A model generated the notes under the pieces. The model was not told the DNA's origin. It made no database searches and worked only from the letters and a program-made list of their open reading frames with translations. A DNA stretch of 64,000 nt, from contig NZ_CP032543.1 of the NCBI RefSeq assembly GCF_003610995.1, positions 3,286,001-3,350,000 on the forward strand. Reading direction: 5' to 3'. Below, piece by piece: positions 1 to 64,000 of the stretch. The stretch is from Streptomyces griseus subsp. griseus (GTDB taxonomy: Bacteria > Actinomycetota > Actinomycetes > Streptomycetales > Streptomycetaceae). The stretch's first letter is position 1; every line of letters begins with the position of its first letter. The translations under genes and the position numbers were made by a program.

Positions 1-3000
1 GTTCGGGCTGATGCCGAAGAGGTCCGCGTCGAAGTCGCCCGCGTCGTGCAGGAAGCCGCCTTCCTTGGTGTACGTCTTACTCGGTGTGCCGGGCTCCGGG
101 TCGTACACCCCTGCCACGTCCCAGCCACGGTCGAGGGGGAACCCGGCCACGGCGTCGCGTCCTTCGGCGACGAGGTTCCACAGGTCCTCGGGCGAGTTGA
201 CCCCGCCCGGGTAGCGACAGGACATGGCGACGACGGCGATCGGGTCGTCATCGGTGGCACGGGCGGCGGGAGCGGTCGTCGGGGCGGACGCGCGGGGCGT
301 ACTGCTGAGTTCATCGTCGAGCGCACCGTCGATGTAGTCGGCGACGGCCCGCGCGTTCGGATAGTCGAAGACGAGGGTCGCGGGCAGCCGGAGGCCGGTG
401 GTCCCGTTCAGCTGGTTGCGCAGTTCGACCGCGCTGAGTGAGTCGAAGCCGAGTTCCTGGAAGGCGCGGTCGGGTTCGACGGCGTGGGCCGACGTGTGTC
501 CCAGCACGCGTGCGACGTGCGCGCACACCGTGTCCAGCAACGCCGACCGGCGTTCGTCGTCGGTGAGTCCGGTCAGCCGGTGGAGCAGTTCGGAGGCGTC
601 GGCGCGTCCGGCGACGGCACGCGCGGCGGGCCGCCCGCCCTGAGGAGGAGCGAGGTCGCGGAGGAGGGCGGGGAGGGTGCCGGTACGGGCGCGGAGGGCC
701 GCCTTGTCGATGGTCAGCGGGACGACCACCGCACGGCCCGACGCCAGCCCGGCATCGAAGAGGGCCAGTCCCTCGGCGGGGTCCAGGGCAGGCAGGCCCT
801 GCCGTCGCATACGCCGCAGATCCGCCTCACGCAGCCACTGGCCCATGCCCTTCTCACCCGACCACAGGCCGTAGGCGAGGGAGGTGGCGGGCAGCCCCTG
901 CGCCCGGCGATGCACCGCCAAAGCGTCCAGGAACACGTTCGCCGCCGCGTAGTTCGCCTGACCCGCAGCCAGCACCATCCCGCCTGCCGACGAGAACATC
1001 ACGAAGAAACCGAGATCCAGCTCCCGTGTCGCCTCGTGGAGATACCACGCTCCGTCCGCCTTCGGGCCCAGGACCCGATCCAGCCGGGCCGCATCCATGG
1101 AGGCGATCAGGCCGTTGTCACCTACGCCGGCCGCGTGCACCACACCGGCCAACTGACCTGCCAACCCGGCCACCAGAGCCACCACGGCGTTACGGTCGGC
1201 CATGTCGCAGGCCGCTACGGAGACCTCAGCGCCCAACCCGGACAGCTCGGCCACCAACTCTTCCGCTCCCGGGGCTGCCAGGCCACGGCGGCTGGTCAGC
1301 ACCAGACGGCGAACGCCCCGCTCGGTGACCAGATGCCGGGCCACCAACGCACCCAGACCACCGGTACCGCCCGTCACCAGCACCACGCCATCGGCCTTGG
1401 GAACTTCGGCCGGGGATACCTCGGAAGGGCTCACCCGCACCAGCCGAGGCACCACCACCCCGCCGCCACGCAACGCCGCCTCCGGCTCACCCGACGCCAC
1501 CACCCACCCCAGCCCGGACAAACCATCCGAGTCCGTGCCCGGGTCCGCATCCACCAGCACCACACGCCCCGGATACTCCGCCTGAGCCGCACGCACCACA
1601 CCCCACACCGGAGCCTGACCCAGCACCACACCCGAACCAGTACCAGCGTCCACAGCACCCCGGGTCACGATCACCAACCGCGACCCCGCACACCGCTCAT
1701 CCGCAAGCCAGTCACGCACAACGTCCAACACAGCCCCAGCACACGACCGCACAGCATCCGGCACATCACCCGACGCTGTTGGAGCCTCGAACACCACCAC
1801 CCCGGGAACATCCCCAACAGCAGGCACATCCCCCCAACACACCCACGAAGACGGACCACTGCTCGGCCCCGTCAACGGACGCCACACCACCTCCCACAAC
1901 GACTCCCCCACACCCGCACCCAACTGCTCCACCGACACCGGACGGGACACCAAGGCGCCGACGGTGAGGACGGGTTGTCCCGTGCCGTCCGCCACCCGAA
2001 TCGTGACGCTGTCCTGGCCCGAGGGCGCGATCCTGACGCGCAGGGCCGTGGCTCCCGAGGCGTGCAGGGCGACATCGGTCCAGACGAAGGGCAGGACCGT
2101 CGCCTCGTCCGTGTGGGCGCCGTCGTCGATGAGAGCTACGTGCATCGCGGCGTCCAGCAGGGCGGGGTGCAGCCCGAACCGTTCCGCGTCCGCATGCGCG
2201 GACTCCGGCAGCGCGACCTCCGCGTACAGTTCCTCGCCGGACGTCCATGCCGCCGTGAGCCCTTGGAACATGGGGCCGTAGCCGTAGCCTCGGCTCGACA
2301 GCAGCTCGTAGGCGCCGTCGACGCCGATGGCGGTGGCGCTAGGCGGGGGCCATGAGGCCAGTCCGTCCGCCGGAGCGGCCGCGCCCCGTACCAGCGTCCC
2401 TTCCGCATGCCTGGTCCAGGCGTCGTCGTCCGCCTCGTCCCGGGACGAGTACACGGCCACCGAGCGACGCCCGGAGTCGTCCGCCGCGCCGACCACGACC
2501 TGGAGCGACACGCCTCCCTGCTCCGTGAGGACGAGCGGCGCCTGCAACGTCAGCTCTTCGAGAAGGTCGCACCCGACCTGGTCGGCGGCGCGGATCGCCA
2601 GTTCCACGAATGCGGTGCCCGGCAACAGGACGCTGCCCAGGACAGCGTGGTCGGCCACCCAGGGCTGGTTGCCCAGCGTGAGCCTGCCGGTGAGCACGGT
2701 CTCGTCCGTGTCGGCCAGAGTCACCGCAGCGCCGAGCATCGGGTGGTCGGCGGTCTTCACGCCGAGCGACTCCGGGTCCGTACCGGTCTGCTCGGCCACC
2801 ATCCAGTACCGCTCCCGCTGGAAGGCGTAGGTGGGCAGGTCGACCCGCCGGGCGCCAGTGCCGGTGTAGTACGCGGCCCAGTCGACCCGTACGCCACTGA
2901 CATGCAGCCGGGCGAGCGCCGACACCGCCGTCGCAACCTCCGCACGCCCCTTACGCACCAACGGCACCAACACCGCCGCATCCGAGGTCACCGACTGCTG

Positions 3001-5472
3001 CGCCATCCCACTCAACACACCATCAGGGCCGACCTCCACATACGAGAGGACGCCACGCGCTTCAAGGTGGCTGACGCAGTCCGCGAACCGCACCGCCTCA
3101 CGCACATGCCGCACCCAGTACCCAGCCGTCGCCACCTCCGACGACACCTCACCCGAGACACCCGACACCAACGGCAACGACGGTTCCGCGTACGTCAACG
3201 CCTCGGCCACGGCAGCGAACTCCGCCAACATCGGCTCCATCAACGGCGAATGGAACGCGTGCGACACCCGCAGACGCGACGACTTCCGCCCCAGCGCCGT
3301 AAACGCGTCCGCAACCTTCACGACAGCGTCCTCAGCACCCGAAACCACCACCGAACGCGGCCCGTTCACCGCAGCGATACTCACCGAATCCGACAGCAGC
3401 GGTACGACCTCCGCCTCCGTCGCCTCCACCGCCACCATCGCGCCACCCTCAGGCAACGCCTCCATCAACCGACCTCGGGCAACAATGAGTTGGGCCGCGT
3501 CCGTCAGGGAGAGGACGCCTGCCACATACGCCGCAGCGATCTCCCCCACCGAATGCCCGGCCAGGAAGTCCGGCCGCACACCCCACGACTCCGCCAGCCG
3601 GAACAGCGCCACCTCCACCGCGAACAACGCCGGCTGCGCCACCCCCGTACGATTCAACGCCCCCTCATCCACACCCCACACCACATCCCGCAACGAACGA
3701 CCCAAGTGCACGTCCACCGCAGCGAGCACGGCGTCGAACGCCTCCGCGAACACCGGATACGCCTCGTACAGCTCACGGCCCATCCCCAACCGCTGCGCAC
3801 CCTGACCCGTGAACAGGAACGCCGTCTCACCGGCCGAACGGCCCACACCCCGAACCGCGTTCGCCGCCGAATCGCCCCCGGCCAGCGCCCGCAGGCCCTC
3901 CACCAGCTCCGTACGGTCCCCCGCCGTCACCACCGCACGATGCTCCAGCACCGCACGCGACACCACCGACGAGAACCCCACATCCAACAACGACAGTTCC
4001 GCGCCGTCCTTCTCCACCAGCGCCAACAGCCGCTCGGCCTGAGCCGACAGCGCGACATCGCTGCGCCCCGACAGCACCACCGGCACCACCACCGGCGGCA
4101 CCGCGGCCCCCACCGGCACATCAACCTCCGGCGCCTGCTCCACAATCACGTGCGCGTTCGTCCCACTCAGCCCGAACGACGACACACCCACCCGACGCGG
4201 ACGCCCACGCTCAGGCCACGCACGCGCCTCCGTCAGCAGCTCAACCGCACCCGCCTCCCAGTCCACCTCAGGCGTCGGCTCATCCACATGCAGCGTCCTC
4301 GGCATCACACCGTGCCGGATCGCCTCCACGGCCTTGATCACCGCGCCGACACCGGCGGCGGCCTGGGCGTGGCCGAGGTTCGACTTCAGCGATCCCAGCC
4401 ACAGCGGGTCACCCTCCGGGCGCCCCTGCCCGTACGTCGCGAGCAGTGCCTGCGCCTCGATCGGGTCGCCCAGACGGGTCCCCGTACCGTGCGCCTCCAC
4501 CACGTCGACCTGGTCGGCCGATATCTGCGCGTCGGCCAGTGCGGCGCGGATGACGCGCTGCTGTGACGGGCCGTTCGGCGCGGTCAGGCCGTTGCTCGCA
4601 CCGTCCTGGTTGACCGCGCTGCCCCGGACCACCGCGAGGACCGGGTGACCGTTCCGCCGGGCGTCCGAGAGCCGCTCCAGCAGGAGGACGCCTGCGCCCT
4701 CCGCCCAACTGGTGCCGTCGGTCGATCCCGCGAAGGACTTGCAGCGGCCGTCCTTCGCCAGGCCGCCCTGGCGGCTGAACTCGACGAAGACCTCGGGGGT
4801 GGCCATCACGGCGACGCCGCCCGCCAGCGCGAGGGTGCACTCGCCCGACCGCAGCGCCTTCACCGCGAGGTGCAGCGAGACCAGGGACGACGAGCACGCC
4901 GTGTCCACCGTCATCGACGGGCCCTCGAACCCGAACACGTATGAGATACGGCCCGAGGCGATGGAGCCGGTGGCGCTGTTGTGGACGTAGTCGTGGTACA
5001 TCATCCCGGCGAAGACACCGGTCCTGCTGCCCTTGAGCGTGTGCGGGTCGATGCCGGCCCGTTCGAACGCCTCCCAGGACGTCTCCAGCAGCAGGCGCTG
5101 CTGCGGGTCCATCGTGAGGGCCTCGTTCGGGCTGATGCCGAACAGCTCCGCGTCGAAGGTGTCGGCCGTGTGCAGGAACCCGCCGCGGTTGACATAGCTG
5201 GTGCCGGGCCGGGAGCCGTCGGGGTCGTAGACGCCCTCGACGTCCCAGCCGCGGTTCTCCGGGAACTCGGTGGTGGCATCGCCGCCGCTCTCCACGAGCC
5301 GCCACAGATCCTCCGGCGACGTGACGTCCCCCGGGAACCGGCAGCTCATGGAGACGATGGCGATCGGCTCGCGCGAGGCGGACGCCAGTTTGCGGTTCTG
5401 CGCCCGCAGCCGGTCGTTGTCCTTGAGCGAAGCGCGCAGGGCGGTGATCAGTTTTTCGTCGGAGTTGCTCAT
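1..5472 (-). CDS. PKS-F: type I PKS, KS-AT-DH-KR-ACP module plus start of next KS (partial at left edge)
   Basis: Modular polyketide synthase, 1824 codons visible, continuing past base 1. An N-terminal docking coiled coil (about 30 residues, [16 protein letters not shown]...) is followed by KS (about 5365-4110, active site DTACSSS), AT (about 3810-2820; GHSVGE and HAFH, so malonyl-CoA), DH (HxxxGxxxxP about 2665; [10 protein letters not shown]), KR (about 1390-860), ACP (GFDSL about 450) and the first 80 or so residues of another KS. The KR keeps the catalytic Tyr and Asn but has GDN where B-type KRs have LDD, and lacks the A-type Trp. Predicted output is a malonate-derived alkene. ATG at 5472 follows GAGAGG at 4 bp, and the gap to the stop of PKS-E is only 8 bp, so translation is probably coupled. 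The KR block (862-1944) is nearly identical to that of PKS-B, and the AT block matches PKS-E module 2. Confidence 0.96.
862..1944. repeat. KR/KR-linker block shared with PKS-B (copy in PKS-F)
   Basis: Nearly identical to 40791-41882, with a few substitutions and small in-frame indels around the Asp-rich linker (1520-1560 against 41455-41490). It encodes the structural and catalytic KR including the GDN variant, so the two modules should share KR stereochemistry. Confidence 0.88.
2824..4330. repeat. Malonyl-AT block repeated in five modules
   Basis: This AT with its flanking KS-AT and post-AT linkers recurs with very high identity at about 8264-9775 (PKS-E module 2), 29983-31690 (PKS-C module 1), 42800-44455 (PKS-B) and, in part, 53815-54640 (PKS-A module 2). 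The copies are patchworks: the KS end pairs PKS-F with PKS-E and PKS-C with PKS-B, while smaller AT patches pair differently. Boundaries are by eye and approximate. Confidence 0.8.
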
Positions 5473-5480
5473 CGGGCCTC

Positions 5481-8400
5481 TCACATTCCCTGCGTTGCGT
5501 CGTCCAGGCCGGAACCTTCGAGCGCCAGGCTGATCAGGCTCTCCGGGTCCATCTCGTCGATCGAGGGGTCGTCATCGGGTTTCTGCGGCTCCGGCTGTTC
5601 CTCACGGGCGTCCGCGAGCTCGAAGAGCACGTCCATGAGCCCCGCGTCCTTGAGGCGGCTCAGGGGGATGCCCTGGAGGATCCGGCGGATCCTCTCCTCG
5701 CCCTCGGCTCCCCCGGTGGCGTCCGCGGCAGGGCGCAGCTCTCCGGCGAGGAACTCCGCCAGCATGCTGGAGTTCGGGTAGTCGAAGATCAGCGTGGCCG
5801 GGGGACGCAGCCCGGTGGCCTCGGCGAGGCCGTTGCGGAACTCGACGGCGGCCAGCGAGTCGAAGCCGAGGTCCTTGAACGCGCGGTCGGGCTCGACGGA
5901 CGCTGGGCCCGCGTAGCCGAGGATGGCGGCGGCGTGCGCCCGTACGAGGTCGAGCACCTGCTTCCCGCGGGCCTCGTCCGGCAGAGCGGCCAGCCGGTCG
6001 CGGAACGACGCGGCGCCGGAGGCGGCGTCGGCAGACCGGCGGGTACGGGACCTGCCCCGCGCCAGCCCCTGGAGCAGCGGGGGCAGCTCCGCCGCGCTCG
6101 GAGCGCCGGCCCCGGCGAGGTCGAGTCGCATCGCGACGAGCGCGGCCGCCTCGATGGTCTGCGCGGTGTCGAAGAGGTACGTGCCTTCCGCGACGGACAG
6201 GGCATCGATACCGGTGCGGTTCATCCGGCGTACGTGGGTCGGGTCCAGCTCGTCCGCCATTCCCCCGTCGGCCCAGGGGCCCCAGGCGAGCGACCGTGAG
6301 GGCAGCCCCTCGGCACGGCGTCTCATGGCGAGGGCGTCCAGGAAGGCGTTGGCCGCCGCGTAGTTGGCCTGACCCGGGTTGCCGAATACACCGGCGGCCG
6401 ACGAGAAGAGGATGAAGTCGGTGAGGTCCAGGTCGCGGGTCAGTTCATGCAGGTTAAGAGCCGCATCCACCTTCGGCCGGAACACCTTCTCCACCCGCTC
6501 CGGCGTCAAGGACTCCACCACACCGTCATCCAGCACACCCGCCAGATGCACCACACCCACCAAGGGACGATCCACCGGAACCGCCCCCACCACCTCCGCC
6601 AGCGCAGCCCGGTCCGCCGCATCACACGCCGCGACCACCACCTCCGCACCCAACGCCGACAGCTCCGCCACCAACTCCCGAGCCCCCAGCGCCTCCACAC
6701 CCCGACGACTCGTCAACACCAGCCGACGCACACCCCGTTCAGCCACCAGATGACGGGCGAACACAGCACCCAAAGTGCCCGTACCACCGACCAGCAACAC
6801 CGTCCCCGCCGGATCGAACCCGGCCCCGCCGGCGGCCTGCTCACCGGTCTGTTCACCGGCCGTAGCCCGTACCAGACGCGGCACCCACACCCGCCCCCAC
6901 GCACCGCCACCTGCGACTCACCCACCGCAACCGCACCAACCACATCAGCCGACTCACCATCGACCAACACCACACGCCCCGGATGCTCCGACTGCACCGA
7001 CCGCACCAAACCCCAGACAGCCGCACCCACCACATCCACACCACCGGACTCACCCGGCACCAACACCGCACCCCGCGTCCGCACCACCAGACGCACCCCA
7101 GCAAACTCCTCACCACCCCCCAACCACGCCTGCACCACACCCAGCACACCCGACACCACACCCCGCACCACACCCGCATCCAGACCCGCACCCGGATCCC
7201 TCACACAATCCAGAACCACCACACCACCAGCCGGCACCTCACCAACCACCAGCCCATCCCGCCACGCCACCAACCCAGCCGAAACCACAGCCCCGCTCAG
7301 AGCCGCAACCGACTCCACCGGCGACCACTCCACCGCGAACAACGCACCCAACGCACCCGACTCCGCCGCAGCCCGCCCGACATCCGCCAACGGCCGCAAC
7401 ACCAACGACTCAACCCACGCAACCGGCACACCCACCGCATCCGCCAACACCACCGACACCACACCATCGCCACGCGCCGACACCCGCACACGAACACTCG
7501 ACGCACCCGACGCCACCACCGACACACCCGACCAAGCGAACGGCAACACCGCCCCCTCACCGACCACACCGCTCAACGCCACCCCATGCAACGCCGCATC
7601 GAACAACGCCGGATGCAGGGCGAACGCGCCGGGCTCCGTCCCCTCGGGCAGGCCGACCTCCGCGTACACATCGCCGTCGGATCGCCAGGCCGCGCGCAGC
7701 CCTCGGAACGCCGGGCCGTACTCCAGTCCCGCATCCGCCATGCCGTCGTAGAACCCCGCGAGGTCCAGCTCCTCCGCTCCGGCGGGCGGCCAGGCGCCCT
7801 CACCCAGGGACGCCCGGCCGGTGTCCGGCACCGCGTCCACGAGCACACCGGTGGCGTGCCGGGTCCACGGCTGGTCGCCGTCCTCACCGCGTGCGTGGAC
7901 GGTGAGGGTGCGGGTGCCGCTTCCATCGGATTCGCCGACCACCACCTGGAGGGCGACGCCCCCGCTGTCGGGCAGCACCAAGGGTGCTTCCAGGGTGAGT
8001 TCCTCGATCGCCGTGGCGCCGACCTCTTCGGCGGCGCGCAGGGCGAGTTCCACAAAGCCTGTGCCGGGGAAGAGGACCGCGTCACCGACCTTGTGGTCCG
8101 CGAGCCATGGCTGCGTCGTGGGCGCGAGGCGGCCCGTCAGCACCACGCCGTCCGAGTCGGGCGAGCTCACGACCGCGCTCAGCAGCGGGTGGCCGGCGGA
8201 CTCCAGACCGATCGACTCCGGGTCGCTGCCGTCCTGGTCACCGACGATCCAGTAGCGCTGGTGCTGGAAGGCGTAGGTGGGCAGGTCGACCCGCCGGGCG
8301 CCGGTGCCGGTGTAGTACGCCGCCCAGTCGACCCGTACGCCACTGACGTGCAGCCGGGCGAGAGCCGACACCGCCGTCGTAACCTCCGCACGCCCCTTTC

Positions 8401-11400
8401 GCACCAACGGCACCACCACCGCCGCATCCGAGGTCACCGACTGCTGCGCCATCCCACTCAGCACACCATCCGGGCCGATCTCCACGTACGAGGCAACACC
8501 CTGACCCTCCAGGTACGTCACACAGTCCGCGAACCGCACCGCCTCGCGGACGTGCCCTACCCAGTACGCCGCCGTCGCCACGTCCGACGACACCTCACCC
8601 GTGACACCCGACACCAACGGCAACGACGGCTCCGCGTACGTCAACGCCTCCGCCACCGCAGCGAACTCCGCCAACATCGGCTCCATCAAAGGCGAATGGA
8701 ACGCGTGCGACACCCGCAGACGCGACGACTTCCGCCCCAGCGCCGTAAACGCGTCCGCAACCTTCACGACAGCGTCCTCAGCACCCGAAACCACCACGGA
8801 GCGCGGCCCGTTCACCGCAGCGATACTTACCGAGTCCGACAGCAGCGGCATGACCTCGGCTTCCGTCGCCTCCACCGCCACCATCGCTCCACCCTCCGGC
8901 AACGCCTCCATCAACCGGCCCCGTGCAACGATGATTTGGGCCGCATCCGCAAGCGAGAGCACCCCTGCCACGTGCGCGGCAGCGATCTCGCCCACCGAAT
9001 GCCCCGCCAAGAAGTCCGGCCGCACACCCCAGGACTCCGCCAGCCGGAACAGCGCCACCTCCACCGCGAACAACGCCGGCTGCGCCACCCCCGTACGATT
9101 CAACGCATCCTCGTCCGCACCCCAGATGACCTCCCGCAACGAACGACCCAAGTACACGTCCACCTCGGCCACCACCACGTCAAGCGCCTCCGCGAAGACG
9201 GGGAAGGCCTCGTACAACTCACGACCCATCCCCAACCGCTGCGCACCCTGACCCGTGAACAGGAATGCCGTCCGGCCCGACGTCCGCGACGCACCACGCA
9301 CCGCGCCCGCCGACACCGCACCGTCCACCAGCGCCCGCAGGCCCGCCACCAGCTCCGTACGGTCCCCCGCCGTCACCACCGCACGATGCTCCAGCACCGC
9401 ACGCGACACCACCGACGAGAACCCCACATCCACCAGCGAGACGTCCGCGCCGTCCTTCTCCACCAGCGCCAACAACCGCTCGGCCTGTGCCGACAGCCCG
9501 ACATCGCTGCGCGCAGACAACACCACCGGCACCACCACCGGCGGCACCGCAGCCTCCACCGGCACATCAACCTCCGGCGCCTGCTCCACAATCACGTGCG
9601 CGTTCGTCCCACTCAGACCGAACGACGACACACCCACCCGACGCGGACGCCCACGCTCCGGCCACGCACGCGCCTCCGTCAGCAGCTCAACCGCACCCGC
9701 CTCCCAGTCCACCTCAGGCGTCGGCTCATCCACATGCAGCGTCCTCGGCATCACACCGTGCCGGATCGCCTCCACCGCCTTGATCACACCGCCCACACCC
9801 GCGGCAGCCTGGGCGTGGCCGAGGTTCGACTTCAGCGATCCCAGCCAGACCGGGTCCCCATCGGGGCGTTGTTGACCGTAGGTCGCGAGCAGTGCCTGCG
9901 CCTCGATCGGGTCGCCCAGACGGGTTCCCGTGCCGTGCGCCTCCACCATGTCGACGTCCGTGCCGGCCAGTCCCGCGTTCGCCAACGCGGCGCGGATGAC
10001 GCGCTGTTGTGAGGGGCCGTTGGGCGCGGTCAGGCCGTTGCTCGCACCGTCCTGGTTGACCGCGCTGCCCCGGACGATCGCGAGGACCGGGTGGCCGTTC
10101 TTCCGGGCGTCCGACAGACGCTCCACCAGCAGGACACCGACGCCCTCGGACCAGGCAGCGCCGTCCGCGGCACCCGCGAACGACTTGCACCGGCCGTCGC
10201 GTGCGAGCCCGCGCTGCCGGCTGAACTCGACGAAGACCTCCGGCTCCGACATGACGGCGACGCCACCGGCCAGCGCCAGCGAGCACTCGCCCGACCGCAG
10301 GGCCTGCGCCGCGAGGTGCAGCGAGACGAGGGAGGACGAGCACGCCGTGTCCACCGTCATCGACGGGCCCTCAAGGCCGAGCACGTACGAGATGCGGCCC
10401 GAGGCGATGCCGCCGGTGCTCGCGTTGTGCGCGTAGTCGTGGTACATCATCCCGGCGAAGACACCGGTCCTGCTCTCCTTGAGGGAGAGCGGGTCGATGC
10501 CGGCCCGTTCGAACGCCTCCCAGGACGTCTCCAGCAGCAGGCGCTGCTGCGGGTCCATGATGAGCGCCTCATTGGGGCTGATGCCGAAGAAGTTCGGGTC
10601 GAATCCTGCGGCGTCGTCCAGGAAGCCGCCCCGGGCGACGTAGCTGGTGTCGGGGCGCGTGCCCTCCGGGTCGTAGATCTTCCGCAGGTCCCAGCCACGG
10701 TCGGCGGGGAAGTCCCCGATGACGTCGGCTCCGTCGGCGACGGCACGCCACAGGGCCTCCGGGGAGTCGATGCCGCCGGGGAAGCGGCAGGCCATGGCCA
10801 CGATGGCGATCGGCTCGTCCGCGCCGTCGGACGGGGGGCGGGCGACCACCGGTGCGGTGGTCGGTTCGTCCGGTCCCGCCACCTCGCCCAAGAGGTAGCG
10901 GGCGAGGCTCACGGGGCTGGGGTAGTCGAAGACGACCGTGGCGGGCAGCCGGAGCCCGGTGGCCTCGGCGAGGCCGTTGCGGAACTCCACGGCCCGCAGC
11001 GAGTCGAAGCCGAGGTCCTTGAAGGCGCGTTCCGGCTCGATGGCCGACGCGGAGCTGAACCCGAGGGTGCCTGCGGCCTGCTCCAGGACGAGGTGGAGCA
11101 GAAACGCTTCCCGCTCGGGCTTCGTGAGGCGCGCCAACCGGTCCTGGAGCGCACCCGCCTCGGCGGCGGCGTTGGCCTTACGGCGGGTGACGACGGGGAC
11201 GAGCGTACGGAACAGCTCGCGTGAGCGGTCCCCCTGGGCTCGCAGCGCGGCCAGGTCGAGTTGGACGGGCAGCACCTGCGGGTACGGGGTGCGGCGGGCG
11301 GCGTCGAAGAGTGCCGTGCCCACCTCGGAGGTGATGGGGAAGACGCCGCCCTGCGACACGATGCGCGTGCGTTCGGCGCCGGTGAGCTTGCCGGTCATGC

Positions 11401-14400
11401 CGCTGGCCTCGTCCCAGAAACCCCAGGCGAGCGACTGGGCGGGGAGACCCTCGGCACGGCGCCTTACGGCGAGGGCGTCCAGGAAGGCGTTGGCCGCCGC
11501 GTAGTTGGCCTGACCCGGGTTGCCGAATACACCGGCGACGGAGGAGAAGAGGATGAAGTCGGTGAGGTGCAGATCGCGGGTCAGTTCATGCAGGTTAAGA
11601 GCCGCATCCACCTTCGGCCGGAACACCTTCTCCACCCGCTCCGGCGTCAAGGACTCCACCACACCGTCATCCAGCACACCCGCCAGATGCACCACACCCA
11701 CCAAGGGACGATCGACCGGAACCGCCCCCACCACCTCCGCCAGCGCAGCCCGGTCCGCCGCATCACACGCCGCGACCACCACCTCCGCACCCAACGCCGA
11801 CAGCTCAGCCACCAACTCCCGAGCCCCCGGCGCCTCCACACCCCGACGACTCGTCAACACCAGCCGACGCACACCCCGTTCAGCCACCAGATGACGGGCG
11901 AACACAGCACCCAAAGTGCCCGTACCACCGACCAGCAACACCGTCCCCGCCGGATCGAAGCGGCCATCACCGGCCTGCGCAACCGCGGCTGCGGAGTCGG
12001 CCCCGCCACCCTGAGCCGACTCGACCGTGCTCGCCGGATCGAACCCGGCCCCGCCGACGGCCTGCTCACCGGCCTGTTCACCGGCCGTAGCCCGTACCAG
12101 ACGCGGCACCCACACCCGCCCCCCACGCACCGCCACCTGCGACTCACCCACCGCAACCGCACCAACCACATCAGCCGACTCACCATCGACCAACACCACA
12201 CGCCCCGGATGCTCCGACTGCACCGACCGCACCAAACCCCAGACAGCCGCACCCACCACATCCACACCACCGGACTCACCCGGCACCAACACCGCACCCC
12301 GCGTCCGCACCACCAGACGCACCCCAGCAAACTCCTCACCACCCCCCAACCACGCCTGCACCACACCCAGCACACCCGACACCACACCCCGCACCACACC
12401 CGCATCCAGACCCGCACCCGGATCCCTCACACAATCCAGAACCACCACACCACCAGCCGGCACCTCACCAACCACCAGCCCATCCCGCCACGCCACCAAC
12501 CCAGCCGAAACCACAGCCCCGCTCAGAGCCGCAACCGACTCCACCGGCGACCACTCCACCGCGAACAACGCACCCAACGCACCCGACTCCGCCGCAGCCC
12601 GCCCGACATCCGCCAACGGCCGCAACACCAACGACTCAACCCACGCAACCGGCACACCCACCGCATCCGCCAACACCACCGACACCACACCATCGCCACG
12701 CGCCGACACCCGCACACGAACACTCGACGCACCCGACGCCACCACCGACACACCCGACCAAGCGAACGGCAACACCGCCCCCTCACCGACCACACCGCTC
12801 AACGCCACCCCATGCAACGCCGCATCGAACAACGCGGGGTGGAGCTGGAAGCCGGTCGCGTCCGTGCCGGGGGGCAGGGTGACGTCGGCGTAGACCTCGT
12901 TGCCCTGGCGCCAGGCGGCGGTGAGGCCGCGGAAGGCGGGGCCGTAGGCGAGGCCGGCCGTGGCGGTGGCGTCGTAGAAGCCGTCCAGGTCCACAGGGAG
13001 CGCACCGGGCGGCGGCCACCGCGTGGCATCGAAGGGGCCGCCCGGCAGGGTGCCGGCCGCCGGGGTGCCGGGGCGCAGGACGCCGGTGGCGTGCCGGGTC
13101 CACGGCTGGTCGGCGTCCTCACCGCGTGCGTGGACGGTGAAGGTACGGGTGCCGCCGTCCTGTGCGGCGCCGACGGTGACGCGGACCACCACGCCGCCCC
13201 GCTCGGGGATGATCAGCGGTGCTTCCAGGGCCAGTTCGTCGATGTGGTGGCAGCCCACCTGGTCACCCGCGCGGACGGCGAGTTCGACGTGGCCGGTGCC
13301 GGGGAAGTAGACCGTGTCGCCGACGCGGTGGTCCCCCAGCCAGGGGTGGGTGGCCAGGGAGAGGCGGCCGGTCAGGGTGAGGGTGTCGGCGTCGGGCGAC
13401 GAGACGACCGCGCCGAGCAGCGGGTGGTCGGCGGGCTCCAGGCCCGCCGCCAGGACGTCGCCGGTGCCGGTGGGGGCGCTCACCCAGTAGCGCTCGCGCT
13501 GGAAGGCGTACGTCGGCAGCTCCACCCGGGGGTGCGGCGCGGCGGCGAGGAAGTGCTGCCAGTCGACGGGCGCGCCGTGCACGTACGCCTCGGCGAGCGA
13601 GGTAACGAAGCGGTCCATGCCGCCCTGGCGGCGACGCAGCGAGCCCACGGCGGCGGCGGTCGCCCCCGCGTCGGCCACCGTCTCGCCGAGGCCGACGACG
13701 AGGCCGGGGTGCGGGCTGGCCTCGATGAACAGGGTGAAGCCGTCGTCGAGAAGGGCGCGGGTGGTCTCCTCGAAGCGCACCGTCTGGCGGAGGTTCCGGT
13801 ACCAGTAGTCGGCGTCGAGTCGCGAGGAGTCCAAGGGTCCGCCGGTGACGGTGGAGTAGAAGGTGATGCCGGATCGGCGGGGGGTGATGGGGCCGAGTTC
13901 GGCGAGAAGGCGGTCGCGGATCTCCTCCACGAACAGGGAGTGCGAGGCGTAGTCCACCGGTATCCGGCGGACCTGGACGCCCTCCGCCTCCAGGTGCGTG
14001 TACAGCTCGTCGAGTGCGGCGACCTCACCGCAGACCACCGTCGACGTGGGGCTGTTGACGACGGCGAGCTGGAGCCTGCCCTCCCAGCGCAGCAGCAGCT
14101 CCGAGGCCTCGGCCGACGGCAGCGCGACGGACATCATGCCGCCGCGTCCCGCCAGGTCGTGACGGATGACGCGGCTGCGGAGGGCGACGACGCGGGCGCC
14201 GTCCTCCAGGGAGAGGGCCCCGGCGACGCACGCGGCCGCGATCTCGCCCTGGGAGTGGCCGACGACAGCCGCGGGCTCCACGCCGAAGGAGCCCCACAGC
14301 GCGGCGAGCGACACCATGACCGCCCAGAGCACGGGCTGGACGACGTCCACCTCGTCCAGCGAGGGCGCGCCGGGTGCCTGGTGCAGGACGTCCAGGAGAT

Positions 14401-16492
14401 CCCACTCGACGTACGGGGCCAGCGCGTCGGCGCACTCCCGCATCCGGGCGGCGAACACCGGTGACACGTCGAGGAGTTCGACGGCCATACCGACCCACTG
14501 CGAGCCCTGGCCGGGGAAGACGAACGCGATCTGGGCCGGGCCGCCCGCCGTGCCGCGTACCACGTGCGGTGCCTTCGTGCCGTCGGCGACCGCGTCCAGT
14601 CCCGCGAGCAGCGTGCCGAGGTCACCCCCCGTACGGCCGGCGTCGGTGCCGCTCCCGTGGGCGGTACCGCTCCTGTCAGCGGTGCTGCTCCCGTCGGCGG
14701 TCGTCTCGGCGCCTGCGGTGGTCTCGCCGCCCGTGAGGACGACGGCCCGGTGTTCGAGGGCGGTACGGGTGGTGATCAGCGCGTGCGCCACGGCGTCCAG
14801 ACCCGGAGCGGCGCCCTCGCCCGGGGCAGCGTCCTCGCCCGGGCCGGTCTGCCCGGCCCCGGTGTCGCGCAGGAAGGTGGCGAGGCGGGCCGCCTGTCCG
14901 CGCAGGCCCGCGGCGCCGCGCCCGGACACCACGAACGGGGTGATCGGGGAAGGCCCACCGGGCTTCCGCACGACCGGGACGGTGAGGGAGGACGTGGCGC
15001 CGGAGGACGCTGCGGCGGAGGACGGGGTGTCAGCGGCCGCGGCCCGGGAGGCCGCACCGCCCCGCGTCTCACCGCCCTCGGCGGGCGGCTCCTCGGCAAC
15101 CGGTTCCTCGGCAGGCGTCTCCTGAAGGATCACGTGGACGTTGGTCCCGCTGAGGCCGAAGGCCGAGACCGCCGCCGTACGGGGGTGGTCGCGCAGTGGC
15201 CAAGGCTCCGCCTCGGTGAGGAGGGCGACGTTGCCCGCCGACCAGTCCACGTGGCTGGAGGGCCGCCCCGCGTGCAGGGTCTTCGGCAGTCGGCCGTGGC
15301 GCAGCGCCATCACCATCTTGATGACGCCGCCGACACCGGCGGCCGCCTGCGCATGGCCGATGTTCGACTTGAACGAACCGAGGCGCAGCGGACCCTCGGC
15401 GGGGTGGTCCTGGCCGTACGTGGCCAGGAGCGCCTGCGCCTCGATCGGGTCGCCGAGGGTGGTGCCGGTGCCGTGCGCCTCGACGACGTCGACATGGCTG
15501 CCGGGGACGCGCGCGTTGGCGAGGGCCTGCCGGATGACGCGCTGCTGGGACGGGCCGCTGGGCGCGGTGAGACCGTTGCTCGCGCCGTCCGAGTTGATGG
15601 CCGAACCACGGATGACGGCCAGCACCGGGTGCCCGTTGCGCCGGGCGTCGGACAGCCGCTCCAGCAGGAGGACGCCGGCGCCCTCGGACCAGCCGGTGCC
15701 GTCGGCGTCGTCGGAGAAGGCCTTGCACCGGCCGTCGGGGGCCAGCCCGCGCTGCTTGCTGAACGCCACGAACGGCGCGGGGGTGGACATCACCATGACG
15801 CCACCGGCGAGGGCGAGGGAGCACTCGTCCTGGCGCAGGGCCTGGACGGCGAGGTGCAGGGCGACGAGCGAGGAGGAACAGGCGGTGTCGACGGTGAACG
15901 AGGGCCCCTCGAAGCCGAAGGTGTACGAGACGCGGCCGGAGATCACGGAGGAGGCGCGGGAGGTCGCCATGAACGCCTCGACGGCCTCGGGGACGCCTTC
16001 GGGGAAGTCGCCGTAATCCTGGATGCCGGACCCCATGTAGACGCCGACCTGGCCGCCGCGCAGGGACTCGGGGGAGATCCCGGCCCGCTCGAACGCCTCC
16101 CAGGCGACCTCCAGGGTGAGGCGCTGCTGCGGGTCGGTCGCCTCCGCCTCCAGGGGGCTCAGCCCGAAGAAGCCGGGGTCGAAGTCGCCCGCGCCGTGCA
16201 GGAATCCGCCCTGGTGGACATAGCTGCTGCCCGGACCCTCGTCACCCGCCATGAGCTGGTCGAGGTCCCAGCCGCGATCCTCCGGCATGCCGGAGACGGC
16301 GTCGCGGCCCTCGGCGACGAGCTGCCACAGCTCCTCGGGCGTGGTCACCTCCCCGGGGTAGCGGCAGCCCATGGCCACGATGGCGATGGGCTCCTGCGCC
16401 TGGGCCTCGACGTCGGTCAGGCGGCGCCGGGTCTGGCGCAGCTCGGCAACGACCTTCTTCAGGTAGTCGAGGATCTTCTCGTCGTTCGCCAT
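5481..16492 (-). CDS. PKS-E: two-module type I PKS (methylmalonyl then malonyl), one-base frameshift
   Basis: Two KS-AT-DH-KR-ACP modules, 3670 residues once the frameshift at 6894-6898 is bridged. Module 1: KS 16390-15130, AT about 14540-13500 with GHSQGE (14241-14264) and YASH (13936-13956), the only methylmalonyl-type AT in the window; DH near 13330, KR 11960-11430 with LDD (B-type), ACP near 11010. Module 2: KS 10810-9580, AT with HAFH (malonyl), DH near 8090, KR 6810-6280 with LDD, ACP near 5865. The DH motifs read HRVGD and HKVGD, with the conserved Gly one place early, but otherwise look intact. The C-terminus carries an [15 protein letters not shown] docking tail like that of PKS-A. 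I chose ATG 16492 (GGTGAG upstream, typical MANDEK start); an in-frame GTG at 16504 with its own AAGGA is the alternative. Predicted output: alpha-methyl alkene, then alkene. Confidence 0.94.
6433..7609. repeat. Duplicated DH-KR linker/KR block, copy in PKS-E module 2
   Basis: Nearly identical to 11574-12835 in module 1 of the same gene. It covers the end of DH, the structural part of KR and the first half of catalytic KR. The copies differ by a few substitutions, the single C described at 6894-6898, and an 84-bp linker present only in module 1 (about 11960-12035). The coding strand uses many GTG and GGT codons, unlike the GTC/GGC-rich flanks, which suggests a recent conversion or a common source. 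Confidence 0.9.
6894..6898 (-). other. Frameshift site in PKS-E (5-C run, 6-C in the duplicate copy)
   Basis: The frame of PKS-E breaks here: upstream it reads through to a stop at 6713, while KR and ACP continue in another frame down to 5481. The near-identical copy of this segment in module 1 has six C residues at 12119-12124, against five here. Adding one C gives an unbroken 3671-codon gene. A sequencing or assembly error in a homopolymer inside a duplicated block is the simplest explanation; a true mutation is possible. Confidence 0.85.
11574..12835. repeat. Duplicated DH-KR linker/KR block, copy in PKS-E module 1
   Basis: Partner of 6433-7609. Two collinear stretches (11574-11959 and 12036-12835) match it nearly base for base, separated by an extra linker segment encoding an Ala/Gly/Ser-rich stretch. 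This copy keeps the KR frame open. Confidence 0.9.
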
Positions 16493-16578
16493 GTCGGGTC
16501 TCACCGAGTCCTTCGGGTCAGCTGCCGGGGTGTCGCCCGGACCAGGGGGCGCCCGGGCCGGGGGTGTCGCCCGGTTGG

Positions 16579-16683
16579 GGCCAGGCGGAGTTCGTTGTCG
16601 ATGAAGGCGTTCAGGCCAGGCCGAGTTCGTCGTCGGCGAAGGCTCTCAGGCCAGGCCGAGTTCGTTGTCGATGAAGGCGAGGA
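16579..16683. repeat. Three tandem 35-bp repeats spanning the PKS-D stop codon
   Basis: Units at 16579-16613, 16614-16648 and 16649-16683 each begin ggccaggc(c/g)gagttcg. The right-hand unit encodes the C-terminal docking end of PKS-D (FIDNELGLA). The stop codon TGA (16648-16646) lies at the very end of the middle unit. Because 35 is not a multiple of three, the two outer copies are out of frame and lie in the gap before PKS-E. They look like decayed duplications of the 3' end of the gene. Confidence 0.9.
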
Positions 16684-19600
16684 CGTCGTCGGCGGATGCG
16701 ATGTCGAGGGCATCGCGCCCGTCGTCCTGTACTCCGCCGCTCTGGAGCGCCGTCAGCTTGTCCAGCAGGGTCTGGAGGCGGGAGGTGAGGTGGCTTCCGC
16801 GCACCTCCTCGACGCCGAGGGAGGTGACCAGCTCCTCGAACCGGTCGAGTTCCACGAGCAGGGGGGCCTTCGCGCCGTCGCCGTCCGGGTAGAGCACGGT
16901 GTGCAGATGAGCGGCGACCGCGGCAGGGGTCGCGTGGTCGAAGACGAGCGTCGCCGGCAGCGGCGCCCCGGTCGCCACCGTGAGCACCTTGCGGAGTTCG
17001 ACGGCGGACACCGAGTCGAACCCCAGCTCCTCGAAGGCGCGTTGGGGGTCGAGTTCGGCCGGGCTGTCGTAGCCGAGGAGGCCGGCGACCCGGTTGCGGA
17101 CGAGGTCGAGGAGCGCCCGGTCGCGTTCGGCGGTGCTCAGCTCCGCCAGCCTCGCCAGCAGTTCCGCTCCGGCGGACGCCTCGTCGTCCGGGCCCGCGGC
17201 GAGCAGGTCACGTACCTCGGGCAGGGCGTCCAGCAGCGGCCGGGGGCGGGCGAGGGTGTACGTGGGGGCGAACCGCGCCCAGTCGAAGTCGGCGACGACG
17301 AGGTGGCCGTCCTCGTGCTCCAGGGCCTGGCGCAAGGCGCCGATGGCGAGCGCGGGACGCATGGCGGGCGCGCCGATGCGGTCCATCACGGCGCTGAGTT
17401 CGGCGTCGACCATGCCGCCCTGCCAGGAGCTCCAGGCGATGGACGTGGCGGTACGGCCCCGGGCGCGCCGCCGGTGCGCGAGGGCGTCCAGGTGGGCGTT
17501 GGCCGCCGCGTAGGCGCCCTGGCCCGCGCTGCCCCAGACGGCGGCTCCGGACGAGAACAGGACGAACGCCTCCAGCGGCAGGTCGGCGGTCAGTTCGTCG
17601 AGGAGCTCGGCGCCCGCGGCCTTGGCGTGGACGACACCGGCGAACTCCTCCGCACCGAGCTCGGCGAGGGGCGCGATGCGTTGCATGGCTCCCGCCGCGT
17701 GCACGACGGTGGTGAGCGGCAGGTCAGCCGGTACGCCATCGAGGACGGCGCGCAGCGCGGACCGGTCGGTGATGTCGCAGGCGGCAAGGGTGACGCGGGT
17801 TCCGGCGGCCTCCAGTTCGGCGGCCAGGGCGGCGGCGCCGGGTGCCGCCGCACCGCTGCGGCTGAGCAGGAGGAGGTGGTCGGCGCCGTCGGCGGCGAGC
17901 ATCCGCGCCACATGGGCGCCGAGGCCGCCGGTGCCGCCGGTGACCAGGGCGGTGCCCCGGGGTTCCCAGACGCGGCGCGGTGCCCGGTCGCCGAGGGGGG
18001 CCCGGACCAGGCGGCGGACGAGGACACCGGAGGGCCGGACGGCGACCGCGTCCTCGCCGGGCGGCGCCGTCAGCACGGCGCACAGCCGGTCGACGGCGGT
18101 CGCGTCGGGCTCGGCGGGCAGGTCGGCGATGCCGCCCCAGGTGTCGGGGTGGTCGAGGGCGAGGCCGCCGGCGAGGCCCCAGAGGGGGGCCTGCGCCAGG
18201 GCGACCGGTTCCGACGTCTCGCCGGTGGAGACGGCGCCGCTGGTCACGCACCACAGGCGGGCGGCGATCTCCGCGTCCCCGAGGGCCTGGACGAGGGCGA
18301 CGGTGGCCGTCATGCCCCGGGACAGCGGGGGCAGGGCGGGGTCGGGGTCCTCGTCGAGGGCGAGCAGGGAGAGGACCCCGGCCGTGTCGGGTGCGGCACC
18401 GAGGCGGTCACGGTGGGCGGCCAGCAGGGTGGTGAGCCGCGCCCGGTCCTGTCCGGGAGCCACCTCCAGGACCTCGACGACCGCTCCGCGTGCGGTGAGC
18501 GCGGCGAGGACCGCGGGGACGGGGCCCGTGTCGGCCAGGCCCTCGGGGATCACGGCGAGCCAGGGGCCGGTGCGGGCGGGGGGTCCGGCGGGTGCGCTGG
18601 CTGCTGTGTGAGCGACGGGTGCTGCGGGCGCGGACGGCTGCCAGACGATGCGGTAGCGCCAGGAGTCCAGCGTGGTGCGCTCCTGGTGCTGCCGGCGCCA
18701 GCGGGCCATGGCCGGGAGGACCGCGCCGAGGGCGGTCTCCTCCACGGCGAGCGTGTCCGCGAGCCGGGAGACCTGCTGCTGGTCGACGGCGTCCCAGAAG
18801 GCGGTGCCCGCCGGGTCGGCGAGGGCGTCACCGGCCGTCGCGGGCCTGACGCTGTCCGTCCAGTAAGCGCGGCGCTGGAACGCGTAGGTGGGCAGCGCCA
18901 CCCGGCGGGCACCCCGTCCGGCGAAGAACGCGGGCCAGTCGACGGCGGTTCCCCGGGCGAAGGCCAGGCCGACGGCGGCGACGAGGGTGCGTTCCTCGTC
19001 CCGTGCGCGGCGCTGCGTGGGGGCGACCACCGTGTCGGCCGTCTCCTCCAGGCAGGCGGCGGCCATCGGGGCCAGCGCGGCGTCGGGGCCGATCTCGACG
19101 AAGGCGCGGGCGCCCTGCCCGTACAGCGTCCGCACGCTGTCACGGAACCTGACCGGCTCCCTGACCTGGCGCACCCAGTACGCAGGGGTGGTGAGGTCGG
19201 CCGCTTCGACGAGGCGGCCGGTCACGGTCGACAGGAGGGGGAGCCGGGGTTCCTGGTACGCGATGGTGCGGGCGACGGCGTCGAAGTCGTCCAGCATGGG
19301 GTCCATGAGGGGTGAGTGGAAGGCGTGGGAGACCCGCAGCGCGCTCGTCTTGCGCCCCAGCTCCCCGAAGCGCCCCACCACCCCATCCACCGCGTCCCCG
19401 GCACCCGAGACCACCACCGCCGAAGGACCGTTCACCGCCGCGACCGACACACCCGGCACCAACCACGGCACGACCTCCTCCTCCGAGGCCTGCACCGCCA
19501 CCATCACCCCACCCTCAGGCAACGCCTCCATCAACCCACCACGCGCCACCACCAGTCGCGCCGCATCCGCAAGCGAGAACACCCCCGCCACATACGCCGC

Positions 19601-21637
19601 AGCGATCTCCCCCACCGAATGCCCCGCCAGAAAGTCCGGCCGCACACCCCACGACTCCACCAACCGGAACAGCGCCACCTCCACCGCGAACAACGCCGGC
19701 TGCGCCACCCCCGTACGATTCAACGCCCCCTCATCCACACCCCACACCAAATCCCGCAACGAACGACCCAAGTACACGTCCACCTCAGCGAGTACGGTGT
19801 CGAACGCCTCCGCAAACACCGGGAACGCCCCGTACAACTCACGGCCCATCCCCAACCGCTGCGCACCCTGACCCGAGAACAGGAACGCCGTCGCACCGGG
19901 CGGCTCGGCGCACGACCGTGACGGGATCGCGGTGTCGTCGCCGTCGGCGAGGGCGGTGAGCCCGCGCAAGAGTTCGTCGCGGTCGGCGGCGAGCAGGACG
20001 GCGCGGTGGTCGAGGGCGGCGCGCGTGGTGGCGAGGGAGTGGCCGAGGTCGCGGATGTCGTCGGGGGTCGTGGCGTTCCCGGCGGTCTCGGCCTCGGTGA
20101 CATGGGCCAGCAGCCGGGCCGCCTGGGACCGCAGGGCGTCCGGGGTCTTCGCCGACAGCGGCAGCGGGGTGAGGCGCGAGGCCGTGGGCGACGTCTCGGC
20201 CTCCACCCCGGCCTGCGTCGCCGGGACGGAGGCGGCTGCCTCCGATGCCTGGCCGGAAGCCGAGGTCTCCGGGGCCGGGGGCGCCTCCTCGATGATCACG
20301 TGCGCGTTGGTGCCGCTGAGGCCGAAGGCGGAGACGGCGGCGCGGCGCGGGCGGTCCCCGGGGGGCCAGGCGACCGGCTCGGTCAGCAGGGAGATGTGGC
20401 CCGTGGACCAGTCCACGGCGGGCGTCGGCTCGTCCACGTGCAGCGTCTGCGGGAGGACGTCGTGGCGCAGCGCCTGCACCATCTTGATGACGCCACCGAC
20501 CCCGGCCGCCGCCTGCGCGTGCCCGATGTTGGACTTGATGGACCCCAGGTAGAGCGGCCGGTCGGCGGGCCGGTCCTGGCCGTACGTGGCGAGCAGCGCC
20601 TGCGCCTCGATGGGGTCGCCGAGGGTGGTGCCGGTGCCGTGCGCCTCCACGGCGTCGACCTGGTCGGCGGTGAGCTGGGCGGCGGCCAGTGCCTGCCGGA
20701 TGAGCCGCTGCTGGGCGGGGCCGTTGGGCGCGGTGAGCCCGTTGCTCGCGCCGTCCGAGTTGACGGCGCTGCCCCGGATCACGGCGAGCACCGGGTGGCC
20801 GTTGCGCCGGGCGTCCGCGAGCCGTTCGACGACCAGCATCCCGGCGCCCTCCCCCCAGCCGGTGCCGTCGGCGGCGGCGGCGAAGGACTTGCAGCGGCCG
20901 TCGGGGGCCAGTCCGCGCTCCTGGCTGAAGCCGACGAAGGACGTGGGGGTGGCCATGACCGTCACGCCGCCGGCCAGGGCGAGCGTGCACTCGCCCGCGC
21001 GCAGGGCCTTGACCGCCCAGTCGAGGGCGACGAGCGACGACGAGCAGGCGGTGTCGACGGTGATGGCCGGGCCCTGGAGCCCCAGGGTGTAGGCGACCCG
21101 GCCGGAGGCGACGCTGCCGAGTCCGCCGGTGCCGCCGTCGGCCGCGTAGTCGTGGTAGACGACCCCGGCGAAGACCCCGGTGAGGCTGCCCTTGAGGGAG
21201 AGCGGGTCGATGCCCGCGTACTCCAGTGCCTCCCAGGAGGTTTCCAGCAGGAGCCGCTGCTGCGGGTCGGTCTCGCGCGCCTCCTTCGGGCTGATCCGGA
21301 AGAAGTCGGCGTCGAACTGGTCCGCCTCGTGCAGGAAGCCGCCTTCGCGGGCGTACGTCCTGCCGGGGGTCGCGGGCTCCGGGTCGTAGAGCCCGACCGT
21401 GTCCCAGCCCCGGTTCTCGGGGAAGCCGCTGATGCCGTCGCCGCCGCGCGCCACGAGGTCCCACAGCCCGGCGGGGGAGGTGATCCCGCCGGGGTAGCGG
21501 CAGCTCATGCCGGTGATCGCGATCGGCTCGTGCTCGCGGGCCTCGGCCTCCCGCAGGCGCCGCTTGACCTGGCGCAGGTCCGCCGTGGCGCGCTGGAGGT
21601 ATTCGCGGAGCTTGTCCTGGGTCGCCGCCATCTTCAT
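16646..21637 (-). CDS. PKS-D: single-module type I PKS, KS-AT-KR-ACP (hydroxyl-forming)
   Basis: One module of 1663 residues without DH: docking helix, KS (21520-20290, DTACSSS), AT (19890-18880; GHSVGE and HAFH, malonyl), KR (17960-17440) and ACP (GFDSV near 17030). The KR has no LDD and carries the diagnostic Trp eight residues before the catalytic Tyr ([14 protein letters not shown]), so it is A-type, giving an L-configured beta-hydroxyl that stays in the product. The C-terminus has LTSRLQTLL and a [14 protein letters not shown] tail, the usual class-1 docking element, which should pair with the N-terminal helix of PKS-E. Start is ambiguous: ATG 21637 or ATG 21631 (MAATQDK), with only a weak GGTTGGG upstream. 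The gap to PKS-C is about 48 bp. Its AT core (19291-19906) is nearly identical to that of PKS-A module 3. Confidence 0.95.
19291..19906. repeat. AT-core block shared with PKS-A module 3 (copy in PKS-D)
   Basis: About 616 bp aligning without gaps to 48819-49434, with only a few mismatches. It encodes the malonyl-AT core from just before the HAFH motif back to the start of the AT ([11 protein letters not shown]). Confidence 0.88.
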
Positions 21638-21685
21638 CCCAACCAATCTCAGAGCTTCGGCTTCCGTCAGTCGTCCGGTCGGGTG

Positions 21686-24600
21686 CTAGCCGAGCCCGAT
21701 CTCCTGGTCCAGTGCCTCGAACAGTTCGTCGTCGCTGACGGAGCCGAGGTCCTCGTCCGGTACGGCCTCGGTCGTGCCGTAGCCGTGGGTGTCACGCCAG
21801 CGGCGCAGCAGCGCCTCCAGCCGTGAGGTGATCCTGAGCCTGTCCGCCGCGTCGGGGGTCGCGGCGGTGAGGCCCGTGTCGAGTTGGTCGAGCATCCCGA
21901 GCAGGGCCCGGTTCGCGTCGGCCGTGGCGTCGTGGTCGTTCTCGCCGTCCTGGCCGATCTCCCCGTCCAGGAAGTCCGCGACCGCGCGCGAGTCGGGGTG
22001 GTCGAAGACGAGGCTGGCGGGGAGGGCGAGGCCGGTCACCGCGCCCAGCCGCCTGCGCAGTTCGACGGCCGCGAGCGAGTCGAAGCCCAGTTCCCGGAAG
22101 GGCCGGTCGGTGCCCACGGCCTCCGCGGAGGCGTGGCCGAGGAGCCCCGCCACCTGGGAGGTGACGACATCGAGGAGGATGCGGGCCCGCTCGGGAGCCC
22201 CGCGTCCGGCCAGCCTCCGCCGCAGCTCCGCGCCCGAGCCGGGGCCGCGGGCCCCGGTCCGTACCGCCGAGGGCACGAGGGACGCGAGGACGGGCGGCAG
22301 CCGGTCCGCCTGGGACCGCAGGGCGCCCTGGTCGAGATGGAGCGGGTACACCACCGGCTCCGTACCGCGCAGCGCCTCGTCCAGCAGGGCGGCGCCCCGG
22401 TCGGCGGGCAGCGGTGGCAGGCCCAGGGCCGCCAGCTGGTGCCGGGTCGCCTCCGACGTGCCGTCCGCCTCCCAGGGACCGACGGCGAGCGAGGTGGCGG
22501 GCAGTCCGAGGCCGTGGCGATGCCGGGCGAGGGCGTCGAGGAAGGTGTGGGCGGCGGCGGAGGCGGACGCCCCGGCGCCGTGCACGAGCCCGTCCGATCC
22601 GGAGAGCATCACGAACACCAACGGCCCTGTGTCGCGGGTGAGTTCGTGCAGGTGCCAGGCGGCGTCGGCTGCCGGGCGCAGGACCTCCGACAGTCGCTCG
22701 GGGGTCTGGTCGGTGATCGGCGCGTGGGGCCCGGTGGGGGCCGTGTGGATGACCCCGGTCAGCGGCCGGTCGGCGGGGATCTGGGCGAGGAGGGCGGCGA
22801 GCGCGTCCCGGTCGGCCGGGTCGACGGCGCTGAGGGTGACCTCCGCGCCGAGGACGCCGAGCCCGCCGAGCACACCCGGGCCGTCGGTGCCGGCGGGCCC
22901 GTCGGCGTTGTGCCCGTCGCCGTCGGGGGCGTCCGCTGCCGGGGCGGCGCCGGTGACCAGCAGATGGCGTACGCCGTGGACCGTGACCAGGTGCCGGGCG
23001 AGGACCGCGCCCGCCCCGGTCGCACCGCCGGTCACCAGGACCGTCCCACGCGCCAGGTCGGGCGGTGTGCCGTCGCCGGGGACCGCCTTCACGAGCCGGG
23101 GCAGGTACACCGTGCCCGCCCGGACGACGAGGTCGTCGGCTCCGGTGGCGAGCGCCTCGGGCACGGCCCTGGCGGACGCCTCCGTGTCGTCGAGGTCCAG
23201 CAGGACGAACCGGTCGGGGTGCTCGCTCTGCGCGGCCCGCACCAGACCCCGCAGAGCGGCCCGGTGTACGTCGGCCTCAGTGACGGGTGCTCCGGCGGGA
23301 CCGGCAGGACCGGCGAGAGGGGCGGGGCCGGCGGGACCGGCCGGAGGGGCTGTACCGGCGGGACCGGTGGCCTGCCTGGTGACGACGGCCAGCTTCGTCG
23401 CGGTGTCGCCGTCGCCCACGAGCAGCCGCCGCACCCGGCCGAGGGCGTCGGCGAGGTGTTCACGTACCGCCGTGAGGACCTCGGCCGGGCCGTCCGGGAC
23501 CTGCCACAGCAGGAAGTCCACCGGGCCGTCGGGGTCGTCCGGGCCGTCGGGGGCGTAGGCGGGGAAGGGCAGGGCGGGTACGGCGTCGCCGTCCGTGCGG
23601 ACGACCGGGCGCACCGCGCTGTCCGGGGCGGCGGCCGTGTCGTACGCCGTCCACTCCACCCGGTACAGCGCGCCCGCGGGTTCCCCCACCGTCAGCTCGG
23701 CCGTGGTGACCGGGCGGCAGGTGACCTCCTCCACCGTCAGGACGGGGTTGCCGAGGGTGTCGGCGATGTCCAGCGACAGGGTCGCCTCGCCGGTGGCCCT
23801 CGCCCGTATCCGCACCTCGGGGGCGCCGGGGCCGTGGACGGTGACGCCGGTCCAGCGGGCGGAGACCCGCGCGCCGTCCCGGGCACCGGCGAGCAGGTCG
23901 ATCCGGGTGGCGGCGTCCAGCAGCGCGGGATGGACGAGGAAGTCCCCGCCCGCCGTCCCGCCGCCTTCCGACGCCTCGTCCACGGCCACCGTGTCGTCCA
24001 CGGCGGACACGCCGTACCCTGCGGCGACGCCGACCACGGCGGCCTCGGCGAAGAAGGTGTCGCCGAGCCGCCATGCCGAGCGGACGGTGCGGAACGCGGG
24101 GCCGTAGGCGTTGCCGGCGGCGAGCAGCGCCTCGTACACCTCGTCGGGGTCGGCGGGGAGGGCACCGGGCGGTGGCCAGCTCTCCGCGGCGGCCACCGGC
24201 GGCGGTCCGGCCGGGGAGAGGACACCACGGGCGTGGAGCGTCCAGGGCAGTTCGGGACCGTCGGCGGGGCGGGCGTAGACACCGACCGCCCGGCGGTCCT
24301 CGTCGTCGGGTGCGCCGACGGTCACCCGCAGCTCACGGTCCGCGTCGGCGGGCAGCGGCAGCTGGGCCTCCACGGTCAGGGTGTCCAGCCGGGGGCATCC
24401 GGTCTCGGCCCCGGCACGCAGGGCGAGTTCGACGAACGCGCTCGTCGGCAGGGCGACGGTGCCCAGCAGGTCGTGGTCGGCCCACCAGGGCTGATCGGCG
24501 AGGGAGAGCCTGCCGGTGAGGACGGCGGCACCGGTGTCGGGTGAGGTCACGAAGGCGCCCAGCAGCGGGTGGTGGGCGGCGGTGAGCCCCATGGCGGCGG

Positions 24601-27600
24601 GATCGGTGCCGGTGCGGGCGCCGCGCGCCCAGAAGGGCTCACGCCGGAACGCGTACGTCGGCAGATCGATCCGCCGCGCGCCGCTGCCGGCGTAGAACTC
24701 CCGCCAGTCGACCGGGACATGGCGGGTGTGCGCGAGGGTCAGCGCGGTGACGGCCTCGGTGGGCTCTTCACGTTCGCGGCGGGCCAGCGGCAGGAACGCG
24801 GCCTCCGCCGTGTCGGGCAGGCAGGCCGGGCCGAGGGCGGACAGGACGGCGTCCGGGCCGACTTCGAGGTAAGTGGTGACGCCCGCGCCGTGCAGGGTCC
24901 GCATGCCGTCGGCGAACCGGACGGCCTCACGGACGTGCCGCACCCAGTGGCCGGGGTCGGCGAGCTCCTCGGGGGTGACGATCCGGCCGGTCAGGTTCGA
25001 CACGACGGGTACGGCCGGCGCGCTGACGGTGATCTCCGCGGCGACCCGGGCGAACTCCGCCAGCATCGGTTCCATGAGCGGCGAGTGGAAGGCGTGCGAG
25101 ACCCGCAGCCGCTTTGTGGGGCGGCGCAGGGCGGCGAAGTGGTCGGCCACGGCCTGGACGGCGTCGGCGGCACCGGACACGACGACCGCCTCCGGTCCGT
25201 TGACGGCGGCGACGGCCGCCCGGTCCCCGCACTCCGCGAGCAGTGGGAGCACCTCGTCCTCCGCCGCCCGTACGGCGATCATCGCGCCGCCCTCGGGCAG
25301 TGCCTGCATGAGCCGGCCGCGCGCGGCGACCAGCTTCGCGGCGTCCGCGAGGGTGAGGGCCCCCGAGGTGTGGACGGCGGCGATCTCCCCGACGGAGTGC
25401 CCGGCCAGCAGGTCGGGGTGGACGCCCCAGGACTCCAGGAGCCGGAACATCGCCACCTCGAAGGCGAACAGGCCGGCCTGGGTGTACTCGGTGCGGTGGA
25501 GCGCGCGCTCGTCGCCGCTGACGATCGCGCCGAGCGGCCGGTCGAGGTGGGGGTCGAGGGCGGCGAGCGCGGCGTCGTGGGCGGCGGCGAAGGCGGGGAA
25601 GGCCTGGCGCAGGCCGTCGCCCATCCCGACGCGCTGCGCACCCTGCCCGGAGAAGAGGAACGCGGTGAGCCCGGCGGGCGCGGCCGTGCCGCCGACGCTC
25701 GCGGTGAGGCCGGCCAGCTCCCGCAGGGCCCGGGCGCGGTCGGTGACGACGAGCGCGGCCCGGTGGGCCATCGCCGTCCGGGTGGTGGCCAGCGAGAAGC
25801 CGACATCGCGGACGTCGGCCTCCGGCCGCTCCGTGAGGTGCGCGAGGAGCCGCCCGGCCTGACGTGCGAGGCCCTCGGGGTCACGCGCCGACAGCAGCCA
25901 CGGTACGGGGGTGGGGACGGGTACGGGGGACGTCCCGGGACCGCCTTGGGTGCCCTGGGTGCCCTGGGTGCCCTGGGCGTCTTGGCCGTCCTGAACCCCC
26001 TGAACCCCCTGGCCGTCCTGGCCGACGCTCTCCTGGGAGGCGGCGGTCTCCCGGACGGCGAGGGCAGCGGCGGCCGGGATGGCCACCGGAGCGGCGGGCG
26101 CCTCGATGATCACGTGCGCGTTGGTGCCGCTGATGCCGAACGACGAGATCCCGGCCCGGCGCGGGCGTCCGGTCTCCGGCCACTCCTGGGCGGCGGCCAG
26201 CAGGGCGACATCTCCCGCCGTCCAATCCACCTGGGGCGACGGCTCGTCCAGGTGCAGCGACCTCGGCAGGACTCCGTGCCGCATCGCCTCCACCATCTTG
26301 ATCACTCCGGCGACGCCCGCGGCGGCCTGGCTGTGCCCGATGTTGGACTTGACCGAGCCGAGATAGAGCGGGCGGCCCGCCGGACGTTCCTGGCCGTACG
26401 TGGCGAGGACCGCCTGCGCCTCGATCGGGTCGCCCAGGGTGGTGCCGGTGCCATGGGCCTCCACGGCGTCGACGTCGGCGGGGGCCAGCCCCGCGTGGGC
26501 GAGCGCCTGCCGGATGACGCGCTGCTGGGACGGGCCGTTGGGGGCCATGAGCCCGTTGCTCGCGCCGTCCTGGTTGACGGCGCTGCCGCGCAGCACGGCC
26601 AGGACGGGGTGGCCCAGGCGCCGGGCGTCGGAGAGCCGCTCGACGACGAGGACGCCGACGCCCTCGGACCAGGCGGCGCCCTCGGCGGCGGCGGAGAACG
26701 AGCGGCACCGGCCGTCGCGGGAGAGCCCCCGCTGCCGGGAGAACTCGATGAACGTCTCCAGCGTCGACATGACCGTCACCCCGCCGACCAGCGCGGTGGG
26801 GCACTCGCCGGACCGTACGGCCTGGGCGGCCAGGTGCAGGGCGACCAGCGACGACGAGCAGGCGGTGTCCACCGTCAGGGACGGGCCTTCGAGCCCGAGG
26901 GTGTACGACACCCGCCCCGAACCGAGCGAACCTGCCGCGCTGTTGCCCGCGTAGTCGTGGTACATGATCCCGGCGAAGACGCCGGTCCTGGTGCCCTTCA
27001 GGGACGCCGGGTCGATACCGGCCCGCTCCAGTGCCTCCCACGCGACCTCCAGGAGCAGCCGGTGCTGGGGGTCGGTCGTCCGGGCCTCGTTGGGGCTGAT
27101 GCCGAAGAAGCCGGGGTCGAACTCGGCCGCGTCGTGCAGGAATCCACCGTGCCGTACGTAGCACTTGCCGGGCTTCCCGGGCTCGGGGTCGTAACTGCCC
27201 GCGAGGTCCCACCCACGGTCGCGCGGGAACTCCGTGATGGCGTCGACCCCCTCGTCCACGAGCCGCCACAGGTCCTCGGGGGAGCGCACGCCACCGGGAT
27301 AGCGGCAGGCCATCGACACGATGACGACCGGGTCGTCGGTGTCGCCCGCCGGGTCCGTCGCCGCTGCCGCGCCCTCGCCGGGGGCGGTGTCGCGCTCACC
27401 GGCGAGCAGGTCGTCGAGGTGGTCGGCGACGGCGCGGGTGTTGGGGTGGTCGAAGACGAGGGTGGACGGCAGCCGCAGTCCGGTCACGGAGGTGAGCTGG
27501 TTGCGCAGTTCGGTCGCGGTGAGGGAGTCGAAGCCGAGCTCGGTGAAGGCCCGGTCGGGCTCGACGCCGGCGGCGGTGCCGTGCCCGAGCACCACGGCTA

Positions 27601-30600
27601 CCTGGGCGCGGACCAGCTCCAGCAGGGCGCGCGACCGTTCCTTCGGGGCCAGCCCGGCCAGCTCGTCGATCACCGCGGGGGCGCCGGAGGCAGCCGCCGC
27701 GGCGGCGCGCGGCCGGGGCCGCACCAGGCCGGAGAAGAGGGACGGCAGCGTGTCCGGCGCCGCCCGCAGAGCGGCCAGGTCCAGGCGGACGGGCAGCAGG
27801 CAGGGGACGTCGGTGGCGAGGGCGGCGTCGAGGAGGGCCAGGCCCTGTTCCGGGGTGAGCGGTTCGACGCCGGAGCGGCTCATGCGCCGCAGGTCGGTAC
27901 CGGCGAGGGTGCTCGCCATGCCGTCGCCGTCGGCCCACAGCCCCCAGGCGAGGGACCGGGCCGGCAGGCCGAGCGCCGCGCGGTGGGCCGCCAGGGCGTC
28001 CAGGAAGGCGTTGCCCGCCGCGTAGTTGGCCTGGCCGGGGTTGCCGAGGGCGCCCGCGACGGACGAGAAGAGCACGAAGGCGGAGAGGTCCAGGTGGCAG
28101 GTCAGCTCGTGCAGGTTCCATGCGGCGTCGGCCTTCGCCCGCAGCACGGCGGCCAGTCGTCCGGGGGTCAGCGAGCCGATCGTGGCGTCGTCCAGCACCC
28201 CCGCGCAGTGCACGACGGCGCTGGGCCGGTGCCGCTCCACGAGGGCGGCGGCCGCCTCGCGGTCGGCCAGGTCGCAGGCGGCGAGGGTCACCTCGGCGCC
28301 CAGAGCCGCCAACTCCTCGCGCAGCGCCCCGGCACCGGGTGCGTCGGCGCCGCGCCGGCCGGCCAGGACGAGGTGCCGGACGCCGTGCCGGGTGACGAGA
28401 TGGCGGGCCACCAGAGCGCCGAGCGTGCCGGTCCCGCCGGTGAGGAGCACGGTGCCGTCGACGGGCCCGTACGGGGAAGAGGACGCGGCGACCGGTTCGC
28501 CGTGGCCCTCGCCGTCCGCCGGGGGCGCGGCCGGGACGCGGGTCAGCCGAGGGGCCCACAGAGCGCCGTTCCGTACGGCGGTCTCCGCCTCGCCCGAGGC
28601 GACGAGCGCGACCACGTCGACCCCCGCTCCCGCGCCCACCCCCGTAACGGTGTCGGTCAGGAGGATCCGCCCCGGGTTCTCCGCCTGGGCGGCCCGGACC
28701 AGCCCTCGTACCGCGGCCCCCGCCAGATCGGTGACGTCCTCGCCGGGCAGGGCGACCGCGCCGTGGGTGACGACGAGCAGCCGGGACGCGGCGAACCGCT
28801 CGTCGGCCAGCCACTCCTGGAGCACCCCGAGGGCCTCGGCCGTCGCGGTCCGCGCACCGGCCGCCGCATCGGCGGACGATGTGGGGCTGTGCCACACCAG
28901 AACGGCCGACTCCCGGGCCGCTTCGGTCCCTTCGCGGTCGTGCCAGGCCACCACGGGGCCGGTCCAGGACGCCTGGCCGACCGGCGCGGGCACCCAGGTG
29001 ACGGAGTACAGCGCACCCCGGGGGGCCTCCTCGGTCCACCGCTCCACGGCGACCGGCCGGGAGACGAGGGAGGCGACCGAGAACACCGGCCGGCCCGTCA
29101 CGTCCGCGCCGGTGACGGCGATGCTGTCGGTGCCGGACGGCACGATCCGCACGCGCAGCCGGGTGGCGCCGACGGCGTGGACGCGGACCTGCTGCCAGGC
29201 GAAGGGGAGCAGGGTCCCCCGCGCGTCTCCGGAGGACGCCGTCCCGCCACCGTGCTCGGCGTCGTCCGGCGTCTCGGCCAGAAGGGTGCCGTGCAGGGCC
29301 GCGTCCAGCAGGGCCGGGTGGAGGTCGAAGCGCTCCGCGTCGGCGTGCGCGGACTCCGGGAGCGCCACCTCCGCGTACGTCTCGTCGCCCCGGCGCCAGA
29401 CGGCCGTGAGGCCCCGGAAGGCCGGCCCGTAGTCGTAACCGAGGGCGAACAGCCGGTCGTACGCACCGTCGAGGGCGACGGGGACAGCGCCCTCCGGCGG
29501 CCAGGCCGCCGTGCCGGCCGGGGGCTCGGCCGACAGCGGCGCCCCTGGGACGACCACGCCCTCGGCGTGCAGGGTCCAGGGCGTCTCGTCGCCGATGGCC
29601 TCGGGCCGCGCGTACACGGCTACGCTCCGCGCCCCGGCGGCGTCCTCGGTGCCGACCCGGACACGCAGGCGCACCCCGCCGTGCGGGGGGAGCACCAGCG
29701 GTGCGCGCAGGGTGAGCTCATCGAGTACGTCACAGCCGAACTCACCGCCCGCACGCAGCGCCAGGTCGACCAGACCAGCGCCGGGGAAGAGGACGGTCTC
29801 CCCCATCCGGTGGTCGCCGAGCCAGGGTTGGGCCTCTACGGACAGCCGCCCGGTCAGGACGAGCCCACCGCTGTCCGGAAGCGTCACGGACGCGCCGAGC
29901 AGGGGGTGATCAGCCGTGTCGAGACCGAGCGCCTCGGGGTCCGCTCCGGCGCGCTCAGGGAGAAGCCAGTACCGCTGGTGCTGGAAGGCGTACGTGGGCA
30001 GGTCGACCCGCCGGGCGCCGGTGCCGGTGTAGTACGCGGCCCAGTCGACCCGTACGCCACTGACGTGCAGCCGGGCGAGCGCCGACACCGTCGTCGTAAC
30101 CTCCGCACGTCCCTTACGCACCAACGGCACCAACACCGCCGCATCCGAGGTCACCGACTGCTGCGCCATCCCGCTCAGCACACCATCCGGGCCGATCTCC
30201 ACATACGAGAGGACGCCACGCGCTTCGAGATGACTGACGCAGTCCGCGAACCGCACCGCCTCGCGGACGTGCCGCACCCAGTACCCGGCCGTCGCGACCT
30301 CCGAGGACACCTCACCCGTGACACCCGACACCAACGGGACCTTCGGGGCACTGAACGACAGCCCGGAGACGACCTTCTCGAACTCCGCGAGCATCGGCTC
30401 CATCAAAGGCGAATGGAACGCGTGCGAGACCCGCAGACGCGAGGACTTCCGCCCCTGCGCCGTGAATACTTCCGCGATCTTCGCCACCGCATCCTCGACG
30501 CCCGAAACCACCACCGAACGCGGCCCGTTCACCGCAGCGATACTCACCAAATCGGACAACAGCGGCATGACCTCGGCTTCCGTCGCCTCCACCGCCACCA

Positions 30601-32650
30601 TCGCGCCACCCTCAGGCAACGCCTCCATCAACCCACCACGCGCCACGATCAGTTGAGCCGCATCAGAGAGGGAGAACACCCCCGCCACGTGCGCGGCGGC
30701 GATCTCGCCCACCGAGTGCCCGGCCAGGAAGTCCGGCCGCACACCCCAGGACTCCGCCAGCCGGAACAGCGCCACCTCCACCGCGAACAACGCCGGCTGC
30801 GCCATCCCCGTACGATTCAACGCATCTTCGTCCGCACCCCAGATGACCTCCTGCAGCGAGCGACCCAAGTGCACGTCCACCGCAGCGAGCACGGCGTCGA
30901 ACGCCTCCGCGAACACCGGATACGCCTCGTACAGCTCACGGCCCATCCCCAACCGCTGCGCGCCCTGACCCGTGAACAGGAACGCCGTCTCACCGGCCGA
31001 ACGGCCCACACCCCGAACCGCGTTCGCCGCCGAATCGCCCCGGGCCAGCGCCCGCAGGCCCGCCACCAGCTCCGTACGGTCCCCCGCCGTCACCACCGCA
31101 CGATGCTCCAGCACCGCACGCGACACCACCGACGAGAACCCCACATCCAACAACGACAGTTCCGCGCCGTCCTTCTCCACCAGCGCCAACAGCCGCTCGG
31201 CCTGAGCCGACAGCGCGACATCGCTGCGCCCCGACAGCACCACCGGCACCACCACCGGCGGCACCGCGGCCCCCACCGGCACATCAACCTCCGGGGCCTG
31301 CTCCACAATCACGTGCGCGTTCGTCCCACTCAGCCCGAACGACGACACACCCACCCGACGCGGACGCCCACGCTCAGGCCACGCACGCGCCTCCGTCAGC
31401 AGCTCAACCGCACCCGCCTCCCAGTCGACGTGAGGTGAACGCGTCCCCGCGTGCAGCGTCTTCGGCATCACACCGTGCCGGATCGCCTCCACCGCCTTGA
31501 TCACACCGCCCACACCTGCGGCGGCCTGCGTATGCGCCAGATTCGACTTCAGCGACCCCAGCCACACCGGATCATCCTCCGGACGACCCTGCCCATACGT
31601 CGCCAACACCGCCTGCGCCTCGATCGGATCACCCAGACGCGTCCCCGTACCGTGTGCCTCCACCATGTCGACATCCGTGGCGGTCAGTCCGGCGCTCTCC
31701 AACGCGGCCCGGATGACCCGCTGTTGCGACGGTCCGTTCGGTGCCGTCAGGCTGCTGGAGGCGCCGTCCTGGTTGACCGCGCTGCCCCGGACGATCGCGA
31801 GGACCGGGTGGCCGTTCTTCCGGGCGTCCGACAGACGCTCCACCAGCAGGACACCGACCCCCTCCGAGCAGCCCGTACCATCCGCCTCCGCCGCGAAGGA
31901 CTTGCACCGGCCGTCCGCCGCCATCCCCCGCTGATGACTGAAGTAGAGGAACATGTCCGGCTCCGTCATCACCGTCACACCGCCCACCAGCGCCAGCGAG
32001 CACTCGTCCGACCGGAGTGCCTGGCCGGCGAGGTGCAGGGCGACCAGCGACGAGGAGCAGGCGGTGTCGACCGTCAGGGACGGGCCTTCGAGGCCGAGGG
32101 TGTAGGACACCCGGCCCGAGACGAGGCTGCCGCCCGTGGTGGCCGCGGCCTCCGTGCCCAGGCCGTAGTCGTGGTACATCAGGCCGGCGAAGACGCCCGT
32201 ACGGCTGCCACGCAACGACAACGGGTCGATACCCGCCCGCTCCACCGCCTCCCACGACACCTCAAGAAACAACCGCTGCTGAGGATCCATCCCCAACGCC
32301 TCACGCGGCGAGATACCGAACACCTCAGCATCAAAATCACCCGCGTCGTACAGAAACCCACCCTCACGCGTCACCGAACGATCAGGACGCCCACCCACCG
32401 GGTCATACAACCCCTCGACATCCCACCCACGATCCACCGGAAACCCCGACACACCATCCCGACCCCCAGCAACCAACTCCCACAAACCCTCAGCCGACCG
32501 CACCCCACCCGGATAACGACACGCCATCCCCACGATCGCCAACGGCTCGTCGCCCGCCCTGCGTTCCGCTGCGGCGAGCCTTTTGCGCAGCTCCCGCAGA
32601 TCGGTGGTGGCTCGGCGTAGATATTCGAGAAGCTTTTCCTCGTTGCTCAC
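21686..32650 (-). CDS. PKS-C: two-module type I PKS, second module with inactive KR (beta-keto)
   Basis: 3654 residues. Module 1: KS 32550-31300, AT 30990-29960 (HAFH, malonyl), DH near 29810, KR 28450-27950 with LDD (B-type), ACP near 27540. Module 2: KS 27340-26110, AT 25665-24640 (HAFH), DH near 24490 (HxxxGxxxxP kept), KR-like region 23050-22450, ACP near 22090. In the module 2 KR the catalytic Tyr is Ser (codon 22561-22559), the following Asn is His (22549-22547) and the SS motif is SGS, so reduction is not expected and the DH has no substrate. Predicted output: alkene, then beta-ketone. The C-terminus has an ITSRLEALL helix and an [16 protein letters not shown] docking tail. Start chosen at GTG 32650 ([11 protein letters not shown]), 8 bp after AAAGG; the GTG at 32659 overlaps that site. 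It is transcribed divergently from the starter-unit island. Confidence 0.95.
25943..26023. repeat. 9-bp tandem repeats in the KS-AT linker of PKS-C module 2
   Basis: Short direct repeats (plus strand tgccctggg and ctgaacccc) encode a Gly-Thr-Gln/Gly-Val-Gln repeat between KS and AT. The reading frame is kept. It looks like a replication-slippage expansion in a non-catalytic linker. Confidence 0.8.
32188..32548. repeat. Perfect 361-bp KS N-terminal repeat (copy in PKS-C)
   Basis: I could find no mismatch between this stretch and 44951-45311 in PKS-B. It encodes the first 120 or so residues of the KS, right after the docking helix, and its codon use (many GTG, GGT, GTT) differs from the flanking KS sequence. 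Confidence 0.93.
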
Positions 32651-33074
32651 CGAGCACACCTTTCTGAAGTCGCGATGTCACAGCGGGCCGTGGGTCCCGG
32701 AACAGCCGGGGAGGGCCGAGCTCCGAAAACCCGGAAGAAAGACCCGGACAGCTGGGAAAACTACGGCTGTCGCGCCTTGTCTGCCCACCCCTGAGTCGGC
32801 CGGGGGACCCCGCAAAACCGGCTCGTCCCCACCCCAGCCCACCCCAGCCCCGGGGCCGCCACGGACCGGGGCCGGGGGCGGCCCGGACCCAGGCACCTCA
32901 CCGGTCAACGGCTTTGACCTGGGCGTACGTTCACGGGCCGGGCGGAGGCGCGTCGCTTCGGCGTGCCTTAGGGGGCCGCCACCCCAGGCGATAGGGGTAC
33001 TGGCCGAGGGCGTTGTCCACTAGCGTCGGCGGCCGGAAAAGGACAGCGGCGTACGCATCGAAACCGGAGTCATC
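32651..33074. promoter_or_regulatory. Divergent promoter region between PKS-C and the starter-unit ACP
   Basis: 424 bp without a gene. It must hold the promoters for PKS-C (minus) and the ACP/ligase island (plus). It contains AGGGGT-type motifs: cacccct at 32786-32792 (AGGGGTG on the minus strand), ttaggggg at 32968-32975 followed by an accccagg arm, and ataggggtac at 32991-33000. The same motif occurs before PKS-A (61970-62022). Candidate -10 boxes are weak (TAGTTT on the minus strand near 32760; TAGCGT on plus near 33021) with no good -35, which would fit activator-dependent promoters. The middle, 32800-32930, is low-complexity C/G-rich. Confidence 0.55.
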
Positions 33075-33311
33075 ATGTGGGATGAGCAGTTCGAGGTTCT
33101 TCTGCGGAAGCAGCTCTCTTTTCTGCCCCCGGACGAAGAGATCCAGGGCGGCATGGAACTGCGCGATTACGGCCTGGATTCACTCGGCACGATCGAGTTG
33201 CTGTCCGGTCTGGAAACCGCCTACGACATACGTTTCCGGGATGAGGCACTGACGCTGGAGACGTTCCGGACGCCGGACGTCCTCTGGAAGACCGTGCAGA
33301 GCCTTCGCTGA
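33075..33311 (+). CDS. Discrete acyl carrier protein for the amino-acid starter (VinL-type)
   Basis: 78-residue stand-alone ACP. The 4'-phosphopantetheine site is Ser36 in YGLDSLGTIELL, and the length matches a single carrier domain with no fused partner. ATG at 33075 follows GGAG at 5 bp. In vicenistatin-type macrolactam pathways such an ACP (VinL) carries the 3-methylaspartate-derived beta-amino acyl group while it is decarboxylated and capped with an amino acid, before transfer to the PKS loading ACP. The nearby adenylating ligase and glutamate mutase genes make this role likely. It is acidic, as expected for partner binding. A role as a general amino-acyl carrier for a different side pathway cannot be excluded. 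Confidence 0.88.
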   Translation: MWDEQFEVLLRKQLSFLPPDEEIQGGMELRDYGLDSLGTIELLSGLETAYDIRFRDEALTLETFRTPDVLWKTVQSLR

Positions 33312-33369
33312 AGCCGGCGGCACGAGGGCGGGCTCAGGGGCAGGGACGGGACGGGGGACGGGGACGGCG

Positions 33370-34404
33370 ATGAACTCCACGTCGGTGTTGCGGCTCCGCG
33401 CGGGCGACCACGCCCGGCTGGAGGCGCTGACCCGGATGTCCACCGCGCCCGCCGCGCTGGTGCGGCGGGCACGGATCATCCTGCTCGCCGCCGGAGGCGT
33501 CTCGAACACCGAGGTCGCCGCCCGGCTGGGCGTGTCCCGGCAGACCGTGATCAAGTGGCGCACCCGGTACGCCGAGGACGGCCTGGAGGCGCTGGGCGAT
33601 CTGCCACGGCCCGGCAGGCCCGGCGTGGTCGACGAGGTCACCGTCCTGGTGGCCACGCTCGCCGACGGCGGACGGCCGCCCGCACGGCTGGCGGCCCCCC
33701 GCTGGTCCTCCCGGCTGCTCGGCGCCGAGCTGGGGCTCGCGCACTCCACCGTCGCCAAGGTGTGGCGCAAGTGGGGTGTGCGGCCGCATCTGCCGGACGC
33801 GTACCGCTTCCCCACCGTGCCCCGGCTCGCGCCGGGCGTCCACGGCGTGGTCGGCGTACTCCTCGCGCCGCCGTGGAACACGGTGGTCGTCAGGACGGGT
33901 GAGCAGACGCCCCGAGGCCTGGACGATCCCACGTTCCCGCACGGTGACGACGGGGTGCGCACCGGGTACGCCGGCGGCCCCGTACGGGGCCGTACGCCGG
34001 TCGGACCCGCGTTCCCGGCCCACGCGCCCGGAGCGTCGTCCTCGGTCCACGCGGCCGGGGCCGCACCTCTGCCCCTCGCCCCCGGAGCCGCTCCCCCGCC
34101 CCACGCGCCGTTCCTGGCGTTCCTGGACCGCACCGTCAGGCTGCACCCGCACCCCCGGCTGTCCGTCGTCGTCGACAGCAGGGCGGCCGGAGGCTCCCCC
34201 GAGGTCCGCGCCTGGCTGGCGGCCAACCCCCGGGTCAGCCTCCACCTCAACCCGGCGTTCTGCCCCTGGTCGACACTTGCCGACGTCCTCCTGGGCGTCA
34301 GCGGCCGGCAGAGGCTCCCGCACGACCCCTACGAGTCCGCGGCACCCGCACCCGTACCCGCGCACCGCGCACGCGGGCCGCGTCCGGCCGCCGCCGTCTT
34401 CTGA
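33370..34404 (+). CDS. IS630-transposase-derived helix-turn-helix protein, DDE triad degenerate
   Basis: 344 residues. The N-terminal half has two helix-turn-helix segments (about 35-66 with VSNTEVAARLGVSRQTVIKW, and about 111-137) arranged as in IS630/Tc1-type transposases. The C-terminal half still follows the catalytic fold: LLAPPWNTVVV (165-174) matches the first strand and LSVVVDSRAAG (264-274) the second. However, the first Asp is replaced (RTGEQ), the second Asp is kept (269), the final Glu is Asp (305), and a Pro/Ala-rich stretch (about 200-250) replaces part of the core. No flanking inverted repeats were seen. It sits between the ACP and ligase in the same direction. I infer a domesticated DNA-binding protein, possibly a cluster regulator; the function is unproven. 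It could also be a dying transposase that happens to stay open. Confidence 0.75.
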   Translation: MNSTSVLRLRAGDHARLEALTRMSTAPAALVRRARIILLAAGGVSNTEVAARLGVSRQTVIKWRTRYAEDGLEALGDLPRPGRPGVVDEVTVLVATLADGGRPPARLAAPRWSSRLLGAELGLAHSTVAKVWRKWGVRPHLPDAYRFPTVPRLAPGVHGVVGVLLAPPWNTVVVRTGEQTPRGLDDPTFPHGDDGVRTGYAGGPVRGRTPVGPAFPAHAPGASSSVHAAGAAPLPLAPGAAPPPHAPFLAFLDRTVRLHPHPRLSVVVDSRAAGGSPEVRAWLAANPRVSLHLNPAFCPWSTLADVLLGVSGRQRLPHDPYESAAPAPVPAHRARGPRPAAAVF

Positions 34405-34502
34405 GCCGTTCCCGCACGGACCTGTCCCGGGGACGGACACCGCCCACGGGGCGCGGACCCCGCGCCCTCACCGTCCCTCCTCTACCTCCCCGGGGCTCCA
34501 CC

Positions 34503-36104
34503 ATGGACCAGACGTCGTCGTACGCCCTTCACCACCGGTTCCTGCGCGGCCTCGCCCGCTCGCCGTACGGCACCGCCGTCAGCGCAGCCGGGACCACGCT
34601 CACCTACCGGGAACTCCACGACCAGGCGCTGACCTGGGCGGGTTCGCTACTCGCCCGCCTGCCCGCACCGCCCAAGGCGGTCGGTGTGCTGGTGGGCAAG
34701 GGCGTCGAGGCGTACACCGGCATCCTCGCCTGCCTCTACACCGGGGTGACGATGGTGCCGTTGCAGCCCGGCTTCCCGGCCCTCAGGACCCGGCAGATGA
34801 TCGAGGCGGCCGGGGTGGAGGCCCTGATCGTGGACACCGCGTCGGCCCCGGCGCTGGAGCGGCTGCGGGCGGAGGGGGTCGACCTGCCCGTACTGATGCC
34901 CGGGGCCCCCGGGACCGGCGGCGGGCCGACGACCTCGCCGGACAGCACACGGGACATCACACCGAATACCGCTCAGGACACCGTGCCCGAACCGGCATTG
35001 CGGTTGGCGGAGCCGCGGCCCGTCGCCGCCGACGACGTCGCGTACGTCCTGTTCACATCCGGGTCGACGGGCCGCCCGAAGGGGGTGCCCGTCACCCACG
35101 CGAACACCGCGCACTACTTCGGACTGCTGGACGCCCGCTACGACTTCGGTCCGCAGGACGTCTTCTCGCAGAACTTCGACCTCAACTTCGACTGCGCCAT
35201 GTTCGACCTGTTCTGCGCCTGGGGTGCGGGCGGGACGCTGCTCGCGGTGACACCGGACGCCTATCTCGGCCTGCCCGCCTTCGTCGCGGAGCACGGCGTC
35301 ACCGTGTGGTTCTCGACGCCCAGCGCGATCGCCCTGGTGCGGCGTACGGGCGGGCTGGCGCCCGGGGCGATGCCCTCGGTGCGCTGGAGCTTCTTCGCGG
35401 GCGAGGCGGTCACCTGCCAGGACGCCCAGGACTGGCAGGCGGCGGCGCCCGGGTCGGCGGTGGAGAACCTGTACGGGCCGACCGAGCTGACCATCACCGT
35501 GACCCGCCACCGCTGGTCGCCCGAGCACTCGCCGCGGATCGCCGTGGCCGGGGTGATGCCGATCGGCGAGGTGCACGCGGGCCACGCCTGGCTGCTGCTC
35601 GGCGCCGACGGTACGCCGGATGGGAAGGAGGGCGAACTCTGCGTGGCCGGACCGCAGCTGACGGCCGGTTATCTGGATGCGGCGGACGACACCGGCAGGT
35701 TCCTGGAGCGGGACGGCGAGCGCTTCTACCGGACGGGGGACCGGGTGCGCCTGGCCGAGGGCGGCGACCTCCTCTATCTGGGCCGGATGGACCAGCAGGT
35801 GCAGGTGCGTGGTGTACGGGTCGAGTTGGCCGAGGTGGACGAGGCGTTGCGCGCCTGCCCCGGGGTGCTGGACGCCGTGGCCGTGGCGCTGCCGTCGGGC
35901 CAGACCGTGGAACTGGCCGCCTTCCACACCGGTCGGCCGGTGGCGCCCGTCGCCCTCGCCCGCGAGCTGAGCCGGACGCTGCCGCGCGCCGTGATCCCCC
36001 AACACCTCTTTCACGTAGGGGAGTTCCCCCTCAACTCCAACCGGAAGATCGACCGCAGAACGCTCGTCCGGTGGGCCGAGGAAAGGCTCGGAAGAGACCA
36101 CTGA
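34503..36104 (+). CDS. Stand-alone amino-acid adenylating ligase (VinN/VinM-type)
   Basis: 533-residue ANL-superfamily enzyme that activates an amino acid with ATP and loads it on a carrier protein. Visible core motifs: A3 YVLFTSGSTGRPKG (181-194), A4 region NFDLNFDCAMFDLF (224-237) with Asp residues placed to bind an amino group, A5 NLYGPTE (322-328), A7 YRTGDRV (409-415), A8 near 424-439 and the A10 Lys (NRKID, Lys515). No carrier or condensation domain is fused. In the vicenistatin pathway VinN adenylates 3-methylaspartate for VinL, and VinM adds L-alanine to the aminoacyl-VinL; both are single A-domain proteins. The sequence alone does not tell me which this is. Its place just downstream of the discrete ACP supports that ACP as the acceptor. 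ATG 34503 has only a weak G-rich upstream site. Confidence 0.87.
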   Translation: MDQTSSYALHHRFLRGLARSPYGTAVSAAGTTLTYRELHDQALTWAGSLLARLPAPPKAVGVLVGKGVEAYTGILACLYTGVTMVPLQPGFPALRTRQMIEAAGVEALIVDTASAPALERLRAEGVDLPVLMPGAPGTGGGPTTSPDSTRDITPNTAQDTVPEPALRLAEPRPVAADDVAYVLFTSGSTGRPKGVPVTHANTAHYFGLLDARYDFGPQDVFSQNFDLNFDCAMFDLFCAWGAGGTLLAVTPDAYLGLPAFVAEHGVTVWFSTPSAIALVRRTGGLAPGAMPSVRWSFFAGEAVTCQDAQDWQAAAPGSAVENLYGPTELTITVTRHRWSPEHSPRIAVAGVMPIGEVHAGHAWLLLGADGTPDGKEGELCVAGPQLTAGYLDAADDTGRFLERDGERFYRTGDRVRLAEGGDLLYLGRMDQQVQVRGVRVELAEVDEALRACPGVLDAVAVALPSGQTVELAAFHTGRPVAPVALARELSRTLPRAVIPQHLFHVGEFPLNSNRKIDRRTLVRWAEERLGRDH

Positions 36105-36131
36105 GGGAGCACCTCCCTCTTCGAAGAGTAC

Positions 36132-36186
36132 GTGACACGCGTATGCGTACTTGATACGCTCAGCGTGTTGCGTACTCATCAGGTAC
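36132..36186 (+). promoter_or_regulatory. Exporter promoter with TetR-type operator
   Basis: A -35 box TTGATA (36151-36156) and a weak -10 ACTCAT (36174-36179) are 17 bp apart. The interrupted palindrome GCGTActtgaTACGC (36145-36159) overlaps the -35, and ACGCTcAGCGT (36156-36166) adjoins it. The 15-bp operator recurs with 13 of 15 matches on the minus strand before the tetR gene (38758-38744). Confidence 0.7.
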
Positions 36187-36212
36187 GCCAGGAAAGGACA
36201 TGGACTCTTGCC

Positions 36213-37868
36213 ATGACAGACATCAGGCCCAAGGCAGGTACCAAGGAGTGGCTCGGCCTCGTGGTGATCGTGCTGGTCACCCTGCTGATCGCCATCGACA
36301 TCTCGGTACTGGGCTTCGCCATCACGCCGGTCAGTGAGGCGCTCAAGCCGAGTGCCACCCAATTGCTGTGGATCATGGACATCTACAGCTTCGTCCTGGC
36401 CGGTGCCCTGATCACCATGGGGTGGATCGGCGACCGTTTCGGCCGGCGCAAACTGCTGATCATCGGTGCGCTGGTGTTCGGCGCCGCCTCGGCGCTCGCG
36501 GCCACCGCCGACAGCGCGGTGGTCCTGATCGGCGCACGGGCGCTGCTCGGCCTCGGTGCGGCGACGCTGACGCCCACGTCGCTGGCCCTGATCCGCAACA
36601 TGTTCCAGGACTCTGCCCAGCGCAAGACCGCCATCGCCGCCTGGGGCGGCACCCTGGCCACGGGCGCGGCGATCGGCCCCGTGGTCGGAGGGCTGCTGCT
36701 CAACAACTTCTGGTGGGGCTCGGTCTTCGTCATCAACACCCCGGTGATGGTGCTGGTGTTGATCCTGGCGCCGATCCTGCTGCCGGAGCGGCGCGACCTG
36801 AACCGCGGGAAGCTGGACGTGCTGGGCGCGCTCCTGTCGATCGCGGGCATCATGGCGTTCATCTACGGTCTCAAGGAACTGGTCGTGGACGGCTACAGCC
36901 AGAGCGCGGCCGTGTACGCGGCGGTGGGCGCGGTCCTGCTGATCGGGTTCGTGCAGCGGCAGCGGATGACGTCGCACCCGCTGATCGACGTGGCACTGTT
37001 CCGCTACAGCGGCTTCGTGGGCGCGATCATCACGAACCTGATGGTGATGTTCTCCTTCATGGGCATCAGCATCCTGACCAACCAGTACCTCCAGGTGGTC
37101 CTGGGTATGACCCCGTTCAAGGCGGCGCTCTGGTCCATCTGCGTCATGCCCGGCATCGGCATCGCGGTCGCCTTGGTCGGCGCGTTCTCCCGCAAGGTCA
37201 AGCCGGTGTACCTGGTCGGCGCCGGCATGCTGGTGATGGCGGTCGGTTTCGGAGTGATCAGCACCCTCACGGTGGAGTCCAACGTCGCCGTGCTGCTGGT
37301 CGGCGTAGGCCTGATGGCCGGCGGTATGACCGCCTCGAAGACCCTGACCGCCGAGATCGTCGTGACCTCGGCGCCCAAGGAGCAGGCCGGGGCGTCGACG
37401 GCGACCTCGGAGACGTTCACCGAGTTCGGCAGCGCCTTCGGGTTCGCCGTCATCGGCAGCATCGGCTCGGCGATCTACCGGCACGACATGGCCGCCGCCT
37501 CGCTGCCCGGGCTCGACGGCGAGGCGCTGGAAGCGGTACGCAACACGATCGGCGGGGCGGCGACCGTGGCCGCGCGGCAGCCGGGAACGCTCGGCTCCCA
37601 GCTGATGGACACCAGCCGTGAGGCGTTCACCCACGGGCTCCAGGTCGCCGCGCTCTCCGGCGCGGCCGCCATGGTCGTGGTCGGCGCCCTCGTGGTCTTC
37701 CTGCTCCGCAACGTGCCCGTCGAGACCGAGAAGCCCGTCGACCCGATGGAGCTCGGCGACTACGAGACCACCCCCGACAGCACCGGCCCGGACAGCTCCC
37801 GGAAGGCCGGGGCCGGGGCCGGGTCCCTGTCGGTCGCGGGCGGAGGAACGGGCGCTGTTGCCGGCTGA
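36213..37868 (+). CDS. MFS drug/product exporter, DHA2 family (14 TM)
   Basis: 551-residue integral membrane protein of the DHA2 (QacA/SmvA-like) branch of the major facilitator superfamily. It shows hydrophobic segments throughout, the motif-A-like loop GDRFGRRK near residues 66-73, and an acidic Pro/Ser/Gly-rich cytoplasmic tail. It probably exports the macrolactam by proton antiport and gives self-protection. I chose ATG 36213 because it gives the usual short N-terminus (MTDIRPK...) before the first membrane helix. The nearest purine-rich site (GGAAAGGA, 36191-36198) is rather far, so the start is not certain. Longer in-frame starts upstream would begin inside the promoter and operator. 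It converges on the tetR gene across a strong hairpin and shares an operator with it, so repression by that TetR, relieved by product or precursor, is likely. Confidence 0.9.
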   Translation: MTDIRPKAGTKEWLGLVVIVLVTLLIAIDISVLGFAITPVSEALKPSATQLLWIMDIYSFVLAGALITMGWIGDRFGRRKLLIIGALVFGAASALAATADSAVVLIGARALLGLGAATLTPTSLALIRNMFQDSAQRKTAIAAWGGTLATGAAIGPVVGGLLLNNFWWGSVFVINTPVMVLVLILAPILLPERRDLNRGKLDVLGALLSIAGIMAFIYGLKELVVDGYSQSAAVYAAVGAVLLIGFVQRQRMTSHPLIDVALFRYSGFVGAIITNLMVMFSFMGISILTNQYLQVVLGMTPFKAALWSICVMPGIGIAVALVGAFSRKVKPVYLVGAGMLVMAVGFGVISTLTVESNVAVLLVGVGLMAGGMTASKTLTAEIVVTSAPKEQAGASTATSETFTEFGSAFGFAVIGSIGSAIYRHDMAAASLPGLDGEALEAVRNTIGGAATVAARQPGTLGSQLMDTSREAFTHGLQVAALSGAAAMVVVGALVVFLLRNVPVETEKPVDPMELGDYETTPDSTGPDSSRKAGAGAGSLSVAGGGTGAVAG

Positions 37869-37893
37869 TCCGGCCGTGCCGGTCGGCACACCT

Positions 37894-37946
37894 GAAGGGG
37901 GCTGGTCCCCCGCCCCGGAGTCCGGGGCGGGGGACCAGCCCCCTTC
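37894..37946. terminator. Bidirectional hairpin terminator between exporter and tetR
   Basis: A perfect 25-bp inverted repeat (37894-37918 and 37922-37946) with a 3-nt loop lies between two converging genes. The stem is very G/C-rich with gaag/cttc at its base; no clear U-tract follows on either side. It probably terminates transcription from both directions. Confidence 0.88.
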
Positions 37947-37956
37947 GGCCTGTGTG

Positions 37957-38712
37957 TCAGGTCAGGGGCTTCTCGCCGTCGCGGATCCGGACCAGCACCT
38001 CGACCCCGTCCAGGACCCGCTGGAGGCCGAACGTGAAGTCGTCGTCGGGCTCCTCGAAGGCGCCCGCCTCGACCAGCTCGGCGATCGCCGGGAACGTCTC
38101 GGGATCGGCGTACTTGGCCAGGGCACGGCCGTAGTGGGCCATGAGGTCGGCGTCGCTGATGCCCTGGTCGGACACGCCCACGGACAGCTGCACGTTGTTG
38201 CGTACGTAGCCGATCATCAGCATCATCACGGCCAGCTTCTCGTCCGGCCGCAGGCTGGTGGCGGAGAGCGTGCCGAGCCCGCACTCCAGCCAGCTGAGCT
38301 GCCCCGGCTCCAGCGGGGGGCCGCTCACCGAGATCTGGAGCATCCACGGATGCCGCCGGAACACCTCCTGGAACGCCCGCGCCCAGCGTTCGAGCCCGGT
38401 GCGCCAGTCGGCGGTGTCGATGCGCGGCGGGGTGCCGTACGCCATGTCCAGCATCAGCTGCTGGAGTTCGTCCTTGCTGGTCACATGCCGGTAGAGCGAC
38501 ATGGTCGCGAAGTCGAGGCGCTTGGCGACACGCGCCATCGACAGGGCGGCCAGCCCGTCGGCGTCCACGCACTCGATCGCGGCCGTCACGATCCGCTCCA
38601 CGGTCAGCCCGGTCCTGACGGTGCGCTGCTGGCGGCTGCGCAGGCTCCACAGCACCTCGATGCTGTGCGGCAGAGCGACATCTCCCGTACCGGTGCCGTC
38701 GTCAGTCGTCAT
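37957..38712 (-). CDS. TetR-family transcriptional repressor
   Basis: 251 residues. The N-terminal DNA-binding domain starts after a 30-residue tail: TVERIVTAAIECVDADG (37-53) followed by the helix-turn-helix LSMARVAKRLDFATMSLYRHV (57-77, KDEL at 80-83). The rest is an all-helical ligand-binding domain of the kind found in TetR proteins with a TetR_C_11-like C-terminus (by eye, not searched). ATG 38712 follows GGTGAG at 6 bp. The gene converges with the exporter; matching 15-bp operators lie before both genes, so autoregulation and repression of the exporter are inferred. The effector is unknown, with the polyketide as first candidate. Confidence 0.92.
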   Translation of the reverse strand: MTTDDGTGTGDVALPHSIEVLWSLRSRQQRTVRTGLTVERIVTAAIECVDADGLAALSMARVAKRLDFATMSLYRHVTSKDELQQLMLDMAYGTPPRIDTADWRTGLERWARAFQEVFRRHPWMLQISVSGPPLEPGQLSWLECGLGTLSATSLRPDEKLAVMMLMIGYVRNNVQLSVGVSDQGISDADLMAHYGRALAKYADPETFPAIAELVEAGAFEEPDDDFTFGLQRVLDGVEVLVRIRDGEKPLT

Positions 38713-38743
38713 AAGGTGCTCACCTTCGTGGATGCAGGGCCGT

Positions 38744-38758
38744 GCGTATCACGCACGC
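38744..38758 (-). promoter_or_regulatory. TetR autoregulatory operator
   Basis: The minus-strand sequence GCGTGCGTGATACGC matches the exporter operator at 36145-36159 in 13 of 15 positions. It overlaps the palindrome GTGCGTatcACGCAC (38742-38756). It lies 32 bp before the tetR start, just downstream of an AT-rich -10-like stretch (TATAGCATATTCT on the minus strand, near 38763-38775). Confidence 0.72.
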
Positions 38759-38857
38759 AGAGAATATGCTATACACGCTGCCGTAGCCCGCCCCCGACAG
38801 CCCGGAAAAGCCCGGCGCGCGGGGATGCTACGCCCTACCGGCCCGGTCCGCACGGCC

Positions 38858-40063
38858 TCAGGCACCGGCGGTGGCGGCGGCCGCGAACTCCGCGGACGAC
38901 CCACCGAGGAACTGCCGGCAGCGACGCAGGCCACGGGCGCTGTTCCAGCCGACGGCGCCGACGAGCCTCCCGCCCCGGTGGTACGCGGCGACGAACTCCC
39001 GGTCCTGGGGGGAGCCGCTGACGATCTCGGTACGCGCGTCGGGCGGGCACCAGCCGATCGTGGAGATCTTCATGTCGAACTGGTGCGTCCAGCCGAACGG
39101 GACGGGCGCGTACGGGCGCAGGGCGTCACCGGCGGCCAGCAGGTTGCCGACGACCGCCATGGCCTGCTGTCCGGCGTTGGTGCGCTGCTCCAGCCGTACG
39201 CGTTCGCCGTCGAGGGCGGGGTGCGGCCAGTTGGCGACGTCCCCGGCCGCCCACACACCCGGGGCGGCCCGGCAGTGGGCGTCGCAGAGGATTCCGTCGC
39301 CGAGGTTGAGGCCGGAGCCGGCGAGCCAGTCGACGGCGGGCACGGAGCCGATCGCCGTCACGACCAGCTCGGCGGGTATCTCGGTGCCGTCGTCGAGGAG
39401 CACCGAGCGCACCCGCCCCCCGTCGTCGGCGAGCCCCACCGCCTTCGCGCCGAGCCGCAGCCGTACGCCGTGGTCCCGGTGGAGGCCCGCCACGTACGCA
39501 CCGACCTCGGGTCCGACCTGAGCCAGCAGCGGCACGGGCTCGGGGGCGATCAGGGTGACATCGAGCCCGAACGCCCGCGCGTTGGCCGCGATCTCGGAGC
39601 CGAGGAAGCCGGCGCCGACCACGGCGACCCGGGGGCGGGCGGCCAGCTCGGCGCGGAGCCGTACCGCGTCGTCGAGGGAGCGCAGCACATGCACCCCGTC
39701 GACCCCCTCGGCCCACGGCAGGCGGCGCGGACGGAGCCCGGTCGCGATGACCGCGGCGTCGTAGGGGAGTTGTTCCCCCGTGTCGAGTGTGACGGTACGG
39801 GCCGCCCGGTCCAGCGCGGTCGCCCGGCGGCCGAGCCGCAGATCGGCGTCGACCGCGGCGAGCGCGTCGGGCCGGCGCAGCCAGGTCTGCTCAGGCTCCC
39901 ACCCCTCGGCCAGGAAGTCCTTGGACAGCGGAGGGCGGTCGTACGGCAGGTGGACCTCGTCGCCGACGAGCGTCACCGCCCCCTCGTACCCCTTGCTCCG
40001 CAACGTCTCCACCGCGGTCAGCCCCGCGGCCGCCGCCCCCACGACGACAACCCTCTTCAGCAC
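38858..40063 (-). CDS. FAD/NAD-dependent ferredoxin reductase-like oxidoreductase
   Basis: 401 residues in the putidaredoxin/rhodocoxin reductase group of pyridine-nucleotide-dependent flavoproteins. The FAD-binding Rossmann motif is slightly unusual (VVVVGAAAAG, 5-14), the NAD-binding motif is GAGFLG (150-155), and the second FAD motif is WAAGD (271-275). A reductase C-terminal domain follows. Such enzymes normally pass electrons from NAD(P)H to a ferredoxin serving a cytochrome P450, so a late oxidation of the macrolactam is a reasonable guess. No P450 or ferredoxin gene lies in the window. GTG 40063 follows GAGGAG at 5 bp and begins at the conserved LKRVVVVG. A longer form overlapping the end of PKS-B is open but lacks these features. 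The 28-bp gap to PKS-B suggests co-transcription. Confidence 0.9.
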   Translation of the reverse strand: MLKRVVVVGAAAAGLTAVETLRSKGYEGAVTLVGDEVHLPYDRPPLSKDFLAEGWEPEQTWLRRPDALAAVDADLRLGRRATALDRAARTVTLDTGEQLPYDAAVIATGLRPRRLPWAEGVDGVHVLRSLDDAVRLRAELAARPRVAVVGAGFLGSEIAANARAFGLDVTLIAPEPVPLLAQVGPEVGAYVAGLHRDHGVRLRLGAKAVGLADDGGRVRSVLLDDGTEIPAELVVTAIGSVPAVDWLAGSGLNLGDGILCDAHCRAAPGVWAAGDVANWPHPALDGERVRLEQRTNAGQQAMAVVGNLLAAGDALRPYAPVPFGWTHQFDMKISTIGWCPPDARTEIVSGSPQDREFVAAYHRGGRLVGAVGWNSARGLRRCRQFLGGSSAEFAAAATAGA

Positions 40064-40091
40064 AGTCGCTCCTCGTTCGCTCGATGGCCAC

Positions 40092-43000
40092 TCATGCCAG
40101 GGGTCCGGTGTCACGGTCGGGTCCGAGGTCACCGTCGAGTCCGGTGCCGCCGTCGAGTCCGGTGTCACCGCCGAGGAGGTCGCCGTCGAGAAGATCGAAC
40201 AGCTCGTCCGCGGTCGCCGTGCTCAGGTCGTCGTCGGGGACCCGGTCGCCGAACAGGACGCGGCTCAGGTGCGCGGCGAGATCGGTGGCCGAGGGGTAGT
40301 CGAAGATCAGCGTCGGGGCCAGCCGGCTGCCGGTGACAGCGGTGAGCCGGTTGCGCAGTTCGAGCGCCGTCAGCGAGTCGAAGCCGATGTCGAGGAAGCC
40401 GCGTTCGGCGTCCACCGCCTCGGGTCCGGCGTGGCCGAGGACGGCCGCCGCGTGCGTCCGCACGAGGTCCAGCAGAGCCCGGTCCCGTTCGGCATCGCCG
40501 AACGCGGAGAGCCGGGCGGTCAGCGCGGCCGGGTCGGTCCCGTTGCTGCGGGCGCGCCCCGCCGCACGGTCCCCGGTACGCACCATGTCGCGCAGCAACG
40601 CGGGCAGTTCCTCGGACCTGGCCCGCAGGGTGGGGACATCCACGGCGAGGGGGACCAGGGCGGGGAGCCCGGAGTGGAGCCCGGCGTCGAAGAGGGCGAG
40701 TGCTTCCTTCGAGTCGAGTGCGGGCAGCCCCCGGGCCGCCATCAGCCGGCTGTCCTCGTCCAGGGACCCGGTCAACCCGGTCTCCACGTCCCACAGGCCG
40801 TAGGCGAGGGAGGTGGCGGGCAGCCCCCGCGCCCGGCGATGCACCGCCAAAGCGTCCAGGAACACGTTCGCCGCCGCGTAGTTCGCCTGACCCGCAGCCA
40901 GCACCATCCCGCCCGCCGACGAGAACATCACGAAGAAACCAAGATCCAGCTCCCGTGTCGCCTCGTGGAGATACCAGGCTCCGTCCGCCTTCGGGCCCAG
41001 GACCCGATCCAGCCGGGCCGCATCCATCGACGCGATCAGGCCGTTGTCACCTACGCCGGCCGCGTGCACCACACCGGCCAACTGACCTGCCAAACCGGCC
41101 ACCAGAGCCACCACGGCGTTGCGGTCGGCCATGTCGCAGGCCGCTACGGAGACCTCGGCGCCCAGCCCGGACAGCTCGGCCACCAACTCTTCCGCTCCCG
41201 GGGCTGCCAGGCCACGGCGGCTGGTCAGCACCAGACGGCGTACACCCCGCTCGGTGACCAGATGCCGGGCCACCAAGGCGCCCAGGCCACCGGTACCGCC
41301 CGTCACCAGCACCACGCCATCAGAACGAACATCGCTTACGGATGCTTCGGAAGGGCTCACCCGCACCAGCCGAGGCACCACCACCCCGCCGCCACGCAAC
41401 GCCGCCTCCGGCTCACCCGACGCCACCACCCACCCCAGCCCGGACAAACCATCCGAGTCCGGGTCCATGTCCGGGTCCCCGTCCACCAGCACCACACGCC
41501 CCGGATGCTCCGCCTGAGCCGCACGCACCACACCCCACACCGGAGCCTGACCCAGCACCACACCCAAACCGGTACCGGTACCAGCGTCCACAGCACCCCG
41601 GGTCACGATCACCAACCGCGACCCCGCACACCGCTCATCCGCAAGCCAGTCACGCACGACGTCCAACACAGCCCCAGCACACGACCGCACAGCATCCGGC
41701 ACATCACCCGAGGCATCCGCAACCTCGAACACCACCACCCCAGGAACATCCCCAACCGCAGGCACATCCCCCCAACGCACCCACGAAGACGGACCACTGC
41801 TCGGCCCCGTCAACGGACGCCACACCACCTCCCACAACGACTCCCCCACACCCGCACCCAACTGCTCCACCGACACCGGACGCAGCGTCAGACCACCCAC
41901 CGACGCCACCGGCGCACCCGCACCATCCGCGATCGTCAGGGACAGGCTGCTGCCCTCCTGCCGGGACAGCCGCACCCTCAGGGTGCGAGCGCCGACGGCG
42001 TGGAGGGAGACGTCGGACCAGGAGAAGGGCAGTTCGGTCGGCTCGTCGCCGGTGATGTGGTCGCCGACGCCCAAGGCGTGCATGGTGGCGTCCAGCAGGG
42101 CGGGGTGCAGCCCGAACCGCTCCGCGTCCGCATGCGCGGACTCCGGCAGCGCGACCTCGGCGAACACGTCGTCGCCGCGCCGCCAGACGGACCGCAGCCC
42201 CTGGAAGGCGGGGCCGTAGTCGTACCCCTGCCGGGCGAGCAGGTCGTAGGCGTTGTCCACGCGTACTTCGGTCGCCCCGGCGGGGGGCCACACATCAAGC
42301 CCGGTGGGCTCCGGCTCGGGTCCGTCGGCACTGAGGACGCCTTCGGCATGCAGGGTCCACGGAGTGTCCACGGGGGTGTTCTCCGGACGGGAATGGACCC
42401 GGAGGGTGCGGCATCCGGTGTCGTCGGCGGTGCCCACCGCGACCTGAAGCGCCACTCCTCCCCGCTCCGGCAACACCAACGGAGCCTGCAACGTCAGCTC
42501 CTCCACCACACCACAGCCGACCTCATCACCCGCCCGCACCGCCAACTCCACAAACGCCGTCCCCGGCAGCAACACCCTCCCCAGCACCGCATGATCGGCC
42601 AGCCACGGCACACCATCGACCGACAACCGACCCGTCAGCAGCACCCCACCCGCATCCGGCAACGACACCACCGCACCGACCAGCGGATGATCCACCACCC
42701 CCTGCCCCACACCCACCACACCAGAGCCACCACCACCCGACTCCAACCAGAACCGCCGCCGCTGAAACGCATAGGTAGGCAGATCAACCCGCCGAGCCCC
42801 CGTGCCCGCGTAGCACGCCGCCCAATCGACCCGTACGCCACTGACGTGCAGCCGGGCGAGCGCCGACACCGCCGTCGTAACCTCCGCACGCCCCTTACGC
42901 ACCAACGGCACCAACACCGCCGCATCCGAGGTCACCGACTGCTGCGCCATCCCACTCAACACACCATCCGGGCCGACCTCCACATACGAGAGGACGCCGC

Positions 43001-45413
43001 GCGCTTCAAGGTGGCTGACGCAGTCCGCGAACCGCACCGCCTCACGCACATGCCGCACCCAGTACCCGGCCGTCGCGACCTCCGATGACACCTCGCCCAT
43101 GACACCCGACACCAACGGAATCATCGGGGCACTGAACGACAGCCCCGAGACGACCTTCTCGAACTCCGCGAGCATCGGCTCCATCAACGGCGAATGGAAC
43201 GCGTGCGACACCCTCAGACGCGACGACTTCCGCCCCAGCGCCGTAAACGCGTCCGCAACCTTCACGACAGCGTCCTCCACGCCCGAAACCACCACGGAGC
43301 GCGGCCCGTTCACCGCAGCGATACTCACCGAATCCGACAGCAGCGGCATGACCTCGGCCTCCGTCGCCTCCACCGCCACCATCGCGCCACCCCCAGGCAA
43401 CGCCTCCATCAACCCACCACGCGCCACCACCAGTCGAGCCGCATCCGCAAGCGAGAACACCCCCGCCACATACGCCGCAGCGATCTCCCCCACCGAGTGA
43501 CCCGCCAAGAAGTCCGGCCGCACACCCCACGACTCCACCAACCGGAACAGCGCCACCTCCACCGCGAACAACGCCGGCTGCGCCACCCCCGTACGATTCA
43601 ACGCATCCTCGTCCGCACCCCAGATGACCTCCCGCAACGAACGACCCAAGTACACGTCCACCTCGGCGAGTACAGCGTCAAACGCCTCCGCGAACACCGG
43701 ATACGCCTCGTACAGCTCACGGCCCATCCCCAACCGCTGCGCACCCTGACCCGTGAACAAGAAGGCTGTCCGCCCCGAGCGCGCCACACCCCGCACCGCG
43801 CTCGCCGACACCCCGCCCTCCACCAGCGCCCGCAGGCCCGCCACCAGCTCCGTACGGTCCCCCGCCGTCACCACCGCACGGTGCTCCAGCACCGCACGCG
43901 ACACCACCGACGAGAACCCCACATCCAACAACGAGACGTCCGCGTCACCCTCCTCCACCAACGCCAACAACCGCTCCGCCTGCGCCGACAGAGCCGCCTC
44001 ACCCCGCGCCGACAACACCACCGGCACCACCACCGGAGGCACCGCGGCCCCCACCGGCACATCAACCTCCGGGGCCTGCTCCACAATCACGTGCGCGTTC
44101 GTCCCACTCAGCCCGAACGACGACACACCCACCCGACGCGGACGCCCACGCTCAGGCCACGCACGCGCCTCCGTCAGCAGCTCAACCGCACCCGCTTCCC
44201 AGTCGACGTGAGGTGAACGCGTCCCCGCGTGCAGCGTCTTCGGCATCACACCGTGCCGGATCGCCTCCACCGCCTTGATCACACCGCCCACACCCGCGGC
44301 AGCCTGCGTATGCGCCAGATTCGACTTCAGCGACCCCAACCACACCGGATCACCCTCCGGACGCCCCTGCCCATACGTCGCCAACACCGCCTGCGCCTCG
44401 ATCGGATCACCCAGACGCGTCCCCGTACCGTGCGCCTCCACCATGTCGACATCGGCGGTGGTGAGGCCCGCGTCGGCCAGTGCCGCGCGGATGACGCGTT
44501 GCTGCGAGGGGCCGTTGGGGGTGGTCATGCCGCTGGAGGCGCCGTCCTGGTTGACCGCGCTGCCCCGGACCACCGCGAGGACCGGGTGACCGTTCCGCCG
44601 GGCGTCCGACAGACGCTCCACCAGCAGGACACCGACCCCCTCCGAGCAGCCCGTACCGTCCGCCTCCGCCGCGAAGGACTTGCACCGGCCGTCCGCCGCC
44701 ATCCCCCGCTGATGACTGAAGTAGAGGAACATGTCCGGCTCCGTCATCACCGTCACACCGCCCACCAGCGCCAGCGAGCAGTCGCCCCGGCGCAGGGACT
44801 GTCCCGCCCAGTGCAGGGCGACCAGCGATGACGAGCACGCCGTGTCCACGGTGACGGCGGGGCCTTCGAGGCCGAGGGTGAAGGCGACGCGGCCGGTGAC
44901 GAGGCTGCCGTCACTCGATCCGGGGCCGTAGTCGTGGTACATCAGGCCGCCGAAGACGCCCGTACGGCTGCCACGCAACGACAACGGGTCGATACCCGCC
45001 CGCTCCACCGCCTCCCACGACACCTCAAGAAACAACCGCTGCTGAGGATCCATCCCCAACGCCTCACGCGGCGAGATACCGAACACCTCAGCATCAAAAT
45101 CACCCGCGTCGTACAGAAACCCACCCTCACGCGTCACCGAACGATCAGGACGCCCACCCACCGGGTCATACAACCCCTCGACATCCCACCCACGATCCAC
45201 CGGAAACCCCGACACACCATCCCGACCCCCAGCAACCAACTCCCACAAACCCTCAGCCGACCGCACCCCACCCGGATAACGACACGCCATCCCCACGATC
45301 GCCAACGGCTCCCCGGCGTCCTCGGTCAGCTGGTCGTTGCGGCTGCGGAGGCGCTCGTTCTCCGACATGGCCGCGCGGAGGGCGGCGACGAGTTGCTCGA
45401 CAGATGCTTCCAC
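40092..45413 (-). CDS. PKS-B: single-module type I PKS, KS-AT-DH-KR-ACP
   Basis: 1773 residues. N-terminal docking helix ([16 protein letters not shown]...ENERLRSRN), KS (45320-44080, DTACSSS), AT (43770-42770; GHSVGE, HAFH, malonyl), DH ([12 protein letters not shown] near 42580; [10 protein letters not shown] near 42090), KR (41310-40800; Tyr and Asn present, GDN instead of LDD, no A-type Trp) and ACP (GFDSL near 40380). Predicted output is an alkene. The C-terminus has a short [14 protein letters not shown] docking segment followed by an unusual Gly/Asp repeat ([17 protein letters not shown]) and no LTSRL-type dimerisation helix. GTG 45413 lies 7 bp from the PKS-A stop, with GAGGA before it, so translational coupling is likely. 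KS start, AT and KR blocks are shared with PKS-C and PKS-F. Confidence 0.95.
40791..41882. repeat. KR/KR-linker block shared with PKS-F (copy in PKS-B)
   Basis: Partner of 862-1944. Identity ends sharply near the start of the KR-linker and just after the end of the KR, leaving different DH and ACP flanks. Confidence 0.88.
44951..45311. repeat. Perfect 361-bp KS N-terminal repeat (copy in PKS-B)
   Basis: Partner of 32188-32548, at an offset of exactly 12,763 bp. Identity stops sharply where the docking helices begin and again inside the KS. Confidence 0.93.
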
Positions 45414-45420
45414 GATGTCC

Positions 45421-48400
45421 TCAGCCCTCGCTCGGGTTCGGGTCGGCGGACGCGAGGGCCGCGCGCACCAGGTCGTCGATGTCCATGGTTCTGATCGCCT
45501 CCTCGGACGCGGCCGGTTGGGGCGCGGCGCCGGGAGGGGTGGCGGGAGACGTGGTGGGAGGGGTGGACGCGGCGGGGCCGGCGAGTGCCAGCAGTGCGTC
45601 CAGGAGTCCCGCGCCGCGCAGCGCGTCCAGGGGCACGGATGCCAGGGCCTGGCGGATCGACGCCTCGTCCTGGGCGGCCGTCTCCCGCGGCGCGTCGGGG
45701 GAACTGTCGTCGATGTCCGGAGCCAGCTCCTCCAGCAGGAACTCGGCGAGGACCACCGGGCTCGGGTAGTCGAACATCAGGGTCGCCGGCAGCCGGGTCC
45801 CGACCGCCTTCTGGAGCCGGTTGCGCAGGTCGATCGCCGCGAGGGAGTCGAGTCCCTGCGCCGTGAAGCCCTTGGTGACGTCGACGGTGTCCGGGTCGCC
45901 GTGCGTGACGGCGGCGACCTGGGCCTTGATGACATCGAGTACGGCCTGCTCCCTCGCGACCGCCGTCAGGCCGGACAGGCGGCGCGCCAGCGGCAGTTCC
46001 TCGGCGGCCGGGGCCGCGGCGGTGGCGGCGGTGACCGCAGGCGCCCTGACCTCACGGCGCTGGGGCGCGGCAGCCGCTGCGCGCATCACCTCCCGCAGCA
46101 GGACAGGGGGTTCGGTCGCGGGGTCTCCCGGAGCCTCCACCCGGATCGGGGCGAGGAACGCCTCGTCGAGGGTGAGCGCCTCGTCCAGGAGTTCCAGGCC
46201 TTCGGCGGTCGGCAGAGCCGGGATGCCGAGGGCCCGCATCCGGCGCAGGTCGGCGTCGGTGACGCCGCCACCCAGGCCGGTCTTCGTCTCCCACAGCCCG
46301 AACGCCAGGGACACGGACCGCAGGCCGAGGGCGCGCCGGTGGGCGGAGAGCGCGTCGAGGAAGCGGTTGGAAGCCGCGTAGTTGCCCTGTCCCGCCCCGA
46401 CGACGAGCCCGGCGCAGGAGGAGAAGAGGACGAACGCCGCGAGGTCCAGCTCGCGGGTGGCGTCGTGCAGGTGCCATGCGGCGTCGACCTTGGGCCGCAG
46501 CACGGTGTCGAACTGTTCCCGGGTCAGGGCGCCCACCATCGCGTTGTCCATGACGCCCGCGGCGTGCACCACGGCGGTCAGGGGGCGGTCGGCGGGCAGC
46601 GAGGCGAGCAGGCCGTCGAGGGCGGCGCGGTCGGCCACGTCGCAGGCGGCCAGGGTGACCACGGCTCCGAGCGTGGCGAGTTCGTCGCGCAGGCCGGTGG
46701 CGCCGGGGGTGCCGGCGCCGCGCCGGCTGGTGAGCAGGAGGTGCCGGACGCCGTGTTCCGTCACGAGGTGGCGGGCGACGACGGCGCCGAGGCCGCTGGT
46801 GCCGCCGGTGATGAGGACGGTGCCTTCGGGGTCCCAGGCCACGGGGGTGGTGACCGTGCCCGCGCCGACCCGGGCCAGCCGGGGGACCCGGACCTCGGCG
46901 CCCCGGAGGGCCACCTCGGGCTCCCCGGAGGTGACGACGGCGGGCAGCGCGTCGCGTGCCGGACCGGAACCGTCGGAGTCCACGAGGACGAACCGCCCCG
47001 GGTTCTCCTCCTGCGCGGACCGCAGCAGGCCCCACACGGGTGCCTGGGCGAGGTCGACGGTCTCGTCCCCGGTGACGGTGACGGCGTTACGGGTCACCGC
47101 CATCAGGCGGGAGTCCGCGTACCGGGTGTCGTCCAGCCAGCCCTGGACGGCGTCCAGGACCTGCCAGGTGACCGAGCGGACCGCGCCGGGGACGTCGTCG
47201 GTGTGGTCCGCGGCAGGGACGGGCAGCACCACGACGGCGGGGACGGGCGCCCCGCCGGTGACGGCTCCGCCGAGTGCGGCCAGGTCCGGGTAGTGGCGCC
47301 CCACGCCGTCCGGGTGGACGGGGCCGGCGGCCGGCTCCGGCCCGATGACGGCCCAGTCGTCCGCGACGGCGGCGACGGCTCCACCCAGCGGCAGCTGGTT
47401 CCACACCAGGCGGAACATCGCCTCCCGCTCACCGTCGCCCGCGGCTGCCGCGGCGTTGACGCGCGCCGCCGTGACGGGCCGCACCACCAGGGACTCGATG
47501 GTGGCGACGGGCGTGCCGGACGGGTCGGACAGCTCCAGCCGTACGGCGTCCGAGCCCTCCGAACGGTGGGACTCGACGGGGGTGATGCGCACCCGCAGCC
47601 GTGAGGACCCGGCGGCGTGCAGGGTGACGCCGGACCAGGCGAAGGGGAGCTGGGTGCCGCCGACGTCCTGGGGCTTGCGCCCGTCCATGAAGTCGGTGGC
47701 GCTGAGCGCCGCGTCGAGGATGGAGGGGTGCAGCCGGAAGTCGGCGCCCACGTCGAGGGAGTCCTCGGGGAGCGACACCTCGGCGAAGGTCTCCTTGCCG
47801 CGCGACCAGACGCCGCGCAGGCCTCGGAACATCGGCCCGTAACCGTATCCCTGGCTGGTGAGGTAGTCGTAGACGCCATCGGTCTCCACGACCCGCGCGC
47901 CCTCCGGGGGCCAGACGCCGGTGCCGACGCCGAAGGTCTCCGGCGCCGGGGCTGTCTGCCCGCCGATGGCGAGCACCCCGCTGGCGTGCCGGGTCCAGGG
48001 GGTGTCCGAGGGCGCGTCGTCGGCGCGGGAGTACACGGCGAGCGAGCGCCGCCCCGTGCTGTCCTCGGGGTCGACGACGACCTGGAGTGCCAGGCCGCCG
48101 TGGGGCGGCAGCGGCATCAGGACCTCGATGGTCAGCTCCTCGACGACATCGCAGCCGACCTCCTCACCGGCGCGGATGGCGAGTTCGATGTATCCGGTGC
48201 CGGGCAGCAGCACCGTGCCGAGCACGTCGTGGTCGGCGAGCCAGGGGTGGGTGCGCACGGACAGCCGCCCGGTCAGCACGACCCCACCGGCCTCCGGCGA
48301 CACGACGACGGCGCTGAGCAGCGGGTGTCCCGCCGCGGTCTGGCCGAGGCTGGTCACATCGCCGTCGGGGGCGGCGGCGGGGGCGTCGAGCCAGTACGTG

Positions 48401-51400
48401 TCACGGGCGAAGGCGTACGTGGGCAGGTCGACGCGGTGTCCGCCGCGGCCCTCCAGGACCGCGGCCCAGCTCGGCCGGGCCCCGGCGGTGTGCAGCCGGG
48501 CGAGCGCGGTGAGCAGGGTGCGGACCTCGGGGCGGCCCTTGCGGAGGGCCGGTACGACCAGGGCGTCGGGCTCGTCGAGGCAGGTCTCGGTGAGCGCGGT
48601 CAGGACGGCGTCCGGGCCCAGTTCGACGAAGCGGGTGACCCCGTCCGTCCGGAGCCGGCCGACACCGTCGGCGAAGCGGACGGCGTCCCGCACGTGCTGG
48701 ACCCAGTAGTCCGGCGAGGTGAGGAGACCTTCTCCGGCGATGTCGCCGGTCACGTTGGACACGACCCGCAGGGACGGGGCGCGGTAGGTGAGGCCCTGGG
48801 CGACCTGCCGGAACTCCTCCAGCATGGGGTCCATGAGGGGTGAGTGGAAGGCGTGGGAGACCCGCAGCGCGCTCGTCTTGCGCCCCAGCTCCCTGAAGCG
48901 ATGCACCACCCCATCCACCGCGTCCCCGGCACCCGAGACCACCACCGCCGAAGGACCGTTCACCGCCGCGACCGACACACCCGGCACCAACCACGGCACG
49001 ACCTCCTCCTCCGAGGCCTGCACCGCCACCATCACCCCACCCTCAGGCAACGCCTCCATCAACCCACCACGCGCCACCACCAGTCGAGCCGCATCCGCAA
49101 GCGAGAACACCCCCGCCACATACGCCGCAGCGATCTCCCCCACCGAATGCCCCGCCAGAAAGTCCGGCCGCACACCCCACGACTCCACCAACCGGAACAG
49201 CGCCACCTCCACCGCGAACAACGCCGGCTGCGCCACCCCCGTACGATTCAACGCCCCCTCATCCACACCCCAGATGACCTCCCGCAACGAACGACCCAAG
49301 TACACGTCCAGCTCGGCGAGCACAGCGTCAAACGCCTCCGCAAACACCGGGAACGCGGCATACAACTCACGACCCATCCCCAACCGCTGCGCACCCTGAC
49401 CCGAGAACAGGAACGCCGTCGCACCGGGCGGCTCCTCGGCGGAGCCGGTGACGGTGTGCGCGGTCGGGCGGCCTGCGGCGAGTCCCGCCAGGGCGGCCAG
49501 GGCGTCTTCGCGGTCCTCGGCGAGGACGACGGCACGGTGGTCGAGGACGGCACGCGTGGTGGCCAGCGAGAAGCCGGTGTCCGTCAGGGAGTGCTCGGGG
49601 TGCGCCACGAGGTGGGCGCGCAGCCGGTCCGCCTGCGCGGGCAGCGTCTGGGCGCTCCGCGCGGACAGCACCAGCGGTACGAGAGGGAGCGGCGCGGCCT
49701 CGGGGGCGGCAGGCTCAGCGGGGGCGGGCTCAGCGAGGGCACCGCCCGGCGCCTCCTCGATGATGACGTGCGCGTTGGTGCCGCTGAGCCCGAACGACGA
49801 GACACCGGCCCGGCGCGGGCGCTCCCCCGGATTCCAGGGGACGGGCTCGGTCAGCAGCCGTACGTCACCGGAGTCCCAGTCCACCTGCGGTGACGGCTCG
49901 TCCACGTGCAGCGTCCGGGGCAGGACGCCGTTGCGCAGGGCCATGACCATCTTGATGACGCCGCTGACCCCGGCCGCCGCCTGCGCGTGCCCGATGTTGG
50001 ACTTGATGGAACCGAGGTACAGCGGCCGGTCCGCCGGGCGGTCCTGGCCGTACGTGGCCAGCAGCGCCTGGGCCTCGATCGGGTCGCCGAGACGGGTCCC
50101 CGTACCGTGCCCCTCCACCGCGTCCACATCACCCGGTACCAGCCCCGCGCTCTCCAGCGCCCGGCGGATCACCCGCTGCTGCGAAGGACCGTTCGGCGCC
50201 GTCAGACCGTTCGACGCACCGTCCTGGTTGATCGCGCTGCCCTTGACCACCGCGAGCACGGGGTGGCCCTGGCGCTCGGCGTCCGAGAGGCGCTCCACCA
50301 GCAGCAGGCCCACGCCCTCGGCCCAGCTGGTGCCGTCGGCCGCGCCGGCGAACGCCTTGGAGCGGCCGTCGGCGGCGAGGCCGCGCTGCCTGCTGAAGTC
50401 GACGAAGATCTCGGGGGTCGGCATGACCGTCACACCACCGGCGAGGGCGAGGTCGATCTCGCCCGCGCGCAGCGCCTGGCAGGCCATGTGCAGGCTGACC
50501 AGGGAGGACGAGCAGGCTGTGTCGACGGTGACGGCGGGACCTTCGAGGCCCAGGGCGTAGGCGACGCGGCCGGAGGCGATGCTGCCCGCGCTGCCGTTGC
50601 CCAGGTAGCCGGCGAGGTCGTCCGGGACGTCGGTGACCCGGCTGCCGTACTCGTGGTACATCACGCCCGCGTAGACGCCGGTCTGGCTGCCGCGCAGCGT
50701 CGCCGGGTCGATGCCCGCGCGCTCGAACGCCTCCCACGCGGACTGGAGCAGAAGTCGCTGCTGCGGGTCCATGGCGAGGGCCTCGCGCGGCATGATGCCG
50801 AAGAACTCGGGGTCGAACTCGGCGGCGTCGTAGAGGAATCCGCCCTCGCGGACATACGTCCTGCCCGGCAGTCCCGGCTCCGGGTGGAAGAGGGCGTCGC
50901 CGTCCCAGCCCCGGTCGGTGGGGAATCCGGCGATGGCGTCCCGGCCGTCGGCGACCAGGTCCCACAGCTCCTCGGCGGAGCGGACCCCGCCGGGGAAGCG
51001 ACAGCTGATCGCGACGATCGCGATGGGGTCGTCGTCGGTGGCCATGCGGGCGGCGGGGGCGACAGCGGGCGCCGCCGTCGTCGTTCCGACGAGCGCGGTG
51101 TCCAGGTGGCCGGTCAGCGCGGTGTCCAAGTAGCCCGTCACCGCGCTGGCGTTGGGGTAGTCGAAGACGAGGGTGGCCGGCAGCCGCAGCCCGGTGGCGC
51201 CCATGAGCAGGTTGCGCAGTTCGACGGCGGCGAGGGAGTCGAAGCCCTGGTCGCGGAAGGCGGTGTCGGGGCCGACCGCGTCCTGCGAGGTGTGGCCGAG
51301 GACGCTCGCGACCTGCGCCCTGACCAGGCCGAGCAGGACGCGGGCCCGCTCGTCGGCGGTGGCGCCCGCGAGGCGCTGCCGCAGGTCGGGGTCGCCGGTC

Positions 51401-54400
51401 CGCTCCCGTACGGTACGGCGGGCCGGGCCTCGGGTGCGGCCGCGCAGCAGGGCGGGCAGTTCGTCGTGGGCGCGGTCGCGGGCGGCGAGGGCGGCGGCGT
51501 CCACGGCGAGCGGGACGACCAGCGGACCTCCGGTGCCGAGCGCCGCGTCGAAGAGGGCCAGCGCCCGGTCGGCGGGCAGCGCGGGCAGGCCGAGGCGCCG
51601 CATCCGGTCCAGGTCGGCCCCGGTCAGGTCACCGCCGAGTCCGGTGCTGACCTCCCACATGCCGTACGCCAGCGAGGTGGCGGGCAGTCCCGCAGCGGCC
51701 CGGTGGACGGCGAGCGCGTCGAGGAAAACGTTGGCCGCAGCGTAGTCGGCCTGTCCGGCGGCGAGGACGAGGCCGCCCGCCGACGAGAAGAGGACGAACG
51801 CGGTGAGGTCATGGTCCCGGGTGAGGTCGTGGAGCAGCCAGGCGCCGTCCACCTTGGGGCGCAGGACGGCGTCGAACCGCTCGGGCGCCAGGCTCTCGAT
51901 CAGGCCGCCGTCGGCGGTGGCGGCGGCGTGCACGACACCGCGCAGCGGACGGCCGGGATCGATGGCGGCGAGGACGGCGGCGAGCCGGTCCCGGTCGGCG
52001 ATGTCGCACGCGGCGACCTCGACCCGGGCGCCCAGCGCGGTCAGCTCCTCGACGAGCGCGTCGGCGCCCGGGGTCGCGGCGCCGCGCCGGCCGAGCAGCA
52101 GCAGGTGGCGCACGCCGTGCCCGGTGACGAGGCGGCGGGCGACGAGGGCGCCGAGGCCGCTGGTGCCGCCGGTGATCAGGACGGTGCCGGTGGTGTCCCA
52201 CGGGGCGGGGAGCGGCTCGGCCGGTTGGACCGCAGGCGCCAGCCGGGGTATCCACACCTCCCCGGCGCGCACGGCGGCCTCGGGCTCCCCGGAGGTGAGC
52301 GCGGCCAGGACGTCGGCGTCACCGGGGGCAGGGGCGGGGCTGTCCGTGGCGAGGTCGACCAAGACGAACCGGCCGGGGTGCTCGGCCTGCGCCGCCCGCA
52401 CCAGGCCCCACACGGGCGCCTGGGCCAGGTCGATGACCTCGCCGGGCAGCACGGACACGGCCCGCCGGGTCACCACGGCCAGCCTCCGCCCGTCCGAGGC
52501 GGGGTCGGCGAGGAACGCCTGGACCTCGCCGAGCACGTGATGGGTCACGGCGCGCACCGCGTCGGGCACGTCGGTGCCGTCGGGCGCGGCCGGGCAGTGC
52601 AGGATCACGGGGCCGCCGGGCTCGTCCGCCGCGTCGGGCGCGGGGACGGCACGCTGCCAGGCGATGCGGTGCAGGGTGCCGGACGTCCCGGAGGCAGCGG
52701 CGGCGATCTGCTCGGCGGAGACCGGCCGGGAGACCAGCGACTCGACGGTGGCGACCGGGGTGCCGCTGTCGTCGGCGACCATGATGGCCGACACCTCATC
52801 GCCCTTGACCCGCTGGATGTGCACCCGCAGCGTCGCCGTACCGGCCGCATGGAGGGTCACGCCGTTCCAGGAGAACGGCAGCAGGGTCGGTGCGTCGGGC
52901 GCGGGGTCCGTGAGCAGGTCGGCGTGCATGGCGGCGTCCAGCAGCGCGGGGTGCAGGCCGAAGGAGGCCGCCTCCGTCCGCGCCGGTTCGGCGAGCGCCA
53001 CCTCCGCGTACACATCGGTGCCGCGCCGCCAGGCCGCCCGCAGTCCCTGGAACGCGGGCCCGTAGGCGTACCCCCGCTCGCGCAGCCGCTCGTAGGCGCC
53101 GCTCACGTCGAGGGGCGTCGCACCGGGCGGCGGCCACCGGGTGAGGTCGAAGGCGGGGGCGGCGGGTTCCGTGGTGAGGGTGCCGTGGGCGTGCCGGGTC
53201 CAGGGCCCGTCCGGGTCGGTGCCGCCGCGCGAGTGGATGCTCACCGAGCGGGCGCCGGACGCGTCGGCGCCGCCGACGGAGACCCGCAGGGCGAGCCCGC
53301 CCCGCTCGGGCACGGTCAGGGGCGCCTCCAGGAGGAGTTCCTCCACGCGGCCGCAGCCCACCCGGTCACCGGCGCGTACGGCCAGCTCCACGAAGCCGGT
53401 CCCGGGCAGCAGGACGCCGCCGAGCACACCGTGGTCGGCCAGCCAGGGCTGGGTGTCCACGGAGAGCCGTCCGGTCAGGACGACGCCGCCGGTCTCGGGG
53501 GCTTCGACGGCCGCGCTCAGCAGCGCGTGGCCCACCGGTTCGAGGCCCACGGAGTCGAGACCACCGCCGACACCGCTGCCCCCGTCCAGCCAGTACCGCT
53601 GGTGCTGGAAGGCGTACGTGGGCAGTTCGGTGCCCAGCTCGGTGAAGCGTGCGGGGACCCCGAGGAAGGCGGACCAGTCGACCGGGACGCCGCGCGTGTG
53701 GAGCCGGCCGAGCGCCGCCACCAGCTCGCGGAGCTCTGGGCGTTCGCGGCGCAGCGCCGGGACGAAGGCGGCATCGGAGGAGTCGGTGACGGACTCGGCA
53801 CCCATCCCGCTCAGCACACCGTCCGGACCGATCTCCAGGTACGAGAGGACACCGCGTGCTTCGAGATGGCTGACGCAGTCCGCGAACCGGACCGCCTCGC
53901 GGACATGCCGTACCCAGTACCCGGCCGTCGCCACGTCCGACGACACCTCGCCCATGACACCCGACACCAACGGAATCATCGGGGCACTGAACGACAGCCC
54001 CGAGACGACCTTCTCGAACTCCGCGAGCATCGGCTCCATCAACGGCGAATGGAACGCGTGCGACACCCTCAGACGCGACGACTTCCGCCCCAGCGCGGTA
54101 AACGCGTCCGCAACCTTCACGACAGCGTCCTCAGCACCCGAAACCACCACCGAACGCGGCCCGTTCACCGCAGCGATACTCACCAAATCGGACAACAGCG
54201 GTACGACCTCCGCCTCCGTCGCCTCCACCGCCACCATCGCGCCACCCTCAGGCAACGCCTCCATCAACCCACCACGCGCCACCACCAGTCGAGCCGCATC
54301 CGCAAGCGAGAGCACCCCCGCCACATGAGCAGCGGCGATCTCCCCCACCGAGTGCCCCGCCAAGAAGTCCGGCCGCACACCCCACGACTCCACCAACCGG

Positions 54401-57400
54401 AACAGCGCCACCTCCACCGCGAACAACGCCGGCTGCGCCACCCCCGTACGATTCAACGCCCCCTCATCCACACCCCAGATGACCTCCCGCAACGAACGAC
54501 CCAAGTGCACATCCACCGCAGCGAGCACGGCGTCAAACGCCTCCGCGAACACCGGATACGCCTCGTACAACTCACGGCCCATCCCCAACCGCTGCGCACC
54601 CTGCCCCGTGAACAGGAACGCCGTCTTGCCCTCCCGGACCTCGTCCACCACCGCGCCCCGCCCGAGCGCCAACGCGTCCAAGGCGGCGGCCAGTTCGTCC
54701 CGGTCGGCGCCCAGGGCTACGGCCCGGTGGTCGAGTCCGGCGCGGGCCGTTGCCAGGGCGTGGCCCGCGGCGGCGAGGCGGTCGTCGGTGAGGGTGTCCA
54801 GGTGGGCGCGGAGCCGTTCGGCCTGGGCGCGCAGCGCCAGCGGGGTCCTGGCGGAGAGCGGCCAGGCCAGCACCGGCGGTGCGGCAGCCGGAGATTCCTG
54901 CGGGCCGCCGTCCTCGGTGGCGGCGTGGTCGCGGGCGGGCGGCTCCTCGATGATGACGTGGGCGTTGGTGCCGCTGATGCCGAACGACGACACCGCGGCG
55001 CGGCGGGGCCGGTCCGCGGCGGGCCACTCCGCGGGCTCGGTCAGCAACTCGACGGCGCCGGAGTCCCAGTCGACCTGCGGGGAGGGCTCGTCCGCGTGCA
55101 GCGTCCGGGGCAGGACGCCGTGCCGTATCGCCTCGACCATCTTGATGACACCGGCGACTCCGGCGGCAGCCTGGCTGTGGCCGATGTTGGACTTGACGGA
55201 GCCCAGCCGCAGCGGCCGGTCCGCCGGGCGGTCTTGGCCGTACGTGGCCAGCAGCGCCTGCGCCTCGATCGGGTCGCCGAGACGGGTCCCCGTACCGTGC
55301 CCCTCCACCGCGTCCACATCACCCGGCACGAGGCCCGCGCTCTCCAGCGCCCGGCGGATCACCCGCTGCTGCGAAGGACCGTTCGGCGCCGTCAGACCGT
55401 TCGACGCACCGTCGGAGTTGACGGCGGAACCGCGTACGACGCCGAGGATCCGGTGGCCGTTGCGTTCGGCGTCGGAGAGCCGCTCCAGGAGCAGCATGCC
55501 GACGCCCTCGCTCCAGCCGGTGCCGTCGGCGGCGGCGCCGAACGACTTGCACCGGCCGTCGGCCGCGAGGCCGCGCTGCCGGCTCATGTCCACGAAGGTG
55601 TCCGGGGTCGACATGACGGTGACGCCGCCCGCGAGGGCCAGGGTGCAGTCGCCCCGGCGCAGCGCCTGGGCCGCCCAGTGCAGGGCGACCAGGGACGACG
55701 AGCAGGCGGTGTCGACGGTGACGGCGGGGCCCTCGACGCCGAGCGCGTAGGCGACCCGGCCCGACACCACGCTGGCGAGGCTGCCGTTGCCGTGGTAGCC
55801 CGCGATGTGCTCGGGCAGCGGGCCCAGGCGCAGGCCCCAGTCGTGGTACATCACCCCGGCGAAGACGCCGGTGTCGCTGCCGCGCAGGGAGTGCGGGTCG
55901 AGACCGGCGCGTTCGAACGTCTCCCAGGACACTTCGAGCAGGAGCCGCTGCTGCGGGTCCATGGCCTGGGCCTCGCGCGGGCTGATGCCGAAGAACTCGG
56001 CGTCGAAACCGGCCGCCTGGTAGAGGAATCCACCCTGGTCGGAGAGGGTCTTCCCGGGCTTGCCCGGCTCGGGGTCGTAGAGGTCGGAGTCCCAGCCCCG
56101 GTCGGTGGGGAACCCGGAGACGGCGTCCCGGCCCTCCTCCACCAGGTGCCACAGGTCCTCGGGCGAGGCGACGCCGCCAGGGTAGCGGCAGGCCATGGCG
56201 ACGATCGCGATGGGCTCGTCGTCGGCGACGACGGTGGTGGCCGGGGTACGGGTCCGGTCGGCCTCCTCGGTGGTGGTGCCGAGTCGTCCCGCGAGGTGGT
56301 CGGCGAGCGCGCCGGGCGTGGGGTGGTCGAAGACGAGGGTGGCGGTCAGCGGGATGCCGGTGGCGGCGCTGAGCCGGTTGCGCAGTTCGACGGCGGCGAG
56401 CGAGTCGAAGCCCATCTCGTTGAAGGCGCGGGCCGGGGCGATGCGTTCGGCACCCTCGTGCCCGAGTACGGCGGCGACCTGGCCGCGTACCAGGTCGAGC
56501 AGGGCCTCCCCGCGTTCGGCGCGGGTCAGCCCCGCGAGCCTGCGGGCGAGGGAGTGCGCCACCTCGACGCCGTCGGCCCCGTCGGTGCCGACGGCGCGCC
56601 GGGCCGGCCTGACCAGGCCGCGCAGCAGCGCCGGAAGGCCGCCGCCGGAGCGGGCCTGGAGGGAGCGCAGGTCGAAGCGTACGGGGACGACCGCCGATGT
56701 GCCGGGCGTGGTCAGGACCCGGTCGAGGAGGGCGAGGTTCTCCGGGGCGGTCAGCGGCTGGAGGCCCAGGCGTTCGATGCGGCGCAGCGCCGCCTCGTCC
56801 AGCCCGCCGCCCATGCCGCCGGTGCCGGTCCACAGGCCCCAGGCGAGGGAGGTGGCGGGCAGTCCGGCGGCGGTGCGGTGGGCGGCGAGGGCGTCGAGGA
56901 AGACGTTGGCGGCCGCGTAGTTGCCCTGGCCCGCGCCGTCGAGGAGGGTCGCCGTCGAGGAGAAGAGGACGAACGCCGACAGGTCGCTGTCGCGGGTCAG
57001 CTCGTGCAGGTGCCAGGCGCCGTCCGCCTTGGGCCGCAGGACGGTGTCCAGCCGGGTGTCGTCGAGGGAGGCGACGAGCCCGTCGTCCAGGACACCGGCC
57101 GCGTGCACCACGGCGGTCAGCGGCAGCGCGGCGGGGATCGCGGCGAGCGCGGCGGCCAGCGCCGTACGGTCGGCGACGTCGCATGCGGCTACGGTCACCT
57201 CGGCGCCCAGGGCGGTCAGTTCGTCGCGCAGCGCGGCGGCTCCGGGGGCCTCCAGACCCCGGCGGCCCGTGAGCAGCAGGCCGCGTACGCCGTGCACGGT
57301 CACCAGGTGGCGGGCGAGGGCGGCGCCGACGCCGCCGGTGCCACCGGTGATCAGGACGGTGCCGTCGGGGCGCCACGGGGCCCGGTCCCGGTCCGGGGTC

Positions 57401-60400
57401 TGCTCGGCCCTGGCGAGCCGGGGGACGAGGAATTGGCCGTTACGCAGGGCGAGTTCGGGTTCGGTGGTGGCGGCGGCGATCTTCAGCGCCTCGGCGGGGT
57501 CGAGCGAGCCGTCGGTGTCGAGGAGGGTGAACCGGCCGGGGTTCTCCGCCTGCGCCGAGCGCACCAGGCCCCAGACCGGCGCCTGGGCGAGGTCGATCGC
57601 GTCGCCGGGCGCGGTGGTGACCGCGCCGCTCGTCAGGACGACGAGCCGCCCGGTCGCGGAGCGTTCGTCGTCGGTCCAGGACCGTACGGCCGTGAGGGTG
57701 TCCGACAGGACGGCACGGACGGCGCCGGGCACATCGTCGCCGGACGGCCGGGCGCACCGGTGAAGTTCGGCGGCCGGGGCCCCTCGGCAGGGGTGGCCCC
57801 GGGCGCGGGCAGGGGCGTCCAGGTGACGTGGAAGAGGGCGTCGGGGCGGGTGGCGCCGAGTCGGGCCGCGTCGACCGGGCGGACCAGGAACGCGTCGACG
57901 GAGGCGACGGGCGCCCCGGTGGGGTCGGCCAGTTCCAGCGCCACCCGCTCGGCACCGGTGGCGGTGATCCGTACCCGCAGGGTGTCGGCGCCGGTCGCGT
58001 GCACGGTGACGCCGTTCCAGGCGAACGGCAGCCGGATCCGCTCGTCCCGGGGCCCCTCGGTGGCGAAGTCGGTGGCGTGCAGCACGGCGTCCAGCAGCGC
58101 CGGGTGGAGGCCGAACCCCGCGGGCGACACGCCCCGGTCGTCGGAGGAGGGCAGCGCGACCTCGGCGAGGACGGCGCCGTCGGGGGTGCGCCACACGGCG
58201 CGCAGGCCGTGGAAGGCGGGGCCGTAGGCGTAGCCCTGAGCGGTCAGGTCCTCGTAGAGGCCGGAGATGTCGACGGGTTCGGCGTCGCGCGGCGGCCAGG
58301 GACCGGTGGCGAACGCGGCCGGTCCGCCGTCCGGTGTCCGGGGGGCGAGCCGACCGGTGGCGTGCCGGGTCCAGGGGGCGTCGGCGGGGGCGTCCTCGTC
58401 CCGCGCGTAGCAGGCGACGGCCCGGTGGCCGGCCTGGTCGGGGGCCTCGGCCACGATCTGGAGGGCGACGCCCCCGGTGGCGGGCAGCACCAGCGGCGCC
58501 TCCATGAGGAGTTCGTCGATCCGCTCGCAGCCGGTCTGCTCCCCGGCGTACGCCGCGAGGTCGACGAAGGCGGTGCCCGGGAGCAGCACATGGCCCGCGA
58601 TGGTGTGGTCGGCGAGCCAGGGGTGGGAGCGCAGGGAGATCCGGCCGGTGAGGACGACGGCTTCCGAGTCGGCGAGGCCGACGACCGCGCCGAGCAGCGG
58701 GTGGGCGGCGTCGACCTGGCCGAAGGCGGTGGCGTCGGCGGCGGACCCCGGGGCGCTCAGCCAGTACCGCTCGCGCTGGAAGGCGTAGGTGGGCAGGTCG
58801 ACGCGGTGGGCGTCGTAGGCGGCGAAGAAGGCGCGCCAGTCGGGTGCGGTGCCGCGTGTGTACGCCACCGCCAGCGCGGACAGCAGCTGGCGCGGCTCGT
58901 CGTGGCCCCGGCGCAGGGCGGACACGAACGCGGTGCCGGTGTCGGGGGCGCAGTCGCGGCCCATGGCGCTGAGGACGGGGTCCGGGCCGAGTTCGAGGAA
59001 GGTGTCGACGCCCTGCGCGAGGAGCCAGTCCATCCCGTCGCGGAACCGTACGGCCTCGCGGACGTGGCGCACCCAGTGTTCGGGGGAGGACAGTTCGTCG
59101 GTGGTGGCGAGCCGTCCGGTCAGGTGGGAGACCACGGGGATGGTCGGCGGTGCGTAGCTGAGGATCTCGGCGACCTGCCGGAACTCCGCGAGCATCGGCT
59201 CCATCAGCGGCGAGTGGAAGGCGTGCGAGACCCGCAGCCGCTTCGTGCGGTGTCCGGCGTCGGCCAGCAGCGCGGCGATCGCGGTGACCGTCTCCTCGTC
59301 GCCGGAGAGGACGAGGGAGGTGGGGCCGTTGACGGCGGCGATGCCCGCCCGGTCGCGGCGGTCGGCGAGGAGGGGCGCCACCGTCTCCTCGGAGGCGTCG
59401 ACGGCGATCATGGCGCCGCCCTCGGGCAGCGCGTCCATCAGCCGGCCACGGGCGGCGACCAGGGTGGCCGCGTCGTCCAGGGAGAGGACCCCTGCGACGT
59501 GTGCGGCGGTCAGCTCGCCGATGGAGTGGCCCGCCACGTAGTCGGGGCGTACGCCCCACGCCTCCAGCAGCCGGAACAGCGCGGTCTCGACGGCGAACAG
59601 GGCGGCCTGCGCGTACCCGGTGCGGTCCAGCAGAGCGGCCAGGGGCGAGCCCTCGTCCGCGAACAGGACGTCCCTCAGCGACCGGTCGAGTTGGAGGTCG
59701 AGGTAGCCGATGGCGTCGTCGAGGGCCTTGGCGAAGACGGGGTGGGTCTCGTACAGGCGGCGGCCCATGGCGAGGCGCTGGCTGCCCTGCCCGGAGAACA
59801 GGAACGCGAGCCTGCCGCCGGTGACGGCACCCGTGTGCACGCCGGGGGTGTCCTGCCCCTCCGCGAGCGCGCGCAGCCCGGCCAGGACGCTGCCGTGGTC
59901 ATCGGCGAGCACCACGGCGCGGTGGCCGAGTGCGGTGCGGGTGGTGGCCAGCGAGTGGCCGAGGTCGGCGGGGCGGAGTGCGGGGTCGCCCTCGACCCGG
60001 TCGAGGAGGCGGCGCGCCTGGGCGCGCAGGGCGGTGGCGTTCCTGGCCGAGAGCGTCAGCGGTACGGGGGTCCCGGCGTCGGCGGGCGCCCGGTCGTGGC
60101 CGGCGGGAGGCTGCCCGGCGGCCGGGGGTTCCTCGACGATGAGGTGGGCGTTGGTGCCGCTGACCCCGAAGGAGGAGACACCGGCACGCCGCGGCCGGTC
60201 GCCGGGGGTCCAGTCGACGGGTCCCGTCAGCAGCCGGACGTCGCCCGCCGACCAGTCGACGGCGGGGGTGGCGGCGTCGACGTGCAGGGTCGCCGGGAGC
60301 CTGCCGTGGCGCATCGCCATGATCATCTTGATGAGTCCGGCGGAGCCCGCCGCGGCCTGGGTGTGCCCGATGTTGGACTTCACCGAGCCGAGCCACACCG

Positions 60401-61808
60401 GGCTGTCCTCCGGCCGGTCCTGCCCGTAGGTGGCCAGCAGGGCCTGCGCCTCGATCGGGTCGCCGAGGGTGGTGCCGGTGCCGTGCGCCTCCACGGCGTC
60501 CACGTCGGTGGCGGCGAGCCCGGCGTCGGCGAGGGCCTGGCGGATGACCTGCCGCTGGGCCCGGCCGCTGGGCGCGGTCAGTCCGTTGGAGGCGCCGTCC
60601 TGGTTGATGGCGGTGCCGCGGAGGACGGCGAGGACGGGGTGGCCGTTGGCCTGCGCGTCGGAGAGCCGCTCCAGGACGAAGACGCCGACGCCCTCGGCGA
60701 AGGCGGTGCCGTCGGCGGCGGCGGCGAACGCCTTCACCGTGCCGTCGGGGGCCAGACCGCGCTGCCTGCTGAACGCGGTGAACGTTCCGGGGCTGCCCAT
60801 GACGGCGACGCCCCCGGCCAGGGCGAGGCCGCACTCACCGCTGCGCAGGGACCGTACGGCCAGGTGCAGCCCGACCAGGGAGCCGGAGCAGGCGGTGTCC
60901 ACGGTCAGCGCGGGGCCTTCGAGGCCGAGGGTGTAGGCGACGCGGCCGGAGACGACGCTGGGCGCGTTGCCGCTGAGGAGGTAGCCGTCGAGGCCGTCGG
61001 GCGCCTCGTGCAGCCGCATCGCGTACTCCTGCGGCTCGGCGGCGACGAACACGCCCGTACCGCTGCCGCGCAGGGTGGCCGCGTCGATGCCCGCCCGCTC
61101 CACCGCCTCCCACACGGCCTCCAGGACCAGCCGCTGCTGCGGGTCCATCGCCAGGGCCTCGCGGGGGCTGATGCCGAAGAAGTCCGCGTCGAAGTCGGCG
61201 GCGTCGGGCAGGAATCCGCCGTGCCGCGCATAGGTCGTACCGGGGGTCGCCGGGTCCTCGTCGAAGAGCCGGTCCAGGTCCCAGCCCCGGTCGTCGGGGA
61301 ACGTGTCACGGATGTGGGTGCCGTCGTCGACCAGCCGCCACAGGTCCTCCGGCGAGGCGACCCCGCCGGGGTAGCGGCAGCCGATGCCGACGACGGCGAT
61401 CGGGTCGTCCGAGTGGCGGCCGGGGCGCGGTGCGGGCCCGTCCCGCTCGGGCAGCTCCAGGGCCTCGGTGCGCAGGTGGGCGGCGAGTTCGGCGGGCGAG
61501 GGGTGGTCGAAGGCGACGGTCGGCGGCAGCGAGAGGCCGGTCGCGGCGGAGAGCCGGGTGTGCAGTTCCACCAGGGCCACCGAGTCGAGGCCCAGTTCGC
61601 GGAAGGGCCGCCCGGTCTCCAAGGCGGTGGTCCCGGGGCGGGTCGCGCGCAGCACCTCCAGGGTGTGCTCCCGCACCAGGCCGAGCAGCACATGCGTCTG
61701 CTCGGTGGTGGGCAGCGCCGACAGTTCCCGCACGAGCGCCTCGTGCGGGCCGGTGCCGCCGGCCGGCGCGCCGTCGGGGCCGGAGACGAAGTTTCCCGAC
61801 TCAGTCAT
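45421..61808 (-). CDS. PKS-A: initiating type I PKS, loading ACP plus three KS-AT-DH-KR-ACP modules, one-base frameshift
   Basis: 5462 residues when the frameshift at 57776-57783 is bridged. The N-terminus is a lone loading ACP ([12 protein letters not shown], Ser76), with no KSQ, AT or CoL domain, as in vicenistatin-type macrolactam synthases that receive an amino-acyl starter in trans. Module 1: KS 61410-60140 (active site CSGS instead of CSSS), AT 59820-58760, DH near 58610, KR 57365-56840 (LDD), ACP near 56400. Module 2: KS 56220-54940, AT 54625-53590, DH near 53430, KR near 52190-51650 (ADG), ACP near 51230. Module 3: KS 51035-49760, AT 49420-48390, DH near 48230 (DxxxS in the second motif), KR 46820-46290 (MDN), ACP near 45850. 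All three ATs have HAFH, so malonyl. Predicted output: three conjugated alkenes. The C-terminus carries an [11 protein letters not shown] docking tail. ATG 61808 follows GGAG at 5 bp. Confidence 0.94.
48819..49434. repeat. AT-core block shared with PKS-D (copy in PKS-A module 3)
   Basis: Partner of 19291-19906, at an offset of exactly 29,528 bp with no indels. It indicates recombination or conversion between distant PKS genes of the cluster. Confidence 0.88.
57776..57783 (-). other. Frameshift site in PKS-A (GGGGCCCC run)
   Basis: Loading ACP, KS1, AT1 and DH1 read in a frame that stops at 57633. KR1 onwards reads in another frame whose coding sense begins here: [20 protein letters not shown] aligns with module 2 ([20 protein letters not shown]). 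Adding one base to this GGGGCCCC run joins the two frames exactly. A missing base from sequencing is likeliest. If real, it would cut the protein within module 1, before its KR. Confidence 0.83.
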
Positions 61809-62027
61809 CTGCACTCCACACCATCGTCGTCCGCAACGGGACGGAACTCACCAGGAAAACCAAGGAGGCCGGAAAGGCCAGAGGGAAGGGCCGAAGGGAA
61901 GGCCGGGGGAAGGGGCCGGGGAAGCGGGCTCCGCAGCCACGTTAGGGAGGAAGGGGTGGGCGTACGCAGCCCCTTGAGCACCCCTATGAGTCGCGGGAAC
62001 GGCCCCTGCGGGCACCCCTGGGACTCC
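61809..62027. promoter_or_regulatory. Leader/promoter region of PKS-A with AGGGGTG repeats
   Basis: 219 bp between the mutase genes and PKS-A. On the minus strand two direct repeats read AGGGGTGCCCGCAGGGGCC (about 62019-62001) and AGGGGTGCTCAAGGGGCTG (about 61985-61967). Their AGGGGTGC cores are 34 bp apart, about three helical turns. A plus-strand AGGAAGGGGTGGG lies at 61946-61958. Similar motifs occur before PKS-C. The 61860-61920 stretch is purine-rich on the plus strand with no gene. Binding by a pathway activator is inferred. Confidence 0.5.
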
Positions 62028-63455
62028 TCATGGGTCCCACCGGACCGGGCTCCCCCCGTCGTTGTCGTCGCGCCGGGGGCCCGCCCGCTCCAGGCGTCCC
62101 CCGCCGGCCGCGGCCCGCTCGTCGAACGTCCTGCGGACGTAGGACAGATCGGCCAGCAGCCCCGAGGAGGAGACGTCACGGGTGCGTCCGGCGCGGACCA
62201 GCCCGCCGAACGGGAGCCCGCCCACGGCCGCCCAGCGCAGCCGTCCGTCCCCGTCGATGTAGGAGCGGGTGCGCCCGTGGTTGTCGGGGTGCAGGCAGTA
62301 CGGGATGTCGAACAGCCCCCGCGCGAAGGCCAGGCGCAGCGCGGTCCCGATGTCGGAGGACAGGTCGAGTACGGCCTCGACCAGCGCTCTCGCCTCCTGG
62401 TACGTCTGCGAGTCCGCGAGATCCGGGGCGGCGGCCGCGCGGGGGGCGGCGAGCGGTGCGCGGCCGGGGCGGGCCTTCCTGGCGGCCGACTCCAGCGCCG
62501 CCACGTTCTCCTCGATCGTGGGGATGCGGCGCGATTCGGCGACGGTCTTGACGATGAGGCGCTCGGAGCCGGAGTCGACGGCGAGTTCGGCGGCCTCGTC
62601 CAGGAGCAGGTAGGCGCCCGCGTCGGTCTGCGGGTAGACCCCCATGTAGGCGTAGACGACGACGTGCCAGTTGTCGGTGGGCAGCAGCTCGCGGCAGAGG
62701 CGGCGCAGGGCGGCGATCGCCTCGCGGTCCTGGCCGGGGTGGGTCTGCTGGGCGTAGCTGAGCGAGACGCTGCGCACTCCGTGCTGGCAGAAGAAGAGGG
62801 CCTCGACGAGGCTGATCGCGACGAGTTCGCTGGGCGGGCAGAGCTGGCCGAGCATGCAGCCGCCGAAGGTCTCCAGGTGCGGTTCCACCCCCGTGTCGCG
62901 CAGCCGGGCGAAGTCCTGGGTGCAGCGTTCCCAGTTGCGTACGGAATCGTGCAGCGGGGTGCGCCCGTAGGGGAGGCAGTACGAGACGGGGCCGCCCTCG
63001 GTCGCGTTGAGGTACGCCGACCTGAGGGCGGTGAAGATGTCGCCGGGCACGGCAGAGCCGTGGCGGACCTGGACGGGGAAGTCCGGGGCCCGGACACCGT
63101 CGAGGACCCGTTCGGTGACCCGGGGCGGATAGGTGACGACGGGGTAGCCGTTGAGCCCCGACCCGTCGCGCAACGCGGCCTCGACGGAGGCCAGTTCGCC
63201 GACCCGGGTGAAGCTGTCGAGGGTGATCGTGCCGACGGTGACGGCGTCGGCGCCCTTGGTGGCGATCAGGCCCTCCCGCATCCGCAGCGGGTCGCCGAAG
63301 CCCATACGGGGCTGCACCACCAGGGAGCCGTGGCCGCCGTGGGCGCGGACGAACGTACCGAAGTCCACGGGGTCCGGGCGCCGCGCGGGGTGCCCGGCGT
63401 CGTCGGGCGCCCGCGGAGGACCGGGGACCTCCGCGGGCACCGCCCCGTGGCTCAC
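62028..63455 (-). CDS. glmE: Glutamate (methylaspartate) mutase, large E subunit
   Basis: 475 residues, the usual length of the catalytic epsilon subunit of coenzyme-B12-dependent glutamate mutase (a TIM-barrel that rearranges L-glutamate to 3-methylaspartate). Family-like stretches include VVQPRMGFGDPLRMREGL, SGLNGYPVVTYPPRV, YCLPYGRTPLHDSVRNWE and HLETFGGCMLGQLCPPSELVA. In primary metabolism this enzyme starts glutamate fermentation; in Streptomyces macrolactam clusters (VinI in vicenistatin) it makes the methylaspartate starter. GTG 63455 overlaps the stop of the small subunit by 4 bp (GTGA), as expected for subunits made in equal amounts. No gene for a mutase-reactivating protein is visible. 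The last 100 or so residues include an Asn-His-Gly-Arg-rich region (about 413-418) and an acidic low-complexity C-terminus. Confidence 0.95.
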   Translation of the reverse strand: MSHGAVPAEVPGPPRAPDDAGHPARRPDPVDFGTFVRAHGGHGSLVVQPRMGFGDPLRMREGLIATKGADAVTVGTITLDSFTRVGELASVEAALRDGSGLNGYPVVTYPPRVTERVLDGVRAPDFPVQVRHGSAVPGDIFTALRSAYLNATEGGPVSYCLPYGRTPLHDSVRNWERCTQDFARLRDTGVEPHLETFGGCMLGQLCPPSELVAISLVEALFFCQHGVRSVSLSYAQQTHPGQDREAIAALRRLCRELLPTDNWHVVVYAYMGVYPQTDAGAYLLLDEAAELAVDSGSERLIVKTVAESRRIPTIEENVAALESAARKARPGRAPLAAPRAAAAPDLADSQTYQEARALVEAVLDLSSDIGTALRLAFARGLFDIPYCLHPDNHGRTRSYIDGDGRLRWAAVGGLPFGGLVRAGRTRDVSSSGLLADLSYVRRTFDERAAAGGGRLERAGPRRDDNDGGSPVRWDP

Positions 63456-63955
63456 GCCGGTACTCCGGCCCGTTCGGCCGGGCGGAGCGCGGCCGACTCG
63501 ACCGAGCTCACGAACCGGCTGAAGTCGGCGATGCCGGTGGAGGCGTCGTCGAAGACCGCATCGAATCCGGCGGCCGTCAGCGCGGCCAGCTCCTCGGGGC
63601 TCTGCCGGCCGGTGACGCCGAGCTTCCCGCCGATCACCACGGGGGTCGCGGACAGCTCGCCGGCGGCGCGCAGCGCGGCGATGACCCGCAGTCCGTCCTG
63701 GTGTCCGTGGCCGTTGACGCTGCTGATCACGACCAGCTCGGGGGCCAGGTCGCGGCAGGAGGTGACGAGCAGGTCGTCGGGGACGCAGGGGCCCAGGTTG
63801 ACGACCTCGTAGCCGAGCTCCTCGATCAGCAGCTGGAGGTAGACCAGGTTCCAGGTGTGCGAGTCGGAGGCCATGGAGGTGACGACGACGGTGCCGCGCC
63901 GCCGGGCGGCGGCCGGGGCGTGCGGCGGCGGGGGCGCGAGAGGGGTGAGGTTCAC
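63452..63955 (-). CDS. glmS: Glutamate (methylaspartate) mutase, small B12-binding S subunit
   Basis: 167 residues with the Rossmann-like cobalamin-binding fold of the sigma subunit (VinH counterpart). The His that replaces the lower axial ligand of B12 is His33 in SMASDSHTWN. The classical DxHxxG motif ends in Asn36 instead of Gly. The second and third B12-contact regions are visible as VISSVNGHG (75-83) and VVIGGKLG. It works only as a complex with the E subunit encoded immediately downstream, with which it overlaps by 4 bp. GTG 63955 has GGAG 7 bp upstream, but the frame stays open to the window edge, so a start further upstream is possible. The Pro/Ala-rich residues 1-20 are an extension compared with the usual subunit of about 137 residues. 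Confidence 0.93.
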   Translation of the reverse strand: MNLTPLAPPPPHAPAAARRRGTVVVTSMASDSHTWNLVYLQLLIEELGYEVVNLGPCVPDDLLVTSCRDLAPELVVISSVNGHGHQDGLRVIAALRAAGELSATPVVIGGKLGVTGRQSPEELAALTAAGFDAVFDDASTGIADFSRFVSSVESAALRPAERAGVPA

Positions 63956-64000
63956 CGTGCCGCTCCGGCGGTGGTCGGCGGGCGTGTCCCGGTGACGGTG

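Follow-up and report, generated by a model that had tools for sequence, protein, structure and literature searches.

A polyene macrolactam gene cluster of predicted bombyxamycin/piceamycin/weddellamycin type in Streptomyces griseus, with a transposase remnant among its starter genes

The locus studied here raises the question of which macrolactam class its assembly line belongs to, and whether the strain can be expected to make the product. The window, i.e. the whole stretch of 64,000 nucleotides of Streptomyces griseus subsp. griseus that was analysed, had been described as a likely new or little-known pathway primed with 3-aminoisobutyrate, with sceliphrolactam as the nearest match.

Assembly line and starter supply

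Based on a PKS domain map made by tblastn, with gene calls from a script-made gene caller and not a validated annotation, we found a loading ACP followed by 11 modules and a TE once the left flank was included. They are encoded by six PKS genes, counting each frame-split gene once:

57633..61814, minus strand: PKS, loading ACP, KS1-AT1-DH1 and part of KR1; frame lost near 57.77 kb
45421..57732, minus strand: PKS, remaining KR-ACP of module 1, then modules 2-3, in a different frame
40092..45413, minus strand: PKS, module 4 (KS-AT-DH-KR-ACP)
21686..32650, minus strand: PKS, modules 5-6; KR6 lacks the catalytic Tyr and Asn (ketone)
16646..21637, minus strand: PKS, module 7, with an A-type KR but no DH (hydroxyl)
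6713..16492, minus strand: PKS, module 8 (YASH AT, methylmalonyl) and module 9 as far as the KR; the frame breaks near 6.85 kb
5481..6890, minus strand: PKS, KR-ACP of module 9, in a different frame (Pfam KR, PP-binding)
1..5472, minus strand: PKS, module 10 and the beginning of module 11; runs on leftward to the TE at -5747

The PKS opens with a lone loading ACP (61476-61703), as had been proposed, followed by KS-AT-DH-KR. Modules 1 to 5 and 8 to 11 each consist of KS-AT-DH-KR-ACP, module 6 has a DH and a degenerate KR, and module 7 is without a DH. The original prediction was right in placing ten modules and part of an eleventh in the window. The extension to the left of base 1 that it had suggested completed module 11, the DH and KR motifs of which are intact, and added a TE at -5118 to -5747, within 60 kb of base 1; no additional KS turned up in the 170 kb examined, and a single ER motif pattern had no match in the PKS genes. 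Eleven modules and a TE agree with the 26-membered ring that had been calculated.

KR6 carries the motif SAAAH instead of the YAA(A/S/G)N of the other ten KRs, and module 6 is therefore expected to leave a ketone. In KR7 the LDD motif is absent and the Trp is present, which we take to indicate an A-type KR, and as module 7 has no DH a hydroxyl is expected. AT8 (YASH) is the only methylmalonyl AT of the eleven, the other ten having HAFH, and the remaining modules are alkene-forming. The ketone (C2), hydroxyl (D) and alpha-methyl alkene (E1) read earlier from the domains fit these motifs.

The starter genes and their neighbours found in the window were the following:

62028..63455, minus strand: glutamate mutase E chain MutE, VinI type, starter supply (Pfam PF06368 Met_asp_mut_E, E 4.2e-76)
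63452..63955, minus strand: glutamate mutase B12-binding subunit, VinH type (Pfam PF02310)
33075..33311, plus strand: stand-alone ACP, VinL-like (Pfam PP-binding; best PDB match 5czd_B)
34503..36104, plus strand: aminoacyl ligase, VinM-like, for the protecting amino acid (Pfam AMP-binding; best PDB match 8k4r_A, E 4e-190)
36213..37868, plus strand: predicted MFS exporter (Pfam MFS_1)
37957..38712, minus strand: TetR regulator, probable WdlO counterpart (Pfam TetR_C_1, TetR_N; position)
38858..40063, minus strand: FAD-dependent (ferredoxin) reductase (Pfam Pyr_redox_2, Reductase_C; syntenic in four relatives)

The discrete ACP and the adenylating ligase of the original prediction were thus both seen with Pfam, and both genes of the B12 glutamate mutase pair were found just to the right of position 61808, where the predicted pathway had ended. 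The nearest PDB chains for the starter proteins were 3wvn, 8k4r, 5czd and 3wmr, and we take the nearest solved chains to be those of VinN, VinM, VinL, VinK and VinJ. Vicenistatin itself is 20-membered. The vicenistatin-type starter set is complete, with homologues of the mutase pair, two ligases, ACP, decarboxylase, acyltransferase and amidase of the vin pathway (PMC11284099), whereas the vicenistatin PKS differs from that of the window. Together with the PDB matches, this complete set supports priming by 3-aminoisobutyrate.

In the right flank, genes for a P450 (PF00067), a ferredoxin (PF13370) and a TIM-barrel isomerase (PF01261) adjoin each other (67047-69417 in window coordinates), the P450 being the only one among the Pfam-scanned proteins. 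The flank also holds LuxR, TetR, VinK_C acyltransferase and decarboxylase genes (Pfam). Additionally, g47, g48, g75 and g76 are putative cluster members.

Class of the cluster and its predicted product

The wdl cluster of Streptomyces sp. DSS69, with a loading module and 11 modules in six PKS and eight starter genes (PMC11051340), has a published module string that is matched here point by point, including the YASH AT8, the inactive KR6 without Tyr and the missing DH7. The eight starter genes, the P450, ferredoxin and isomerase trio that wdl requires, LuxR, TetR and the amidase are shared as well, the two being likened by published description, and the window differs in two PKS frame changes. 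The predicted skeleton also fits piceamycin, for which NMR gave 27 carbons, 8-Me, 24-Me, a C13 ketone and a C14-C23 pentaene (PMC7889971). For the bom systems of Streptomyces sp. SD53 and AmelAP-1 (bombyxamycin/piceamycin), the skeleton predicted for the window equals that of piceamycin, although 12 modules, compared to 11 here, are reported for the piceamycin PKS of AmelAP-1 (PMC7889971). With its module string published for weddellamycin, its fit to piceamycin and the trio in the flank, the proposal of a new or little-known pathway is not supported.

Gene order and module string are repeated in four relatives, three of them complete and one truncated (RKAG290, A0642, G165 and G091), against which orthology was measured. 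Every KS of the window has 86-93% identity to its counterpart of equal number in a relative; KR6 is without the catalytic Tyr in all three readable relatives, and DH7 is absent in all four. Streptomyces roseus ATCC 31245 (G404) also shares the string, with 11 modules and a TE, YASH in AT8, a KR6 that lacks Tyr and no DH7, but its gene order differs. For each KS of G404, the best match in the window is the KS of the same number (77-86%). Neither G404 nor the seen part of G402 (Actinobacteria bacterium OV450) showed an isomerase, a nearby ferredoxin reductase match or an orthologue of the gene at 33370-34404. As G404 has the string without the isomerase, the string alone is no proof, and the assignment also draws on the order of the genes and on the tailoring trio. 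Judged from the genes, the cluster is very probably a polyene macrolactam cluster of the bombyxamycin/piceamycin/weddellamycin type, an assignment that rests on the published descriptions of bom and wdl and on sequence comparison with the four relatives.

Sceliphrolactam (sce, Streptomyces sp. SD85, PMC5785472) shares the starter genes, the 26-membered ring, the C13 ketone, the C11 hydroxyl, and a ferredoxin and P450. However, its PKS has ten modules, a proposed iterative one among them, with methylmalonyl ATs in modules 3 and 8, and its product carries 6-Me, 18-Me, a 3-oxo/enol and three hydroxyls, with two P450s in the cluster (PMC5785472). The window has 11 modules with DH and KR intact in module 11, one methylmalonyl AT (module 8, C8) and one P450 in the Pfam-scanned proteins. 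Module count, AT motifs and product structure rule out sceliphrolactam as the nearest relative, contrary to the original prediction, and a cluster of the sceliphrolactam/streptolactam type is highly improbable. A new analogue from the same assembly-line class, formed by another cyclisation or oxidation as with weddellamycin versus piceamycin, is possible although rather unlikely in our view. Weddellamycin and piceamycin do come from highly similar clusters, and in their KS domains the four relatives lie closer to each other than to the window. MutE is 73-74% and the isomerase 66-68% identical to those of the four relatives. With MutE reaching at most 76% identity to relatives in the genomes searched, the cluster is a distinct lineage, so tailoring could differ. 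In the four relatives, no separate match was obtained for g76 (a second thioesterase-like gene) or for g47 and g48 at the edge, whereas three of the four had a match to g75. However, the other 19 accessory genes probed were present in every relative whose contig reaches them, and identity to the relatives was 86-88% for the P450 and 84-89% for the ferredoxin.

For a bombyxamycin/piceamycin/weddellamycin-type cluster, with gene content, module string, motifs, synteny and orthology as the observed support, we infer the following enzyme activities and product. The glutamate mutase would form 3-methylaspartate, which a VinN-like ligase would load onto the stand-alone ACP, and a PLP decarboxylase would convert it to 3-aminoisobutyryl-ACP. 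The VinM-like ligase would then cap the amine and the VinK-like acyltransferase would move the unit to the loading ACP. The 11 modules would extend it to a C27 chain with five alkenes, the C13 ketone, the C11 hydroxyl and an 8-methyl tetraene, after which a VinJ-like amidase would remove the cap and the TE would close a 26-membered lactam, C27H33NO3 (calculated [M+H]+ 420.253). P450, ferredoxin and isomerase could turn this lactam into a bombyxamycin-, piceamycin- or weddellamycin-like end product. As a divergent lineage, the pathway would extend a class of antibiotics that act on Gram-positive bacteria. It also supplies a collinear 11-module relative with a ketone-forming module of the sort said to be missing from the ten-module sceliphrolactam PKS.

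Frame changes in two PKS genes

According to tblastn, the reading frame changes within module 1 (~57.77 kb) and again within module 9 (~6.85 kb), a feature absent from the original prediction, and with two PKS genes changing frame this strain may make nothing. That the cluster is dead here, both changes being real mutations, is the less probable reading, albeit one to be taken seriously. The relatives mostly read these regions in one frame: the gene from the loading ACP to module 3 is one open frame of ~5450-5480 aa in RKAG290, G165, G091 and A0642, with module 1 in one frame in all four, and module 9 is in one frame in G165 and G091. As no homopolymer longer than 5 was present in the 121-151 bases around either frame change, a simple homopolymer error is not obvious. 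However, the other cluster genes are single open frames (script gene caller), and in RKAG290 modules 6-11 contain several separate frame changes, one of which affects KR9 as in the window but at a different position, which is the pattern expected of assembly error. A near-identical copy of the module 1 frame-change region was not found in the 60 other genomes searched, the best non-self match being 75% over ~400 bases.

A transposase remnant between starter genes

Between the starter ACP and ligase genes lies a further gene:

33370..34404, plus strand: IS630 transposase relative without DDE domain, HTH conserved; candidate DNA-binding regulator (Pfam HTH_29/HTH_32, no DDE_3)

It sits at this place in 11 of the 11 neighbourhoods that carry it, the window included. 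A recent IS insertion was ruled out by finding the same gene in the same place in four relatives, and then in all 11 neighbourhoods. Its presence in every cluster with the module string was ruled out by G404 and the seen part of G402, in which these modules occur in a different gene order and without an orthologue. An isomerase relative was detected in nine of the ten other genomes with an orthologue, and in none of the four genomes without.

With IS630 transposases (352-358 aa, e.g. from S. cadmiisoli) the remnant shares ~50% identity and the whole HTH domain. Unlike these, it has no DDE_3 (PF13358) recognised by Pfam, and it is single-copy in this genome at E 1e-8. The VDEK stretch, presumably the site of the first catalytic Asp, is lost from the window copy, and the segment after it is gone or replaced. 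No flanking inverted pair of at least 12 bases with both arms outside the ORF was found in 33200-34520. The pN/pS was 0.26 for the DNA-binding half and 0.62 for the rest of the remnant. As the constraint on the DNA-binding half equals that on the adjacent ligase (also 0.26), the remnant is probably a domesticated DNA-binding protein. We lean slightly towards a history in which an IS630 element landed in the starter operon of an isomerase-bearing weddellamycin-type ancestor, was stripped of its catalytic core and persisted as a DNA-binding protein that probably regulates the pathway, to be inherited since with its DNA-binding half under selection similar to that on a neighbouring enzyme.

We do not claim a binding site, as no site in five clusters beat its shuffle by more than one base. 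The ends of an active relative, derived from its copies in two genomes, scored at best 14-15 of 21, compared to a best of 14-15 in the null of one mononucleotide shuffle per cluster. By title and abstract start, none of the open-licence full texts listed in our searches was on point as precedent for a domesticated IS630 or transposase-derived factor in biosynthetic clusters; the word transposase does not occur in the main text of the wdl paper (PMC11051340), the supplement gene table of which may list the gene. If confirmed as a regulator, this gene, easily overlooked as mobile debris, would clearly exemplify, in bacteria, how an antibiotic cluster can recruit a transposase.

The ACP promoter contains an invariant element:

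32992..33027, plus strand: invariant promoter element TAGGGGTA, 21 nt, TAGCGTC (11/11 loci)

TAGGGGTA was exact in each of the 11 loci, with a start-to-start spacing of 29 nt. The near-match CTAGCGTC in this promoter was rejected as a binding site of the remnant and is better read as a -10 element. A looser form of the promoter element occurred once in the window and in none of 100 shuffles.

Assembly line and predicted product

A tblastn map of the window together with 60 kb of left and 46 kb of right flank was made with the domains of module 4, which is intact, and the TE of the last PKS as queries. In it the minus-strand PKS genes encode, in the order of synthesis, a loading ACP, modules 1-3, 4, 5-6, 7, 8-9 and 10-11 with a TE. 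The source genome is a single contig of 7,238,194 bases. The original prediction saw ten modules and part of an eleventh; its domain reading matches the map in all modules that it listed, and the leftward extension and module count that it asked for showed that the PKS runs leftward past base 1 through module 11 to the TE. Within the window and flanks no KS was detected beyond these, and a single ER motif pattern gave no match in the PKS genes.

The AT motif was HAFH (malonyl) in 10 of the 11 modules and YASH (methylmalonyl) in AT8. The catalytic Tyr and Asn were kept in ten of the 11 KRs, KR6 having SAAAH, and module 7 has no DH. The HxxxGxxxxP motif of all ten DHs retains its His and Pro, with the Gly shifted in some. 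These motifs are known indicators of AT specificity and of KR and DH activity. The same meaning is given to AT8, KR6 and DH7 in the available part of the weddellamycin paper (PMC11051340). The chain predicted from these domains would be a C1 lactam with a 2,4,6,8-tetraene carrying an 8-methyl, an 11-hydroxyl, a 13-ketone, a 14,16,18,20,22-pentaene, a 24-methyl and a C25-N bond. Counting along it gives the 26-membered ring that had been proposed, and the predicted lactam formula is C27H33NO3 (atoms counted by hand).

The right flank holds genes for a decarboxylase, a second ligase, a ferredoxin, a P450, a TIM-barrel isomerase, a VinK-type acyltransferase, a type II thioesterase and TetR and LuxR proteins, and a VinJ-type amidase gene lies left of the PKS genes. 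The nearest solved chains were 3wvn for the second ligase, 8k4r for the first ligase, 5czd for the acyltransferase and ACP, and 3wmr for the amidase, which we take to be VinN, VinM, VinK/VinL and VinJ, respectively; for the decarboxylase it was BtrK. The starter logic common to these macrolactams is described in the accessible text of PMC11284099. As judged from sequence starts, a second type II thioesterase-like gene lies in the right flank at about 77908-78714 (window coordinates), and past it an apparently separate gene set at about 82164-97478. A type II thioesterase is likewise reported as duplicated in AmelAP-1, in the available part of PMC7889971.

As far as the accessible text of PMC11051340 goes, the window agrees with the weddellamycin cluster on every published point that can be tested from sequence; deletion of the P450, ferredoxin or isomerase gene singly is reported there to abolish the product. 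The piceamycin skeleton in the carbon table of PMC7889971, seen in part, equals the one predicted here. Differences between the sceliphrolactam and window clusters are documented in the available parts of PMC5785472 and PMC7824713. Another sceliphrolactam-like cluster, with ten modules, is described in the accessible text of PMC12063178. Macrolactam clusters are common as a kind, since the available part of PMC10662134 reports them in 435 genomes.

Relatives with the same and with another gene order

A relative of MutE, the glutamate mutase E chain, was found at E 1e-30 in 140 of 392 genus genomes including that of the window, the best other match having 76% identity; many of these proteins probably belong to other pathways. 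Among the best 80 of 196 matches, identity was, for example, 74% in Streptomyces sp. RKAG290, 73% in Streptomyces sp. A0642 and 71% in S. atratus JCM 3386. Four relative regions were analysed in full first: RKAG290, G165 and G091 have 11 modules and the probed genes in the order of the window, and the A0642 contig ends within module 8. The search for 23 accessory genes found 18 in all four relatives and g75 in three; the edge genes g47, g48 and g76 gave no separate match in the four. The amidase gene was present in all three with a long enough contig. The YASH motif of AT8 and an A-type KR7 occur in all five clusters, and KR6 lacks the Tyr in the four that are readable (window, G165, G091 and RKAG290).

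The window switches reading frame near 57.77 kb in module 1 and near 6.85 kb in module 9. Relatives carry intact copies of both regions: all four have module 1 in a single frame, and for module 9 this is true of G165 and G091. The window frame changes may be assembly errors or real mutations; no long homopolymer was found near either. In RKAG290 the module 9 KR is also frame-changed, at another place; this is one of several such changes within modules 6-11, a pattern that an error-prone assembly would be expected to produce.

Each of the 11 KS domains has 86-93% identity to the same-numbered KS of a relative, and in nine cases this exceeds the identity to every other KS of the same assembly line. 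The counts of window domains nearer to another module of their own cluster than to the orthologue were AT 8/11, KR 5/11, DH 2/10, KS 2/11 and ACP 0/11, the ATs and KRs concerned lying in modules 2-5 and 7-11. In G091 the ATs of modules 4, 5, 9, 10 and 11 each have a 99-100% partner in their own cluster. Homogenisation of PKS genes by recombination is a known phenomenon. The likeness of ATs and KRs within the cluster, against most KSs and all ACPs following orthology, has the sequence pattern of concerted evolution.

Four more regions were then analysed: G404 (S. roseus ATCC 31245), G402 (Actinobacteria bacterium OV450, in two pieces), G052 and G116. The 11-module string of S. roseus is that of the window, with no DH7, a YASH AT8, a KR6 without Tyr and a TE, and the same-numbered window KS was the best match of all 11 KSs (77-86%). 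OV450 agrees within the parts seen, and the strings of G052 and G116 differ. In both S. roseus and OV450 the gene order is unlike that of the window, no isomerase was found in the genome at E 1e-30 and no orthologue of the gene at 33370-34404 was found. As S. roseus, and OV450 as far as seen, have the string but another order and no isomerase, the string is common to two kinds of cluster, of which the window represents the isomerase-bearing, weddellamycin-like kind. This finding very slightly weakens the class assignment.

An IS630-related gene and the divergent promoter region

Features around the IS630-related gene
32992-33027, between the ACP gene and the PKS gene for modules 5-6: promoter element consisting of TAGGGGTA, then 21 nt, then TAGCGTC
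33075-33311: ACP gene
33370-34404, plus strand: IS630 transposase relative
34503-36104: VinM-like ligase gene

In the product of 33370-34404 Pfam recognised IS630 helix-turn-helix (HTH) domains but not DDE_3, and the genome of the window gave no second match. All four fully analysed relatives carry the gene too, flanked by those for the ACP and the ligase. Among 29 other genomes picked for having MutE relatives, ten had an orthologue (66-72% identity over 174-222 residues), ten gave weaker matches alone (29-54%, with the top values confined to short pieces) and nine gave none. In all 11 loci, window included, ACP, orthologue and ligase adjoin opposite the modules 5-6 PKS gene; the entire region was analysed in four of the ten other loci. 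An isomerase relative was present in nine of the ten other orthologue-bearing genomes, the exception being the fragmented draft of S. laculatispora, and in none of four tested genomes without the gene.

In an alignment with active relatives, residues 1-150 are preserved in the copies, but the VDEK stretch is missing, as is the segment that follows; the position of the second Asp has D, N or E. The VDEK Asp and the second Asp are presumably the catalytic positions. From 116 database matches the best 38 were taken, one of which fell below 281 residues and was dropped; with four ordinary IS630 rows that we labelled, the remaining 37 made a tree of 41 rows. In this tree 18 rows without DDE_3 formed a single supported group (98/99), within which 17, the window among them, grouped at 100/99; two more without DDE_3 lay outside on long branches. 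Residues 1-150 of the window copy match those of an 81%-identical database copy at 147 positions, with indels between the two beyond that stretch. As pS was uncorrected and is biased by the high G+C, the pN/pS values are meaningful as a comparison alone: the median for pairs of the 11 copies (54 of 55, one near-identical pair being removed by the pS filter) was 0.26 over residues 1-150, against 0.62 over the remainder, with controls from the same loci at 0.19 (ACP), 0.26 (first 120 residues of the ligase) and 0.19 (PKS start). Pairs containing the window alone were higher (0.35-0.44 for residues 1-150, ligase median 0.38, ACP 0.27).

The gene thus looks like a domesticated IS630 transposase that has lost its catalytic core and conserved its HTH half in all 11 loci. 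Alternatively, the open reading frame could be retained solely for translational coupling of ACP and ligase, which would account for its staying open: in the ten relatives it begins 9-14 bases past the ACP gene and runs 32 bases into the ligase gene. In the window, however, 58 bases separate it from the ACP gene and about 98 from the ligase gene, and coupling explains neither this spacing nor the uneven constraint along the gene. With the catalytic core gone, the best interpretation of selection on the DNA-binding half is that a role in DNA binding was retained. A search for a target site of the protein found none, so that its role as a regulator is an inference.

In the divergent promoter region TAGGGGTA is followed by TAGCGTC at 29 bases, with fixed spacing, in all 11 loci, and a second block on the PKS side, ACCCCTTAGTC, is exact in nine. 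We consider TAGGGGTA, ACCCCTTAGTC and TAGCGTC to be putative activator boxes and a putative -10 element.
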